Assembly (NCBI GenBank): GCA_035610835.1
Contig: CM069446.1
Span: 1,627,001 to 1,691,000, forward strand
Length of the DNA: 64,000 nt
Direction: 5' to 3'
From: Ophiura sarsii
Taxonomy: Eukaryota; Echinodermata; Ophiuroidea; Amphilepidida; Ophiuridae
Shown piece after piece: positions 1-64,000 of the stretch (positions are counted from its first letter, which is position 1; each line of letters begins with the position of its first letter). The position numbers were made by a program, and so were the translations under genes. The notes under the pieces are model-generated. The model was not told the origin of the DNA, made no database searches, and saw only the letters and a program-made list of their open reading frames with translations.

Positions 1-389
1 CTGAACCAGTCAGGTATCAGGTTGAATAGGTAACAGGCATCGACAGGGAGTCTATACACACGCTACACTGCCCACTTTCATTGGCTTTTTTTACTAGCCC
101 AATTGTGTTTACTTGTATTTTTTATTATTTTCTGAGTTGCAGTGAACCAATTGATTGGCCCATCAGAGCTCTCTGTTGAGAGTTACCCGTTTGATTTGTA
201 ATCACTCAGTTTATTAACTTTGTTAATATCTGTTGGGCTATTGTTCACATTTGCTCTTTATATACAAAAAACAAAAACATGCATGTTCACTGTGTAATCA
301 CACACTAAGCAATGATATCCCATATAAACCCATTTGAGTGCAATTATTTGTTTTGTAGTTGTTTAATTGAAACAATCATAACATCAACA

Positions 390-503
390 ATATCCACTCC
401 ATTTTTTATGAATGAGGTATCAAGCAAAGGAGAAGAAATGTGCTCATTAAATGTTTATCTCAGATTTTTGGTACCAATTATTGATTTTGGATTAGCCAAT
501 ATA
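390..503. repeat. Right half of the TAGCACATAAAGTCCCTGA-type MITE
   Basis: Matches the inner right part of the full elements at 14453-14760 and 61742-62049 (the GAATGAGGTATCAA and GATTTTTGGTA motifs). No outer inverted end is present, so this is a fragment. Confidence 0.6.
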
Positions 504-675
504 AAAAAAAACCTTTTTTTAACTTTTCATTTTTATTGATAATGTGTCGTGGCCAAACGGCCAAATTGTATATATTGACAGATTTAAAAATACATTAAAA
601 TACAAAGATTAAAACACCAAACAATACAATATCATAAAGAAGACATAACCAAATTTTGAAAAATCACCCACACCC

Positions 676-700
676 AGTGGCGTGCGCAGGATATTGTGAG

Positions 701-731
<31 letters not shown>

Positions 732-837
732 TACTGGCCATAAATGAAATTCCCCCGACTCAGATTCCCCAATGTATCAACAAAACAGTAAAAGGTAGCT
801 GCAATTCTTTTTGCAGTTACCCTTTGCGCACGCCACT
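676..837. mobile_element. MITE with AGTGGCGTGCGCA ends and a 29-G tract
   Basis: AGTGGCGTGCGCA at 676-688 is the exact reverse complement of TGCGCACGCCACT at 825-837. A run of 29 G (702-730) sits just inside the left end. A related element with a different interior precedes intron 1 of copy 2 (right end near 48474-48489). No transposase. Similar GGCGTAGC/GGCGTAAC ends next to G runs occur at about 19376, 41134, 42770 and 51866. Confidence 0.65.
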
Positions 838-1584
838 AGTGCACTGCCCACACCACAGTCACACAAAAAAGGCTGTCGCATACAAGTCCCATATTATTGT
901 ATTTCTAGGGCACAACCTTTTGTTTATTCTTAGTGTTAGCATTGATTGAATACCTGATAATATGTATTCCAAAGATAGCCATTATTGTGTAACATTTTAA
1001 TAGTTTACTGTACTGGCATTGCCAATTATAGGAGCACATAATTGACGATTTATAAAAGAGTAACATTTACATAACATACAGTGTTTATACGATGTAAATA
1101 TCTAACCTTATTCAAGTCACCACATATTCCTATTTTTGTGGTGCGGTTGAATACCAAATGATATGAATTATTTATTAGTGTGAGGTTTGATTTGTACATT
1201 GTACTATGATTAAGTGTCATATTACAAAGTGCTGAAAGCGAATAACCCCTACACTGTAGATTCAGAGATGAGATAAGATATACAGTGTATGCAAATAGAA
1301 TACACTCCAAAGGTATTGCCTATAGAATTGACTTACAAAACAGATTCCTCCACTAATATTAATTTATTGTATTTTGTTTTTCATATAAGGATAAATTATT
1401 ATGTCATTTTTATTTTTGACTCATTTGTGACACCGTGAGCAATAAGCAACCCCTTTTATGGATGGATTGATGGTAAATGGATATAAAGTTATTTTCAGAG
1501 AGAGAAAATCTTAATGTTTTCTTTAAACTTGGGACACAATGTCATGTTGATTTTTTTAATTTTTTTAATTAATTTACTCAGAAT

Positions 1585-1892
1585 TTAAGATAAACATTAA
1601 AAATTGCCATTATCGTTGTTTCTCCTAAGAAAACCCCCAGCAAAACTTGATTAAAACAATGTTTTAAATATGTTGGAATACCACCCTTAACCATGTAAAA
1701 TGCTGGTTGCGGCTCTACCAGCATTTTTGAATCGACGTTTTGTTGTACAAAGAGGGCTGATTTTTCTTAATCCTTATGTGTGTAAGTTCTTACATGTAAT
1801 ACAATTGTAAAAATATACAAAATCCCTGTTTCTATCATATATTTTTGTAATTCAGGGCGCTGCCTCCACCACATCTCTTAATGCCCCTTTAA
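1585..1892. mobile_element. TTAA-flanked repeat, family also at 45899-46262
   Basis: The interior matches 45899-46262 (shared AAATGCTGGT, GCATTTTTG.AATCGACGTTTT, GCTGATTTTTCTTAATCCTTAT, GGGCGCTGCCTCCA). The right end is at TTAA 1889-1892; the left end is degenerate. No coding capacity. Confidence 0.55.
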
Positions 1893-2284
1893 TGTCTGCC
1901 ATCTACCTATAATAGAGACATGTTTTTTAGACTTTTTAATTGTCTGTACACATTTTGTGACCTTAGACATGGGAGGGGTTCTCAGTAGATGGAGGTACAG
2001 TACAGGGAAATAGGCTACACCAGCCAAATAAACCTGTTTTTTATTATCTGATTTAAAGAATGGCCCTAATAAATTATTATGGCAAAGTTTGTCTAAAATG
2101 GGAGGAAATTACCACTTAGATTATTGTCTTCAAATACGATCCATTTATATGGTGATTGGTGACACATCTGTATAAATAACAATAACATAACAATAAATAA
2201 CATATTGCGTAAAATTATTTTGATATTTTTGACAGGCGAAACTTGTATATTTGATTGTAACAAAAGACTTGTTTATTTTCACAG

Positions 2285-2427
2285 GGAGGGTGACATAACA
2301 GCCTTAGATTGTGTAGGCATGGTACATCCCACCAACGAGAGTCTCAATGAACCAAGTCCACTCACAGAAAAAATACATCGATTAGCTGGTCCAGATTTAA
2401 AACAGGAAGTCAAAACAAAGGTCAAAG
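2285..2427 (+). CDS. GDAP2: GDAP2 copy 1 exon 2 (macro domain, first part)
   Basis: Acceptor CACAG ends at 2284. The first base completes the split Trp codon (TG|G) from exon 1. Encodes residues 52-98 plus the first base of Gly99. Shows HPTNESLNEPSP and LAGPDLK, the first macro-domain loop region. Donor is AAAG|GTAAGC. Differs from the copy 2 exon only at silent sites. The 3' 70 bases and the donor are repeated twice more downstream. Confidence 0.93.
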
Positions 2428-5400
2428 GTAAGCAATATAGGGGTCAAGGGTCACATTTCTTATTATATCTCTCGCAGTCCACTCACAGAAAAAATACATC
2501 GATTAGCTGGCCCAGATTTAAATTAGGAAGTCAAAACAAAGGTCAAAGGTAAGCAATATAGGGGTCAAGGGTCACATTTCTTATTATATCCCTCCCATTC
2601 CACTCACAGTCAGAATACATCAATTAGCTGGTCCAGATTTAAGACAGGAAGTCAAAACAAAGGTCAAAGGTAAGCAATATAGGGGTGATCCTGGACACAG
2701 GGAGGTATCCTGGACACAGGGAAGTAAACACCACGCTTCGGACAAGTTTTTTAATTTAAATTTGAATTTTTAATTTAAAATCTGACGTTTCTGACGGAAA
2801 TTATGGACTGTTTTGTAAAAATGGTAGATTCCAAGTGTGACCAGAATGTTCTCTTTTAACAAAATCATTTACCATGTTCAGTACAAATTACAATACCCAG
2901 GTCCTTTTGCATGGAATACATTGTCTTAGTCCACTCAGCCAGGGGGTCATGTGCCCGTAATTAACAATTCCGTGCGCATTTATCACCTGACGTGAGCGCC
3001 CTGCGAAATAGACTGAGGCGACACATGCTTCCAGCATGGTTTTCAAATGGGATTTCATGGGGTTCGGGGCTGTAAGGGTTATAACTATTTTCTGACCTCC
3101 ACCCAAGATCAATTTTCATGATAATATTTGTGCTATTTTTTGTTACAGGATGTCGGACAGGGGAGGCCAAGCTCACCAAAGGCTACAATCTGTCTGCACG
3201 ATTTGTAATACATACAGTGGGACCAAGATATAATATCAAGTATAAAACTGCTGCAGAAAGTGCCCTCTTTAATTGCTACAGAAATGTCCTCATGCTTGCC
3301 AAGTAAGTGTATTTTGCTGTTGAATATTTGGTTTGGTTATTAAAGGTATATTATGTGATCTTTTCCAGGAAACACCCTCAATCCTTGAAAAAAATGTGGT
3401 GAAAGCAGATTTACTTGCTGATTTACATTTCTGATCATTAATCGTACATGCATTCCAAGTTACAGGGCGATACAATTCTTAATTACTTCAAAATCATGGT
3501 TTTAGAGTGAAAATAAACTGTCAGAGTCTGCGCCGACAACTTATTTTTATTCTAAATTCACTCTAAAACCATGATTTTTGAGGTAATTAGGAATCGTATC
3601 GCTCTGTTACTTGGAGTATAGTCTTGATTTATGAAAGAAAATCTACTTTCTAAAAAAATTATGAATAGAGGGCGCTCCCTGGAAAAGATCACATAATACT
3701 ATAAAGAAGACTATATATAAATGACAAAAATTTGGGTTTTTTTCAAATGTTATTCTCTGGTGTAGGCATGAGTTATCCCGTGTTATTTCTCTTACGTGAC
3801 ACAAGTCATTCTATACGGGTGTGTAACATATACTCGTATCATACAGTGCATGAACTCCGATAATGGTTTACTCTTTTTCCCAAGTGGCCCTGGAGGGACT
3901 TTCTGTCTTGTTAATTGGTTATTACCACAATGCTTCCACTGGCTGGTCCAATAACATAAACTGTTATGGGGCTGATTTAAACGAGTTAATACTAGAAACG
4001 TTATCATAATTTTTTAATCATCATAATCATGTAGCTATTTGGCACAGGATTTAGAATATAAATGATCGATGTTTTATTGGCAAAAATTAGCTCAAATTTT
4101 TCGATAGTGTTAGTTTAAACTTCAAGCTTAATTGTAAAAACTAGATTGTGTACATGTGTACTGTGTTTTGCTTACGGGAATTCTGACATTTTTGTGGTGC
4201 TTTTGCCCATTTTTTCCGACTCACCCTGTAATAATAATAATAATAAAGACATTTTTGAGCGCCTAACAACAGATAAATTCTCTAGGCACTTTACAAAAAC
4301 ATCATAGCTGACTGCAGATGAACCAAAAACATAAAAGCGAAACAACAAATGTTTATGTTGTATGTTTATTTGGGAACTAAACTAATGGAGCATTTCATTC
4401 TATCAATGTTATGTGTATACTTGGCAACTACGGAAAAATTGCTCATAACTCCACGTGTCAATCTCAAGTCAGCCGGTGAACGCTCATTTCTTATTGCTGC
4501 GTCTTCTGTCTGGAATTTGCTTCCAGATAATCTTCGCAACATCCCTAAACTCTCTCAGTTCAAAAGCAAGCTAAAAACTCATTTCTTCCGCCAGGCCTTT
4601 CCTGATTCACAGAATTAATTGTTGTTTGTTTTGCGCGCTCTGAGTTCCTTGGAAGATTTGTTTGCGCCTTATAAGAACCATCTATTATTATTAACTAACA
4701 CGTGTTATCTTACTATTTTTTATGTGCTACAGAGAGCATCAAGTCTACACCTTATCAATGTGTGCCATCAACTCAGTAAAGAGAGGTTATCCACCAGAAG
4801 AAGCAGCTCATATAGCCCTCAGTAAGTGTCCGCACAGTATATCATAGGCCCCTGACACTGGATTCCCTGTTTCCCGTCACATTAGTAAGTGACCGTACAT
4901 TATACCATAGGCCCCTGAAACGGGATTCCTTGTTTCCCGTCACATTAGAAAGTGACCGTACATTATACCATAGGCCCCTGAAACGGGATTCCTTGTTTCC
5001 CGTCACATTAGAAAGTGACCGTACAGTATATCATAGGCCCCTGACACTGGATTCCTGTTTCCCGTCACATTAGTAAGTGACCGCACAGTATATCATAGGC
5101 CCGGTGAAACTGGATTCCTTGTTTCCCGTCACATCAGTAAGTGACCGTACATTATATCATAGGCCCCTGACACTGGATTCCTTGTTTCCCGTCACATTAG
5201 TAAGTGACCGCACAGTATATCATAGGCCCCTGAAACTGGATTCCTAGTTTCCCGTCACATTAGTAAGTGACCGTACATTATATCATAGGCCCCTGACACT
5301 GGATTCCTTGTTTCCCGTCACATTAGTAAGTGACCGTACATTATATCATAGGCCCCTGACACTGGATTCCTTGTTTCCCGTCACATTAGTAAGTGACAGT

Positions 5401-8400
5401 ACAGTATATCATAGGCCCCTGAAACTTGATTCCCTGTTTCCCATCACATTATTTCAAGTCAAAATGAGGCAACTATTCATTATTTATTATTTGACACATT
5501 TACATTGGTGTAAGACAGTGTAATCAAGTGCATACCCCATTGTAGCAATAAAGGTAACAAGGGAAACACAGGACAATAAATGTCAGAAAAAATGGTGTGT
5601 GCCGCCCCCTGGAATCGAACCAGGGCCGCCGTGGCTGGAATCCAGGTGATCATGCATCACGCTACAGGGGTTGGGCACCCAAAAATAACTTTCAGAGCCT
5701 AGTTAATTATTTACCTTTGTTGGATTTAGGGTGGTTAGGGTTATAACACCTTAAAACAGTTTGACAAAATCCAGTGCTTGTTTTGTGTTGAAAAATAAAA
5801 ATGTTTATTACAAGAACCTGGATGAACATTGGCATAATTAATCATTTACTTTATCCCAACTGTCACAAACAAGTTTTATTATAACCAGGAGGAAATGCAT
5901 AATACTTTCAGGGCTCAACATTTGGATTATTCATTCAAAAAAATTCTGAAAATTAATCTTTCAAAGATATAATGAAAGTTTTGGAGGGTGGGGAAAACAA
6001 GAAAATTGAGTTTCAGGGGCCTTGACACTTTCCGCGCGTCAGTCGTCTGCAGACGACAGTTCCAAAATTTCAGAATACGCTTCACAAATGTCAAAATTAT
6101 TGAATTTCATCACCATATTTGGAATCACCATAAGATATGCAATAAAATAAGTACCAACATGCCTAGTATTGGTTCAGTTATCCTTGAAATAGACTTTGAA
6201 AGTTGAAAAATCTATTTTGTATAATGGTAAAACTGATAACCACGTGGAAAGTGTTAAGGAAGAGGGAAGATAAACCTTCTAGCAATGTGTGCTTTAAGTG
6301 CCCAAACGAAATAAGCTTAAAGGTCCACCAAAATGCATCGTTTATTACATATCAAAATAAAGACAAAATCACAAGAATTTCGAAAATAAACATTTTATGA
6401 GCAATCCATTAAAGGGAAAGAAATTTACAAAAACCATAAATGCGCCCAAAATCAGTATTAAAAACGATCTTCGTATTTTGAAAAACCCGCTCTACCAGGC
6501 CACACAGAGGAGAAATCATAGTTAGCCAACAATGCACTGTAACATTGTGACAAACCTAGGGTCTAATATGTCTTCACACACTCTTTACAATATTAGCCCT
6601 TTCCCATCATCATGCCTTGCTGAACAACTGAATGACCGCGCGAACTTTAAACATGTGTATCCATGCTGTGTGCATTCAAAACCATACAATCACAAGTGCA
6701 TTAGCTGTATTATCACATTATAGTGAATGAATAGATCGGAGTCATGTAAGGGAAGTTAGGGAACCTGTATAACTTGATACACATGTTATTTTGAGGCCAT
6801 ACTTTTAGACCGTGGTGCATTGTTTGCTTACTACAAATTCTCCTCTTAGACAACACGGAAACTGTGACGTCAGTCCGGGAATCTGACCGTATTGACACTT
6901 CAGTTCCTCCCGGAGTGACGTCACCAGCAAAGTCGCCCAAACCACTTCATGGTTCATTGCGTTTCTGGCGAAGGGCTTGGATTTGGTATACGGCCGAACG
7001 TATTTTATCTTTTTTTAAATATATTTATTCACATTTTATAAAAAACAACATGTGAAATGTTCTAACTAATATATTGAATAACTTTTAAAAATAAGTTTCA
7101 TGAGCACGTCGCTGGACCTTTAAGCTTAATACCCAATTTGGTCAAGCGCACAGCTGTATTCTGTGTACAAAGTGACAATGCTTGTGACAGAACCAGAATG
7201 CCAACCTTTTATATAATCCATACAGCCCATACTTCACACTTCCACAAATCCTGCCATGAAGCTAAATTCAATGAGTTTGAAATAAATTAAACAATTCTGT
7301 AACTATAAACTGTATGACTATTGTATTCTGCGAGCTATTTTTGTGTAAAAATATGCTGCGTCTTTTGCCCTTAAATTAAAAAAATAAAATTCTGATACGA
7401 AAATTTGACATCAGAAAAAGAATGATAACATTAACCTTGTTTTTCTTTTTGACTTTTTACAGGAACAACTAGAAGATTTTTAGAGAAACACAAGGAAGCA
7501 TTTGACATAATTGTTTTAGTAAATATGGGCATTAATGAGGTAGGTCAAGCATCTTTTAACCATTAGTTCCAAATGGACACACGTCACATGAGGTGGAAGT
7601 ATGCGAGCTCAACCTCGAAACCGTACAACAGACATCTGTGATGCGCACTACGTAATCTCGACCTCACGGCTCTGATTGGCTGGTGCTCAAACGTGAGAAC
7701 TGAAAAACTTGTGAATAAACATGACCTTATTCACGCACCATCACGACCCGCTGCGTTGGTGGTTATGGCGCAGTGGCACCACTGCGTTGGTGGTTACGGC
7801 GCAGCATGACGATTGTTAAAAAGGGTTCAGTTTAAATTTGACCAATCAGGTGCTCGAAGTGCGCCCACGTATGTCGAACTGGGGCCAGGAGATTATGTGC
7901 CATAGATCCATTGGCGAGAAATATTTGTTTTTTATCTCATTGCACGCAAAAACAATCCAAGCAAATGCGCGCAATTATTGCTACACTCATAAGAATTTGG
8001 TCACACACACGCATCACGCATATCATGCGCAGTGCATTTTGGTTGACTTCAGTGTGCCGTGGCCTACTGTTTTCATTCGCTGATATAAGGAGGCCTCGTC
8101 AATTTGGGACTGATCAAACTATAATCAAGACAGGAATGGACAAGTGGGTATTTTCATTTGAACCTAAGTGTGTTTCAGACCAAGGTCACTCAACACAAAA
8201 AGCATATGTAGTATTTCGCCCTGTCATGAAATAACTTCTCAACATCCACAAATAAAACGACATTCTCATTCCCATACGCTTTAAATCGGTAGGTATTCGT
8301 CGCGCTTATGGGTTTAGGTTTAGGTGTAATAAAAATTGGGTGAAATAAGTGTCTATAAACTTGACAAATAGCGTTACATCTATCGCATCGGTGAATTACT

Positions 8401-11400
8401 ATATTTCAAATAATTAGAAGTATTTTAACTTTCACCGTTGCTTTTTTTATATCAAACTACTGTATTCCGTTGCTAGTATTAGATAATGTAGTTGCTGCGA
8501 TAGACTATCAATGCCGATACTGTTTTCCGGGCTTTTCAAATAGAAATGTGGGTAGACAAGTTGCAACAGTCCTCAAGAGTCGTCCTACGCTGCCTGAGCT
8601 TTAATTACCCAGAATCCATGTCGTTCGATTACATTTTTTTGCCACAGACTTTTTGTGACAGAATTCTTGACACACTGAATTATTCATGAGTCATGGTAAT
8701 TCGATATGCAATGCGAGTGACGCGAACATCTACTTGTGTAGTGCATCTCGAAATTGATGGCACGCGATAGTATGATGGCGAGGTGTAATCACGCAGTATC
8801 GCAAAAAAACGGCATGATTAGAACGCTTTGCTTTTCAGTCTCCAACACAGCACAGCATACCGTTCGTGTGCCATGTTAGGAGACAGAAAGAATTAGTCTA
8901 GAGATGTGGGCGATTCAGACATAGTATAAGCTCCACACAACATTTCAATAGAGCTAATCATCCCCTCTAGTGAAGATCTATGATGAAACCTACACATATG
9001 CGAGGCATCATTCAACAAAGCTATAGCTTGCCTACTTCTGAAGGAAAAAAATGTTGACAGTATCTTAAGATGTCATCAAATATAGAATATTAACAATGAT
9101 GTATATAAACTGCTCAAAAAAAGTTTGGAATATTTTTTCAATCACAATTTGTTCAAATATCTCAGGTTATGTTCATTTTAAGTCACAGTGTAATATATCA
9201 TTCGAAAGCTGATGTGTTCGTCTTTACAATGACACCAAGTTTGAAGCAATCCCTTGCTCCAGTGCTCAGCTACTTGCTTGAGAACATGGGGAGGTCACAA
9301 TCTGAATGTGCCAAAATCAACACTATTTTGTGCTCAAAAGAACATCTTTGTCGTCTTTTCAATGAAGTGTTACATTGACCACCAGTGTAGTGTGATGATC
9401 TATTGAATTTTAAGCACAAAATAGTGTTGATTTTGACACTTTCAGATTGCGACCTCCCCATGTTCTCAAGCATGTGGCTGAGCACTGGAACAAGGGATTG
9501 CTTCAAATTGGATATCATTGTAAAGATGAACACATCAGCTTTTAAATTATATATTACACTTAATGAATATATCCTGCGATATTTGAAAATCTTGTACTTT
9601 AAAAATATTCAAAACTTTTTTTGAGCAGTTTAGGTACAATTCCAGAGGATAATAAAATGGAATGGCACAGGAGGTACCTGCATCAAGTTAGAATATGTTT
9701 TAAAACCCGGCTTTTTAGAAATTAAGAATATTCCGAACTTGCAATATTCTTATTAATTGATACTGACAAAAATAAAAATAAATTCGTCTTGCCTGCTTTT
9801 AATATACGGTTTATTCCGTAAAAATCTGTCCCATGGGCCTTATCTCGGTCTATTAATATGTTTGTGAAAACTAAGAATATTCCGAACTTGCAATATTCGT
9901 ATTAAGCTTAAAGCTTAAAAATGAAAGCTTATCTTGGTTTCTAATATGGCTAGAACAATCCTACTATTAAAGTTTGACTTGGATTGATACATTTGACATT
10001 CAAAACTCTGAACATATGACAACTGCCATAAGGTCATAACCTAAATCAGTCATTACTCTTTTTAGAAGATAGGTGGCTCTGAAAAGAGCCGCTCTTATGA
10101 GGCTCGCAGCCTCTTGTTGTACTTTGGCTTGTTCTTGCCATACCGCCTCCTTTCTTTGGACAGGCATTCTCAATTATGATAATGCTGATGAGATACCCGG
10201 TTGGACAGTCTGTCAAACATCATGCATGACCAAAGACGCCCCCTTAAACACAAATTTCCTCTGATGCCAAAATTCACCATAAATTAATGATTTTGTTTGC
10301 TTTTCTCCCCCCACTCCTCCCCCACCCCCAATTTGACCCCCCTAAAGCGAGTAAAACGTTGACAGGATTTTGAAGAAAAAAACCCTTTTTCTTGGTAGAT
10401 TTTAGGTCTTTAGGCAAATGAAACTTTCAAGTAGGGTCGGGCGGGGTTTTTTTTGGGGGGGGGGGGTTAAACAATTTTTGAAATGCTGGTAAATTTTTCA
10501 AAAATAAAAGTATAAAATAATAATTGACTGTTAATTGTCCAAAATGTTGTCACCTAAACACAAAGTTAATGACAAAACCAAATAAAAGCAAGTTTCTGTT
10601 GAAACAAGTTTTGGTTTTGGTATTTTGGTATTATTGGTCCTCATTTGTCTTCTTTTTATTATACTACAGGACATATACCAAGACCTACTCCCCCTATATT
10701 TTCCGCGGACGGAAACAGAAGCACAGTGGGCAGCGGATTTATTACCTGAGAATATAGGCAATGATAATGGTGAACCGGTGATCCCGGAAAGACAAATACG
10801 CATTATGGGAACGGTGGGAGGGCCATTAGGTAGGTACATACGCATCATGGGAACGGTGGGAGGGCCATTAGGTAGGTACTTTTTATTCTATAGATCAAGC
10901 ATGTGCAACCTTTTTTACCATCCGGGCCTCATTGTGATTTTGAGATCCATTCACGGGCCGCAGACGCAGTGATTGTCAAACATTCCAAAACTTGTCCGGA
11001 GAAGGGGTAATAGGGGGAGGGGAATCTTTGGAAGAACAAATGAGTCCATTGCTCATTGAATACCCGGTTCTCTTCGTGTAATTTCCTCTTTTTACACGCA
11101 ATCATGCCTCGTGTTATATTTACTAAATGAGAGCGTCACCCTACTTATTATTAGGGAGCACACCACTAAATCAATCCTCCATTAGTGTAGCTAGGGAGTT
11201 CCGGTTAAAACAGGCTGCATCAATGGGAATTTTGGGATTGTTTCTGCGGCCCGGGACATGCTTGCTATATATGTTAAGCATAAAAGGAAAGTATTTATGT
11301 TATGTTATTTTTGTCAACAATCAATGAGTTCTACTCTTTTCAAAGCTATTTGACTGCTGTGTGAAAATTGATCCACTGGTTTATATTGGCAGTTCCCTAA

Positions 11401-14400
11401 CCTTAAACCCTTAGGTCCACTCTTACCAGCCAGATCCTTTACAATATTGGAATATCTCAAGGTTGAGATTTCTCCATCTTAAAGCTGGCCTACCACTTTG
11501 GCAGTTCACCACAGACGAACTGGTCATACACCTGTTCACTTGGTGACAGACAGTACAGAGTTAACAAGGAGATATTGTAACCTTTTCAAATCCCCAAGAG
11601 ACCTGGATGTGGCTAGAAACCCAGAATAAAGGCTCACCTTTAACTCTATTTCATCTGTCACCAAATGAACAGATGTAAGCCAGTTCACCCTGGTGAACTG
11701 GCCAGAGTAGACCTTAGCCTTTAAAGCAATATTATGTGATCTTATTCAAATGTTTTCACATATTTTTTTCTCTCTTATGATGTTTATAAATCTATTTTGA
11801 CGGTATTTTTTGTTAAAAATCCATTACAGCACATTACTAAATCATAATGGAAATCTGCTTCCAATTTAAGGAATTTTTCAACATATTTGTTTGATTTTCA
11901 TCATAAAGCATTTCGTATGGATGTGTCCACTTGTGTACAGTTGCGGTTGTAACTGGGAACACTGTAAAAGGCGATAAAACGGCGTGAAAATGGTGTCAAA
12001 CCATGGAATTCTATTCACGAACAAAAAAACAACTCAGAAAATGAACTGTCCTAGTATTATTTTAAAATCTGATTTAGGAAACATATTAAGAGAATAAAAT
12101 TCTTAACTGTTTTGCAACCCGACTGTCATACAGACTGTGGTCGAGATGTGTTTGCAATTGTCAGATTTGCTGTGTACTGTATTCCTTTTTGATGAGGCGC
12201 ACCATAGATTTTTTTATTTTCAAAAACAAAATTCTTTTGGGTCGGGGGCTTAATTAGTGCCGGGTGGTTTACACCAATACAACAATTATTTTGTGTGCCT
12301 AACATGAACATCAATTTATGCACAAACCTTTAATTCAACAGAAAATGGAGATGAAGCCGATACAGAAGAAGAACAACAATGGGAGGATGAGTTAGCCAAG
12401 ATGCATATAGGTCAACATTCATTCACTAATATGGAAACTGATCCGGATAGGGTGAAGAAACAACAAGGGAATAGGGCTGTGTCAACACAACTAGGGTCAG
12501 AAGTCACACTAAGAAGAAGGTAGGCATATATATAGCTTAGTGAGTGTCAAATAGTTACGAATCATAAGGGTGAAGAAACAACAAGGCCATAGGGCTGTGT
12601 CAACACCACTAGGTTCAGAGGTCGCACTTAGAAGAAGGTAGGCATAAATAGCTTAGTGAGTGTCAAATAGTTAGGAATCATAAGGGTAAAGAAACAACAA
12701 GATCATAGGGCTGTGTCAACACCACTAGGTTCAGAGGTCGCACTTAGAAGAAGGTAGGCATATATATAGATTAGTGAGTGTCATATAGTTATGAAACATA
12801 AGGGTGAAGAAACAACAAGGCCATAGGGCTGTGTCAACACCACTAGGTTCAGAGGTCGCACTTAGAAGAAGGTAGGCATATATATAGCTTAGTGAGTGTC
12901 AAATAGTTACGAATCATAAGGGTGAAGAAACAACAAGGCCATAGGGCTGTGTCAACACCACTAGGTTCAGAGGTCGCACTTAGAAGAAGGTAGGCATAAA
13001 TAGCTTAGTGAGTGTCAAATAGGTAGGAATCATAAGGATGAAGAAACAACAAGGTCATAGGGCTGCGTCAACACCACTAGGGTCAGAGGTCACACTTAGA
13101 AGAAGGTAGACATCTACGTATAACTTGACCTCCCATCTTTCTACACATGTGTGTATACACCACCGCCTCGAGAAGGCATATGTGTGTGTATGTACTGCAA
13201 TCAGTGAATGACACAGATACATTACTGTCTCGTGAAAGCCCCGGGGTGCTCAGTGTTCATTACAAGGGGGTATCATGCGCGTCCAAGGACTTTCAAAAAG
13301 TACCCTAAATACATAATCATGTAATGTGAAAAAGCACCCCCTAAACAAGTATGGCACAGTATTTTACATACAAGCAAGTAATATCAGTATTTCTAATACC
13401 TTAAACAAGTACTCAAAATATTTTGATACCCTAAACAAGTACTCAAAGCAGGTAATTTGTATAGTTTAAACCTCTTACCGCGTATGACACATTTCTAACC
13501 CTTTTTTCCTTCCCTAATAAGCTAAAAGTATTATGAAATAAATGCCGAGCTGAACTATCAGATCACTTGCGAAAGATACAATTTGAGAAATATATCTCGC
13601 CCATGTATCATGGCTATTTATAATCCTTATGGAGCAAATAAGGACCCTAATACGAAAGCCAATGATGTAAAAAATATACCCTTTTTCTTAATTTGGCTTG
13701 TTTTGATACCCTTGAAAAACAACCCTAATTACGTGATTTCTTGGACACGCATGATACCCCTCTTGTAATGACCACTGAGCACCCAGGGGTGAAAGCGAAA
13801 TAGACTAAACATACAAATTTGTAATAACAATACAGACACCCACCTAAACATTTGTTATGTCTGTTATTTCTCTACAGATATGAAAGGTTACTAAGGAGAG
13901 CCAGGACAGAAGACCTTACCGACCTTGCCGCCCATAGATGTATCTACCAGACTGGTACAGATATATTTGGCAGGCCAATAGTCATATTTGTGGCCAGAAA
14001 TTTTCCCGCCTCCATCATCGATCTTGATAAGGTAAGAAAAACCAAATTTGTCCCCATGGTGAAAAACAAAATGGCGACACATCGGATCGGACCCCTGAGA
14101 ACTACCGGCCGATTGGTTAAAAAGATAGATACATCATTTATTGCACCAATGAGAGACATTGTTAGAATAATTGTATCCCTGATAAAGATGGGAGTGAAAC
14201 ATTTTACAAGCTGCATTTGAATTGGCTATTCATATGAGTACATCTTGTAATAAACCAATCAGAACCACTGTAAGAGACAGGTAGACCCCAGGGGGTTACA
14301 ATCTCTAGTTTATAAAATCTAGAGTAGCAGCAGGGGTTTTGGTTTTTGAACATTGATATATCAAACCCATGTATTGATTTTTGTAAATGGCCCTAACAAG

Positions 14401-17400
14401 AAGATATCACTTCACTCAACCAAGTTGATGCGGATACTCAAAAAATAGTAAAATACACCTAGCACATAAAGTCCCTGACCAGGTGCTTTGAGGTTGGCTA
14501 ATTCAAAATAGATATTCAAAAAATCAAAACACACAAATCAATGATTTCCTATACCTAGTGCAACTTTGCTGTTGTTACGCGCGGTCATTGAAATCGCCAT
14601 AACTTTAAAAGTATCCATTCGATTTGGTTGAATGAGGTATCAAACTGCAGAGAAGAAATTTGCTCATTTAATGTGTATCTCTGATTTTTGGTAATGATTA
14701 TATATTTTAAATGAGCCAACCTCAAAGCACCTGGTCAGGGACTTCATGTGCTAGGTGTATATAAGTTTGCCTCATATCTGCTTCAGAAACTCGGCGCCTA
14801 CACCACTGCAGAAAAAAACCAGCTGTAATACCAAATCAATTATATCTATTTTTATACTGAGACCACATCAAAGATAAGTCTTTCCTCTACCTATTTGAGG
14901 ACTTTCGTATATTTTTTGAAATTTCTTATGTTTTTCTTTTTTTGTTGAAAATTTCCTCAATTTTCACTTTCTTGAATTTCTGTAGACAAAAGGGTAAGTG
15001 CTATGGCCATAACACTCTGGGAATAAATTCATAAGCATATTACCTAAATTCTCTTGTGAGTTTTTTCAGATACAGTGTTTACTTTTTGAAAAAGATATTT
15101 CTTTCAATTTTAATTTTAGGGGAATTTTCAAAAGGCTGTGAATAAGTCTAGAAACATTTAATTGGGAAAAACTTACACGAGAATGTTCTACCTTTTATAT
15201 GACAACTTGTTTGTACAAATTGAACATGTAGTTTTTTTCTGTAGAAATTCACAACATTTGGCAATATAGTGTTTCTAGAAAATAGTGAAAAAGTACTAAC
15301 ATTCCCTGGTGAAAATACCCTTTATCACCACTCTGATGCAGAAAGAAGTAACAAATTGAGTAATACCTTGGTGTTTTGGCATCAAAAAAAGAAAGGTCTT
15401 TTGCATTCGTTGATTTTAAAGAGGAGAAAAAAAAATGATTTACAGAACTAAGTTTTTTCTGAAATTTGCAGTATTTGGGAATTAGGCAATGCCTCCTGTA
15501 GTAAGTCATCAAAGGGTTTTCAAATAACGAAAAATTCCGTAAATCAAAAAAATTCAAACTTGGCATATCACCTTTTCTTATCAATGCACACATCCTCTGC
15601 TATTTTGAAGCAAATCAATGCCGGTCACCTTAGCCGAAGTTAGCCACCTTAACGCTTTCCATGCGGCAGGCGGCTGCAAGAGGCGGCTGCAGACGACATT
15701 CCAAATTTTCATAAAATGTTTCAAAAATGTAATAATCATTGAATTTCATTACCATATTTGGAATCACCATGAGAAATGCATTGAAATAAGTACAAACATG
15801 CCTAGTATTGGTTCAGAAATCCTTGCGATAGACATTGAAAATTGGGAAAGGTTTCTGAAAAATATGGTACAACTAATAGCTGCGTTGAAAGTGTTAACCA
15901 TGACACCTGTTACTCTATCCTCATTTACACGCAGGCTCTCCTGTATTTCATCCATGTGCTGGATCCCATAGTCAACCAAGATTACGTAGTAGTCTATTTC
16001 CATACACTTAGCACCGCCGATAATCAACCAGAATTAAATTGGCTCAAGCAAGTCTACCAAATGGTGGATAATCGCTACAGGAAAAATCTCAAATCATTTT
16101 ATATAGTCCATCCAACAATGTGGTCAAGGGTAAGTAAGTATTGAGTGTTTCTCATTGTAAGAGCAGTCCAGTCTTTGGTGTTAACCCCCTGAGAACTACC
16201 GGCCGATTGGTCAGACAGATGGATACATCATTTATTTCACCAATGAGAGACATTGTTAGAATAATTGTTTCCCTAATAAAGATGGGAGTGAAACATTTTA
16301 CAAGCTGCATTTGAATTGGCTATTCATATGAGTACATCTTGTAATAAACCAATCAGAACCACTTTAAGATAGACAGGTAGACCCCAGGGGGTTAAGGTCA
16401 TTTTAACTTGATGTTCTCTTGATTATTTGGTGAAGATAACTGTGGCAAGGGGGAGGGAACACATGGTAGCCTTTTTCAGAAAGAAACTATTGGGGTACTG
16501 TGGTAGGCTTTCCATGTGCCATTTGAAAGGTTGTGATTTGTCATTGCTGCCTAGATTAGTCATTCACCATAGAGAAGGGAGCTGATTGGTCTGCTGAAAT
16601 CATATGGAAATTAGATTTCATTTTGAAATTATTCATATCCAGTCAAAACTCTGTACGAGTATTTGGAGGTTTACCCCATCCAAGATCCAAGATATCACTT
16701 TACACTGTTGGAGGACAATAGGTTTCATTGAGGATGAACATCTTTTGTGTAGCATGTCGTCAGAAATGTATAAAACCATGCATCTTTGTTCACCAGTGGC
16801 ACAATGCATGCATAACCCTTTTTATCCTATCTTGAAAATGAAAAGTATAGTCACAGTTACATGGATAAGTGTTTTGTTCATTCAGTCATAAAGTGCGAAA
16901 GTTTGTTTCCAGTAGCAAGCCTGAAAAGTCGAATGCGAAATGCAGGTTTTTGAATTTTGAATTTTTCTTCTTCAAATCTGTGCATTTTTGTTACTCTGAT
17001 GCTCGCTAAAATGTGATTTTTCGCCCCAGATTTTGACTTACGTGTTTGCCATATGTCGCCAATCGCCATCTTGAAACATGTTGGACACAATTTTGACAAA
17101 AGACGGTGCCCTAACAATAATTTCCCCCGTTTTTTCTATTACAAAATTAAATGCGCAAGAATCAAGCGTCTTAATGAAATGCGTGCGCACTATTGGAAAC
17201 AAACTTGTTTTTTTGTTTGGCCTAAGATGTACCTTTTGTAACCAATATTTTGTTATCTATTCTTCCCACACAGCTGGTCACATGGTATTTCACCACCTTT
17301 ACAGCATCTCCAATCAAAGATAAAGTACACATCATATCTGGTGTACACTACCTATATCACAGTATACACCCAGAACAACTGGACATTCCACCATTTGTAC

Positions 17401-20031
17401 TAGATCATGATTTACAGGTAAGTACATATCATATCTGGTGTACACTACCTATATCACAGTATACACCCAGAACAATTGGACATTCCACCATTTGTACTAG
17501 ATCATGATTTACAGGTAAGTACATATCATATCTGGTGTACACTACCTATATCACAGTATACACCCAGAACAACTGGACATTCCACCATTTGTACTAGATC
17601 ATGATTTACAGGTAAGTACATATCATATCTGGTGTACACTACCTATATCACAGTATACACCCAGAACAATTGGACATTCCACCATTTGTACTAGATCATG
17701 ATTTACAGGTAAGTACACATCATATCTGGTGTACACTACCTATATCACAGTATACACCCAGAACAACTGGACATTCCACCATTTGTACTAGATCATGATT
17801 TACAGGTAAGTACATATCATATCTGGTGTACACTACCTATATCACAGTATACACCCAGAACAACTGGACATTCCACCATTTGTACTAGATCATGATTTAC
17901 AGGTAAGTACACATCATATCTGGTGTACACTACCTATATCACAGTATACACCCAGAACAATTGGACATTCCACCATTTGTACTAGATCATGATTTCCAGG
18001 TAAGTACATATCATATCTGGTGTACACTATCTATATCACAGTATACACCCAGAACAACTGGACATTCCACCATTTGTACTAGATCATGATTTACAGGTAA
18101 GTACACATCATATCTGGTGTACACTACCTATATCACAGTATACACCCAGAACAACTGGACATTCCACCATTTGTACTAGATCATGATTTACAGGTAAGTA
18201 CATATCATATCTGGTGTACACTACCTATATCACAGTATACACCCAGAACAACTGGACATTCCACCATTTGTACTAGATCATGATTTACAGGTAAGTACAT
18301 ATCATATCTGGTGTACACTACCTATATCACAGTATACACCCAGAACAACTGGACATTCCACCATTTGTACTAGATCATGATTTACAGGTAAGTACATATC
18401 ATATCTGGTGTACACTACCTATATCACAGTATACACCCAGAACAATTGGACATTCCACCATTTGTACTAGATCATGATTTACAGGTAAGTACACATCATA
18501 TCTGGTGTACACTACCTATATCACAGTATACACCCAGAACAACTGGACATTCCACCATTTGTACTAGATCATGATTTACAGGTAAGTACATATCATATCT
18601 GGTGTACACTACCTATATCACAGTATACACCCAGAACAACTGGACATTCCACCATTTGTACTAGACCATGATTTACAGGTAAGTACACATCATATCTGGT
18701 GTACACTACCTATATCACAGTATACACCCAGAACAACTGGACATTCCACCATTTGTACTAGACCATGATTTACAAGTAAGTACACATCATATCTGGTGTA
18801 CACTACCTATATCACAGTATACACCCAGAACAATTGGACATTCCACCATTTGTACTAGATCATGATTTACAGGTAAGTACATATCATATCTGGTGTGCAC
18901 TACCTATATCACAGTATACACCCAGAACAATTGGACATTCCACCATTTGTACTAGATCATGATTTACAGGTAAGTACACATCATATCTGGTGTACACTAC
19001 CTATATCACAGTATACACCCAGAACAACTGGACATTCCACCATTTGTACTAGATCATGATTTACAGGTAAGTACACATCATATCTGGTGTACACTACCTA
19101 TATCACAGTATACACCCAGAACAACTGGACATTCCACCATTTGTACTAGATCATGATTTACAGGTAAGTACACATCATATCTGGTGTACACTACCTATAT
19201 CACAGTATACACCCAGAACAATTGGACATTCCACCATTTGTACTAGATCATGATTTACAGGTAAGATTAATCTTAACCTTCATCATTACTACAAAACACT
19301 ACACTGCTAGGTACTGGTGTGACGGGGTGGGCTACTATGTGCTGAAGAAAATCTTATGATTATCAAACTGACTCAGTGGCGCGATCAGAGGTAGGGGCAG
19401 GATTTGCCCCAGCCCCCCCCCCCCAACACAAAAGTTGGTAACCATGACTGTTCTAAAAATCACGGAAAAAGGGGTGTATTTTCGATTGTCAGCTAAATCA
19501 TGAAAATAAGGTATTTCATGAATTAATCTCCGCGAAATTCGAAAAAAGGGTATTTTACAAAGAGGAAAAAACAACAGTATGGATTTAATCATTTGATTAG
19601 AACATGGTAACAACCCAAACACACCATTTGGGGTACACCACTTTATAACACAGGACCATAAACATTACTGTTGGGAGCAACAAGTTTTTATCTATTTAAT
19701 GTATGTATAAAGTATCTTTGAAAAGGGTGTTTGAAATGATAGTCATTGAAAACCAAAAGAGGGGTATTCTTCACCCCAATTTTGTCTTTGTTTTTGCCAA
19801 AAAAGGGGGATAAAATTATTGAAAAATCCTTGCAACGGGGTACTTTGATTTCCCAGGAAATTCCAGCCCTTATTGTCTAACTTTACAAAAATTCACACAT
19901 TTCTTTAGAATCTTTCAAAAATGTTCTCTAATAACATTTTATTTAACTTTTGCTTTGTACCACCATCCTAGGTCAACGGTCCCAACTATTACAGCCCAGA
20001 CGGTGAGCAGGACACCCCAGATGGTTTGTGA
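2285..20031 (+). CDS. GDAP2: GDAP2 copy 1, exons 2-11 (5' partial in window)
   Basis: Spliced gene with exons at 2285-2427, 3149-3302, 4733-4821, 7463-7539, 10670-10829, 12342-12519, 13878-14031, 15935-16129, 17274-17417 and 19972-20031, all with AG acceptors and GT donors and matching phases. With exon 1 (seen only in copy 2) the product is 501 aa; I recall human GDAP2 as about 497 aa. Exons 2-5 encode the macro domain (about residues 52-235 with part of exon 6). Exons 6-7 encode an acidic linker ending in an RRR motif. Exons 8-10 encode the CRAL-TRIO/Sec14 lipid-binding domain. Exon 11 gives a short tail and TGA. Diagnostic strings are CRTGEAKLTKG, HTVGP, INSVKRGYP, LLPLYFPR, GEPVIPERQIRI and IPPFVLDHD. 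In the macro domain the glycine-rich loop of active ADP-ribose hydrolases is replaced by NEPSP, so hydrolysis is unlikely; the biochemical role of the family is not well settled. The identity is secure. The odd point is the tandem duplication at many donor sites. Confidence 0.95.
2357..2691 (+). repeat. Tandem triplication of exon 2 3' end plus donor (about 121 bp x 2.8)
   Basis: TCCACTCACAG recurs at 2357, 2479 and 2599 (periods 122 and 120). Each unit carries about 70 exonic bases, the GTCAAAG|GTAAGC donor and about 45 intronic bases. Unit 2 is preceded by TCTCGCAG, an acceptor-like string, but has an in-frame TAG (AATTAG) in the exon frame. Copy 2 has one unit only (49889-49980), so this expansion is specific to copy 1. 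Confidence 0.9.
3149..3302 (+). CDS. GDAP2: GDAP2 copy 1 exon 3 (macro domain, core)
   Basis: Acceptor GTTACAG ends at 3148. Encodes residues 100-149: CRTGEAKLTKGYN, then ARFVIHTVGPRYN, then AAESALFNCYRNVLMLA, strongly GDAP2-like. Donor is AA|GTAAGTG, with K150 split. About four silent differences from copy 2, no replacements. One of the donors without a tandem repeat. Confidence 0.95.
3340..3703. mobile_element. Foldback MITE, GGTATATTATGTGATC ends, TTAA-flanked
   Basis: Near-palindrome with arms of about 170 bp: the left arm (TTAAAGGTATATTATGTGAT, CATGGTTTTAGAGTGAA) is repeated inverted on the right (CACTCTAAAACCATG, GATCACATAATA). The right end is eroded here but is intact with TTAA at 52855-52858 and 28944-28947. 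Located at the same site in intron 3 of copy 2 (52495-52858), so insertion predates the two copies. A third copy is at 28567-28947. Confidence 0.85.
3704..4231. other. Intron 3 sequence, nothing recognised
   Basis: Aligns well with copy 2 (about 52859-53385) but carries no coding or repeat signature I recognise. It includes a stretch with TTTGATT and AAATTTTTCGATAGTGTTA that is conserved between the copies. Confidence 0.5.
4232..4345 (-). repeat. SINE/LINE 3' end remnant with (TAA)n tail
   Basis: TAATAATAATAATAA followed by GAGCGCCTAACAACAG and CTCTAGGCACTTTACAAA resembles the 3' end of a retroelement read on the minus strand. Absent from copy 2, where GCCCTGT joins directly to the LINE fragment at 53388. 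Confidence 0.45.
4349..4693 (+). pseudogene. Non-LTR retrotransposon 3' end (reverse transcriptase C-terminal remnant)
   Basis: The frame to 4618 ends with ERSFLIAASSVWNLLPDN followed by LSQFKSKLKTHFFRQAF, the typical C-terminal tail of CR1/RTE-like LINE reverse transcriptases. A short 3' UTR with GCGCCTTATAAGAACC and an ATTATTATTA tail follows. Only the last 80 or so codons remain, so it is a 5'-truncated dead copy. The same insertion is in copy 2 (53388-53732). Its tail supplies TTAACTAAC, a good branch-point match, about 40 bases before the exon 4 acceptor. Confidence 0.8.
4733..4821 (+). CDS. GDAP2: GDAP2 copy 1 exon 4 (macro domain)
   Basis: Acceptor GTGCTACAG ends at 4732. Encodes K150 (completed) and residues 151-179, with CAINSVKRGYPPEEAAHIAL; in catalytic macro domains the second phosphate-binding loop here is glycine-rich (GVFGYP-like), and here it reads VKRGYP. 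Donor is CTCA|GTAAGTG. Identical in sequence to copy 2. The donor itself is the first unit of a 63-bp minisatellite. Confidence 0.95.
4821..5450 (+). repeat. 63-bp minisatellite beginning at the exon 4 donor, 10 units
   Basis: Unit starts at 4821, 4884, 4947, 5010, 5072, 5136, 5199, 5262, 5325 and 5388. Each begins AGTAAGTG (two read AGAAAGTG, which breaks the GT), followed by ACCGTACATTATATCATAGG and TTTCCCGTCACATT. The first AGTAAGTG is the real exon 4 donor. Copy 2 has 11 units (53857-54549). Confidence 0.95.
5599..5679 (-). repeat. tRNA-like sequence within a repeat (not a confident tRNA gene)
   Basis: On the minus strand it starts GGTGCCCAACCCC, has an A-box-like TGTAGCGTGATG and a B box GGTTCGATTCC, and ends GGGGGCGGCAC. 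The acceptor ends pair only partly. It lies next to GGTTAGGGTTATAA (5733-5746), the telomere-like end of a repeat family. A diverged copy is at 55074-55153. Best read as a tRNA-derived element or pseudogene. Confidence 0.55.
6022..6257. mobile_element. MITE family CACTTTCCATGCGGC (TTAA-ended), copy in intron 4
   Basis: Left end TTGACACTTTCCGCGCG, right end CACGTGGAAAGTGTTAA, interior with TCTGCAGACGAC, CATATTTGGAATCACCAT and GCCTAGTATTGGTTCAG. Shared with copies at 15649, 22401, 28159, 29454 and 62884. About 236 bp, non-coding. Confidence 0.8.
6321..7119. mobile_element. Foldback element, AGGTCCA ends, TTAA target duplication
   Basis: TTAA (6317-6320) then AGGTCCA, mirrored by TGGACCT then TTAA (7120-7123). 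The arms are imperfect. The interior holds an inverted pair of full CRE palindromes, TGACGTCA at 6864-6871 and 6916-6923. No transposase frame. Confidence 0.55.
7463..7539 (+). CDS. GDAP2: GDAP2 copy 1 exon 5 (macro domain)
   Basis: Acceptor TTTTTACAG ends at 7462. Encodes R180 (completed) and residues 181-205: TTRRFLEKHKEAFDIIV followed by LVNMGINE, the last macro-domain helix and strand. Donor GAG|GTAGGT, phase 0. Identical to copy 2. Confidence 0.93.
7540..9107. other. Intron 5, first part
   Basis: Mostly aligns with copy 2 in the stretch after 56140. It includes a degenerate MITE (7826-8125). The GGTGGTTATGGCGCAG / GGTGGTTACGGCGCAG direct repeat at 7759-7805 is copy-1 specific. No exon seen. 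Confidence 0.5.
7826..8125. mobile_element. MITE family CTATAGTTTGATCAG, degenerate copy
   Basis: Right end TCGTCAATTTGGGACTGATC AAACTATA is clear (8098-8125); the left end is weak around TTTGACCAATCAG. Internal ATTGGCGAGAAATATTTG and CACGCATCACGCATATCATG match the copy in copy 2 (55981-56510), which carries a further insertion. Confidence 0.55.
9108..9630. mobile_element. 523-bp foldback transposon (TA target), only in copy 1
   Basis: Ends AACTGCTCAAAAAAAGTTTG and its inverse (9611-9630) flanked by TA on both sides (9106-9107, 9631-9632). The arms are about 250 bp, so the two arms encode similar strings on opposite strands. Copy 2 shows the empty site GTATATAGCTACAATCC near 57884. The TA target points to a Tc1/mariner-type non-autonomous element. 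Confidence 0.85.
9631..10669. other. Intron 5, last part
   Basis: Aligns with copy 2 (about 57884-59563), including a short direct repeat AAGAATATTCCGAACTTG at about 9722 and 9871. C-rich and G-rich tracts at 10308-10335 and 10453-10467. No exon recognised. Confidence 0.5.
10670..10829 (+). CDS. GDAP2: GDAP2 copy 1 exon 6 (macro domain end and linker)
   Basis: Acceptor ACTACAG ends at 10669, phase 0. Encodes residues 206-258, including LLPLYFPR, LLPENIGND and GEPVIPERQIRIMGTVGG, all GDAP2 landmarks. The proximal donor is TTAG|GTAGGT at 10830. A second identical donor context at 10872 would extend the exon by 42 nt (14 residues, frame kept). Five silent differences from copy 2. Confidence 0.93.
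10788..10871 (+). repeat. 42-bp tandem duplication creating two in-frame exon 6 donors
   Basis: The string CATTAG|GTAGGTA occurs at both 10829/10830 and 10871/10872. The 42-bp unit starts GT and ends AG, so it can be read either as extra exon (14 codons, open) or as intron. Present in both gene copies (59682-59765). Confidence 0.9.
10872..12341. other. Intron 6 of copy 1
   Basis: Holds a foldback element (11483-11720). The last part (from about 12112) aligns with copy 2 around 59908-60110; much of the rest does not. A fragment resembling the end of the GGTATATTATGTGATC foldback family begins at 11721. Nothing coding. Confidence 0.5.
11483..11720. mobile_element. Foldback MITE (GCTGGCCTACC end, TTAA-flanked)
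   Basis: TTAA at 11479-11482 and 11721-11724. Left arm has GGCAGTTCACC and GTTCACTTGGTGACAGA; right arm has the inverse forms (TCTGTCACCAAATGAAC, GGTGAACTGGCC). About 238 bp, copy 1 only. Confidence 0.65.
12342..12519 (+). CDS. GDAP2: GDAP2 copy 1 exon 7 (acidic linker)
   Basis: Acceptor TTCAACAG ends at 12341. Encodes E259 (completed) and residues 260-317: an acidic run DEADTEEEQQWEDE, then HIGQHSFTNME, then a basic end LRRR leading into the CRAL-TRIO N-terminal helix. Donor GAAG|GTAGGC. Carries the only replacement I see between copies: QGN here, QGH in copy 2. The array units and copy 2 have CAT or an equivalent, so Asn here looks derived. Confidence 0.92.
12450..13105 (+). repeat. Tandem array of exon 7 3' end plus donor, 6 units of 116-118 bp
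   Basis: GGGTGAAGAAACAACAAG-type starts at 12450, 12568, 12684, 12802, 12920 and 13036. Each unit has about 70 exonic bases, AGAAG|GTAGGCAT and a short intronic part with TTAGTGAGTGTCA. The last unit ends in the native intron (CATCTACGTATAACTT), which in copy 2 follows the only unit. Units begin GT and end AG between donors. Copy 1 only. Confidence 0.92.
13240..13788. mobile_element. 549-bp inverted-repeat element with 8-bp target duplication
   Basis: GTGAAAGC at 13232-13239 and 13789-13796 flank CCCGGGGTGCTCAGTG and its inverse CACTGAGCACCCAGGG. The arms extend through GGGGTATCATGCGCGTCC. Copy 2 shows the empty site CTCGTGAAAGCAAAATAG near 61082. The interior repeats TACCCTAAA/CCCTAAACAAGTA motifs. 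An 8-bp duplication fits hAT- or P-like elements; no transposase. Confidence 0.85.
13878..14031 (+). CDS. GDAP2: GDAP2 copy 1 exon 8 (CRAL-TRIO start)
   Basis: Acceptor TCTCTACAG ends at 13877. Completes R318 and encodes residues 319-369: YERLLRRARTEDLTDLA, then YQTGTDIFGRPIVIFVARNF, then IIDLDK, the start of the Sec14-like fold. Donor AAG|GTAAGA, phase 0. Three silent differences from copy 2. No tandem repeat at this donor. Confidence 0.95.
14090..14297. mobile_element. MITE family CCCCCTGAGAACTACCGG (TTAA type), intron 8
   Basis: Starts ACCCCTGAGAACTACCGG and ends AGACCCCAGGGGGTT. Subterminal CGATTGGT and ACCAATCAGAACC form the inverted part. In copy 2 the same insertion is at 61388-61600. 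Other copies at 16181 and 29048. Confidence 0.85.
14453..14760. mobile_element. MITE with ATACACCTAGCACATAAAGT ends
   Basis: Left end ATACACCTAGCACATAAAGT is mirrored at the right end (ACTTCATGTGCTAGGTGTAT). The arms continue through CCTGACCAGGTGCTTTGAGG. Same site in copy 2 (61742-62049); fragments at 390-503 and 48036-48115. 308 bp, non-coding. Confidence 0.9.
14761..15648. other. Intron 8, AT-rich unique part
   Basis: Aligns with copy 2 (62050-62883) with small indels. Open frames at 15249 and 15269 are not preserved between the copies and are not gene-like. Confidence 0.55.
15649..15897. mobile_element. MITE family CACTTTCCATGCGGC, intron 8
   Basis: TTAACGCTTTCCATGCGGC at the left and GCGTTGAAAGTGTTAA at the right, with the interior shared by the family. 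Ends only 37 bases before exon 9, so it forms most of the 3' splice region; copy 2 has it at the same place (62884-63131). Confidence 0.85.
15935..16129 (+). CDS. GDAP2: GDAP2 copy 1 exon 9 (CRAL-TRIO core)
   Basis: Acceptor TTACACGCAG ends at 15934. 195 nt, phase 0 at both ends, residues 370-434: ALLYFIHVLDPIV, YVVVYFHTLS, LNWLKQVYQMVDNRYRKNL and FYIVHPTMWSR. These are the central strands and helices of the lipid-binding pocket region. Donor AGG|GTAAGTAAGT. Four silent differences from copy 2. Single copy here; partly duplicated in copy 2. Confidence 0.96.
16181..16395. mobile_element. MITE CCCCCTGAGAACTACCGG family with exact TTAA empty site
   Basis: GGTG-TTAA-CCCCCTGAG ... CAGGGGG-TTAA-GGTC. 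Copy 2 reads GGTGTTAAGGTC at 63944-63955, the exact pre-insertion sequence. This establishes TTAA duplication on insertion (piggyBac-like) for this family. Confidence 0.93.
16396..17273. other. Intron 9, no recognised feature
   Basis: About 880 bases without recognisable repeats or exons. Open frames at 16604, 16878 and 17078 lack support. Confidence 0.5.
17274..17417 (+). CDS. GDAP2: GDAP2 copy 1 exon 10 (CRAL-TRIO end)
   Basis: Acceptor TTCCCACACAG ends at 17273. 144 nt, 48 codons, residues 435-482: LVTWYFTTFTASPIKDKVH, then HSIHPEQLDIPPFVLDHDLQ. Donor TTACAG|GTAAGTAC. The exon's last 97 bases are repeated 19 more times downstream, each with the same donor. Which donor is used cannot be told from the sequence; splicing from the first to exon 11 preserves the frame and the conserved end. 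Confidence 0.94.
17321..19260 (+). repeat. 97-bp tandem array of exon 10 3' end plus donor, 20 units
   Basis: Exact 97-bp period: exon-like ends at 17417, 17514, and so on to 19260 (19 x 97 = 1843). Added units run GTAAGTACACATCATATCTG ... CATGATTTACAG, so they start with a consensus donor and end with CAG. Variation is slight: ACATATC/ACACATC, AACAACTGG/AACAATTGG, one TTCCAG, one TTACAA, two GACCATG. The last unit is followed by the native GTAAGATTAATC. The junction shows AAG microhomology between TAAAG|TACAC in the exon and GTAAG in the donor. 97 is not divisible by 3, so reading through is not open. Confidence 0.97.
19261..19971. other. Intron 10 after the array
   Basis: Carries a GGCGCGATCAGAGG-type repeat start with a C tract (19410-19424) and AT-rich sequence with AAAGGGGTATT motifs typical of decayed transposons. 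No exon. Confidence 0.5.
19972..20031 (+). CDS. GDAP2: GDAP2 copy 1 exon 11 (C-terminal tail and stop)
   Basis: Acceptor CACCATCCTAG ends at 19971. Encodes residues 483-501, VNGPNYYSPDGEQDTPDGL, and TGA at 20029-20031. The NGPNYYSP string matches the NGPYYTS-like end of vertebrate GDAP2, and the phase fits exon 10. The stop codon falls in the first unit of a 16-bp repeat. No AATAAA is seen for several hundred bases, so the 3' end is undefined. Confidence 0.9.
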   Translation, partial: VNGPNYYSPDGEQDTPDGL

Positions 20032-20179
20032 AGATATCCGTGAAGATTGATCTCCGTGAAGATTGATCTCTGTGAAGATTGATCTCCGTGAAGATTGATC
20101 TCTGTGAAGATTGATCTCCGTGAAGATTGATCTCCGTGAAGATTGATCTCCGTGAAGATTGATCTCCGTGAAGATCTCC
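20028..20179 (+). repeat. 16-bp minisatellite starting at the stop codon
   Basis: Eight full units of GTGAAGATTGATCTCC (20040-20167; two end CTCT) with shortened 12-bp units on each side. The first GTGAAGAT overlaps the TGA. Lies in the presumed 3' UTR. Confidence 0.93.
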
Positions 20180-20586
20180 AATGCAATATCATGGAGTGTG
20201 CAGCTAGTCTACTCTCGAGCAACAAAACAGTAAATGCATAGTATTTTTGCATTATTTTGGAATACCTTTTGCACTTTTCAAAATTATGATTGTATGCTAT
20301 AGTAGTGATATCGAGGGCTCAGAAACACAACGCCTTATCTCCATTTTGACCATTTTGAGAAAAGACTATTGAAGATTTTTAAACACATTGGGGAGATGGA
20401 GATGAGGCCTTGTGATTCTGGCTATAACTTTGAAAGGGGTTGTGTTATGGTGATACTGCTGTGTTACTGGAAAGAGAATTTCTTTCTAAACATTTTGATA
20501 CCACAATCTCATTTTTGAAAAAATGGAAATGAGGCCTTGTGGTTCCGAGCCCTCGGTATTTTGTATGGGGTATTCTATTAACTCGT

Positions 20587-20790
20587 ATAGTTTCATCAGT
20601 TCCAAATTGGCGAGAAATGTTTGGTTTTTATCTCTCCGCACGCAAAAGTAATCCAGACGAAGAGCACGATTATGGCTGCATGTACGTGTCACGATATGAT
20701 GCACAGAGCGCTAGTTGCCATGCGTTCCCGCGTACTCCTGTAGTCACTGCTGTAAGGAGGCTTCGTCAATTTGAAGCTGATCAAACTATA
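20587..20790. mobile_element. MITE family TATAGTTTGATCAG, near-complete copy
   Basis: Left TATAGTTTCATCAGTTCCAA, right TTTGAAGCTGATCAAACTATA (inverted, 20771-20791). 204 bp. Interior has the shared AATTGGCGAGAAAT and CACGCAAAAGTAATCCA motifs. Confidence 0.8.
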
Positions 20791-21722
20791 GGCATTTTAC
20801 ATTTAGATGCCACTAAAGGAGTTGTTTTCATACAAGATGACCTGTACAATAATCAGTAGTTCTTGTTATTATGTAATTTTTTATAGGATAATCCATCCCA
20901 TACACATTATTGCTTTTCAAAATCAAATCTTTAATTCTCTGCCTGAGTGTTAGAATATCAATCATGGTATTATACCAAAATGTAATAGAGACTTTACAGA
21001 TTGTATATATGTCTGCTGCCCTCTATGGGTGGTCAAATCTCTACACAACAAGAATCTGATCGTAATGCTCGAATCGTACTAGCCGGTCGCTGGTCGCAAC
21101 AGGTCGCGTACTACTCGTTAGCTCAAAAGTATCTCGGCGTGACCAGCACCGAGCTACTAAATCGCCGGTAGTCGCAGGTATTCCAAGCCACGCAGACGAC
21201 CATGGTAATTTTGAGGCAAAATAACCTCCCCCATTGGTTGAAAAAGTATGGTGTTCATTACGTCATGATCTTTCGAGTTGAAATAAAGTCAACTGGCCGC
21301 GACTGATCGTTTCCAGTCAAGCGATCTCTTGATCGATGTATCTGGGTTTTTTTTATGACGTAAAAACTCGTCATAGGAGCGATTTAATCACAAAGCGACC
21401 TTAGTATGTTTTCAGCATAGGTGTTGCCAACACAGCATTTATCGACCAGAGGGCTCAGGTAGTTTGGTGGCGCTGTGCATATTCTGTGCATGATATATTA
21501 ACCCAAATCAAGTCTTACTTTTTGTTGACAATGTGTAAACGTCCAAGTTTCAAAAAGCCCATATGTTGCCAGCAAAACATTACTGAAAACATCTCAATGA
21601 AAATGAAGTGTGGTAAATTGTACTTAAACTTTTTGTAGTATTTTTGATAAATTCTCATTTTAGAAATTCTTTCAATAATTTTTGAAACTTTTGATCAAAA
21701 ATGTCTTGTCAATCAAATGCAC

Positions 21723-21917
21723 TACTGTAAAAGTGGAAAATTTCGTACTACTTTTTTTCACGCTTTTTCGTGCTAAGACCAGCAAGTGCGAAAATAAAAA
21801 CGTGCAAATAAATTCCTTTTGTATGTAGATCTATGCAAGGAAGCTTAAAATCGGGAAAATAAAAACAAGTGAACTTATTCAAAATGTGCGAAGCCCAAAC
21901 ATTTACACTTTTACAGT
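21723..21917. mobile_element. Small MITE, TACTGTAAAAGTGG ends
   Basis: TACTGTAAAAGTG at 21723 mirrored by CACTTTTACAGTA at 21905-21917. Interior CTTTTTCGTGCTAAGACCAG resembles TTTTCGTGCTTCAACCAGCT at 35201, where CCACTTTTACAG recurs at 35357. Confidence 0.65.
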
Positions 21918-22400
21918 ATATCGAACTACGCCCCCTTCTTTGTACCTGCATGCCTATCCAGTACGACCGAAATATTTCACAACTAAATCAACAATTATTT
22001 TATTACATTCATTACCATTTTGTATTTCTAGTTTATCCAACTGTACATTTCAGAGTGTGTACCTATTTATATCGGTACCAATAAATAACAAACACATACC
22101 AAGTGACATGAAATATAATCTTCATACATAGTATTTACTATTACGATCTACACAAATTGAAATCTTTAGAAATACTTTCTACTTAACCCCCGGTATGGCC
22201 ACCTCTATAAGAGTTTTAGATTACAATGTCAATTCTAAGTTGCTAGGCCTCCTTGTTTTCCAATCGTAAAGTAATGTTTCATTTTGAACTTTTATTTTGT
22301 GATGGACCTAAATGTATTTTTGTATCATCTGGTCTCCTGTGTTGCATGTCATGGGTATGTTTTGCTCATAACACACTTTCAGTCGTAGGTCATGGAGATC

Positions 22401-22647
22401 TCAACATTTCACACACAGAAGGCATTTGCAGACGACATTCCAAAATTTCACAAAATGTTTCAAAAATTTCAAAATTATTGAATTTCATTACCATATTTGG
22501 AATCGCCATGAGAAATGTATTGGAATAAATCCTAACATACCTAGTATTGGTTCAGTAATCCTTGACATAGACTTTGAAAGTTGGGAAATGTTTCTGAAAA
22601 ATCTGTTTTGTATAATGGTAAAACAATAGCGGCATGAAAAGTGTTAA
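22401..22647. mobile_element. MITE family CACTTTCCATGCGGC
   Basis: Left end degenerate (TCAACATTTCACACACAG), right end GCGGCATGAAAAGTGTTAA. Family interior intact, with GCAGACGAC and GCCATGAGAAATGTATTGG. Confidence 0.75.
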
Positions 22648-23519
22648 GTTGCTCGAGTGGACTGTGAAACCGAAATTGCTCTTAGCTAATTGACAGATCA
22701 AATGGCAAGTCATGCACAATTTGGATTGAAGCCGAGTGCAGCAATATAAGCCTTGCGACTTGTCCCAACTATTTGCAAGTCATAGCGGACTAAAATGGAA
22801 ACGTTTGAGACAAAAATGATGTAAACTCGTCATCAGGAATGACCAGGATCATACAACGACTTAGTATGTAGTGCCCCTCATCAGGTAATCTGCATCCATA
22901 AATGGGAGGATTTGATTTCGGTGTTTAATATGAACCCTTTCTTGCTGCTCAAGTAAATAAATGCATTGTCATTTTTGTCCTGCTTTCATACTGATAAAAG
23001 ACAGTTTCAAAATGTAGTAATGATTCATTTTATTTTTGATAACACTATTCTCTACAACAACATTTATTGTTATTGTGGGAGAAGTTATCCCGTAATTTAA
23101 TAATTCACATCAAAAAGGAAGCCTTCAAGCATATTGGTTTTTGCAACATCAAATGCTCAATTGTTTTGGAAAAATCCCACATTTTTTACGGCATAAATGT
23201 TTTTCTAAGAATTCATTCCATTTGTGTGAAATTATGGAATTGGTTATTTATTGGTATTTCTTCACATCAAAGAACAAATTTGATACGGGATATGGTGGCA
23301 ATCAGATTTACACCTTTAAAATACCAATGTTGTTATGACAGTTTTTAAAAGGTTTATTTTAAGAAGATTAATTCATATTAAACTGATCCGATTCTCAAGA
23401 CGTGTATTTACATAATAAAAGGAAGTAGGTATTTTGGATTGAGTGGGTGGCCTTTACATGTGATGCCTCTGTGATATTTTTAGCATTGTACTGATGCCTC
23501 TCCCCCATCAAGATCCTTA

Positions 23520-23860
23520 CTCCCTCCCCACCCGGGGAAATCTGTATTTTGGGAAAACCTGAGGAAATCTGCAATTGTACCTAGGGAAAATCTGTAATGG
23601 TACCTGGGGAAATCCGTAATTGTACCCCGGAAAGGGTTTATCCTTGGTGTAAGACAGCACAGATTTAACCTAGCACAAAATCCTGTATTGACGGATTAAA
23701 GGGATTATACAGCTTTATTCCGTAATGCAGTATCTGCACTAGTCTAACTTATTAATGTCTTACACCAAGGATATACCCAGGAAAGGAGATCTATAATTGT
23801 ACCCAGGAAATCTGTAATTGTACCAGGGAAATATATAGTTGTACCTGAGATAATCTTAAT
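23520..23860. repeat. Short degenerate repeat GGAAATCTGTAATTGTACC, interrupted by a MITE
   Basis: About ten imperfect 20-25 bp units on both sides of an inverted-repeat insertion at 23641-23771 (TCCTTGGTGTAAGACA ... TGTCTTACACCAAGGA, exact 16-bp ends). Confidence 0.75.
23641..23771. mobile_element. 131-bp MITE with TCCTTGGTGTAAGACA ends
   Basis: Perfect 16-bp terminal inverted repeats inside the degenerate array. Flanks read TTTA and TATA, so the target duplication is unclear. Confidence 0.75.
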
Positions 23861-25165
23861 TGTATTTTGGAAAGATATGATGCATTTACCCATATTGGGC
23901 AAACAAAGGCAAATGTTAGCCGATGTGTGAAATACTGTGAAGAATTTGGAATAAGTTATGTTGCCACACCCCCTTATTTAAATAAAAAGGGAAGTATAGA
24001 GTTCTGTGAAAGCTTTCTTAATTATGAAAAAATGAACAATTATCAAAATTAATTTCCCCATTCTTCTTCAAGCAATTTTTCCAACTCCCCCCCCTCCCAC
24101 TTTACTCCCACTTCTCCCCCTCCCACTTTACTGTGAGGCTGCATAGATTCAGTTTTATATACGCAATTTTGTATATAGATATAGTATAGTATTATTCCTA
24201 CATTTTTGTTAAGTGTGTTAATTAATATGCAACAAAACACGTAAATATTGAACTAAGCCCTGTAATTATTTTGAATTCAGGCCATTGTCTAAAATCACTG
24301 TTCAAATATTGTTTGTAGATGCAAAGCTTAACAGGATCTTGTTTTGCAGTGAACAGGACCATAGGCTACTGGGGATGAGACTGTGACAACTTAATTAGAC
24401 TTACTCCTAGAAAACCACTGGAACAAAATGTTTTTAAAAAATCCAAATATTTGTCCAGATTTTGAAATGCTTATATTTCAAACTTTATATAGGGTTTTTT
24501 CACAAATACTATTTTCTCTTGTCTTTAAAAATAAAATTTCATTTGCATGTCTATGTTTCTAATTTGCCACCTTCAATAGGCTTTAACTTGATTTCAAGGA
24601 AACAGGTCTCACATAATTTTATGTATAACAAGATGTGCTAAACAGGACCATGGTTGGATATCTGACTGACTAGAACATATTTAGAACAGAAAAATAACCC
24701 TCGTCTTATAATCCATGTACCAACACTTTTTCATAAATTTAGTCAGTAATTGCCTTACGCTTTAAATTTACCAACTTTATTTATGATTTCCCATATCATA
24801 TATCGCAGGCTTAAGAATTGTCCTTTTTTAAGGATTTCCTCTTTTGGGGGGTCCAGATTTCCACACTTTCTTTAATTTCAGCCTGTTTTTGGCCATTTTA
24901 GCCCAATTTTTACGTACATTTTCAGAATTTTTAGTTTTTTTCATGGTTTTTCATTCTCATGACCGATTATTCGAGAGGTACCAAAACAGCACCTTGATTT
25001 TCATAGGAAAGAAGCATTTTCAGAATCAGTATAGTGTGTAGATTTTTCTAGGTGCCTTTATACAATTCTGAAATGATAATGGTTTCATTTTGTTACATAT
25101 TTGATAGATTTATTAGTGAAAACAGTAAATATCTGTATTTGGATTATAATCTCTGTTGCGTATTA

Positions 25166-25770
25166 CAGGCTTTGCCGTTTGAGGCGCGCGAGAGCGATCG
25201 CGCGCCTAGTGCGCTCCTTAACCTATTTCTGGTCGCGCGATTTATCTCGCTCCTTAATATTATTACTATACCTTACACACAGTCGAAAAACGTAAATAAA
25301 TAAAATAATGTCAGTGTTGCTATAAAAAATCTCCCCCTGGAAATCGCGTAAATTCAACCACACCCTGTACTAGTGTAGAATCTCATTCCGGCAAGGATAG
25401 GAGCACAATTGGGCGCGGTTGTCACTGTATTAGCACGTGCAAGCAGCATAAATTGACCGTACAGTTCGTGATGAAAATATGTAACATTTATTTTTATTTT
25501 TGACGTATCAAAGCAGCATCAGTTGACCGGTCGATAAATAAATGCGGCACTGTTTTCAGTGGGGGATAACCAAAATAAAAATGGAGGCTACCGCGACCGC
25601 TATAAACAGGGAAAGCCGATCAGCGACATAATCCGACGTTTCACATTGGTCATAAATTGCTCTCCTCGATTATTCCGGGGGAGCTTTTAAAATGCTCTCC
25701 TAGTGCTCTCCTAGAGCACTTCAGGAGAGCGATTAAAAGCTCCCCTGCCAATTTCAAACGGCAAAGCCTG
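25166..25770. mobile_element. Inverted-repeat element with 6-bp duplication GTATTA
   Basis: GTATTA at 25160-25165 and 25771-25776 flank CAGGCTTTGCCGTTTGA and its inverse TCAAACGGCAAAGCCTG. The interior is GC-rich near the left end (GGCGCGCGAGAGCGATCGCG) and has repeated GCTCTCCT motifs near the right. No transposase. A 6-bp duplication is unusual; Dada-type elements are one option. Confidence 0.75.
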
Positions 25771-25861
25771 GTATTATGTGCTGGTAAAGTATTAGCTGTG
25801 AGGATTTCTGGGTGCCCGTTTCCTAGATCAAGTGATATTTAGCATACAAAATGTCTCTAAA

Positions 25862-26524
25862 TACAGGTGAGTCAAAAAAACTGCAATAGTGGAAAGAAGC
25901 CATCTTGTATCAAATTGAAGTTGATGTTTGACATTTTGCAAACGTTATAAGAATAACATGTTTATTACTAATTTCATGTGAAAAATGAAGTCAATCGCAT
26001 TTTTCGTTTGCCTTTGGTGAACCATTTTACCCATGCACCCATTTCACACGCTTGTCCACAAAACACCTAAAACAGGCATAAGATTGCAAAATGCGTCTCT
26101 CATTAACAATTGAAAATTCGAGTACATTTGTGACGTAATTGGAATTTAATGCTTCATTTCTTGTTTACATGGGAAATGAAATTATCAATTTACATAACTC
26201 ATGCTATGAATTCCTTATAATGCTCTAGATTTGAATAAAAATGAAATTATTCCACATTTTTGTTGGCGGGATAATTAAATGTGAACATGAAATTTGTGCA
26301 AATTCAATTGAAAATCACTATGCTCATGGGCAACCAAGTAAATTGGGTTTTGCAGCAAAAAGGTTCACCAAAGACAAACGAAAATTGCGATTGACTTCAT
26401 TTATTCTCATAAAGTTAGGAACAAATATATCATTCTTGCAACATTTAAAAAGTTTCCAACTTCAACTTGGTTTTGAAAACAAGATGGCTTCTTTCCACTA
26501 TTGCAGTTTTTTACTCACCCTGTA
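25862..26524. mobile_element. 663-bp foldback element, TACAGG(G)TGAGT ends
   Basis: TACAGGTGAGTCAAAAAAAC on the left and its inverse ending ACTCACCCTGTA on the right. The arms share CTGCAATAGTGGAAAGAAGC and AAGTTGAAGTT and CGATTGACTTCAT in inverse order. Likely TA target (mariner-like). The 104-codon frame at 26241 is an arm, not a gene. Confidence 0.8.
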
Positions 26525-27834
26525 CAGCCCTGCAGATTGTGAAACTACTCAATAATAATGATCTGGGATTCACAAAATGTAATGCCTCCTCATCAAATCT
26601 ATTTATGTGGACATTGTAATATTTTAGAATGTGCTTAATTACATTCTATTGCCAATTCTTGAAAGGGGTGTGGTTTTGGATGGCAGCAGGCAATCTGATT
26701 GGTTTTCAGCTTTTTCCTGCTGATGCACACTAGCTATATATTATGATACAATAGTATATAGATTTGGGCGGGGCATAATTCATATCTTCAATGGGTATTG
26801 TATTTATGTTAATACATTCAAGCTCGCCCTACAAAAAGTTACCGCATGCGTAATGCGTATAATGCAGAGTTGCTGTGTGTGTGCGAAAGAACATGATTAT
26901 TATTACTCAGGCGTTATCTATACGTAACAAGTTTTAGCAAATTTCCATCAAAGATCATGAAGTTGAAATTAGCTTCTAGTATTTTATTAGAGTTTATGAA
27001 TAATTTCATGATAATTGGTGATAAATACACCTGAGAAAAGGGACAAGCATTCCTGTCACATGTTAATGAGACACCGTGTGTAATAGAATTATTCTTAAAC
27101 ATAAGCAATACAAAACAGAACAACATTGATATCAACAATATGATAAGCTGTGATTCACTAGACCACTGAGGGCGTTGATACCTTATTGCCTCAGAAGTGC
27201 TATCAGGAGGGATAGGACCTGAGATATTATACAGACTTTGATTGGATGAGGGGTATTATAAATACTTATCCAATAACAGTTGGCTAATACTTTGCTAACA
27301 ACCATTAACAAATGAATCTTTGTCTGGTTTCTATTTAAATGTAACTTATTTGTATTTCAATATTTTGGATGAAACATTTCTAGCACCTATTCTTGCTATC
27401 TCTCTCGCTATTGAGCTCATATCTTTCAATAAAAACACTCATTTTAGGGATAAGTATAGATTTTGATACTTTGTGTAAACTTGCAGCATGGAAAGTTTCA
27501 AATCATACATGGTTAATGGACATATTTGTTGCAATGATTTGAAATTAATGCTTATTTTGTAGATACGGCCATTTTGTTATGCCTGGGATTATGTGTTAAA
27601 CTCCGCTGCCAGTACCTGCAGGTATTGTATGCTTTGTACCTGTCAAGTTATTCCTGTCTGTGATGTCATTATACGCATCTCTAGCTTTGCCTGTTCCCAA
27701 GTTTTTCCTTTTTTCCCCTTCTTTTTTTCTGAATTAGACCTGAATATTATCAGAAAAAAAAGAAAGAAAAAAGTTTTACATTTTTTCATTGTCCAAAACA
27801 GGACCTTAGATGTCCCGTTTGGGGTCATATGGGG

Positions 27835-27837
<3 letters not shown>

Positions 27838-27865
<28 letters not shown>
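27838..27865. repeat. 28-G homopolymer
   Basis: Uninterrupted G run next to GGGGGGAGG. Similar runs: 702-730 (29), 39293-39320 (28), 44584-44624 (41), and C runs at 42751-42766 and 42781-42806. Confidence 0.9.
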
Positions 27866-28158
27866 TCAATCAAGGTCATACTCTTGACTTGAATGGTTTT
27901 GGGTGTTTTTTTAAGAAAACAAATTGTAAAACAAAAAAAAGGTTTTTTTGGGTTTTTTTTCTTTTCATTTTTTTTCTTTTTTGAAAAAAGAAAGAAAATA
28001 AGGTACACATTCAGGACTGTAATACATGGTCAGGACTGTAATACACGGTCGAGGCTAAGCAAACTCTTTTTGTTGTTGGCTTAACGATGTGGTATAATAT
28101 AAGAAACAGCAGAGTAGTAGAATTTCTGGTACAGTCTGTGCAGCTACTTTACGGGTAC

Positions 28159-28400
28159 TTAACACTTTCCATGCGGCAGTCATCTGCAGACGACACTTCA
28201 AAAATGTCACAAAATATTTCAAAAATTATTAGTCAACATTATTGATTTACATCACCATATTTGGAATCACCTTGAGAAATATATTAAAATAAGTACAAAC
28301 ATGCCTAGTAATGTTTCAGTAATTTTTTCAAAGTTGGGAAAGGTTTCTGAAAAATTTGTATTGTATATGGTAAAACTAGTAGCCGCATGGAAAGTGTTAA
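28159..28400. mobile_element. MITE family CACTTTCCATGCGGC, cleanest copy
   Basis: TTAACACTTTCCATGCGGC at the left, GCCGCATGGAAAGTGTTAA at the right: exact 19-bp inverted ends including TTAA. 242 bp. Confidence 0.9.
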
Positions 28401-28566
28401 CCCCCTGGGGTCTACCTAACACAATGGCTGTGTACTTACACATTCTATGTAAATATGCAAATTAAGCTCTATATAAGCTTATCTATGATTGACTCTTCCA
28501 AATGAATATTGTGCAATTGTATATTTGTAAAAATATGCTAATATAATGATACAAATAGTGTTTTCT

Positions 28567-28947
28567 TTAAAGGCATATTATGTGATCTTTTCCAGAGAGC
28601 GCCCTCTATTCATGATTTTTTTTAGAAAGTAGATTTTCTTGCAGATTTACATTTCCGATCATAAATCATACATACATTCCAAGTTACAGAGTGATACGAT
28701 TCCTAATTACCTCAAAATCATGGTTTTAGAGTGAATTTAGAGTGAAAAATATAAACTGTCGGAATTCCGACAGTTTATTTTCACTCTAAAACCATGATTT
28801 TGAAGTAATTAAGAATCGTATCGCCCTGTAACTTGGAATGTATGCATGATTTATGATCAGAAATGTAAATCTGCAAGAAAATCTGCTTTCTATTTTTTTT
28901 TCGATGTTGAGGGCGTTCCCTGGAAAGATCACATAATATACCTTTAA
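28567..28947. mobile_element. Foldback MITE GGCATATTATGTGATC, full palindrome
   Basis: TTAAAGGCATATTATGTGAT left, ATCACATAATATACCTTTAA right, arms of about 180 bp meeting at ACTGTCGGAATTCCGACAGT (28756-28775), a perfect 20-bp central palindrome. Third member of the family at 3340 and 52495. Confidence 0.93.
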
Positions 28948-29047
28948 ATACTAGATAAGGCCAAATAAAAATATATATGATTGTCACCACAACCATGGGC
29001 TGTGTGTTAGTGTGTGTTGAGCTTCTCAAAGAAGTCCAGTTTTGTTT

Positions 29048-29262
29048 TTAACCCCCTGAGAACTACCGGCCGATTGGTCAGAAAGATAGATACATCATTT
29101 ATTGCACCAATCAGAGACAGTGTTAGAATAATTGTATCCCGGATAAAGATTGGAGTGAAATATGTTACAAGCTGCGTTTGAATTGGCTATTCAAATGAGT
29201 ATATCTTGCAATACACCAATCAGAACCATTGTAAGATAGGCCGGTAGTGCCCAGGGGGTTAA
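29048..29262. mobile_element. MITE CCCCCTGAGAACTACCGG family
   Basis: TTAACCCCCTGAGAACTACC left, GCCCAGGGGGTTAA right, with matching subterminal inverted segments. 215 bp. Confidence 0.9.
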
Positions 29263-29453
29263 TCAATATTTTGGTATTTCAGGTCACAATTGTGGTGCCT
29301 CAATCTATAAGCTGTCTGCCATCTTGAAAAGAAATTTGTTTTAAACAAATCTATAGTTTCAAATCTATTGGTTGACTGATGATCAATGTTTTTTTTTAAT
29401 TTGGCCTTAGTTTATGGAATATAATTATTTGTTCTGTGAAAGTGGAAGATTTC

Positions 29454-29698
29454 TTAACACTCTCCACGTGGCAGCCATCTCCAGACGACAGTTCCAAAAT
29501 TTCACAAAATGTTTCAAAAATGTCAAAATTATTAAACGTCATCACCATATTTGGAATCACCATGAGAAATGCATTAAAATAAGTACAAACATGCCGAGTA
29601 TTGGTTCAGTAGTTCTCAGGATAAACTTTCAAAGTTGTGAAAGGTTTCTGACAAATCTGTTTTGAATATGGTAAAACTAAATAGCCGCATGGAAAGTG
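29454..29698. mobile_element. MITE family CACTTTCCATGCGGC
   Basis: TTAACACTCTCCACGTGGCA left, GCCGCATGGAAAGTGGA right (last TTAA lost). Interior as in the family. Confidence 0.8.
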
Positions 29699-30067
29699 GA
29701 AATTCTTAGTATTAGTAATGATTGTGATTCTCCCAACCCACAACGATTGATCAAATTTATAAAGGTTCACACAAATGTAATGATTTAATGAATTTGGAGA
29801 ATTAAGCGTACAAATGTCCCAGACAAACAGACACAAAAGAAATCACTTTTACATTAACAGGAATTGGTGTGGACATAGTACATTGCACTAATCAACTTTT
29901 TAGTTCATTGCACTTATACAGGTGTCGGTACAATACACTGTGGCTTTAAATATGATTCAATTATAAGATCATGATGAATCAATTTGGCTGTGTTTTGATA
30001 TTATTAATTTAAAGCATTTTGAATGTTAATATAAAATGTAATAATCATAGATTAGCTTTCAACCTAC

Positions 30068-30546
30068 AGTTTAGTCAGTTCCAAATTGGTAAGAAATATG
30101 TGGTTTATATCTCTCCAAGCGCAAAAGTAATCCAAGCGTACGCACATCATTTTGGCATATGCACGCATCCCGTATGGTGGACAGTGCGCCCTGTTGTGTT
30201 ATGCGAGCCTTAGGCGCGCTCAGGCTCTTCTGTATTAATTTGCTGCTCAGCCCTTTTATGGCAAAAGAATGTATCTTATATGCAGTTTCCTAACAATATA
30301 CTTCCTATTAACATGATCAAAGTTAGCTTTTTTCTCCAAAATTCATGTAGTGGTAAAAGGCAGTATATTACTTTTATTGTCTTTACAAGTTGCAACCTTT
30401 TCCTAAGTGAGGACTATTGAACCAAGTTAACACAATCCATGTTAAAAGAAAGTATTTCAGTAGGAAAGCACATATAAGATACATCCTTTTGTCATAAAAG
30501 GGCTGTGCTGTAATACTGCTTGCGCCAATTTGGAACTAGACTATAG
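30068..30546. mobile_element. TATAGTTTGATCAG-family MITE split by a nested element
   Basis: Left TTTAGTCAGTTCCAAATTGG, right CCAATTTGGAACTAGACTAT. A second inverted-repeat element (30248-30505) sits inside it. Confidence 0.7.
30248..30505. mobile_element. Nested MITE with CAGCCCTTTTATG ends
   Basis: CAGCCCTTTTATG at 30248 mirrored by CATAAAAGGGCTG at 30493-30505, and ATGTATCTTATATG mirrored by CATATAAGATACAT. 258 bp inside the older MITE, so it is the younger insertion. Confidence 0.8.
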
Positions 30547-30663
30547 CCATTTGTAGCACTAAATAACTCTAACTCTACTGCACCATACAGAACCACACGG
30601 CCAGCAGGACTTATAGGCGCGCATACACAACTTCTATCCCATGGTGAATTAAACCCCGGGTAT

Positions 30664-30918
30664 ATATCGAGGGTTGAGTGCCAGAAGGCTCTAACTCAAC
30701 TTTTGGGCAAAATGAGATTTTGGTACCAAAATAATCCATATAACCCACAGATTTTAAGAACCATAAAGACTTTTAAGTTTAAAAACACTCAATTTTTGAC
30801 TATAATTAGAGGTATGAGTTGGGTTCTACAGTGTGTTGTACAGGTCCCAAATATTCAAAGTTAATTATCTCAGAATATCCTTTTTGAGTTAGGCCTTCTG
30901 GTGCTCAATCCTTGATAT
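30664..30918. mobile_element. MITE with ATATCGAGGGTTGAGTGCC ends
   Basis: ATATCGAGGGTTGAGTGCC left, GGTGCTCAATCCTTGATAT right, continuing with AGAAGGC/GCCTTCT and AACTCA/TGAGTT. 255 bp. Confidence 0.8.
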
Positions 30919-31576
30919 GGTCTGCGAAAATTTAGCTTGGCAAGCCCAGCACTCGCGGTGTCGTGGTTGTTTGACTCGCCTGTTCTTCGATCCATCCCCA
31001 CTGCTACAATTCTAGGGTTAGGGTTAATCTACCAATGTGGCTTATAGGCAGTGGGTCAAACCCTGCACCTTGAATGCTCAAGCTCGCCGCTTCACTCGCA
31101 TTCCGTACTTTGTACGAGCAACATCTATGTCTCTGTATTTTTAAAATTATTCATGCGGCATGCGCCCGTTCCCAACCCATTGCTGAGATTGTCGACATCC
31201 ACCACCGCCCTGCGAATGGATGTGAAACGGTTGCGCCGTCCTTATACCGGGCTCTCACCATTTGCCGCCGCATTTACTCGCCTGGCAGCATGCTCCAAAC
31301 TCCTGACGGGCGCGGATGGCCGGCAAAGTCCCTGAACGTGTTCAACAGACGAAAAACGGCCCACCGTGTGTCATTAAATAAGCTCATTATACTACGTGTT
31401 AATATGAAAGTGAAGTTTAACAGTTCAGAAAACTTTCTTCGGTACTTTGGCAACACAGATAGCTGTTATTGTAAGATTGGTATCAAAATAATTCCACAAG
31501 TTTTTATCGAAATATGTATGTAGTTTATACTGCAAATTATTTTACTGAAGATAAAGCTTTAAAAGGGTATCAACCC

Positions 31577-31973
31577 AGGGGGGCGGGCACTCAACTTTTT
31601 TTTTGGTAGAGGTGTGCCGCACAGGGTCTCAAAAAGGGGGGCTACAGAACTGAACTGAGTGGATTTTATGATGAAAAATAGGGTCTTAGGAACTGATTTT
31701 TTAAAAAGAGTAGGTCTTGAGAACTGGCCTATAGTTCAATTTTGATTAGCAAGAACGCAAATTTTCGAAAGAAATTTGGTTTTAGAACGCAAAATTTTCG
31801 AAGAATTGGGGCTTTGGAACGCTTAATTACGCAATTTTTGAATTTTCAATCAAATTGGGGTCTTAAGAACTGATGCAGGTTCATAAGAGCTAGCAGCAGA
31901 GGGTGAAAAAGGGGGTCTTCAGCACGGCACATACCTATACCCTTTTCCAATGTCAGTGCTCCCCCGCGGGGTA
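31577..31973. mobile_element. G-rich-ended repeat (GGGGGGCGGGCACTCAAC)
   Basis: Left GGGGGGCGGGCACTCAAC and GTAGAGGTGTGCCGC, right GGCACATACCTATACCC and CAGTGCTCCCCCGCGGGG, approximately inverted. Interior repeats AAATTTTCGAA and GGTCTTAGGAACTGA. No coding. Confidence 0.5.
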
Positions 31974-32152
31974 GCAACACTTTTGGGACACCCTGTATTT
32001 AGAGATACAGACAAAGCAGCCAGCAAACAACTAACCTACAGACTTGACGTCACAAATTGAGTGGAAAATACTGATAATCTTTTGTGTGATGCATAATGTA
32101 TGAGACACTTTATTCTGCTCTTATGAGACTAGGCCTCAATGATTTGAACCTG

Positions 32153-32502
32153 GGAGGCCCGGGGGAGGGTATACTTAATGGATATGAGGTCACGGGGATG
32201 TGACGCCAAATACGGTCCCATTTCTCACCCGTCTGGTAAATGAATGACCCCTTTTCTTAGCCATTTTGGGTAAATTGATGGGTCTAAAATCCTTACATTT
32301 GCTGTTTTTCACAGAAATTTTAGCAAAATCTATCAAATCTGTAGGAAAATTATGGGTCTGTGGTAAACATAGTGGTCCATTTTGCCCCGAAAATTGGGAA
32401 ATGTTTGGGTCAATTTTCATTTTGCTGGCGGCACATACTTATACCAAGAAAAGGATCTGAGTGACCACCCCCACCCCCCCCCCCACCCCCGGGCTGGGAG
32501 GC
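32153..32502. repeat. Possible G-rich-ended repeat
   Basis: GGGAGGCCCGGGGGAGGG at the left and CCCCCGGGCTGGGAGG at the right bracket an AT-rich interior. The ends are low complexity, so support is weak. Confidence 0.35.
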
Positions 32503-32604
32503 AGTCCTCCATCATGATGTAAGTGTGTGTGACCAAAGACTTTCCAAACACCCTAGATGTGTTTAAAATGAGGTTGTTACAGCTTTCTTCCCCAATTTGA
32601 TCCT

Positions 32605-32875
32605 TTAACCCTAACCCTGCCAAATCTGACAGAATCCAATCTCTATGTTCCACCCGGCGTGCAAGTTTTTCAAGGATAAAATGGACCCAGGCTATATACT
32701 TGGCAGAGTATACTCTGCCAAGTAGCCTTGACACCCGTGGTGTAGTGGGGAATCGTTCGCCGCTGGTGCTGGAGGTCCGTGGTTCAAATCCCGGTGGGGT
32801 CGCTGTGATTTTTGGGTCACTTTTTTCTGCGCAGAAAAGAAATCTGAAAAAAGTGCCCGAATGGGTTAGGGTTAA
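32605..32875 (+). mobile_element. Telomere-motif-ended element with hairpin and tRNA-like segment
   Basis: TTAACCCTAACCC at 32605-32617 is mirrored by GGGTTAGGGTTAA at 32863-32875. Inside: a perfect palindromic hairpin at 32698-32723 (stem ACTTGGCAGAG, centre TATA), then a tRNA-like segment at 32730-32802 with A-box-like GTGGTGTAGTGG and B box GTGGTTCAAATCCC. TTAA at both ends fits a piggyBac-type target. Related to 49292-49562 and 50087-50380. Confidence 0.75.
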
Positions 32876-33159
32876 TGAGTAAAATATTGACAGGGTTTTG
32901 AGAAGAAAAAAAGTACCCTTTTTCTTGAAAATGGTCGATTGTAGACTGTATTAAGCACGTAACGCACCCCATCTAAAAAAAACACCTTTATTACACATGT
33001 TTGTGGTCACACATGCTTACAGTGTAATGGTAACCCCCCCCTCCCCTTGCTGGATGTGAACTCACACCTCAACCCACCCTTGCCGGATGTGAACTCACCC
33101 ATAACAAATCTCTCATAACCTCAAGTTAGTGCCAAAACAAAATAATATGCTACTTATTT

Positions 33160-33470
33160 TTTATTTATTTATGCTTCCTTTATTGACAGTAATATGCTTC
33201 AGTGACTTGCACTGCTTTCCAAGCAGGCCCTCATTCGATAAATACATACAAATAACAAATGTTACAGTGTTTAAATATAATACAAATTATAATACAAATG
33301 ATGATATTATTCAATGATGATACAGTGGAGATAGAGGATTTGAATTGACCGAGTGACATATTTTCTAAATCAATATGAATAGATGGTGATAAATTGTTCC
33401 ACAGATGGCCAGATCTGAAAAGAAAAGTGCGCATACCAGAATTTGAGTTGATTTTAGGAATGATTAAAAG
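33160..33470 (-). pseudogene. LINE reverse transcriptase C-terminal remnant
   Basis: Minus-strand frame includes RTFLFRSGHLWNNLSPSIH and LGQFKSSIS, like the C-terminal tails of non-LTR reverse transcriptases. A closely matching fragment is in intron 5 of copy 2 (55560-55860). Short, no catalytic motifs, so a truncated remnant. Confidence 0.6.
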
Positions 33471-33477
33471 TATTAAT

Positions 33478-33835
33478 TAAAGTTAGGTGATTTGATTTCT
33501 GGCCCGATTTTCAACTTGATGTTTTCTATTCTACATGAAGGGTCATCCTTAATATAGTCATATACCAAAGTTTGAGTTGCATAACTCCAATGGTTTTTAT
33601 TTTAGAAGCACAAGGTTACATGAAATTTGTCCATCGAGTAGTGCACAAACTGGCTGGCTGGTTAACCACCTTTGACAGTTATTCGCTGCATTTTGACCTT
33701 TAACGTCTAAATGGAACATATCTTGCGCCTAAGATTGTACAGAAATAATGAGAAAAATATGGGTTTCCTTTTGATATCATCATTATGTTGATGTGAGAAC
33801 AAAAAATCGAAAGTGATCAGAACATACACCTTTAA
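33478..33835. mobile_element. MITE, same family as 57481-57825
   Basis: Shares TTTTCAACTTGATGTTTTCT, CAAAGTTTGAGTTGCATAAC and GTTAACCACCTTTG with the copy 2 insertion; right end ACACCTTTAA. The left end is eroded. Confidence 0.7.
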
Positions 33836-34094
33836 ATATAGATATAGAACAGAATAATGAGCTGTCATATCAATAATAGATTTATAAGCCAATTATGTTA
33901 TCAACATAAACATTGTCAAGTGTCATATTTGTCTGATGTTTGTACAAAATGTGTTTATATGGAGAGTAAAACGGAAATAAGCATGATTTGACATGTCTTA
34001 TATTTACTTTGGAACATGTTTCCCTCATGATATTTGTTCAAGTGTCTATGTTTATATGGAACATAATATTGCACCTATATCTCAGTGTATCATA

Positions 34095-34549
34095 CAGCGT
34101 GTTTTTATTAAGCAAACCGGCTTTTACCCGTCTTATAAAAAGCAGGATAAAAGCCGGTTGCTCGTGTGAGAGACGTGTTTTTATTGCAGTTCGATAAACA
34201 AACTTGCCGGCTGCCGCTGACCTCATTATAATAAATGCCAGCGAAAGGTCATACACATCTGTTTGCATTTAATTGTCAGGTGATCGTGCATCGTGTACCC
34301 ACTTCCGCTTTTCCACCGGCAAACGCGCTGAGCAGGAACCGTGCGTGTTTATACTGACGAAAGACTGCTTTTCCTAACCGGTTTCAACCGCTATTATCCT
34401 TGGTTTCGAAGGATAAAAGGCATCTAAAATCCAGGAGAAATAAACCGGTATGAGCGGGCAAATGCCGGTGGTGGTGTGTTTTTACTGGGGGATTATAATC
34501 CGTTAGCAGTCATATGCCTGCTTTTTTTCTTCAGTAAAAACACGCTGAT
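34095..34549. mobile_element. Element with CAGCGTGTTTTTA ends
   Basis: CAGCGTGTTTTTATTAAGC left and GTAAAAACACGCTG right. Related CGTGTTTTTATT / GTGTGTTTTTACTG strings recur inside at about 34170, 34343 and 34475. No transposase frame. Confidence 0.55.
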
Positions 34550-34750
34550 AGACCTAAAAATGAAGAAGAAAAAATAATCATTTTTTAAAATCATTCTGTG
34601 ATGAAATTATGGTGGGTGAAGGTACTTTCAGTCTGAATTGCCAAAAAAAGAGCTGTTAAGAAGAAAATGGGTCATTTAGTGAAGCATGGGTGACATACCC
34701 TCATAGAAGAGGGTTGGGGTACTCTGGGGTCAAAGATCATACAAATTCAG

Positions 34751-35127
34751 GAAAAAGTGTACTTTAGGTCCCAGATTCTGGACTGTACTAGTATCATCCG
34801 ATACTGGAACATCCAGTTTCGGACGATACTGGTACAAGTTCAGTGTTCCAGTATCGGCCGATACTGGCATGGCTCATATAAAATGTTCCAGTATCAGGCG
34901 ATACTGGAACACTGAATTTGTACCAGTATCGTTCAATACTGGGACAAATCTCACTGGTATCACAGGTACCAGTATCGTTCGATACTGGAACAAACAAATG
35001 TTCCAGATATCGACCGATACTGGAACAGTAAAATCGTACCAGTATCGATCGATACTTGCAACTTTTCTGTTCCATTATTGAACGATACTGGTATACCAGT
35101 ATTTGGGACCTAAAGTACACTTTTTCC
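34751..35127. mobile_element. Inverted-repeat element packed with nine CCAGTATCG..CGATACTGG palindromes
   Basis: Ends GAAAAAGTGTACTTTAGGTC (34751) and its inverse GACCTAAAGTACACTTTTTC. Between them are palindromes at 34788, 34813, 34848, 34888, 34923, 34969, 35003, 35039 and 35072, each about 20 bp, sharing the half-site CGATACTGG (one CAATACTGG, one CGATACTTG) and spaced 25-46 bp. No coding capacity. Confidence 0.9.
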
Positions 35128-37681
35128 CAAATTCATATTCAAAGTTCCAGTATGTCATGTGCACTTGTGAGAATGTTCACGCTACATTATTTTTTACACT
35201 TTTCGTGCTTCAACCAGCTACCGCGGGAAAAAACCTGCAAATGTATACATGTTGTGTATAAGTCTCTGTGTAATAAACTTTCAAATCACGAATGTAAAAT
35301 CATGTAAAATGGCTCAAAATTGACAAATCGTGAAAAACTAATCTCTCAAAAATTACCACTTTTACAGTTCAATTCCTCCATTTTTGACTGTTTGGATGTT
35401 TTGGTATGTGTGTCTCTCCCCTTCCATGACAAATTACCCTTTTAAAACTTCTTTTCCAGTCCAAGCATCATACCCCGCTTGTAGTACAATGGCTGCCCTT
35501 TCAAAATAAAGAGTGTTTCTATTCTAATGCAAAAGATTGCAAAAAATTGTTATGTTGTCCTCGACCGCCCGCTTGTCAGATTTAGGGCCGCTCCGATTTC
35601 TTTTTCTTTTTTCAGATTTTCAGATTTTTTTCAGATTTTTTTCTTCTTCAGATTTGTTTTGTTTTGTTAACAGTTTAAATGGCATTGAATATTAAGCTAA
35701 GTGTTTGTTGGCTGAACTTTGAGCTTCCGCTGGTATAAGAATTTTGTATTTATTTTAAAAATCCGCCCGCCCCTCCTCTCTCAGAGCTCTGGAGGACAAC
35801 CAAACTTTTTTTTTTTTGCCTTATTGTTGGTCATCACCACCAATAACCAGTTATTGATGGTGATGGAATAGAAACACTGAGAGGCACTTGCAATCTTATG
35901 TATATTTAAATATTAACATAACTAACAAATTGTAGATGCTTTACATTACAATTGCACTGATGTTTTATACATTTTGGTTTGTATATTTTGATAATATATT
36001 ATTATTGTAATGTGCAACTTATGATGGCGATCATTATTATACTAGTATTGAAAGAAGAGAATCTAATTATCAATAATGATCAATAAAAATACATTTAATG
36101 TATCAATTATGTGGAGAAAGTGTGTTATTAGTTAGGTGTTGATCTCAATAAGGCCTAAAATTGGAAATTGTTTGTTCGGTGTAAACAACAAGTTGGTTTA
36201 TCGGTCAAATTTCTTGATTTTACATTACCTGTACTACATGAAGCTACAAGGATAATATATGATGGGATCGTTTTGAAGAAATAAGGTATTAGGTCAGGCG
36301 GACATTGTTTTGGTTTGTTTTGGTTTTTGAAATTCTGGTGATTTTATACAATTTTCAATCATTTTTAAAAATTCTCAAAAAAATTAAATACATAAATTGT
36401 CTAAATAAAAAATAAAATAATTACCATTACAAAATTTGCCTCTGCTTCTCTGTAATCTTTGTTGTGACCCCTGATTAGAACAAATTTACTTAACGATTAT
36501 TAAACAATAGTTTGGGGATATTGAACTTTTAACCAAATAAATAAAACTATTACACTATACAGGGTGAATCAGAAACAGTTGTGCACGGATTGAAATGGCT
36601 CTTTGACCTTGATGTGTGCATTCAACCATGAGATTGTTGTCTGTTTGAAGGTATTTTCTAGTTCATCTTCCAGAAAAAAGAAAGTAATCAACTGAAAAAT
36701 AAACAAAATGTGACAAGTTTTGTAGTGACCCTTTTTTCACCATTCCAATGGGATTTACACATTAAAGACATGTGGCATGATCATGATGATAAAACAGAGC
36801 GATCGTTCACTCTGGCATACAGTGCAACAGGCCATAAACTTTCTGAACAGACAATCTCATTTTCGTGGCAAAATTAACAAAATGGCCGCCAAGGTCAAAT
36901 GTCACATATTTACTCTTTTTATTATATATAAATGACCGAACAAGATATTAATCTGTTGATCAATACAAAGTTTTCCTTGATGTTTCAGCTTTCAAATACA
37001 ATTGCCTATTTACCTTTTTAATACAGATAAAAGAAACTTATCCATCGTAAACATTATTGACATCAGTGTACTTTTATCTTACATGGTCACAAAAATCATG
37101 TTTTAAGTGGTTTCACTAATTTTCATGTATTTCCTATAAATATAAATATATTTGTATTTCCTATAAATCTAAATACTATTTGTGGCGAGTCTGTCTGTCC
37201 GTCCAATGACTTCGGGTGCAGATCCCTGCCCATGTAATCGCTATGCACAGGGATCTTCGCCCCACGTAGACAACAAACTGTTGTTACGCGCTCGCGTATA
37301 AACAAAACAAAACATGGCGCACGCGATTGTCGGCGCACACGTAATGGCGCAGACCGTTAGGTGCGTACGCGTTCGTGGCGCAAACTGGGTATTTTCATGG
37401 GGCGGGTAAACAGTGTAACAGGAAGCCGTCCGGTGGCTAACAAGGATAGGAAAAGGACTCCAATTAACTTTAACTCCCGGGCGTGTTTTTGTATGAGTTA
37501 CACTATATGCATATGATCAGGAGGTAAAAAAGGATCAGATGGCGGGTTAGGGTTAATAAAGGAACTGGGAGCGTAAACCGTAGAAACCGTAGGCCTTCAT
37601 CCAGGACAGTAGCGTATCTCCCGGGGGTCAGGGTGGGGGCAGAGTGCCCCCCCCCCCAGACGTCTTTGACCGGGAAGGCCA

Positions 37682-37870
37682 GCCCAAACTACCGGGCTAA
37701 AAAAAAATCGAAGAGAAGAGAAGAAGAGAGGGAAGAGAGGAAGGGAAAAGGGGAAAGGAGAGGAAAAAGGGGGAAGAAAAGGGAAAGAGAGGGGAAGAAA
37801 GAGAGAAGGGAAAGGAAAAGAAAGGAAAAGGAGAAGAGGAAGATAAAAGGGAAAAGGAAAGAGAAAATCT
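37682..37870. repeat. Polypurine (GA-rich) tract, about 190 bp
   Basis: Almost uninterrupted A/G on the + strand from AAAAAAAATCGAAGAGAAGA onward. Potential triplex-forming. The 79-codon frame at 37633 is a product of this tract. Confidence 0.9.
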
Positions 37871-38740
37871 AAGGGATTTACTTAATTCCCATCAAAATGA
37901 CAACTTTGCCCCTTGCCCGGTATGATGGTGGGCAATTTAGTATAAAAATGGCAAATTTTCTCGCGCATTTGTCCAGGAATATCACTATAGAAGCCCGTTT
38001 GAAAGACAAATGTACCGGAATAATGATCAGATTCGCGTAGATATGTTGTTAAAATTTGGATGCAACGTCATTTGCTGGAATAAACAACCCAGCTGCGCAT
38101 TTATTTTACTTAATAGCGTTCACCGGGAAAAATATCCTTTGCCCCTTAAGACCTCAGAACTTAGACCCCAATATAAAACCCTAATCCTAGGCTTAATAAC
38201 ACATGTACTGAATACGTGGATGCACATGGGGGTAGCCTACCTGGATTTAAGGGCACATGAGGTTCCTGTATTATGGGGATTTGGAATATTAATGGCACCT
38301 GTGATAACTGAATTTTAAGAGCATACACATCCCATAAACCCCAACCCGAGAACCGCCCAACCCACGAACCGCAAAATCTAGTATAAATATATTTGTTCAA
38401 TTTTCAATTGTTCACATTGCCAGACACTCAATTTATACATCTTACTAAAAGTTTGAAACTTGTGTGTGCTATATAACAAATTTAAATTATGGCCTAATCA
38501 CTTGGCTTGTCTGCTCGGGGCTCGGGATGGCCTGTTGCACTGTAGCAAACGAGGCAATATTCACACAAAAGCTTTTTTTAAACACCTCTTAAAAGAGGTA
38601 GCACACTCCCTTGAGCACATACTAAAAACACATTTTTATGTATTTCTGCAACAATTGGCCATCCAAGCTTAGCATAACATTATACCTTATATACAAGTGA
38701 TATACAAAATTTGTAAATTTCAGTGGTCACATGACCCGTT

Positions 38741-39245
38741 GCTATGGTAACGGCAGCCATCTTGGATCATCAATTTTCGTACAAGAACAAATTGTCGACA
38801 AAATATCTCAAAAACTATACATGATAAATTGTTGGAATAAAAGCATATTAAAGCCAAACAGTTTCTCTGTGAAATGAACTAGAATTAGATAATTTGATCA
38901 CTTTATACTAGGTGAAGTATGAAATGTTAAATTATTTTGTGAGATTCTACTTCATTGCACAGGCAATTACATTAGCAACAATTTGACCAAGTTTGAAGGT
39001 TCTAGCCCCTGTAGTTTTTGAGATATGTTTGCCTATTGTCACAATTGTGTTTTTGAGATATCGGCCTTTAAAAGTTTTCAGCATTTAAATTCTGCGTACT
39101 GAAACAAGTCAATGAAGCTATGGTAACGGCAGCCACTTGGATCCTCAATTTTCGTACGAGAACAAATTGCTGATTAAACATCTCAAAATCTATATACATG
39201 ATAAATTGTTGGAATAAAAAGCATATTAAAGCTAACACTTTCTCT
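38741..39245 (+). repeat. Direct repeat of about 129 bp, 376 bp apart
   Basis: 38741-38869 and 39117-39245 share GCTATGGTAACGGCAGCCA, TCAATTTTCGTAC, ACATGATAAATTGTTGGAAT and TTTCTCTG. Non-coding. Confidence 0.85.
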
Positions 39246-39292
39246 GTTGTTTAAAGCTAAAATCTCATTTTTCAGTTTTGCACCCCAGTCAA

Positions 39293-39320
39293 GGGGGGGG
39301 GGGGGGGGGGGGGGGGGGGG
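39293..39320. repeat. 28-G homopolymer
   Basis: Uninterrupted G run followed by AGGGAGGG. Confidence 0.9.
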
Positions 39321-42300
39321 AGGGAGGGTGCTGTGCATAATTTAATAGTTGGAATGTACCATAGCATATTAAAATATTGCACAGTCAAGTCACATTTGTG
39401 AAGGATAATACCTGACAGGTTCATAAATTATAAGTTCTGAATCCATTGCTTCTTCTCAAGTTTTCTAACATATCAAATGAAATTTTAGTTTTATAATTTG
39501 AAATAGAAATATTATGTTTTCTTTGTTGTACTTATGTCTTTAACAAAAGCCCTACATTCATGTAGCCAATGTTCCCACTAAATTTAAATTTCAACTTACA
39601 AAATCCTGTCACATTTTGCTTATTTTTCAGTTGATTTTGAAGATGAACTAGATTAAATACGCTTTATAGATGGTGTGACCGGTGACGTAATGTATTTACA
39701 AATGGGACACCCTCTGTTGATTCCCTCCAGGCAGAATATACAGTAAAGTTAATGAAGACAACATGAAATTTCTTTCTAATGAATTGTAAAACTTATTTTT
39801 TTATTTTTTTTGTGTGAAATGCGATAGCTTATAGCATTCCTAAGCAAGTTTAAAGACAGTTTTGATAACAATTTGCTGTGACACCACAATCTAGTTAGAA
39901 AACCTGATCTGGCCTATGTAAACTATAGGAACTCTTGCCCGGTGTGTTTTGTCTCAAATCAACAGAGGGCGTCCTAAATGTAAACAACGGTCACCTCATC
40001 TATACAAATAACATCAATGTTATGGTTCAATTCACACATCAAGGGGAACGGCCGGCCGTTCCAACGGGTACCCGTGCACATTTTTTTTATTCACCCTGTA
40101 AACATGTATATTGACAAATCCTAAATATTGATAGATTGCCATTTTAATTAACCGGGACTACTTTTCAACCCGTGCTTGTGTTTACATGTTATTAATATCA
40201 TGACTGAACTTTGTACTTGTCAAAGTCAATGGTGCTTAAAACATGTATGAAAGTACGGTAATTATTGTAATATCATGCAATTTTCGGTGTTTTTCCCCAT
40301 TTATCAGTTAAGCTGTTTTATTGCGACTCATAGCGAGCGCGGATTCATATTGGTAAAAGATACACCGGTATTCTTGACCATGATTGTGTAATACCTTCAA
40401 AAACACACCCTTATTTCGCGTTTTCATTCACGCTTATACAACTTTGTATCTGAGTGGCCTCCCCGGGGAGTTTACTTCATGATGCCAGATATGGAACAAT
40501 TTGACATGTGTCAATATTTTTGCACCCTCCACAAGGTCAAAGAACTATTTAAAAACAAAGAGCTCATGGTATAATTCTATACAATTGCAATCATATGCAG
40601 ATAGCACAAAACATGTTTGTTCAATTGATATCCTCTAGAGATAATGCCATGGGGAAATATTCGACGGACCCGACCGACCTATATTTATTTCAAATTCGAT
40701 ATTTATTTGTTACTCTTTTTAATTTCTTTTAATTTTTAAATAATTTCGAAATCATTGAAACAATGAGTAATTGCCCTGTGTTTGACCAGGCTGCAGATAA
40801 ACGGAGGCTCATTTACTTCAACCTTATAACACCACCCTAAAAGAAGGTATTATGCATCATTGATGCTCTCGTTTACTTTCTATTGAAGATAGCAAATGAA
40901 TTGCATTACACTATGATAAAAATCAATATCATTATTGCACCACTATTGTCAAACATTGAGCAAACAAATAAATAACAGTAGTGCTACCTACTGAAGATAG
41001 CATAGAAATTGCATTTTTACATTAGCTTATTACTGATACAACAAAGAGATTTACTTCAGACAATGGTCGTTACTCTATACAGTATGTAGAAAGTTTAAAT
41101 ATTTTTAATATAATTTAAAATAAAATATTCAGACAGGGGCGTAACTAGAGGGGGCATGGGTCACTTCCCCTGCCAGAAGGCTTGCCGCGCTCCCTGATGC
41201 CCCCAAATGAAATTACAAACTCTTATGTATATACAAAAAAAATAGTCGGTTATGCCCTCCCCCTCCATCTGATCACAGGACTGTCCCCAGTGGCGTGGTA
41301 GCTTGGTTAATCATATTGGGGGCCCAAGTGCTACCGCAAGCATATAACGGACATCAAATGCAGCGCCCACTAGCGACCAGCTGAACAATAGGAATCGAAC
41401 CACGGCTAAACATCAATGATCGCTTTGCCCTGATGTCAATTGTCTAAAGCGAACTATTGGAGTCAATATATTAGAAAATTGACAAATCAAATTTATTGCT
41501 GTAATGGTATGGATGTAATGAAATTAGTCAAACCACTATTATGGATGAGATGAGAGCCAAAATGCCATTCCCCTGCAACATAACAGATCGATACAGATAG
41601 TGAAAATTAACGTGTCGCAAATAATTCAAAAATTCAACAAAAATTATAAATGTTTGCAACTTTCATTTCAAGATTTCTCTGTCATTTGTGCATTAAAGAG
41701 AATGATTTCGTCCATAATACTTATTTATACATCAAGGAATGTTTTGATAGCTTACTTATTGAAATTGATTCTATAAATCGTCTAATATCAATGCTCCCGT
41801 AAGTCCCAAAATATAAATAATTAAGTTGTCCCCGGTCAGTCCTTATATTTGGTCATATCTAAAACATTTTTAGTGAGTTCACCACGCTCACCATAGGCCC
41901 ATGAACAATGATGTCAATAAAGAAACAAACTAATACAACAACAAAGAGTTTCAACACATTTCCTAATCGACACTCTGCCCATCAACGGCTAATTATCGGT
42001 GTTTGAACGCACGTCATCTTAGCATATCACACTCTACTACACATGAATGCCTTCATTGCACACTGTTCTATCTGCATTCAAATCCGGCGCCACTACTGCA
42101 CTGATACAGGTATATGTTCATCGGTTAAGCATGAGCGAGTAATTTGACTATGAATAGGGTTGCGAGGTTTTAGAACTGACGGAAAATAGATAGGGAGGTC
42201 GAGGACAACCAAACAATATTTTATTATTGGCCTTCTGGTATTTGGAAAATTTAGTCATGGATGATTGGTTCAATAGTTAAATGCGGTCATTTGGAGAAGG

Positions 42301-42915
42301 CGCTGTATATAATGTCCCTAGTGCTACCACTTGTGGGTGGGGGGGGGGGGGGGCGAGAAATGAAAATGAACCCGGACTTTTATGAGTCAAGAAATGAAAT
42401 TTTCGAATTTGCACCTATTTCTGGCACGATCGAGGTACATTTTGTTTCTAAACCAGCTTGTAGCAAAGAATGTTGCATTTTGGCCTTGGGGACACATTAT
42501 GCGCGCGCAGCGCGCGAATATTTTTCATCTGTGTTCTTTTTTTACCATCATAATTCCATGAATCCTGTGGTCAAATGAACCGACAGTGCCAATCTCAACC
42601 ATTACGCTACAAGGACCGCTAGCAAGCAGCGCTATAAATTGCTGCCCTAAAAACCGGCACCAACTTTAAATATTCGCCTTCCATCAAAGCTGGTTGCTAT
42701 AATGACATAGTTCTCGTGTGCAACCAACCGGCTGTATTGCAACTTAAACGCCCCCCCCCCCCCCCTCTGGCGACGCTACTGCCCCCCCCCCCCCCCCCCC
42801 CCCCCCTCATGCCACCCCACCCACACCCCACCCCACCCCTCTTTGAAAACCTTAGTTACGCTACTGTATTCAGCGGAAAGTGGCACTTTCATGACTTTAC
42901 GTTGTAGTGCAAGGG

Positions 42916-43015
42916 NNNNNNNNNNNNNNNNNNNNNNNNNNNNNNNNNNNNNNNNNNNNNNNNNNNNNNNNNNNNNNNNNNNNNNNNNNNNNNNNNNNNN
43001 NNNNNNNNNNNNNNN
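42916..43015. other. Assembly gap (100 N)
   Basis: Exactly 100 N, a conventional unknown-size scaffold gap. It separates copy 1 with its downstream flank from the upstream flank of copy 2. A C-homopolymer-rich stretch (42751-42838) precedes it. Confidence 1.
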
Positions 43016-44029
43016 GCGAAGGTTTACGCCAGAGATCGTGTTAAGTGCATCCACACGGGCGTGCTAATCCTAACTGCAGCTCGTGTTAAGCGCGTTACTC
43101 CTGAGAAATCTCAGGATTAAATCGGGTCGGAGTAAGGTCGGATTAGTTAACACGGGTGCCGTCCACACGGTCACTACTCGGAAGTTTAACATGGACAATC
43201 GTTAATCCGATCTTACTCTAGACGAATTTACGCCTGTCTGAACGCAGCTTATGCAATAAGTCTGGTCAAGAAAATGGTAAGGTTATTAAATTGGTTCCCT
43301 TCAACACTGTGCCTTGAGTAAGTACCAAAATCCTAGATTTTGGTACCAAGGACTAGTACATTGTATAGTTTGTAAAATTAATTAAGATCGGAAATCTTCA
43401 GAAAAACAGGTCACATACATACTAGCTGCGTAGTGAGTTTTTCGTAACAGTTAATCGCATTCATAGCATTGGTTGTCCGCCTAGTGATTTACTTTGTTTA
43501 CATACGCGTACACCCATGTAAAACGTGGAACAAGACTAATCGGAACCATTTGGAAGTTAGGAACCGATCGTATATTTTTGGATTTGAAATGGTTTAGATA
43601 CGTAATATGACCACGAATTGACCTCATAGAAAACCTCTTCCGGCTGGGAGACACGGACTTTCCATATATTCGCTGTGATTAGGGCCGATTTTATATCATT
43701 AATATTTCATTTTTGGTAGCATTTATGGAGCTGAAAATTAATCTAGGACAGTACATAGCACAGACATGACCCAAGTAAGTTGATACAAGTATTCTAGAAA
43801 TAGGCAAACTAGAAACGAAAATCGGCGACGTCCTATCATATGCTTTCATTTCATAGCTCTCATACTAAGTTGTAGAGCTATGATAAAGCGTTAGAATATA
43901 TTTATGATATTATGATCAGAAATGTAAACCTGCAAGAAAATCTACTTTCTAAAATAATGTGTGAAAATATTGGTTGGTACATGTACAGTAACTCACCATT
44001 TAAAAGTGTTTCCGTGAGTCAAATCAAGC

Positions 44030-44250
44030 ACTATAAAGAAATTATAGGTCAATAAATGCGTATGTGTTGTTTCAAGAGAAATTAGACAAATCAATGCACG
44101 CGCGCTGATGTTGATGTGTGAATATTATGGCACGACCCCGAAGGGGGAGTGCTATTGTGAGCATATCAACATTTGCGCAAGTGCATTGATTTTTCTAATT
44201 TTTCGAGAAACAAAACATACGCATGCATTGACCTAATTCATACACGACAC
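44030..44250. mobile_element. Foldback element, CACTATAAAGAAATTATAGG end
   Basis: Left arm (GGTCAATAAATGCGTATG, AGAAATTAGACAAATCAATG) mirrored by right arm (CATTGATTTTTCTAATTTTT, CATACGCATGCATTGACC). Loop holds GCACGACCCCGAAGGGGGAG. Non-coding. Confidence 0.75.
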
Positions 44251-44582
44251 TATACAAATAAAAATTCACAATTTAAGCATAATTTTGATCTATGTAAAAC
44301 GACTAAAAACACTTTAACAAGTTTGCTAACACCCGCAGTGAAAATTGGTGAACCCGCGAATCTTGAACAACGAATCAAAACAAAACGCGCACTGCGTGAT
44401 TTGAATGACGCACACGCGGAGTGCAGGTGGACACTTTCAATGCACTCTGCGTATTTGTAATTCCTGCTTCCTGATTGGTTCAACACTACATAGAGTGTAT
44501 GAATCTTTGGTAAGACAAATAAAATAAAATGTATCTTCCAAGTCAACGGCAATAAAATGTATCTTCCAAGTCAACTGCAGAT

Positions 44583-44583
<1 letters not shown>

Positions 44584-44624
<41 letters not shown>
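44584..44624. repeat. 41-G homopolymer
   Basis: Longest G run in the window, followed by T and more G. Real length is uncertain in any sequencing technology. Confidence 0.9.
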
Positions 44625-44625
<1 letters not shown>

Positions 44626-45898
44626 GGGGGGTATAAAGAAGAAGAAAAAAGGGGGAAAAGGAAATTGAAAAAAAGGTGGGAAAAAGTTATTATTATTATA
44701 GAACAAGAAAAAAAGCCTATTGAAGAAACATGTGCGGAAATAGCAGGCGCGGTAGGCATAGGCTATTCTAAAACAACCATGGAGAATATAAAATTAGAAA
44801 ATTCCCTTCTCTTTTAGTTCAAAATCAAAAGACGTTGCAATCATGGTTCGTAATAGTCTCATCACGCAAATCACGGCTGGTTTTAAATCAGTTTGTTAAA
44901 CATAATACTAATAGCCATCACAGAAAATTAATAAGAGGAATGACCATGCTTTGTATTCTGAAATGATCTTTTTATGGGCCAGGGTGGTTTGTCCTGTTGA
45001 TTGTCATTCACTTCACTGAAAGTTCACACTAAAGCATTATATAAGGCATAAAAGGCCTGGCCCGACAATTTTATGTCGGAATGGGAAGTTCAAAAACAGC
45101 GGCGAGAAAAGGAGAGTAAAAGTTTATTTCATTAAGAAACCTGATTATGTAGAATATCTTTTCATTCTTTGGTTTAATTTAAACATCACTCTCAAAGTGT
45201 TTCGATATACTGATATAAACACCTGCCATGCCTGACTGGGTTATTCTAGTAATGCGTCCCCACTTGTGTGCTGTATTTAACTTTACTTTTGACCAATAGC
45301 ACGCTGCCTTGCATGTCGCATAGGTGGGGAAATAGGACGACTGTTATTCGGTATCAACAAGCAGATCTGGACACCCCACATGTGCCGATCAAAATACTGA
45401 GCATCTTGCTACATGTATTTAAACGTCGAGAAGGTTTCTTTGAAGTCTAATAATATGGGGAGAGCTAAAAGTAAAAGCAGGCGTGTACGCAGGGGGTGTT
45501 TAAGGTGTAAAACACCCCCCCCCCCTCTTGAGTCTGTCAAAAAAATGAAACGGTAGAATAAATAAGGAGTGAACACCCCCCCCCCCCCTCCTCACCTTTT
45601 TAGTTAGGGGCATCCCCCCCCCTCCCACTTTTTTGGCAACCTCAAACACTTATATTTTATAAAAATGAATTAATGAGGTCTGAAATGGCTAAGAAACTCC
45701 CTCGGTCCTCGGAGACTATCGAAATTCAAAATGTTCTCAAGCAACAGTACTGTAGGTATACCTATATTAAAGCAAAATGCCAGGCAAAAATGTCAAAACA
45801 ATTCCTGGAATGTAAAGGAAAATATAAAGTTTGTGAGTCTTGAAACGGCTTATAAATGCCCTCAACGATCACCTAAATTCAACATTTTCTCAGAGCCC

Positions 45899-46262
45899 TT
45901 AAAGGGACATTAAGTGGTGTTGAACATTAAAAATCGCCATTATTGTTGTTTCTACTAACAAAAAACACAGCAAAACTAGATTTAAACAATATCATCGCTA
46001 TTTATTGAAAAACGCCCTCTATGCAAATATGGTTCGCGTTATGTATCACGCGTACTGCACGGGGATACTGTCGGACGTAAAATGCTGGTCCCGCGGGATA
46101 AGCATTTTTGGAATCGACGTTTTCTTGTACAAAAAGAGCTGATTTTTCTTAATCCTTATAGGTGTAAGTTCATACATGTAATACAATTATAAAAATAAAC
46201 TAATCTCAGTTTTTATCATAATTGAGGGCGCTGCCTCCAACACATCTCTTAGTGTCCATTTA
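45899..46262. mobile_element. TTAA-flanked MITE (AGGGACATTAAG end)
   Basis: TTAA at 45899-45902 with AGGGACATTAAG, and CTTAGTGTCCATTTAA ending at 46262. Matches the degenerate copy at 1585-1892. Confidence 0.75.
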
Positions 46263-46974
46263 AGTGGACCCCGAACCACACGCCGCATTCGCACTGGGTG
46301 TACACAATACCAACACCAGGGACTAGAGGCGGAATCCCACCTTTGACACCTACATTTATCTATATTTAAGCAAAATGATGTGCAAGATGTCAGATCACAG
46401 TCATTATAAGGTAAATAATTATGATAACATTTGTGAGCAAGGCTCAAGATAACAGGTTTTTTCCCGGGAGCTACTTTTTTTCAAAAGAAGTGCCTGGATC
46501 GTTGGATTTATTGAGAACCGGGAGCTACTTACAGTCTACCGGGAGCTAACCTCTTTTTTTATTAAATCCAGCATCAGCATTGTCAAATCGAAATTTGATG
46601 TCTTGGCAAGCTTCCTGGTTGTCAACGGGCGCTGGTTTGGACTAAACATCAGCGCTTGGTTGTTTATTTTTCAGCATTACCGGGTGCTATGGCAGTAGGA
46701 CCGAGGGGTAAAAATCGCCCAGCGCCCGCTTATCTTGAGCCTTGTTTGCGAGCCTTCGTGCAAACGGCTTAGAAATGCCCTCGGCGAGCAATCCGAGCAT
46801 CCAAACATCTTCTAGTCCTGTTTTGGACTTTAAAAAAAAAGGAAAATAAAAATGTTTTATTTTTATACGCGAATCCACATGGATTCACGCTGTAGTGATT
46901 TTACACGAATCTGCACGCGCCGAAATTCTGACCCTGGTATCAATTATTGGTTAGAAATCAACATGGAAGCAGGT

Positions 46975-47515
46975 TAGAAGTGGAAGTCCTCAAGGAAGTG
47001 TTGTGGGGCCTATTTTAGTTTTGTTTATAATCTTCAACGACCTAAACAAATATAGATCTCATTCTTATATCAAAGCATGGTGAGGATCATGTTCGCAGAT
47101 GACACCAAGGTATTTACCCAAATTCGTAGTGAACAAGATGGTTACAAATAGACTACAGGATGACCATGATAAGTTGGGGGGGGGGGGTGGTCGACCCAGT
47201 GGCAACGTCAAGAAATGTGGCGTCATTCACTATGGCAAGCCAAGAGATCAGTTCCAGTATTGAATAAAGGAAGAAGGTGAGGAGAGAAGACAGCTTGGGG
47301 AGGTGGAAGAAGAAAAAGAGGCATCTTTTTTGACAAATCGCTGCGTGTCCTTTACTAAAACATGTCAGTGCTGTCGTCAACAAGGCCAATTACTGGGCCA
47401 AGCGTGTAGTTGGAGTGACCAAGAGATCTTTTGGTGAAAGTTCAGCGTAGAGCCACTAAAATTGTGGGAAACATATGGAAGCTCCCATGCTACAAGATTG
47501 AAGATGTTAAATACA
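46975..47515 (+). pseudogene. Broken non-LTR reverse transcriptase
   Basis: Successive frames show SGSPQGSVVGPILVLF (RT block 4-like), then RIMFADDTKVF with the FADD catalytic box (47087-47119), then a CGV.HYG block and finally QRRATKIVG (about 47443-47469). Frameshifts, a stop after the FADD box and a G run (47177-47186) break it, so it is dead. The family is Jockey/CR1-like. It lies about 290 bases before GDAP2 copy 2 exon 1. Confidence 0.8.
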
Positions 47516-47801
47516 CTGACCTATAAACATGTATGGGTCAAAATGAATTCACAATTTAATATGTTATGCAATTTACTCAACAAAAGTGTAATAATTTCAC
47601 TCGTGTATAAATTACAAACTTTGTTTGTCTTAAATTACAGGTAAGGGACCCGAACACTGCAAACAAGACACTTCATTGCCATGTGAATATCAGCCCTCAA
47701 TACCAAGCAAGCTTATTTAATGAAAAACTCTGAAAACACAAACTGTGTGAAATATTGACTGACAAGTGTGGTTATCAGAAAGTCTTTGACTGAGTTGAGG
47801 G

Positions 47802-47953
47802 ATGGATCCAATAGGAACTCAGTCTGGTATAGTTAAGGCTCAAGATGTGACAAGATGGCAGGATACAGAGGTGCCCAAATATGGCGTCACAGAGGCACAG
47901 CATACATCTAGGTTTCCATGCCAACCAGATATCAATAAGAAGATTGCCCTATG
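47802..47953 (+). CDS. GDAP2: GDAP2 copy 2 exon 1 (start codon)
   Basis: ATG at 47802 with G at -3 and G at +4; an in-frame TGA lies two codons upstream (47796-47798), so translation starts here unless an upstream exon is joined. Encodes residues 1-50 plus TG of the split Trp: begins MDPIGTQSG and ends DINKKIALW, parallel to MDPLGAPSQ and KVVLW in human GDAP2. Donor TATG|GTAAGTA. Too short and too split to stand out as an open frame; found by its fit to exon 2. Confidence 0.92.
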
Positions 47954-50900
47954 GTAAGTAAAATCCTGGCAAAGTTGCTACGAATAATCAAAGACAGTAG
48001 ATGGTAACTATTTCAGGGAATATCACCTGTTCTACGTACACCTAACACAAAAGTTCTGGACCAGGTGTTTTGATGTTGGCTAATCCAAAAAACAATAATC
48101 GGTACCAAAAATCAAAAAGTTTCGCACCGTCACAAAATTTCGCACAGCCAAAAAATCGCACAGTCACAAATTTGCATAGTCAAAAAGACAGCACAGTCAA
48201 CAACTAATGGACAATTATGAGAGTTTTCATCAGTTTTCTCTATAGCATTTCCTTTTTTTACCAACTTGGTGCATACATTTGTCAACTACATAGTACATGT
48301 ACAAATTTGCCGACTACTTGTCTATTTGGATTACACCCCCTCCCAACACAAAAAACCATCTAGGGACGGCCCAGCCCCCAACTGGCAGTAGTTTCCCCCG
48401 ACTGACAGTAAGTTTCCCCCGAATCATTTCAATAGTGGTGGGCCTAGCCCCCCCCTGCCCACCCCCCCTCCCCCTTTGCGCATGCCACTGCCCACACCAC
48501 AGTCACACAAAAAAGGCTGTCACATACAAGTCCCATATTATTGTATTTCTAGGGCACAACCTTTTGTTTATTCTTAGTGTTAGCATTGATTGAATACCTG
48601 ATAATATGTATTCCAAAGATAGCCATTATTGTGTAACATTTTAATAGTTGTACTGTACTGGTATTGCCAATTATAGGAGCACATCATTGTCGATTTGTGA
48701 AAGAGTAACATTTACATAACATACAGTGTTTACGGTATATGTAAATATCTAACCTATTAATAAGTCGCCACATATTCCTATTTTTGTGGTGCGGTTGAAT
48801 ATCAAATGATATGAATTATTTATTAGTGTGAGGTTTGATTTGTACATTGTACTATGATTCGGTGTCATATTACAAAGTGCTGAAATCGAATAACCCCTAC
48901 TCTGTAGATTTAGAGATGAGATAAGATATACAGTGTGTAGTGTATGCAAATAGAATACACTCCAAAGGTATTGCCTATAGAATTGACTTACAAAACAGAT
49001 TCCTTCACTAATATTAATTTATTTTGTTTTGTTTTCATATAATATAAATCATAAGGCCCTTATAATTCAATGATGAAATTCCGTCACCCGTCCTCGTTAA
49101 GTTTTAGAAATGGCCAAAACTGTCATAATTTTCATTTTAATTTAAATTATTTACACTTCACTTCAACCTTGACTTTATCAAAATGTTCGACAGTCTAAAT
49201 ATCTGTCACTTCCTCCTAATGATTTCAGCAGGTTATCTAAGCAGTAGGGGTAGAGCGTCAGGCAAATAATGAAAAATTAAGGATTCCCTCATTAAACCCT
49301 AACTCTACTACACACACAGCAACTGGGCGGAAAAAATGTTTAATAACCTGGCGTGCAGGTTTTTGGGCTACAAAACGGACCCAGGCTATATAACGAGGCG
49401 AATATACTTCGCCGAGTGTGACTGACAGCCGTGGTGTAGTGGCTAGGATCTGGGCCCTGGTGCTGGAGGTCCGTGGTTCAAATCCCAGAGGGTCGGGTGA
49501 CCTTTCTGGTGAATTTTGGGGGTCGGAAAACAAATCTGTGTGGTGTACTAGAGTTAGGTTAGTACTCCCGTTTTTAGAAAACAAATGATCTTTTTAAAAA
49601 AAATGCCATACACATTTTGTGACCTTAGACCTGGAAGGGGTTCTCAGTAGATGGAGGTATAGTACAGCCAAGTAAACCTGTATTTTATTATCTGATTTAA
49701 AGAATGACCCTAATATGGCAAATTTTGTCCAAAATGGGGCAATTTCCACTTTTAGATTATTGTCTGCAAATACGATCCATTTAGAGGTGTATTTGATTGT
49801 AACAAATGACTTGTTTATTTCCACAGGGAGGGTGACATAACAGCCTTAGATTGTGTAGGCATGGTTCATCCCACCAACGAGAGTCTCAATGAACCAAGTC
49901 CACTCACAGAAAAAATACATCGATTAGCTGGCCCAGATTTAAAACAGGAAGTCAAAACAAAGGTCAAAGGTAAGCAATATAGGGGTGATCCTGGACACAG
50001 GGAGGTATCCTGGACACAGGGAGGTAAACACCACGCTTCGGACAAGTTTTTTCGATTCTTATCTAACATCTACATTTTATGAAGCTTATAACCCTAACCC
50101 CACTAGACCATACAAAATCATCCAAAATAAAACTATCTCCACGCGCGTGCTGCTGCATTGGCTCGATTACGTCACCTACCGCAGGCATATGTGGCCACGA
50201 AGTTTGTGGCCGCATATGCGCTGGGGAGTTAGCTCAGTTGATAGGGGCACAGACTGGGGTGCGAATGGTCCCGGGATCGAATCCCGGTGGGTGCTCTGTG
50301 ATTTTTCGGGTTAAAAAAATTGTACTTTTTCCCCCTCCCCCCGATACACGCAAAAACATAGCCGTGGGAGTTAGGGTTAAAGGAATTCAAAATTTTGATT
50401 TAAATCGGCCGTGTCTGACGGAAATTATGGACTGTTTTGTAAAAATGGTAGATTCCAAGTGTGACCAGAATGTTCTCTTTTAACAAAATCATTTACCATG
50501 TTCAGTACAAATTACAATACCCAGGTCCTTTTGCGTGGAATACAGTGTCTTAGTCCCCTCGGCCAGGGGGTCATGTGCCTGTAATTAACAATTCCGTGCG
50601 CATTTATCACCTGTCGTGAGCGCCCTGCAAAATAGACTGAGGCGACACATGCTTCCAGCATGGTTTTCAAATGGGATTTTGTGGGGTTCACGGCTGTAAA
50701 AGGGTTATAACAGGTGGCTGCATTTTTTTGTGACCCGTGAGATGTCTCAAGAAAAAGAAGAAGAAAAAAATCAATCTATAATTTTACTTCATCCCAAAAA
50801 ACTATAACTACCTGCTAGCATTTATCGGCACAGGTCTATTTTCCCCATTAATTGTCATCTGTACTGTATTGAGATTTTTTTGAAGATAGATTATTAAGCA

Positions 50901-53900
50901 CACACACCTATTGCTTGAAAGTCTTCGGAATCAACGGTTTGAAATCAACAGCAGGTCAATTTTTCACTCCTTAGGGAGCGATCGTTATTTATGGCAGGGG
51001 GGGGAATGGGCATTTTTCACATTTTTTCACATTTTTTTTTCAGATCCCCCCTCCATTTGCTGTTATTTATTTCGGGTTCCCCCCTAACAACTGACAAAAT
51101 ATTTCAGGTTCCCCCCTGGCAATTTTTAAGAAACTATTTTTCACAGTAAACTTTGACATGTATATTTTAGTCAGTGAATATATATAGGCAAACTACAACA
51201 ATATTTCATGAGTGAAAATTGCATATATGTGAAACTTTAAGTATTTAAACAAACACACAATATCATAGGATTTTTACACTCTATATTTTATTTCAAAATG
51301 TTTGCATTCATCAGTCTCATAAAACCATCTCGTTGACAAATCATACAAAAAGGCAACCAAAATCACATCGTGACATTATAGAGTTGTGTCATTTATGAAC
51401 TAGGTGCTGTGTATTCGATCTATTTGATTTGTACTTCAGAAATAAAATGCTAGATTTTAAACTATGTGTGAATGTGCAGCAAGTGGTACCAAACTTTAAA
51501 GAATGCGACAATGTTTTGCATTCATCAGTCTCATAAAACTATCTGGTTGACAAAGCATACAAAAATGCAAACAATATCACATTGTGACATTTAAGAGTTG
51601 TGTCATTTATGAAATATAGGTGCTGTTTATTCAATCCATATGATTTGTAGGCTACTTCAGAAATAAATTGCTAGATTTTAAACTGTGTGAATGTGCAGTG
51701 GTACCCAACTTTAAAGAATGCGACCAAATGCATTTTTCCAGCTTCCAACTCTTCTACCACCCCTGGTTACAACAATCTGTACTTCTTCATTTTCTGAATC
51801 GGTCTCTGACCCAAACATGCCAACAATTTCATCTTGATCTTCACTATCTGCACCATTGGTATCCAGTGGCGTAGCCAGGTTATTCATATTGGGGGGGCGA
51901 TAAATGAAAATTAACCGACAAGATTGTGATGAGTAAAGAAATGCGCGCGTAGCGCGCGAATTTTTGTGACTTTACACCTGTTTTTGGCACGATTGTGGTA
52001 CATTTTTTTTCATTTTCTCTTTCCTTCTTTCCTCTTTTTTTTTTTTCTCTGAGAGTTGAAAAAAAATTTCGCGTTCCCCCCTCATTCCTTAAAAAAAATA
52101 TCGCATCCCCCCCTCTTTCCGGAAAAATAATTTCGCGTTCCCCCCTAAATTTTACCATTCCCCCCCCTGCCATAAATAACGATCGCTCCCTTATATCTGG
52201 CCCATTCAATCAAATAGATTGCCCACCCCTGGGTTATAACTATTTTCTGACCTCCACCCGAGATTAATTTTTATGATCATATTTGTGCTATTTTGTGTTA
52301 CAGGATGTCGGACAGGGGAGGCCAAGCTCACAAAAGGCTACAATCTGTCTGCAAGATTTGTGATACATACAGTGGGACCAAGATATAATATCAAGTATAA
52401 AACAGCTGCAGAAAGTGCCCTCTTTAATTGCTACAGAAATGTCCTCATGCTTGCCAAGTAAGTGTATTTTGCTGTTGAATATTTGGTTTGGTTATTAAAG
52501 GTATATTATGTGATCTTTTCCAGGAAACGCCCTCAATCCTCAAAAAAAATTGAAAGCAGATTTACTTGCAGATTTACATTTCTGATCATAAATCGTACAT
52601 GCATTCCAAGTTACAGGACGATACAATTCTTAATTACTTCAAAATCATGGTTTTAGAGTGAAAATAAACTGTCAGAGTCTGCGCCGACAACTTATTTTTA
52701 TTCTAAATTCACTCTAAAACCATGATTTTTGAGGTAATTAGGAATCATATCGCTCTGTTACTTGGAGTATAGTCTTGATTTGTGAAAGAAAATCTACTTT
52801 CTAAAATAATTATGAATAGAGGGCGCTCCCTGGAAAAGATCACATAATATGCCTTTAAGAAGACTATGACAAAAATGTGGGGTTTTTTCAAATGTTATTC
52901 TCTGGTGTAGGCATGAGTTATCCCGTGTAATGTCTCTTACGTGACACAAGTCATTCTATACGGGCGTGTAACATATACTCGTATCATACAGTGATCTCAG
53001 ATAATTGTTTACTCTTTTTTCCCCCAAGTGGCCCTAGAGGGACTTTCTGTCTTGTTGATTGGTTATTACCACAATGCTTCCACTGGCTGGTCCAATAACA
53101 TACACTGTTATGGGGCTGATTACCTGATTTAGGAATTTTAAACGAGTTAATACTAGAAACGTTAGCATAATTTTTTAATCATCATAATCATGTAGCTATT
53201 TGGCACAGGATTTAGATATAAATGATCGATGTTTGATTGGCAAAAATTAGCTCAAATTTTTCGATAGTGTTAATTTAAACTTCAAGCTTATTGTAAAAAC
53301 TAGATTGTGTACTTGTATACCGTGTTTTGCTTATGGGAATTCTGACATTTTTGTGGTGCTTTTGCCCATTTTTTCTGACTCGCCCTGTATGTTTATTTGG
53401 GAACTAAACTAATGGAACATTTTATTCTATCATGTTATGTGTATACTTGGCAACTACGGAAAAATTGCTCATAACTCCACGCGTCAATCTCAAGTCAGCC
53501 GGTGAACGCTCATTTCTTTTTGCTGCGTCTTCTGTCTGGAATTTGCTTCCAGATAATCTTCGCAACATCCCTGAACTCTCTCAGTTCAAAAGCAAGCTAA
53601 AAACTAATTTCTTCCGCCAGGCCTTTCCTGATTCACAGAATTAATTGTTGTTTGTTTGTTGTTTGTTTTGCGCGCTCTGAGTTCCTTGGAGGATTTGTTT
53701 GCGCCTTATAAGAACCATCTATTATTATTAACTAATACGTGTTATCTTACTATTTTTATGTGCTACAGAGAGCATCAAGTCTACACCTTATCAATGTGTG
53801 CCATCAACTCAGTAAAGAGAGGTTATCCACCAGAAGAAGCAGCTCATATAGCCCTCAGTAAGTGTCCGCACAGTATATCATAGGCCCCTGACACTGGATT

Positions 53901-56900
53901 CCCTGTTTCCCGTCACATTAGTAAGTGACCGTACATTATACCATAGGCCCCTGAAACGGGATTCCTTGTTTCCCGTCACATTAGAAAGTGACCGTACATT
54001 ATACCATAGGCCCCTGAAACGGGATTCCTTGTTTCCCGTCACATTAGTAAGTGACCGTACATTATATCATAGGCCCCTGACACTGGATTCCTAGTTTCCT
54101 GTCACATTAGTAAGTGACCGTACATTATATCATAGGCCCCTGACACTGGATTCCTAGTTTCCCGTCACATTAGTAAGTGACCGTACATTATATCATAGGC
54201 CCCTGAAACTGGATTCCTTGTTTCCCGTCACATTAGTAAGTGACCGTACATTATATCATAGGCCCCTGAAACTGGATTCCTAGTTTCCTGTCACATTAGT
54301 AAGTGACCGTACATTATATCATAGGCCCCTCAAACTGGATTCCTTGTTTCCCGTCACATTAGTAAGTGACCGTACATTATATCATAGGCCCCTCAAACTG
54401 GATTCCTAGTTTCCCGTCACATTAGTAAGTGACCGTACATTATATCATAGGCCCCTAAAACTGCATTCCTTGTTTCCCATCACATTAGTAAGTGACTGCA
54501 CAGTATATCATAGGCCCCTGACACTGGATTCCCTGTTTCCCGTCACATTATTTCAAGTCAAAATGAGGCAACTATTCATTATTCATTATTTATTACTTGA
54601 CACATTTACATTATTACACACAAGTTGTTGGTGTAAGACCAGTGGTGGAACTTCAGATTTTTGTCAACTAGCCAGTCGGGCAGGTAGTCGGGCAGGTAAC
54701 TCACAGAAATTACCTGCCCCCAAAAAAATTCCACCAGTCCAAGGTTTTTTCGTAATATTTTGCAGCAAACAAATAAGAGCAAGACTACTTTAAAACTACA
54801 ATTACATGTTTTTTGTCTTTATTGTACAATGTTCCACTGTAACCCTAGCCCGTAAAACAGCTTCTCGTGTTTATCATGTTCATCAATCCAATACTCCAAT
54901 GATGAAATAACCCTGAACTTACTGTTACTTACACCTTGAGCTTCTTTTTTTCCATCCCTGTGTAAGACAGTGTAATCAAGTGTAATCTTGCATAATCCTA
55001 ACCCATTCAGGGGTGTGTAGCAATAAAGGTAACAGGGGAAACACAGGACAAATAAGGACAGAAAAAATGATGTGTGGCACCCCCGGGAATCGAACCAGGG
55101 CCGCCGCGGCCTGAGTCCAGGTGATCATGCATCACGCTACAGAGGTTGGGCACCCAAAAAAAACATTTCGGAGCCTATATGTACCTTTGTTGGATTTAGC
55201 ATGGTTAGGGTTATAAACACCTTAAAACAATTTTAACACACTTCCACAAATCCTGCCATGAAGCTAAATTCAATGAGTTTGAAATTAAAAAAATAATTCT
55301 GCAACTATAAACTGTATGACAATTGTTTTCTGTAGGCTATTTTTGTGTAAAAATATGCTACGTATTTTGCCCTTAAATTATAAAACAAATTCTGATACGA
55401 AAAATTTGACAAGGGAAAAAGAATGATAATATTAACCTTGTTTTTCTTTTTGACTTTTTACAGGAACAACTAGAAGATTTTTAGAGAAACACAAGGAAGC
55501 ATTTGACATAATTGTTTTAGTAAATATGGGCATTAATGAGGTAGGTCAAGCATCTTTTTTATTTATTTATTTTTAATTTATGCTCTCTTTATTGAAGGTA
55601 ATATGCTTCAGTGACTTGCACTGCTTACATAAATACATACAAATAACAAATATTACAGTGTTTAAATATAATACAAATTATGATATTCTTCAATTATGAT
55701 AATTTACAGTGGATATAGAGGATTTGAATTGACTGAGTGACATATTTTCTAAATCAATACGAATAGATGGTGATAAATTGTTCCACAGATGGCTAGATCT
55801 GAAAAGAAAAGTGCGCATACCAGAATTTGAGTTGATTTTAGGAATGATTAAAGTATTACTAAAATGATTCCTGGTAGTATGATTGTGATAGTTATGTACA
55901 AATTCAAAATTGGATGATAAATATAGGTTGTACTTAAAAATACTTTAAAAAAAGAAGTTTTCAACTTCTTGAAACCATAGCTATAGTTTAATCAATTTCA
56001 AATTGGCGAGAAATATTCGTTTTTTTATCTCATTGCATGCAAAAGCAATCCAAGCATATGCGCGCAATTATTGCTACACTCACAAGAATTTGGTCACACA
56101 CACGCATCACGCATATCATGCGCAGTGCATTTTGGTTACCTTCTGTTTTCATTCGCTGATATTATTTATAACAATAGGCTGAAGAGCCAGGACAAACCCA
56201 ATAGTGACAAGCACTAAATTAAAGGGATGCCCGAACATCTAAAATAAATAAAAAGGAACAGACAAAAAAAAAACCAAAAGGGGAACAAGACAAATGAGAG
56301 GGAAAAACAAAAAGGGACCAGACAGTGAAACAAAAGGAACTGGCTACAGGAGATGGTGGCAAACAGCAGTCTTGAAGGATGTTAAGGTAGCACTCTTGAC
56401 AACAATATCAGGAAGATAGTTCCACTAAGTGGGAGCAAAAGGATAAAAAGACATTTTGGAGAGAGAAGTATAAGGAGGCTTCGCCAATATGGGACTGATC
56501 AAACTATAATCAAGACAGGGATGGACAAGTGGATATTTTCAGTTGAAGCTGTGTGTTTCAGACCAAGGTTGCTCAACACAAAAAGCATATGTAGTCTTTC
56601 GCCCTGTCATGAAATAACTTCTCAACATCCACAAATAAAACGTCATTCTCGTTCCCAGACGCTTTAAATCGGTTGGTATCGATTTCAAAATATGTGCTAT
56701 TGTCCGTTGCGCTCATGGTTTCGAGTTTAGGTGAAATAAAAACTGGGTGAAATGAGTTTGACAAATAGCGTTACATCTATTATCGGTGAATATGTGTATT
56801 AAATTACTATATTTCAAATAATTAAAAGAATTTTAACTTTCACCGTTGCTTTTTTTTATCAAACTACTTTTTTGTATTCCGTTGCTAGTATAAGATAATG

Positions 56901-59900
56901 TAGTTGCTGCAATAGACTATCAATGCCGATACTGTTTACCAGGATTTTCAAATATGCTAGTCATAGAAATGTGGGTAGACACATTCCACGAGTCCTTAAA
57001 GAGTCGTCCTACGCTGTCTGAGCTTAAATTACCCAGAATGCAAAGCGGTTAGATTACAGTTTGTTGTGACAGAATTCTTGACACACTGAATTATTCATGA
57101 GTTTACAGTAATTCGATACGTAATGCGAGTGGCGCGAACGTCCACATGTGTAGTGCATCTCGAAATTGATGGCACGCGATAGTATGGTGGCGTGGTGTAA
57201 TGCGATCAGACGCACATCGCGGAGTATCGCAAAAAAAACAGCATGATAGAACGCTTTGCTTTTCAGTCTCCAACACAGCATCGCGCCATGTTAGGAGACA
57301 GAAAAAATGTCTAGAGATGTGGGCGAAACATACATAGTATAAGCTCCACACAACATTTCAATAGAGCTAACCATCCCCTCTAGTGAAGATCTATGATGAA
57401 ACCTACACATATGCGATGCATCATTCAGTGAAGCAATAGCTTGCCTTCTTCTGAAGAAAAAAATGTTGACAGTATCTTAAAGGTAGATGACCCAATTTTC
57501 AACTTGATGTTTTCTATTTTACATGAAAGGTCATCCTTAAAATTGTTGCATTCCAAAGTTTGAGTTGCATAACTCCAATATTTCTATTTTTAGAAGCGCA
57601 AGGTCAAAAGACATGTGCCCATTGAGTAGTACACAGACTGGTTGGTGGTTAACCACCTTTGGCAGTAATTCACCACATTTTAGCCTATAATTTCCAAATG
57701 AAACATTTCTGGTTCCTAAAATTTTACAGACATAATGAGAAAAAATGGGGATTCTTCTGATACCAAAATATGTTGATGTGAAGAAAAAAATCATAGCCCC
57801 AAAAAAGTGATCGGGTCATATACCTTTAAGATGTCATCAATATCAAATATTGAATATTAATTATAAGACAGCTTTCCAATTATGTATATAGCTACAATCC
57901 CAGAGGATAATAAAAAGGAAGGGCACAGGAGGTACCTGCATCAAGCTACAATCCTGGAAAAAAGTCTTGGAACACTTGTGTGTGATTAACGGAAAAGTGT
58001 CACCCCACTCCCCCGTACAATGTTGACCATGCTCCTGCAGCTTGCCAGAGTGTCCCAACATTGATCGATGGGGGGTGGGGAAGGACAAATCTCATTTGAA
58101 CAATTTCTGTTTATAACAGAAGACACTAAGTATCAATGCACAGAATACCCAACACGTGTGCTCAGCGTTCGCGTTCCAAGGACTTTTTTCCAAGATTGTA
58201 GAATATGTTTTAAAACCTGGCTTTTTAGAAATTAAGAATATTCCGAACTTGTAATATTCTTCTTAATTGATACTGACAAAAAATAAAAATAAATTTGTCT
58301 TGCCTGCTTTTAATATACGGTTTATTCTTTAAAAATCTGACACATGAACCTTATCTCGGTCTATTAATATGTTTGTGAAAATTAAGAATATTCCAAACTT
58401 GCAATATTCGTATTAAGCTTAAAGCTTAAAAATGAAAGCTTATCTTGGTTTCTATGACTAGAACAATCCTACTATTAAAGTTTGACTTGGATTGTTACAT
58501 TTGACATTCAAAACTCTGAACATATGGCAACCGCCATTACTTTGGAGGTTGTAACCTAAATCAGTCATTACTCTTTTTAGAAGATCGGTGGCTCTGAAAA
58601 GAGCCCTTCTTATGAGGCTCGCCGCCTCTTGTTGTACTTTGGCTTGTTGGGCCTTGTGTGCTGCTGCTGATAGTGATGGTAATTCTTTCCATCAGTGCGT
58701 GGCGTTGTTCTTGCCATACCGCCTCCTTTCTTTAGACAGGCGTTCTCAATTATGATAATGCTGATGAGATACCCGGGTGGCAGGGGTCGCATTCTGACGC
58801 GTCTGCGCGTCCTAAACCTCTCACTTTCTTTTTTAGTGACGCGTCAGGTTTCAAATTGGAAAGACTTGCGGGTCCCGATCAAAATTGAAGGGACCCCTTA
58901 AATTTGACAATGTATGGAAATGGAAACCTTAAGAAATTCTGTAAATTATATCCTTTGCTCACAATATAAATTCATTAAAACTGGTCGTAAAAAAATAAAA
59001 TTTTCAAATATCCAAACTTCAGGACCCCTCAATTTCTTGGAGGACCCCTTAAATTTGTTTTTTGAAGTCCTACGGGGTCCTGAAAATTTCATGGGACCTC
59101 TTACAATTTTGATCCAGTGCTATCCCTGCTGGGTGGGCAGTCTGTCAAACATCATGCATGACCAAAGATTTTCCAGATGCCCCCTTAAACACAAATTTCC
59201 TCTGATGCCAAAATTCCCCATAAATTAATAATTTTGTGTGCTTTTCTCCCCACCGCCCCCCCTAATTTGACCCCCTAAAGCGAGTATACTGTCGAAAGGA
59301 TTTTGAAAAATCAACCTTTTTCTTGGTAGATATTAGGTCTCTAGGCAAATGAAACTTTCAAGTAGGGTCGGGCGATTTTTTTGGGGGGAAGGTTAAACAA
59401 TTTTTAAATGCTGTAAAAAATAATAATTGACTGTTAAATGTCCAAAATGTTGTCGCCTAAACACAAAGTTAATGACAAGACCAAATAAAAGCAAGTTTCT
59501 GTTTAAACAAGCTTCACAGTATTATTGGTCCTAATTTGTCTTATTATTATTATTATACTACAGGACATATACCAAGACCTGCTCCCCCTATATTTTCCGC
59601 GGACGGAAACAGAAGCACAATGGGCAGCGGATTTATTACCTGAGAATATCGGCAATGATAATGGTGAACCGGTGATCCCAGAAAGACAAATACGCATCAT
59701 GGGAACGGTGGGAGGGCCATTAGGTAGGTACATACGCATCATGGGAACGGTGGGAGGGCCATTAGGTAGGTACATTTTATTCTACAGTCATCAAAAAAAG
59801 TAACTATACAGGTAATAAATGGACTTTTAACTCTAAAAATATATATCCTACCTAAAAATATTAAATCAAAGATGTTGAGAAATTTAACTTCTTTAATATG

Positions 59901-62900
59901 AGATTGCAACACGACTGTCATACAGACTGTGGTAGAGGCTGTTTGCAATTGTCAGATTTGCTGTGTACTGTATTCCTTTTTGATGAGGCGCACCAAAGAA
60001 TTTTTTTATTTATTTTTTTAAAATTTCTTTTGGGTCAGGGGCTAAATTAGTGTCAGGCGGTTTACACAAATACAATAATCATTTTGTGTGCCTAACATAA
60101 CATGAACCACTTTTGTTTTGTTGTGTTGAAGTGATGACGGTTCTCCAAGGGATTCTATTCATTTTGGGATAGGAAAGTGCTATACTGATGTACGTAGCGA
60201 AAACGGTCCCTTTTGCATATTTACATAAATTATGGTAATCGTCCGGAATGCGTCAGTGACCAGGGTTTAGCGCGTTTAACCTGGTTTAACGTCATTTTTG
60301 GTCGGCATAGGTTTGGTGGCGCTGTTCTCGCGGTAGATTTACACAGACGACGGTGGCCACACGAAACCTACATTTTGAATTCATATAGGAATAACACCTA
60401 AACGCGAATGTTAATCTTATCATTTTGACAAATTCATCATTAGAAAAATTTTCATCTTAACAGGGCTATGACTGTTCAAAATAATTCAAAATGGTGCACT
60501 CCCGCTGCCATATTGGGTCGTCTGAGAGACGCGTGGCCAGCATCGCGTCGTCTGCTACAATCACATCTTATCGGTATAGCGCCACCAGTTCTATGCCGAC
60601 CAAATTTTAATTTAAAAGTGGCTGAGTGGCACACCCCTGGTTCTCCTTCATTCGCATTTTTGTACCATTTTTGTTTTGCAATGATGTGTTGATGCGCCTG
60701 GAGCAACAGTTTTGTTAAATGTGGCGCATTATAAGCTACCATTATTATAATCAATTTATGCACAAACCTTTAATTCAACAGAAAATGGAGATGAAGCAGA
60801 TACGGAAGAAGAGCAACAATGGGAGGATGAGTTAGCCAAGATGCATATAGGTCAACATTCATTCACTAATATGGAAACTGATCCGGATAGGGTGAAGAAA
60901 CAACAAGGCCATAGGGCTGTGTCAACACAACTAGGTTCAGAGGTCACACTTAGAAGAAGGTAGGCATCTACATATAACTTTATCTCCCATCTTTCTACAC
61001 ATGTGTGTATACACCACCGCCTCGAGAAGGCAGGGGTGTGTATGTACTGCAACCAGTGAATTACACAGTTACATCACTGCCTCGTGAAAGCAAAATAGAC
61101 TAAGCATACAAATCTGTAATAACAATATAGACACCCACCTAAACATTTGTTGTGTCTATTATTTCTCTACAGATATGAAAGGTTACTAAGGAGAGCCAGA
61201 ACAGAAGACCTTACCGACCTTGCCGCCCATAGATGTATCTACCAGACTGGGACGGATATATTTGGCAGGCCAATAGTCATATTTGTGGCCAGAAATTTTC
61301 CCGCCTCCATCATCGATCTTGATAAGGTAAACAAAACAAATTAGTCCCCATGGTGGAAAAAACAAAATGGCGCACATCGGATCTAGTTTAACCTCCTGAG
61401 AACTACCGGCCGATTGCTTAAAAAGATGGATACATCATTTATTGCACCAATGAGAGACATTGTTAGAATAATTGTATCACTGATAAAGATGGGAGTGAAA
61501 CATTTTACAAGCTGCATTTGAATTGGCTATTCATATGAGTACATCTTGTAATAAACCAATCAGAACCACTGTAAGATAGACAGGTAGACCCCAGGGGGTT
61601 CTCTAAAATCTGTAGTAGCAGCAGAGGTTTTGGTTTTTGAACATCGATATATCAAATCCATGTATTGATTTTTGTAAATGGCCCTAACAAGAAGATGTCT
61701 TCACTCAACCAAGTTGATGCGGATACTCAAAAAATAGTAAAATACACCTAGCACATAAAGTCCCTGACCAGGTGCTTTGAGGTTGGCTAATTCAAAATAG
61801 ATAGTCAAAAAATCAAAACACACAAATCAATGATTTCCTATACCTAGTGCAACTTAGCTGTTGTTACGTGCGGTCATTGAAATCGCCATAACTTTAAAAG
61901 TATCCATTCGATTTGGTTGAATGAGGTATCAAACTGCAGAGAAGAAATTTGCTCATTTAATGTGTATCTCAGATTTTTGGTAATGATTATATATTTTGAA
62001 TGAGCCAACCTCAAAGCACCTGGTCAGGGACTTTATGTGCGAGGTGTATATAAGTTTGCCTCATATCTGTTTCAGAATTAAGGTAGCTAATTCGGCGCCT
62101 ACACCACTGCAGAAAAACAGCTGTAATACCAAGTTAATTATATCTATACTTTTTATACTGTGACCACATCAAAGATAAGTCTTTCCTCTACATATTTGAG
62201 GACTTATGAATATTTTGTGAAATTTCTTATGTTTTTCTTTATTTTTTTGAAAATTTCCTCAATTTTCACCTTCTGGAATTTCTGTACACAAAAGGGAAAG
62301 TGCTATTACCATGACACTTTGGGGATAAATTTATAAGCATATTACCTAAACTTTCTTGTGAGTTTTTTCAGATACAAAAGGCTGTGAATAAGTCTAGAAA
62401 TACTTAGGAGTATCTAGGAATTTTCTAAACTTAATTACCTTCTATATGACAGACACCTTGTTTGTAATTGAACATGTATTTTTTCTGTAGAAATTCACAA
62501 AATTTGGAAATATAGTGTTTCTAGAAAATAGTGCAAAAGTACTAACATTCCCAGTGAAAATACCCTTCATCACCACTCAGTTGCAGAAAGAAGAAAACAA
62601 ATTGTGTAATACCTTGGTGTTTTGGCATAAAAAAATAAAAAGTCTTTAGCATACATCAATTTTAAAGAGGAGAAAAAAATGATTTTTCTGAAATTTGACA
62701 GTACTTGGGAATTCGGCAATGCCTCCCTCCTGTAGTAAGTCAAATAGTTTCAAATAACAAACAAATTCCGTAAATAAAAAAAATTCAAACTTAGCATATT
62801 TCATTTTGTTATCAATGTACACATCCTCTGTGCTATTTTGAAGCAAATCAATGCCTGTCAACGTGTAGCCGAAGTTAGCAACCTTAACACTTTCCATGCG

Positions 62901-63363
62901 GCAGGCAGCTGCAGACGACATTCCAAATGTTCACAAAAATGTTTCAAAAATGTAATAATCATTGAATTTCATTATCATATTTGGAATCACCATGAGAAAT
63001 GCATTGAAATAAGTACAAACATGCCTAGTATTGGCTCAGTAATCCTTGAGATAGACATTGAAAATTGGGAAAGATTTCGGGAAAATCTGGTATGTATATG
63101 GTAAAACTAATAGCCACGTGAAAAGTGTTAACCATGACACCTCTTACTCTATTCTCATTTACACGCAGGCTCTCTTGTATTTCATCCATGTGCTGGATCC
63201 CATAGTCAACCAAGATTACGTAGTTGTCTATTTCCATACACTTAGCACCGCCGATAATCAACCAGAATTAAATTGGCTCAAGCAGGTCTACCAAATGGTG
63301 GATAATCGCTACAGGAAAAATCTCAAATCATTTTATATAGTCCATCCAACTATGTGGTCAAGG
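47802..63363 (+). CDS. GDAP2: GDAP2 copy 2, exons 1-9 (3' partial, runs off window)
   Basis: Exons at 47802-47953, 49827-49969, 52304-52457, 53769-53857, 55464-55540, 59564-59723, 60782-60959, 61173-61326 and 63169-63363. Lengths and phases are identical to copy 1 for exons 2-9. The reading frame is intact throughout. About 25 silent changes and one replacement (His here, Asn in copy 1, in exon 7) separate the copies, which indicates purifying selection on both lineages or allelic diversity in a highly polymorphic species. Exons 10-11 would follow beyond 64000. Domain content is as in copy 1: macro domain, acidic linker, CRAL-TRIO. Introns differ by several transposon insertions and by the tandem donor repeats. 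Confidence 0.95.
48036..48115. repeat. Left-half fragment of the TAGCACATAAAGT MITE
   Basis: ACACCTAACACAAAAGTTCT, then GGACCAGGTGTTTTGATGTTGG, matches the left arm at 14453. Followed by short repeats TCGCACAGTCA/TCGCACAGCC. Confidence 0.55.
49292..49562 (+). mobile_element. Telomere-motif-ended element with hairpin and tRNA-like segment (second)
   Basis: TTAAACCCTAACTC left and GAGTTAGGTTAG right, degenerate. Hairpin CGAGGCGAATATACTTCGCC at 49394-49415 and tRNA-like 49424-49495 with GTGGTGTAGTGG and GTGGTTCAAATCCC boxes. Aligned to 32605-32875, the hairpin stem sequence differs but still pairs. Confidence 0.7.
49827..49969 (+). CDS. GDAP2: GDAP2 copy 2 exon 2
   Basis: Acceptor TCCACAG ends at 49826; donor AAAG|GTAAGC. 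Same 143 nt as copy 1 with two silent changes. No tandem expansion here: the donor is followed directly by AATATAGGGGTGATCCTGG, which in copy 1 follows the third unit. Confidence 0.93.
50087..50380 (+). mobile_element. Telomere-motif-ended element with hairpin and tRNA-like segment (third)
   Basis: TATAACCCTAACCCCACT left, GTGGGAGTTAGGGTTAA right. Hairpin at 50184-50219 (arm GCATATGTGGCCAC, loop GAAGTTT) directly before a tRNA-like segment at 50223-50295 with A box TTAGCTCAGTTGATAGG and B box GGATCGAATCCC. Absent from copy 1, so a recent or polymorphic insertion. Confidence 0.8.
50974..52190. mobile_element. 1.2-kb PIF/Harbinger-like non-autonomous element, copy 2 only
   Basis: TTA duplicated at 50971-50973 and 52191-52193; ends GGGAGCGATCGTTATTTATG and the inverse CATAAATAACGATCGCTCCC, continuing through GGCAGGGGGG. 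A 3-bp TTA target with G-rich ends fits PIF/Harbinger. The interior holds a direct duplication of about 190 bp (from about 51298 and 51510) and a nested GGCGTAGCCAGG repeat near 51866. No transposase. It sits inside a larger stretch (50711-52235) that copy 1 lacks. Confidence 0.8.
52304..52457 (+). CDS. GDAP2: GDAP2 copy 2 exon 3
   Basis: Acceptor GTTACAG ends at 52303, donor AA|GTAAGTG. Residues 100-149, amino-acid identical to copy 1 (CRTGEAKLTKG, HTVGPRYN). Confidence 0.95.
52495..52858. mobile_element. Foldback MITE GGTATATTATGTGATC (intron 3, shared site)
   Basis: TTAA at 52495-52498 and 52855-52858; arms as in 3340-3703. Same insertion site as copy 1. Confidence 0.9.
53388..53732 (+). 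pseudogene. LINE reverse transcriptase C-terminal remnant (shared site)
   Basis: Same fragment as 4349-4693: SSVWNLLPDNLRNIPELSQ and FKSKLKTNFFRQAF, then GCGCCTTATAAGAACC and ATTATTATTAAC. Present in both gene copies. Confidence 0.8.
53769..53857 (+). CDS. GDAP2: GDAP2 copy 2 exon 4
   Basis: Acceptor GTGCTACAG ends at 53768; donor CTCA|GTAAGTG is unit 1 of the 63-bp array. Identical to copy 1 exon 4. Confidence 0.95.
53857..54549 (+). repeat. 63-bp minisatellite at the exon 4 donor, 11 units
   Basis: 693 bp = 11 x 63. Unit form as in copy 1 with different variants (TTTCCTGTCACATT, CCCCTCAAACTGG). One unit more than copy 1. Confidence 0.95.
55074..55153 (-). repeat. tRNA-like sequence in telomere-motif element
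   Basis: Diverged copy of 5599-5679. Flanked by TAATCCTAACCC (54993) and GGTTAGGGTTATAA (from 55203), the same kind of ends as the hairpin elements. Minus-strand B box GGTTCGATTCCC is intact. Confidence 0.55.
55464..55540 (+). CDS. GDAP2: GDAP2 copy 2 exon 5
   Basis: Acceptor TTTTTACAG ends at 55463, donor GAG|GTAGGT. Identical to copy 1 exon 5. Confidence 0.93.
55560..55860 (-). pseudogene. LINE C-terminal remnant inserted after the exon 5 donor
   Basis: Matches 33160-33470 in TATGCTTCAGTGACTTGCAC and GTTCCACAGATGG. Copy 1 lacks it: CATCTTTT there is followed by AACCATTAG. A copy-2 insertion. Confidence 0.6.
55981..56510. mobile_element. TATAGTTTGATCAG MITE carrying a further insertion
   Basis: Left CTATAGTTTAATCAATTTCA, right GGGACTGATCAAACTATAA. 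About 300 bp between TTCGCTGATAT and AGTATAAGGAGGC is extra relative to copy 1 and contains an A-rich segment (56250-56340). Confidence 0.6.
57481..57825. mobile_element. 345-bp MITE, TTAA target, copy 2 only
   Basis: TTAA (57477-57480) AGGTAGATGACCC ... GGGTCATATACCT TTAA (57826-57829). Copy 1 has the empty site GTATCTTAAGATGTC at 9061-9075. Related to 33478-33835. Confidence 0.92.
57884..59563. other. Intron 5, last part of copy 2
   Basis: Aligns to 9633-10669 but with two copy-2 insertions at about 57955-58190 (C-rich ACCCCACTCCCCCGT, GGGGGGTGGGG) and 58785-59135 (interior repeat GACCCCTTAAATTTG). No exon seen. Confidence 0.5.
59564..59723 (+). CDS. GDAP2: GDAP2 copy 2 exon 6
   Basis: Acceptor ACTACAG ends at 59563; donor TTAG|GTAGGT at 59724, alternative donor 59766 (+42 nt). 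Protein identical to copy 1 exon 6. Confidence 0.93.
59682..59765 (+). repeat. 42-bp tandem duplication with two exon 6 donors
   Basis: Same arrangement as in copy 1: GCATCATGGGAACGGTGGGA in both units. Both 14-codon extensions are open. Confidence 0.9.
60782..60959 (+). CDS. GDAP2: GDAP2 copy 2 exon 7
   Basis: Acceptor TTCAACAG ends at 60781, donor GAAG|GTAGGC. Same 178 nt; about seven silent changes and QGH instead of QGN. Single copy, no array. Confidence 0.92.
61173..61326 (+). CDS. GDAP2: GDAP2 copy 2 exon 8
   Basis: Acceptor TCTCTACAG ends at 61172, donor AAG|GTAAAC (weaker than copy 1 GTAAGA). Protein identical to copy 1. Confidence 0.94.
61388..61600. mobile_element. MITE CCCCCTGAGAACTACCGG family (shared site)
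   Basis: TTAACCTCCTGAGAACTACC left, GACCCCAGGGGGTT right. Same insertion as 14090-14297. Confidence 0.87.
61742..62049. mobile_element. MITE ATACACCTAGCACATAAAGT (shared site)
   Basis: Same element and site as 14453-14760, 308 bp, with a few substitutions. Confidence 0.9.
62884..63131. mobile_element. MITE CACTTTCCATGCGGC (shared site)
   Basis: TTAACACTTTCCATGCGGC left, CACGTGAAAAGTGTTAA right; ends 37 bases before exon 9 as in copy 1. Confidence 0.87.
63169..63363 (+). CDS. GDAP2: GDAP2 copy 2 exon 9
   Basis: Acceptor TTACACGCAG ends at 63168; 195 nt, phase 0/0. Protein identical to copy 1 exon 9. Donor AGG|GTAAGTAG. Its last 129 bases are duplicated immediately downstream with a second donor. 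Confidence 0.95.
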
Positions 63364-63505
63364 GTAAGTAGTGTTTCATACACTTAGCACCGCCGATAAT
63401 CAGCCAGAATTAAATTGGCTCAAGCAAGTCTACCAAATGGTGGATAATCGCTACAGGAAAAATTTCAAATCATTTTATATAGTCCATCCAACTATGTGGT
63501 CAAGG
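63235..63505 (+). repeat. 142-bp tandem duplication of exon 9 3' end plus donor, copy 2 only
   Basis: CATACACTTAGCACCGCC at 63235 and 63377; donors at 63364 and 63506. The second unit has a C to T change giving NFKSF for NLKSF and CAG for CAA in NQPE. The native continuation GTAAGTATTGAGTGTTTC follows the second unit, as after the single unit in copy 1. The junction lies in a shared TTTC. Confidence 0.95.
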
Positions 63506-63530
63506 GTAAGTATTGAGTGTTTCCCATTGT

Positions 63531-63922
63531 TAATAATAATAATAATAATAATCAGTATTTATATAGCGCCTTTTCCAAAGGTTCAAAGCGCTGTAATTTC
63601 GCTGCTGGTGAATCATATTAAACAATGCAACGTCCAGGCAGCAGCTAAATCAGCGCCAAGTTGCGACATATAAACACACATGAACAACATCCACCATTTT
63701 TCAATGCAGCTCCCCAAATACCATTGGGTCAAGGAAGTTTTTGATAACCGAAACAACTAATCACAGATTTTTGAAAGCAGGAGGAAACCGGAGATCCCGG
63801 AGAAAACCTGCGTGTATGGATCGTGATAAACCAAATGCACATAAAGCCTGACCGAGCACAGATTTCGAACCCGGGTTCATTGGTGCAAAGCGAGGGTATC
63901 TACCGCTGCGCCAACACGCCCT
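63531..63922 (-). mobile_element. tRNA-derived SINE, copy 2 only
   Basis: On the minus strand: tRNA-like head with A box TGGCGCAGCGGTAGATACC and B box GAACCCGGGTTCGAAATC, a body, and a 3' end GGCGCTATATAAATACTGAT followed by (TTA)n. GGAGGAAACCGGAGATCCCG in the + strand is a widespread invertebrate repeat motif. Copy 1 lacks it near 16160. Confidence 0.75.
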
Positions 63923-64000
63923 CCTTAAAGCAGACCAGTATTTGGTGTTAAGGTCATTTAAACTTGATGTTCTCTCTTGATCATTTGGTGAAGATAGCTG

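Follow-up and report, generated by a model that had tools for sequence, protein, structure and literature searches.

Tandem repeats across splice donors of GDAP2 in the brittle star Ophiura sarsii

Boundary minisatellites and the GDAP2 locus

The closest described systems are the mirage minisatellites of amphioxus, which have been reported in Adh3, in the globin genes BflGb6 and BflGb9, and in troponin C and PGBD5 (PMC3087553; PMC3902484). As excerpts of these reports describe them, mirage units of 10-160 bp lie across an exon-intron boundary and many carry AG/GT signals, the number of units in BflGb6 varies by haplotype (6 and 3), and Adh3 data together with globin RT-PCR suggested that splicing was undisturbed. 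Minisatellites at exon-intron boundaries have also been described in human genes of segmental duplications, where their number varies and splicing can be altered by them (PMC2812944). These human internal tandem repeats were found by comparison of paralogs and have an average unit of 30 bp; a concentration at the donors of one gene does not appear in the excerpted text of that report. In potato, excerpts describe a tandem duplication in RdRp that likewise crosses an intron-exon boundary and that created a new intron (PMC4974935), whereas at the locus described below an existing intron just seems to be lengthened from the 5' side. The intron repeats of earthworm metallothionein, as they appear in excerpts of PMC12783039, are a different thing from arrays at donors.

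We analyzed a 64-kb stretch of Ophiura sarsii contig CM069446.1, hereafter the window, in which TRF called eight arrays with units of 42-142 bp, each spanning a splice donor of GDAP2. As in the excerpted accounts of amphioxus mirages, all eight arrays span an exon-intron boundary and their units carry splice signals. They differ from those accounts, in which both boundaries can be affected, in that none of the 18 GDAP2 acceptors is involved, although involvement of both boundaries is not required of a single gene. They differ further in the brittle star host, in the share of donors affected within one gene (6/10), and in the size of one array, which has 20 units. Overall, the GDAP2 arrays fit the known descriptive class of mirages in a new phylum, and are unusual in their number and in their restriction to donors. 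No echinoderm case of mirage or boundary minisatellites was found among the matches listed from the open-licence literature, and the brittle star case would extend mirage repeats beyond lancelets to at least two deuterostome phyla.

GDAP2 is the sole gene recognized in the window and is present in two copies, both on the forward strand. Copy 1 comprises exons 2-11 (2285-20031), the last of which contains the stop codon (19972-20031); its exon 1 was not found anywhere in the 64 kb. Spliced, exons 2-11 give a frame of 450 residues that lacks a start codon, exon 1 being outside, and that has a single terminal stop. The predicted protein is 84% identical to GDAP2 of Amphiura filiformis, its nearest relative among the matches listed, and 67% and 55-58% identical to the Acanthaster and Branchiostoma proteins in the same set of matches. 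These identities place the DNA in a brittle star, and an amphioxus host was rejected on them. A 16-bp tandem array of 8.9 copies (20033-20175) starts one base after the stop codon, in the presumed 3' UTR. Copy 2 comprises exons 1-9 (47802-63363) and then runs past the window end, so that its exon 10 falls beyond the window. The donor of its exon 1 (47802-47953, forward strand) is free of repeats.

The arrays lie at the donors of exons 2, 4, 6, 7 and 10 in copy 1 and of exons 4, 6 and 9 in copy 2, which amounts to six of the ten distinct donors and none of the ten distinct acceptors. All are given here on the forward strand. In copy 1, exon 2 (2285-2427) ends in AAG/GTAAGC, the slash marking the boundary, and its donor belongs to a 121-bp array of 2.7 copies (2355-2686) with all three donors intact and an in-frame stop inside unit 2; the copy 2 donor (exon at 49827-49969) is unexpanded. 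Both copies also carry a 19-bp tandem duplication (2688-2726 and 49988-50026), some 19 bases downstream of the final exon 2 donor. At exon 4, a 63-bp unit is repeated 10 times in copy 1 (4821-5451) and 11 times in copy 2 (53857-54550), with GTAAG kept in 8/10 and 10/11 units, respectively. The exon 6 donor is duplicated in both copies, with a 42-bp unit present twice (10796-10879 and 59690-59775).

The exon 7 array of copy 1 (12449-13113) was called by TRF as 118 bp x 5.7 and holds six units, with donors spaced at 116-118 bp and intact in all six; exon 7 of copy 2 (60782-60959, forward strand) has a single, unexpanded donor. Exon 9 shows the reverse arrangement, with a 142-bp duplication of two copies in copy 2 (63235-63512) and a single donor in copy 1. 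The largest array, at exon 10 of copy 1 (17323-19265), repeats a 97-bp unit 20 times. Its donor is CAG/GTAAGT in 18 of the 20 units; after the last unit, the intron starts with a weaker GTAAGA, which we take as the older form. GT is intact in every unit of exons 2, 6, 7, 9 and 10. For five of the six donors the repeat unit includes the 3' part of the exon together with a piece of intron, and the exon 4 unit contains a single exonic base.

These results bear out most of a preliminary description of this DNA, which had placed the donors of the same six exons in tandem repeats, five of them carrying the 3' part of the exon, with exons 4 and 6 expanded in both copies, exons 2 and 7 only in copy 1 and exon 9 only in copy 2, and with acceptors unaffected. 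It had also held that the units share no sequence, and by eye we found none beyond the donor itself among the TRF consensus units. A transposon or introner with a shared unit is not favored, given that the consensus units look alike only at the donor.

Concentration at donors and chance

To place the arrays among the other repeats of the window, 46 TRF rows were merged by hand into 36 loci, with a cut at 40-bp units that was chosen post hoc. Every locus with a unit of at least 40 bp spans a donor (8/8), while none of the 28 loci with shorter units does, and an acceptor is contained in none of the 36. A 42-bp TRF row at 23785-23864 belongs to an array counted as 21 bp. The set has one exception that TRF missed, as did the adjacency rule of the threshold-based scan described below: a two-copy tandem duplication of 213 bp (51297-51724, forward strand), with copies about 86% alike, lies in intron 2 of copy 2, away from donors and in a stretch that has no colinear counterpart in copy 1. 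With this duplication included, long-unit loci at donors number 8/9, or 6/7 when only distinct loci are counted. The difference between distinct donors (6/10) and distinct acceptors (0/10) gives a Fisher P of 0.011.

The second, threshold-based scan returned 21 tandem pieces, nine of which had an offset of at least 40; eight of the nine contain a donor, and the other is a remaining piece of the exon 4 array. Local self-similarity is likewise divided between the two kinds of splice site, reaching at least 39 at 8/18 donors and at most 8 at the remaining ten, compared with at most 10 at all 18 acceptors. Among 60 random positions, one reached at least 39 (inside the exon 10 array) and one 35, with the rest at or below 20. 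Degenerate older arrays were also looked for at the remaining donors, none of which rises above background self-similarity. Donor strength was considered as a cause and set aside, since donors with and without arrays are similar on visual inspection.

The main competing explanation is ordinary minisatellite turnover that has no bias toward donors, with six arrays falling at donors by chance and picked out as striking. Such an account gains from the fact that a single gene is seen, from the post hoc choice of the 40-bp cut, and from the intronic position of the 213-bp duplication. Random placement argues against it. Six distinct blocks were placed at random in the 64 kb against the 18 donor sites, 200,000 times for each kind of length; six matches never occurred with unit lengths, where the maximum was four, and occurred once with array lengths. 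Confining the comparison to the five arrays of copy 1 and its gene body gave a chance product of 1.2e-7 with unit lengths and 7.6e-4 with array lengths, the latter a modest figure that counts in favor of turnover. The absence of shorter-unit loci from donors also counts against unbiased turnover, which we consider unlikely. Donor enrichment in this window is beyond chance, for one gene only; between 20 and 48 kb, inspection by eye of 53 open frames of at least 75 codons recognized no other genes that could serve as controls.

The two copies, array history and donor use

The two copies are separated by a 100-N gap (42916-43015). Their coding sequences differ at 26 of 1149 bases, 23 of these at third positions, and a single residue in 383 differs. 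In ten blocks of colinear, mostly noncoding sequence, substitutions occupy 345 of the 7129 columns aligned (4.8%). For comparison, excerpts of PMC11310086 give a heterozygosity of 3.22% for Amphiura filiformis, whose assembly was diploid before haplotype removal. Given a divergence near this value and the gap between the copies, unmerged haplotypes are a live reading, and the two copies may represent one locus. If so, the differences in unit number would simply be allelic, of the kind described for amphioxus BflGb6.

The same observations bear on a second alternative, namely assembly error, by which the repeats or the copies would be made or miscounted by the assembler and the gene copies would be unmerged haplotypes. 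The gap, the proximity of 4.8% to the A. filiformis figure and the single residue difference all point in that direction. The exon 4 and exon 6 arrays, however, occur on both sides of the gap with unit variants private to each side, so the repeats are unlikely to be artifacts. We regard assembly error as distinctly improbable as an explanation of the arrays; its haplotype part is quite possible and leaves the finding of arrays at donors standing.

Comparison of the copies also informs the age of the arrays. Unit number differs between copies at exons 2, 4, 7 and 9. At exon 4, units 1-3 are identical in the two copies while the inner units differ, so that the array is older than the copies; the exon 6 array predates them as well. 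The end of exon 7 in copy 2 differs from units 2, 4 and 5 of copy 1 at 2/71 sites and from units 1, 3 and 6 at 5/71. A change from N to H is shared by the coding unit of copy 2 and all five downstream units of copy 1, and the Amphiura residue at what by eye appears to be the same place is N. The simplest reading of these patterns points to copy 2 exon 7 having contracted from an array, or exchanged with one, rather than to a fresh gain in copy 1. Recombination between the first and last units would restore a clean single unit, so the absence of an array from one copy is no proof of recent gain elsewhere. The preliminary description had called the process recent, repeated and independent. That reading is partly right; an independent and recent origin need not hold for each array, those of exons 4 and 6 being older than the copies and that of exon 7 suggesting contraction or exchange.

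Changes among units may carry further traces of exchange, with a synonymous bias clear only in exon 10 of the four arrays tested. Six of the seven variable exonic sites in the exon 10 units are synonymous in the exon frame (P = 0.003; expected fraction 0.29), with an excess of third positions (P = 0.007). Successive units are out of frame with one another, 97 not being a multiple of three, so that we do not read the bias as coding use of all units; the pattern is as if the coding unit had been copied repeatedly into inner units. At exon 7, 6/12 changes are synonymous (P = 0.12), and at exon 9, 2/3 (P = 0.15). Exon 2 units 2 and 3 seem to change as expected of intron, with one of eight distinct changes synonymous and the other seven altering a residue or giving a stop.

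Reading frames suggest that the first donor of each array is the one used. We modeled 16 alternative donors (two for exon 2, four each for exons 4, 7 and 10, one for exon 6, and one for exon 9 of copy 2), including one exon 4 model that uses a unit with a lost GT. In 15 of the 16, the normal protein end is lost or a stop is met in the extension. The effect at exon 10 is mild, with other sequence in place of just the final 19 residues and a stop ten residues beyond the normal one. The exception is the second donor of exon 6, which stays in frame and would add 14 residues. From exon 2 to exon 11 the frame is complete with nine introns, and no new intron is apparent among them. An acceptor-like CAG closes the exon 2 spacer, but by arithmetic the 71-nt exonic part that follows it would shift the frame. 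In all likelihood GDAP2 remains functional, the first copy of every splice signal being the one used.

A third alternative would have the arrays kept because serial donors that bind U1 help the gene, through exon definition or suppressed premature polyadenylation, for example. The preservation of CAG/GTAAGT in nearly all exon 10 units, followed by a weaker donor after the last one, would suit such a benefit. One copy nevertheless does without arrays at each of exons 2, 7 and 9, and donor bases have been lost in 2/10 and 1/11 exon 4 units, which makes a selected role very improbable.

Junctions and a possible origin

The junctions between units were examined for shared bases. Breakpoints share AAG at exon 10, A at exon 4, and about one base at exon 9, as judged by eye in the junction strings; at exon 6 they share AT in copy 2 and no bases in copy 1. 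At exons 2 and 7 the junctions contain extra sequence. About 31 bp in exon 2 units 1 and 2 are absent from the flank of unit 3 and from copy 2, and 36-40 bp in exon 7 units 1-5 are absent from the flank of the last unit and from copy 2. No source of this sequence was found elsewhere in the window, where matches outside the arrays did not exceed 13 bp. These 30-40 bp could instead be original intron that was later lost beside the last unit. The preliminary description had proposed slippage during replication at AAG/GTAAG microhomology, which as a general cause is the least probable of the alternatives, as it fits one junction of six (exon 10, where the shared AAG forms CAG/GTAAGT) and the other five share 0-2 bp unlike GTAAG or hold extra sequence.

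The junctions of exons 4, 6 and 10, with 0-3 bp shared, agree with the absent or short microhomology expected of end joining. According to excerpts of PMC5730883, the tandem duplications that polymerase theta makes when it joins overhang breaks in mouse stem cells show microhomology and, now and then, templated inserts, and excerpts of PMC8654963 report an accumulation of tandem duplications, about 100 bp to 10 kb long, in C. elegans lacking HELQ. By analogy, which is not proof, the donor-array junctions resemble polymerase-theta joining of breaks with overhangs. The mouse duplications are likewise short; as excerpted, they arose from experimental Cas9-nickase breaks and had no tie to splice donors.

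Given these results, we favor as probable an account in which the arrays are mirage-type minisatellites that arise from break repair at donors, are tolerated through first-donor splicing and are then reshaped by exchange, with some bias toward donors. Each array would start as one short tandem duplication of 42-142 bp crossing the 3' end of an exon and its donor, made by end joining of a staggered or paired-nick break nearby. Such a duplication would be tolerated if splicing takes the first donor and later units become intron, while a copy lying within an exon or spanning an acceptor would more often alter the mRNA. From two units on, unequal exchange and conversion could expand, shrink and homogenize an array, up to 20 units, and exchange could make the coding first unit trade places with one from the intron. 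Tolerance by itself appears insufficient, since long-unit duplications are nearly absent from the much longer introns, and a local bias to breakage or duplication at donors is therefore likely.

Several considerations qualify this break-repair account. The proposed origin is drawn from the junctions of arrays that are already partly altered, and the intronic 213-bp duplication means that donors are not the sole site. A donor bias cannot be established from one gene in one window. Furthermore, amphioxus mirages occur at acceptors too, which would not be expected to be common under strict first-donor tolerance.

A broader proposal, which we put forward tentatively and consider possible though less likely to be right than wrong, is that tandem duplication in this genome, and perhaps in further deuterostomes outside the vertebrates, has its hot spots at donors through a donor-linked process such as transcription, R-loops or bound splicing factors, and that the intronic units form a store of sequence for exchange with the exon's coding end. 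The residue change shared among exon 7 units and the synonymous bias at exon 10 would then be traces of such exchange. If donors are hot spots, the 5' ends of introns would gain sequence and spare splice sites, and these could provide raw material for intron gain and alternative splicing. There is also a warning in the pattern, as exchange may take place between the ends of exons adjoining such arrays and intronic copies that are not under selection.

Other features of the window were recorded in passing. No tRNA genes were reported in it, and Rfam gave one marginal match (34.3 bits; cut-off 34), which lies within intron 5 on the minus strand (10051-10095) and is to the histone 3' UTR stem-loop. 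Stretches of poly-G, 29-48 bases long and pure or almost so, occur at 702-730, 27831-27865, 39293-39328 and 44584-44631. Intron 5 also contains a long imperfect inverted repeat (9106-9638, about 80%), whose ends resemble TGCTCAAAAAAAGTTT and which is probably a fold-back element.
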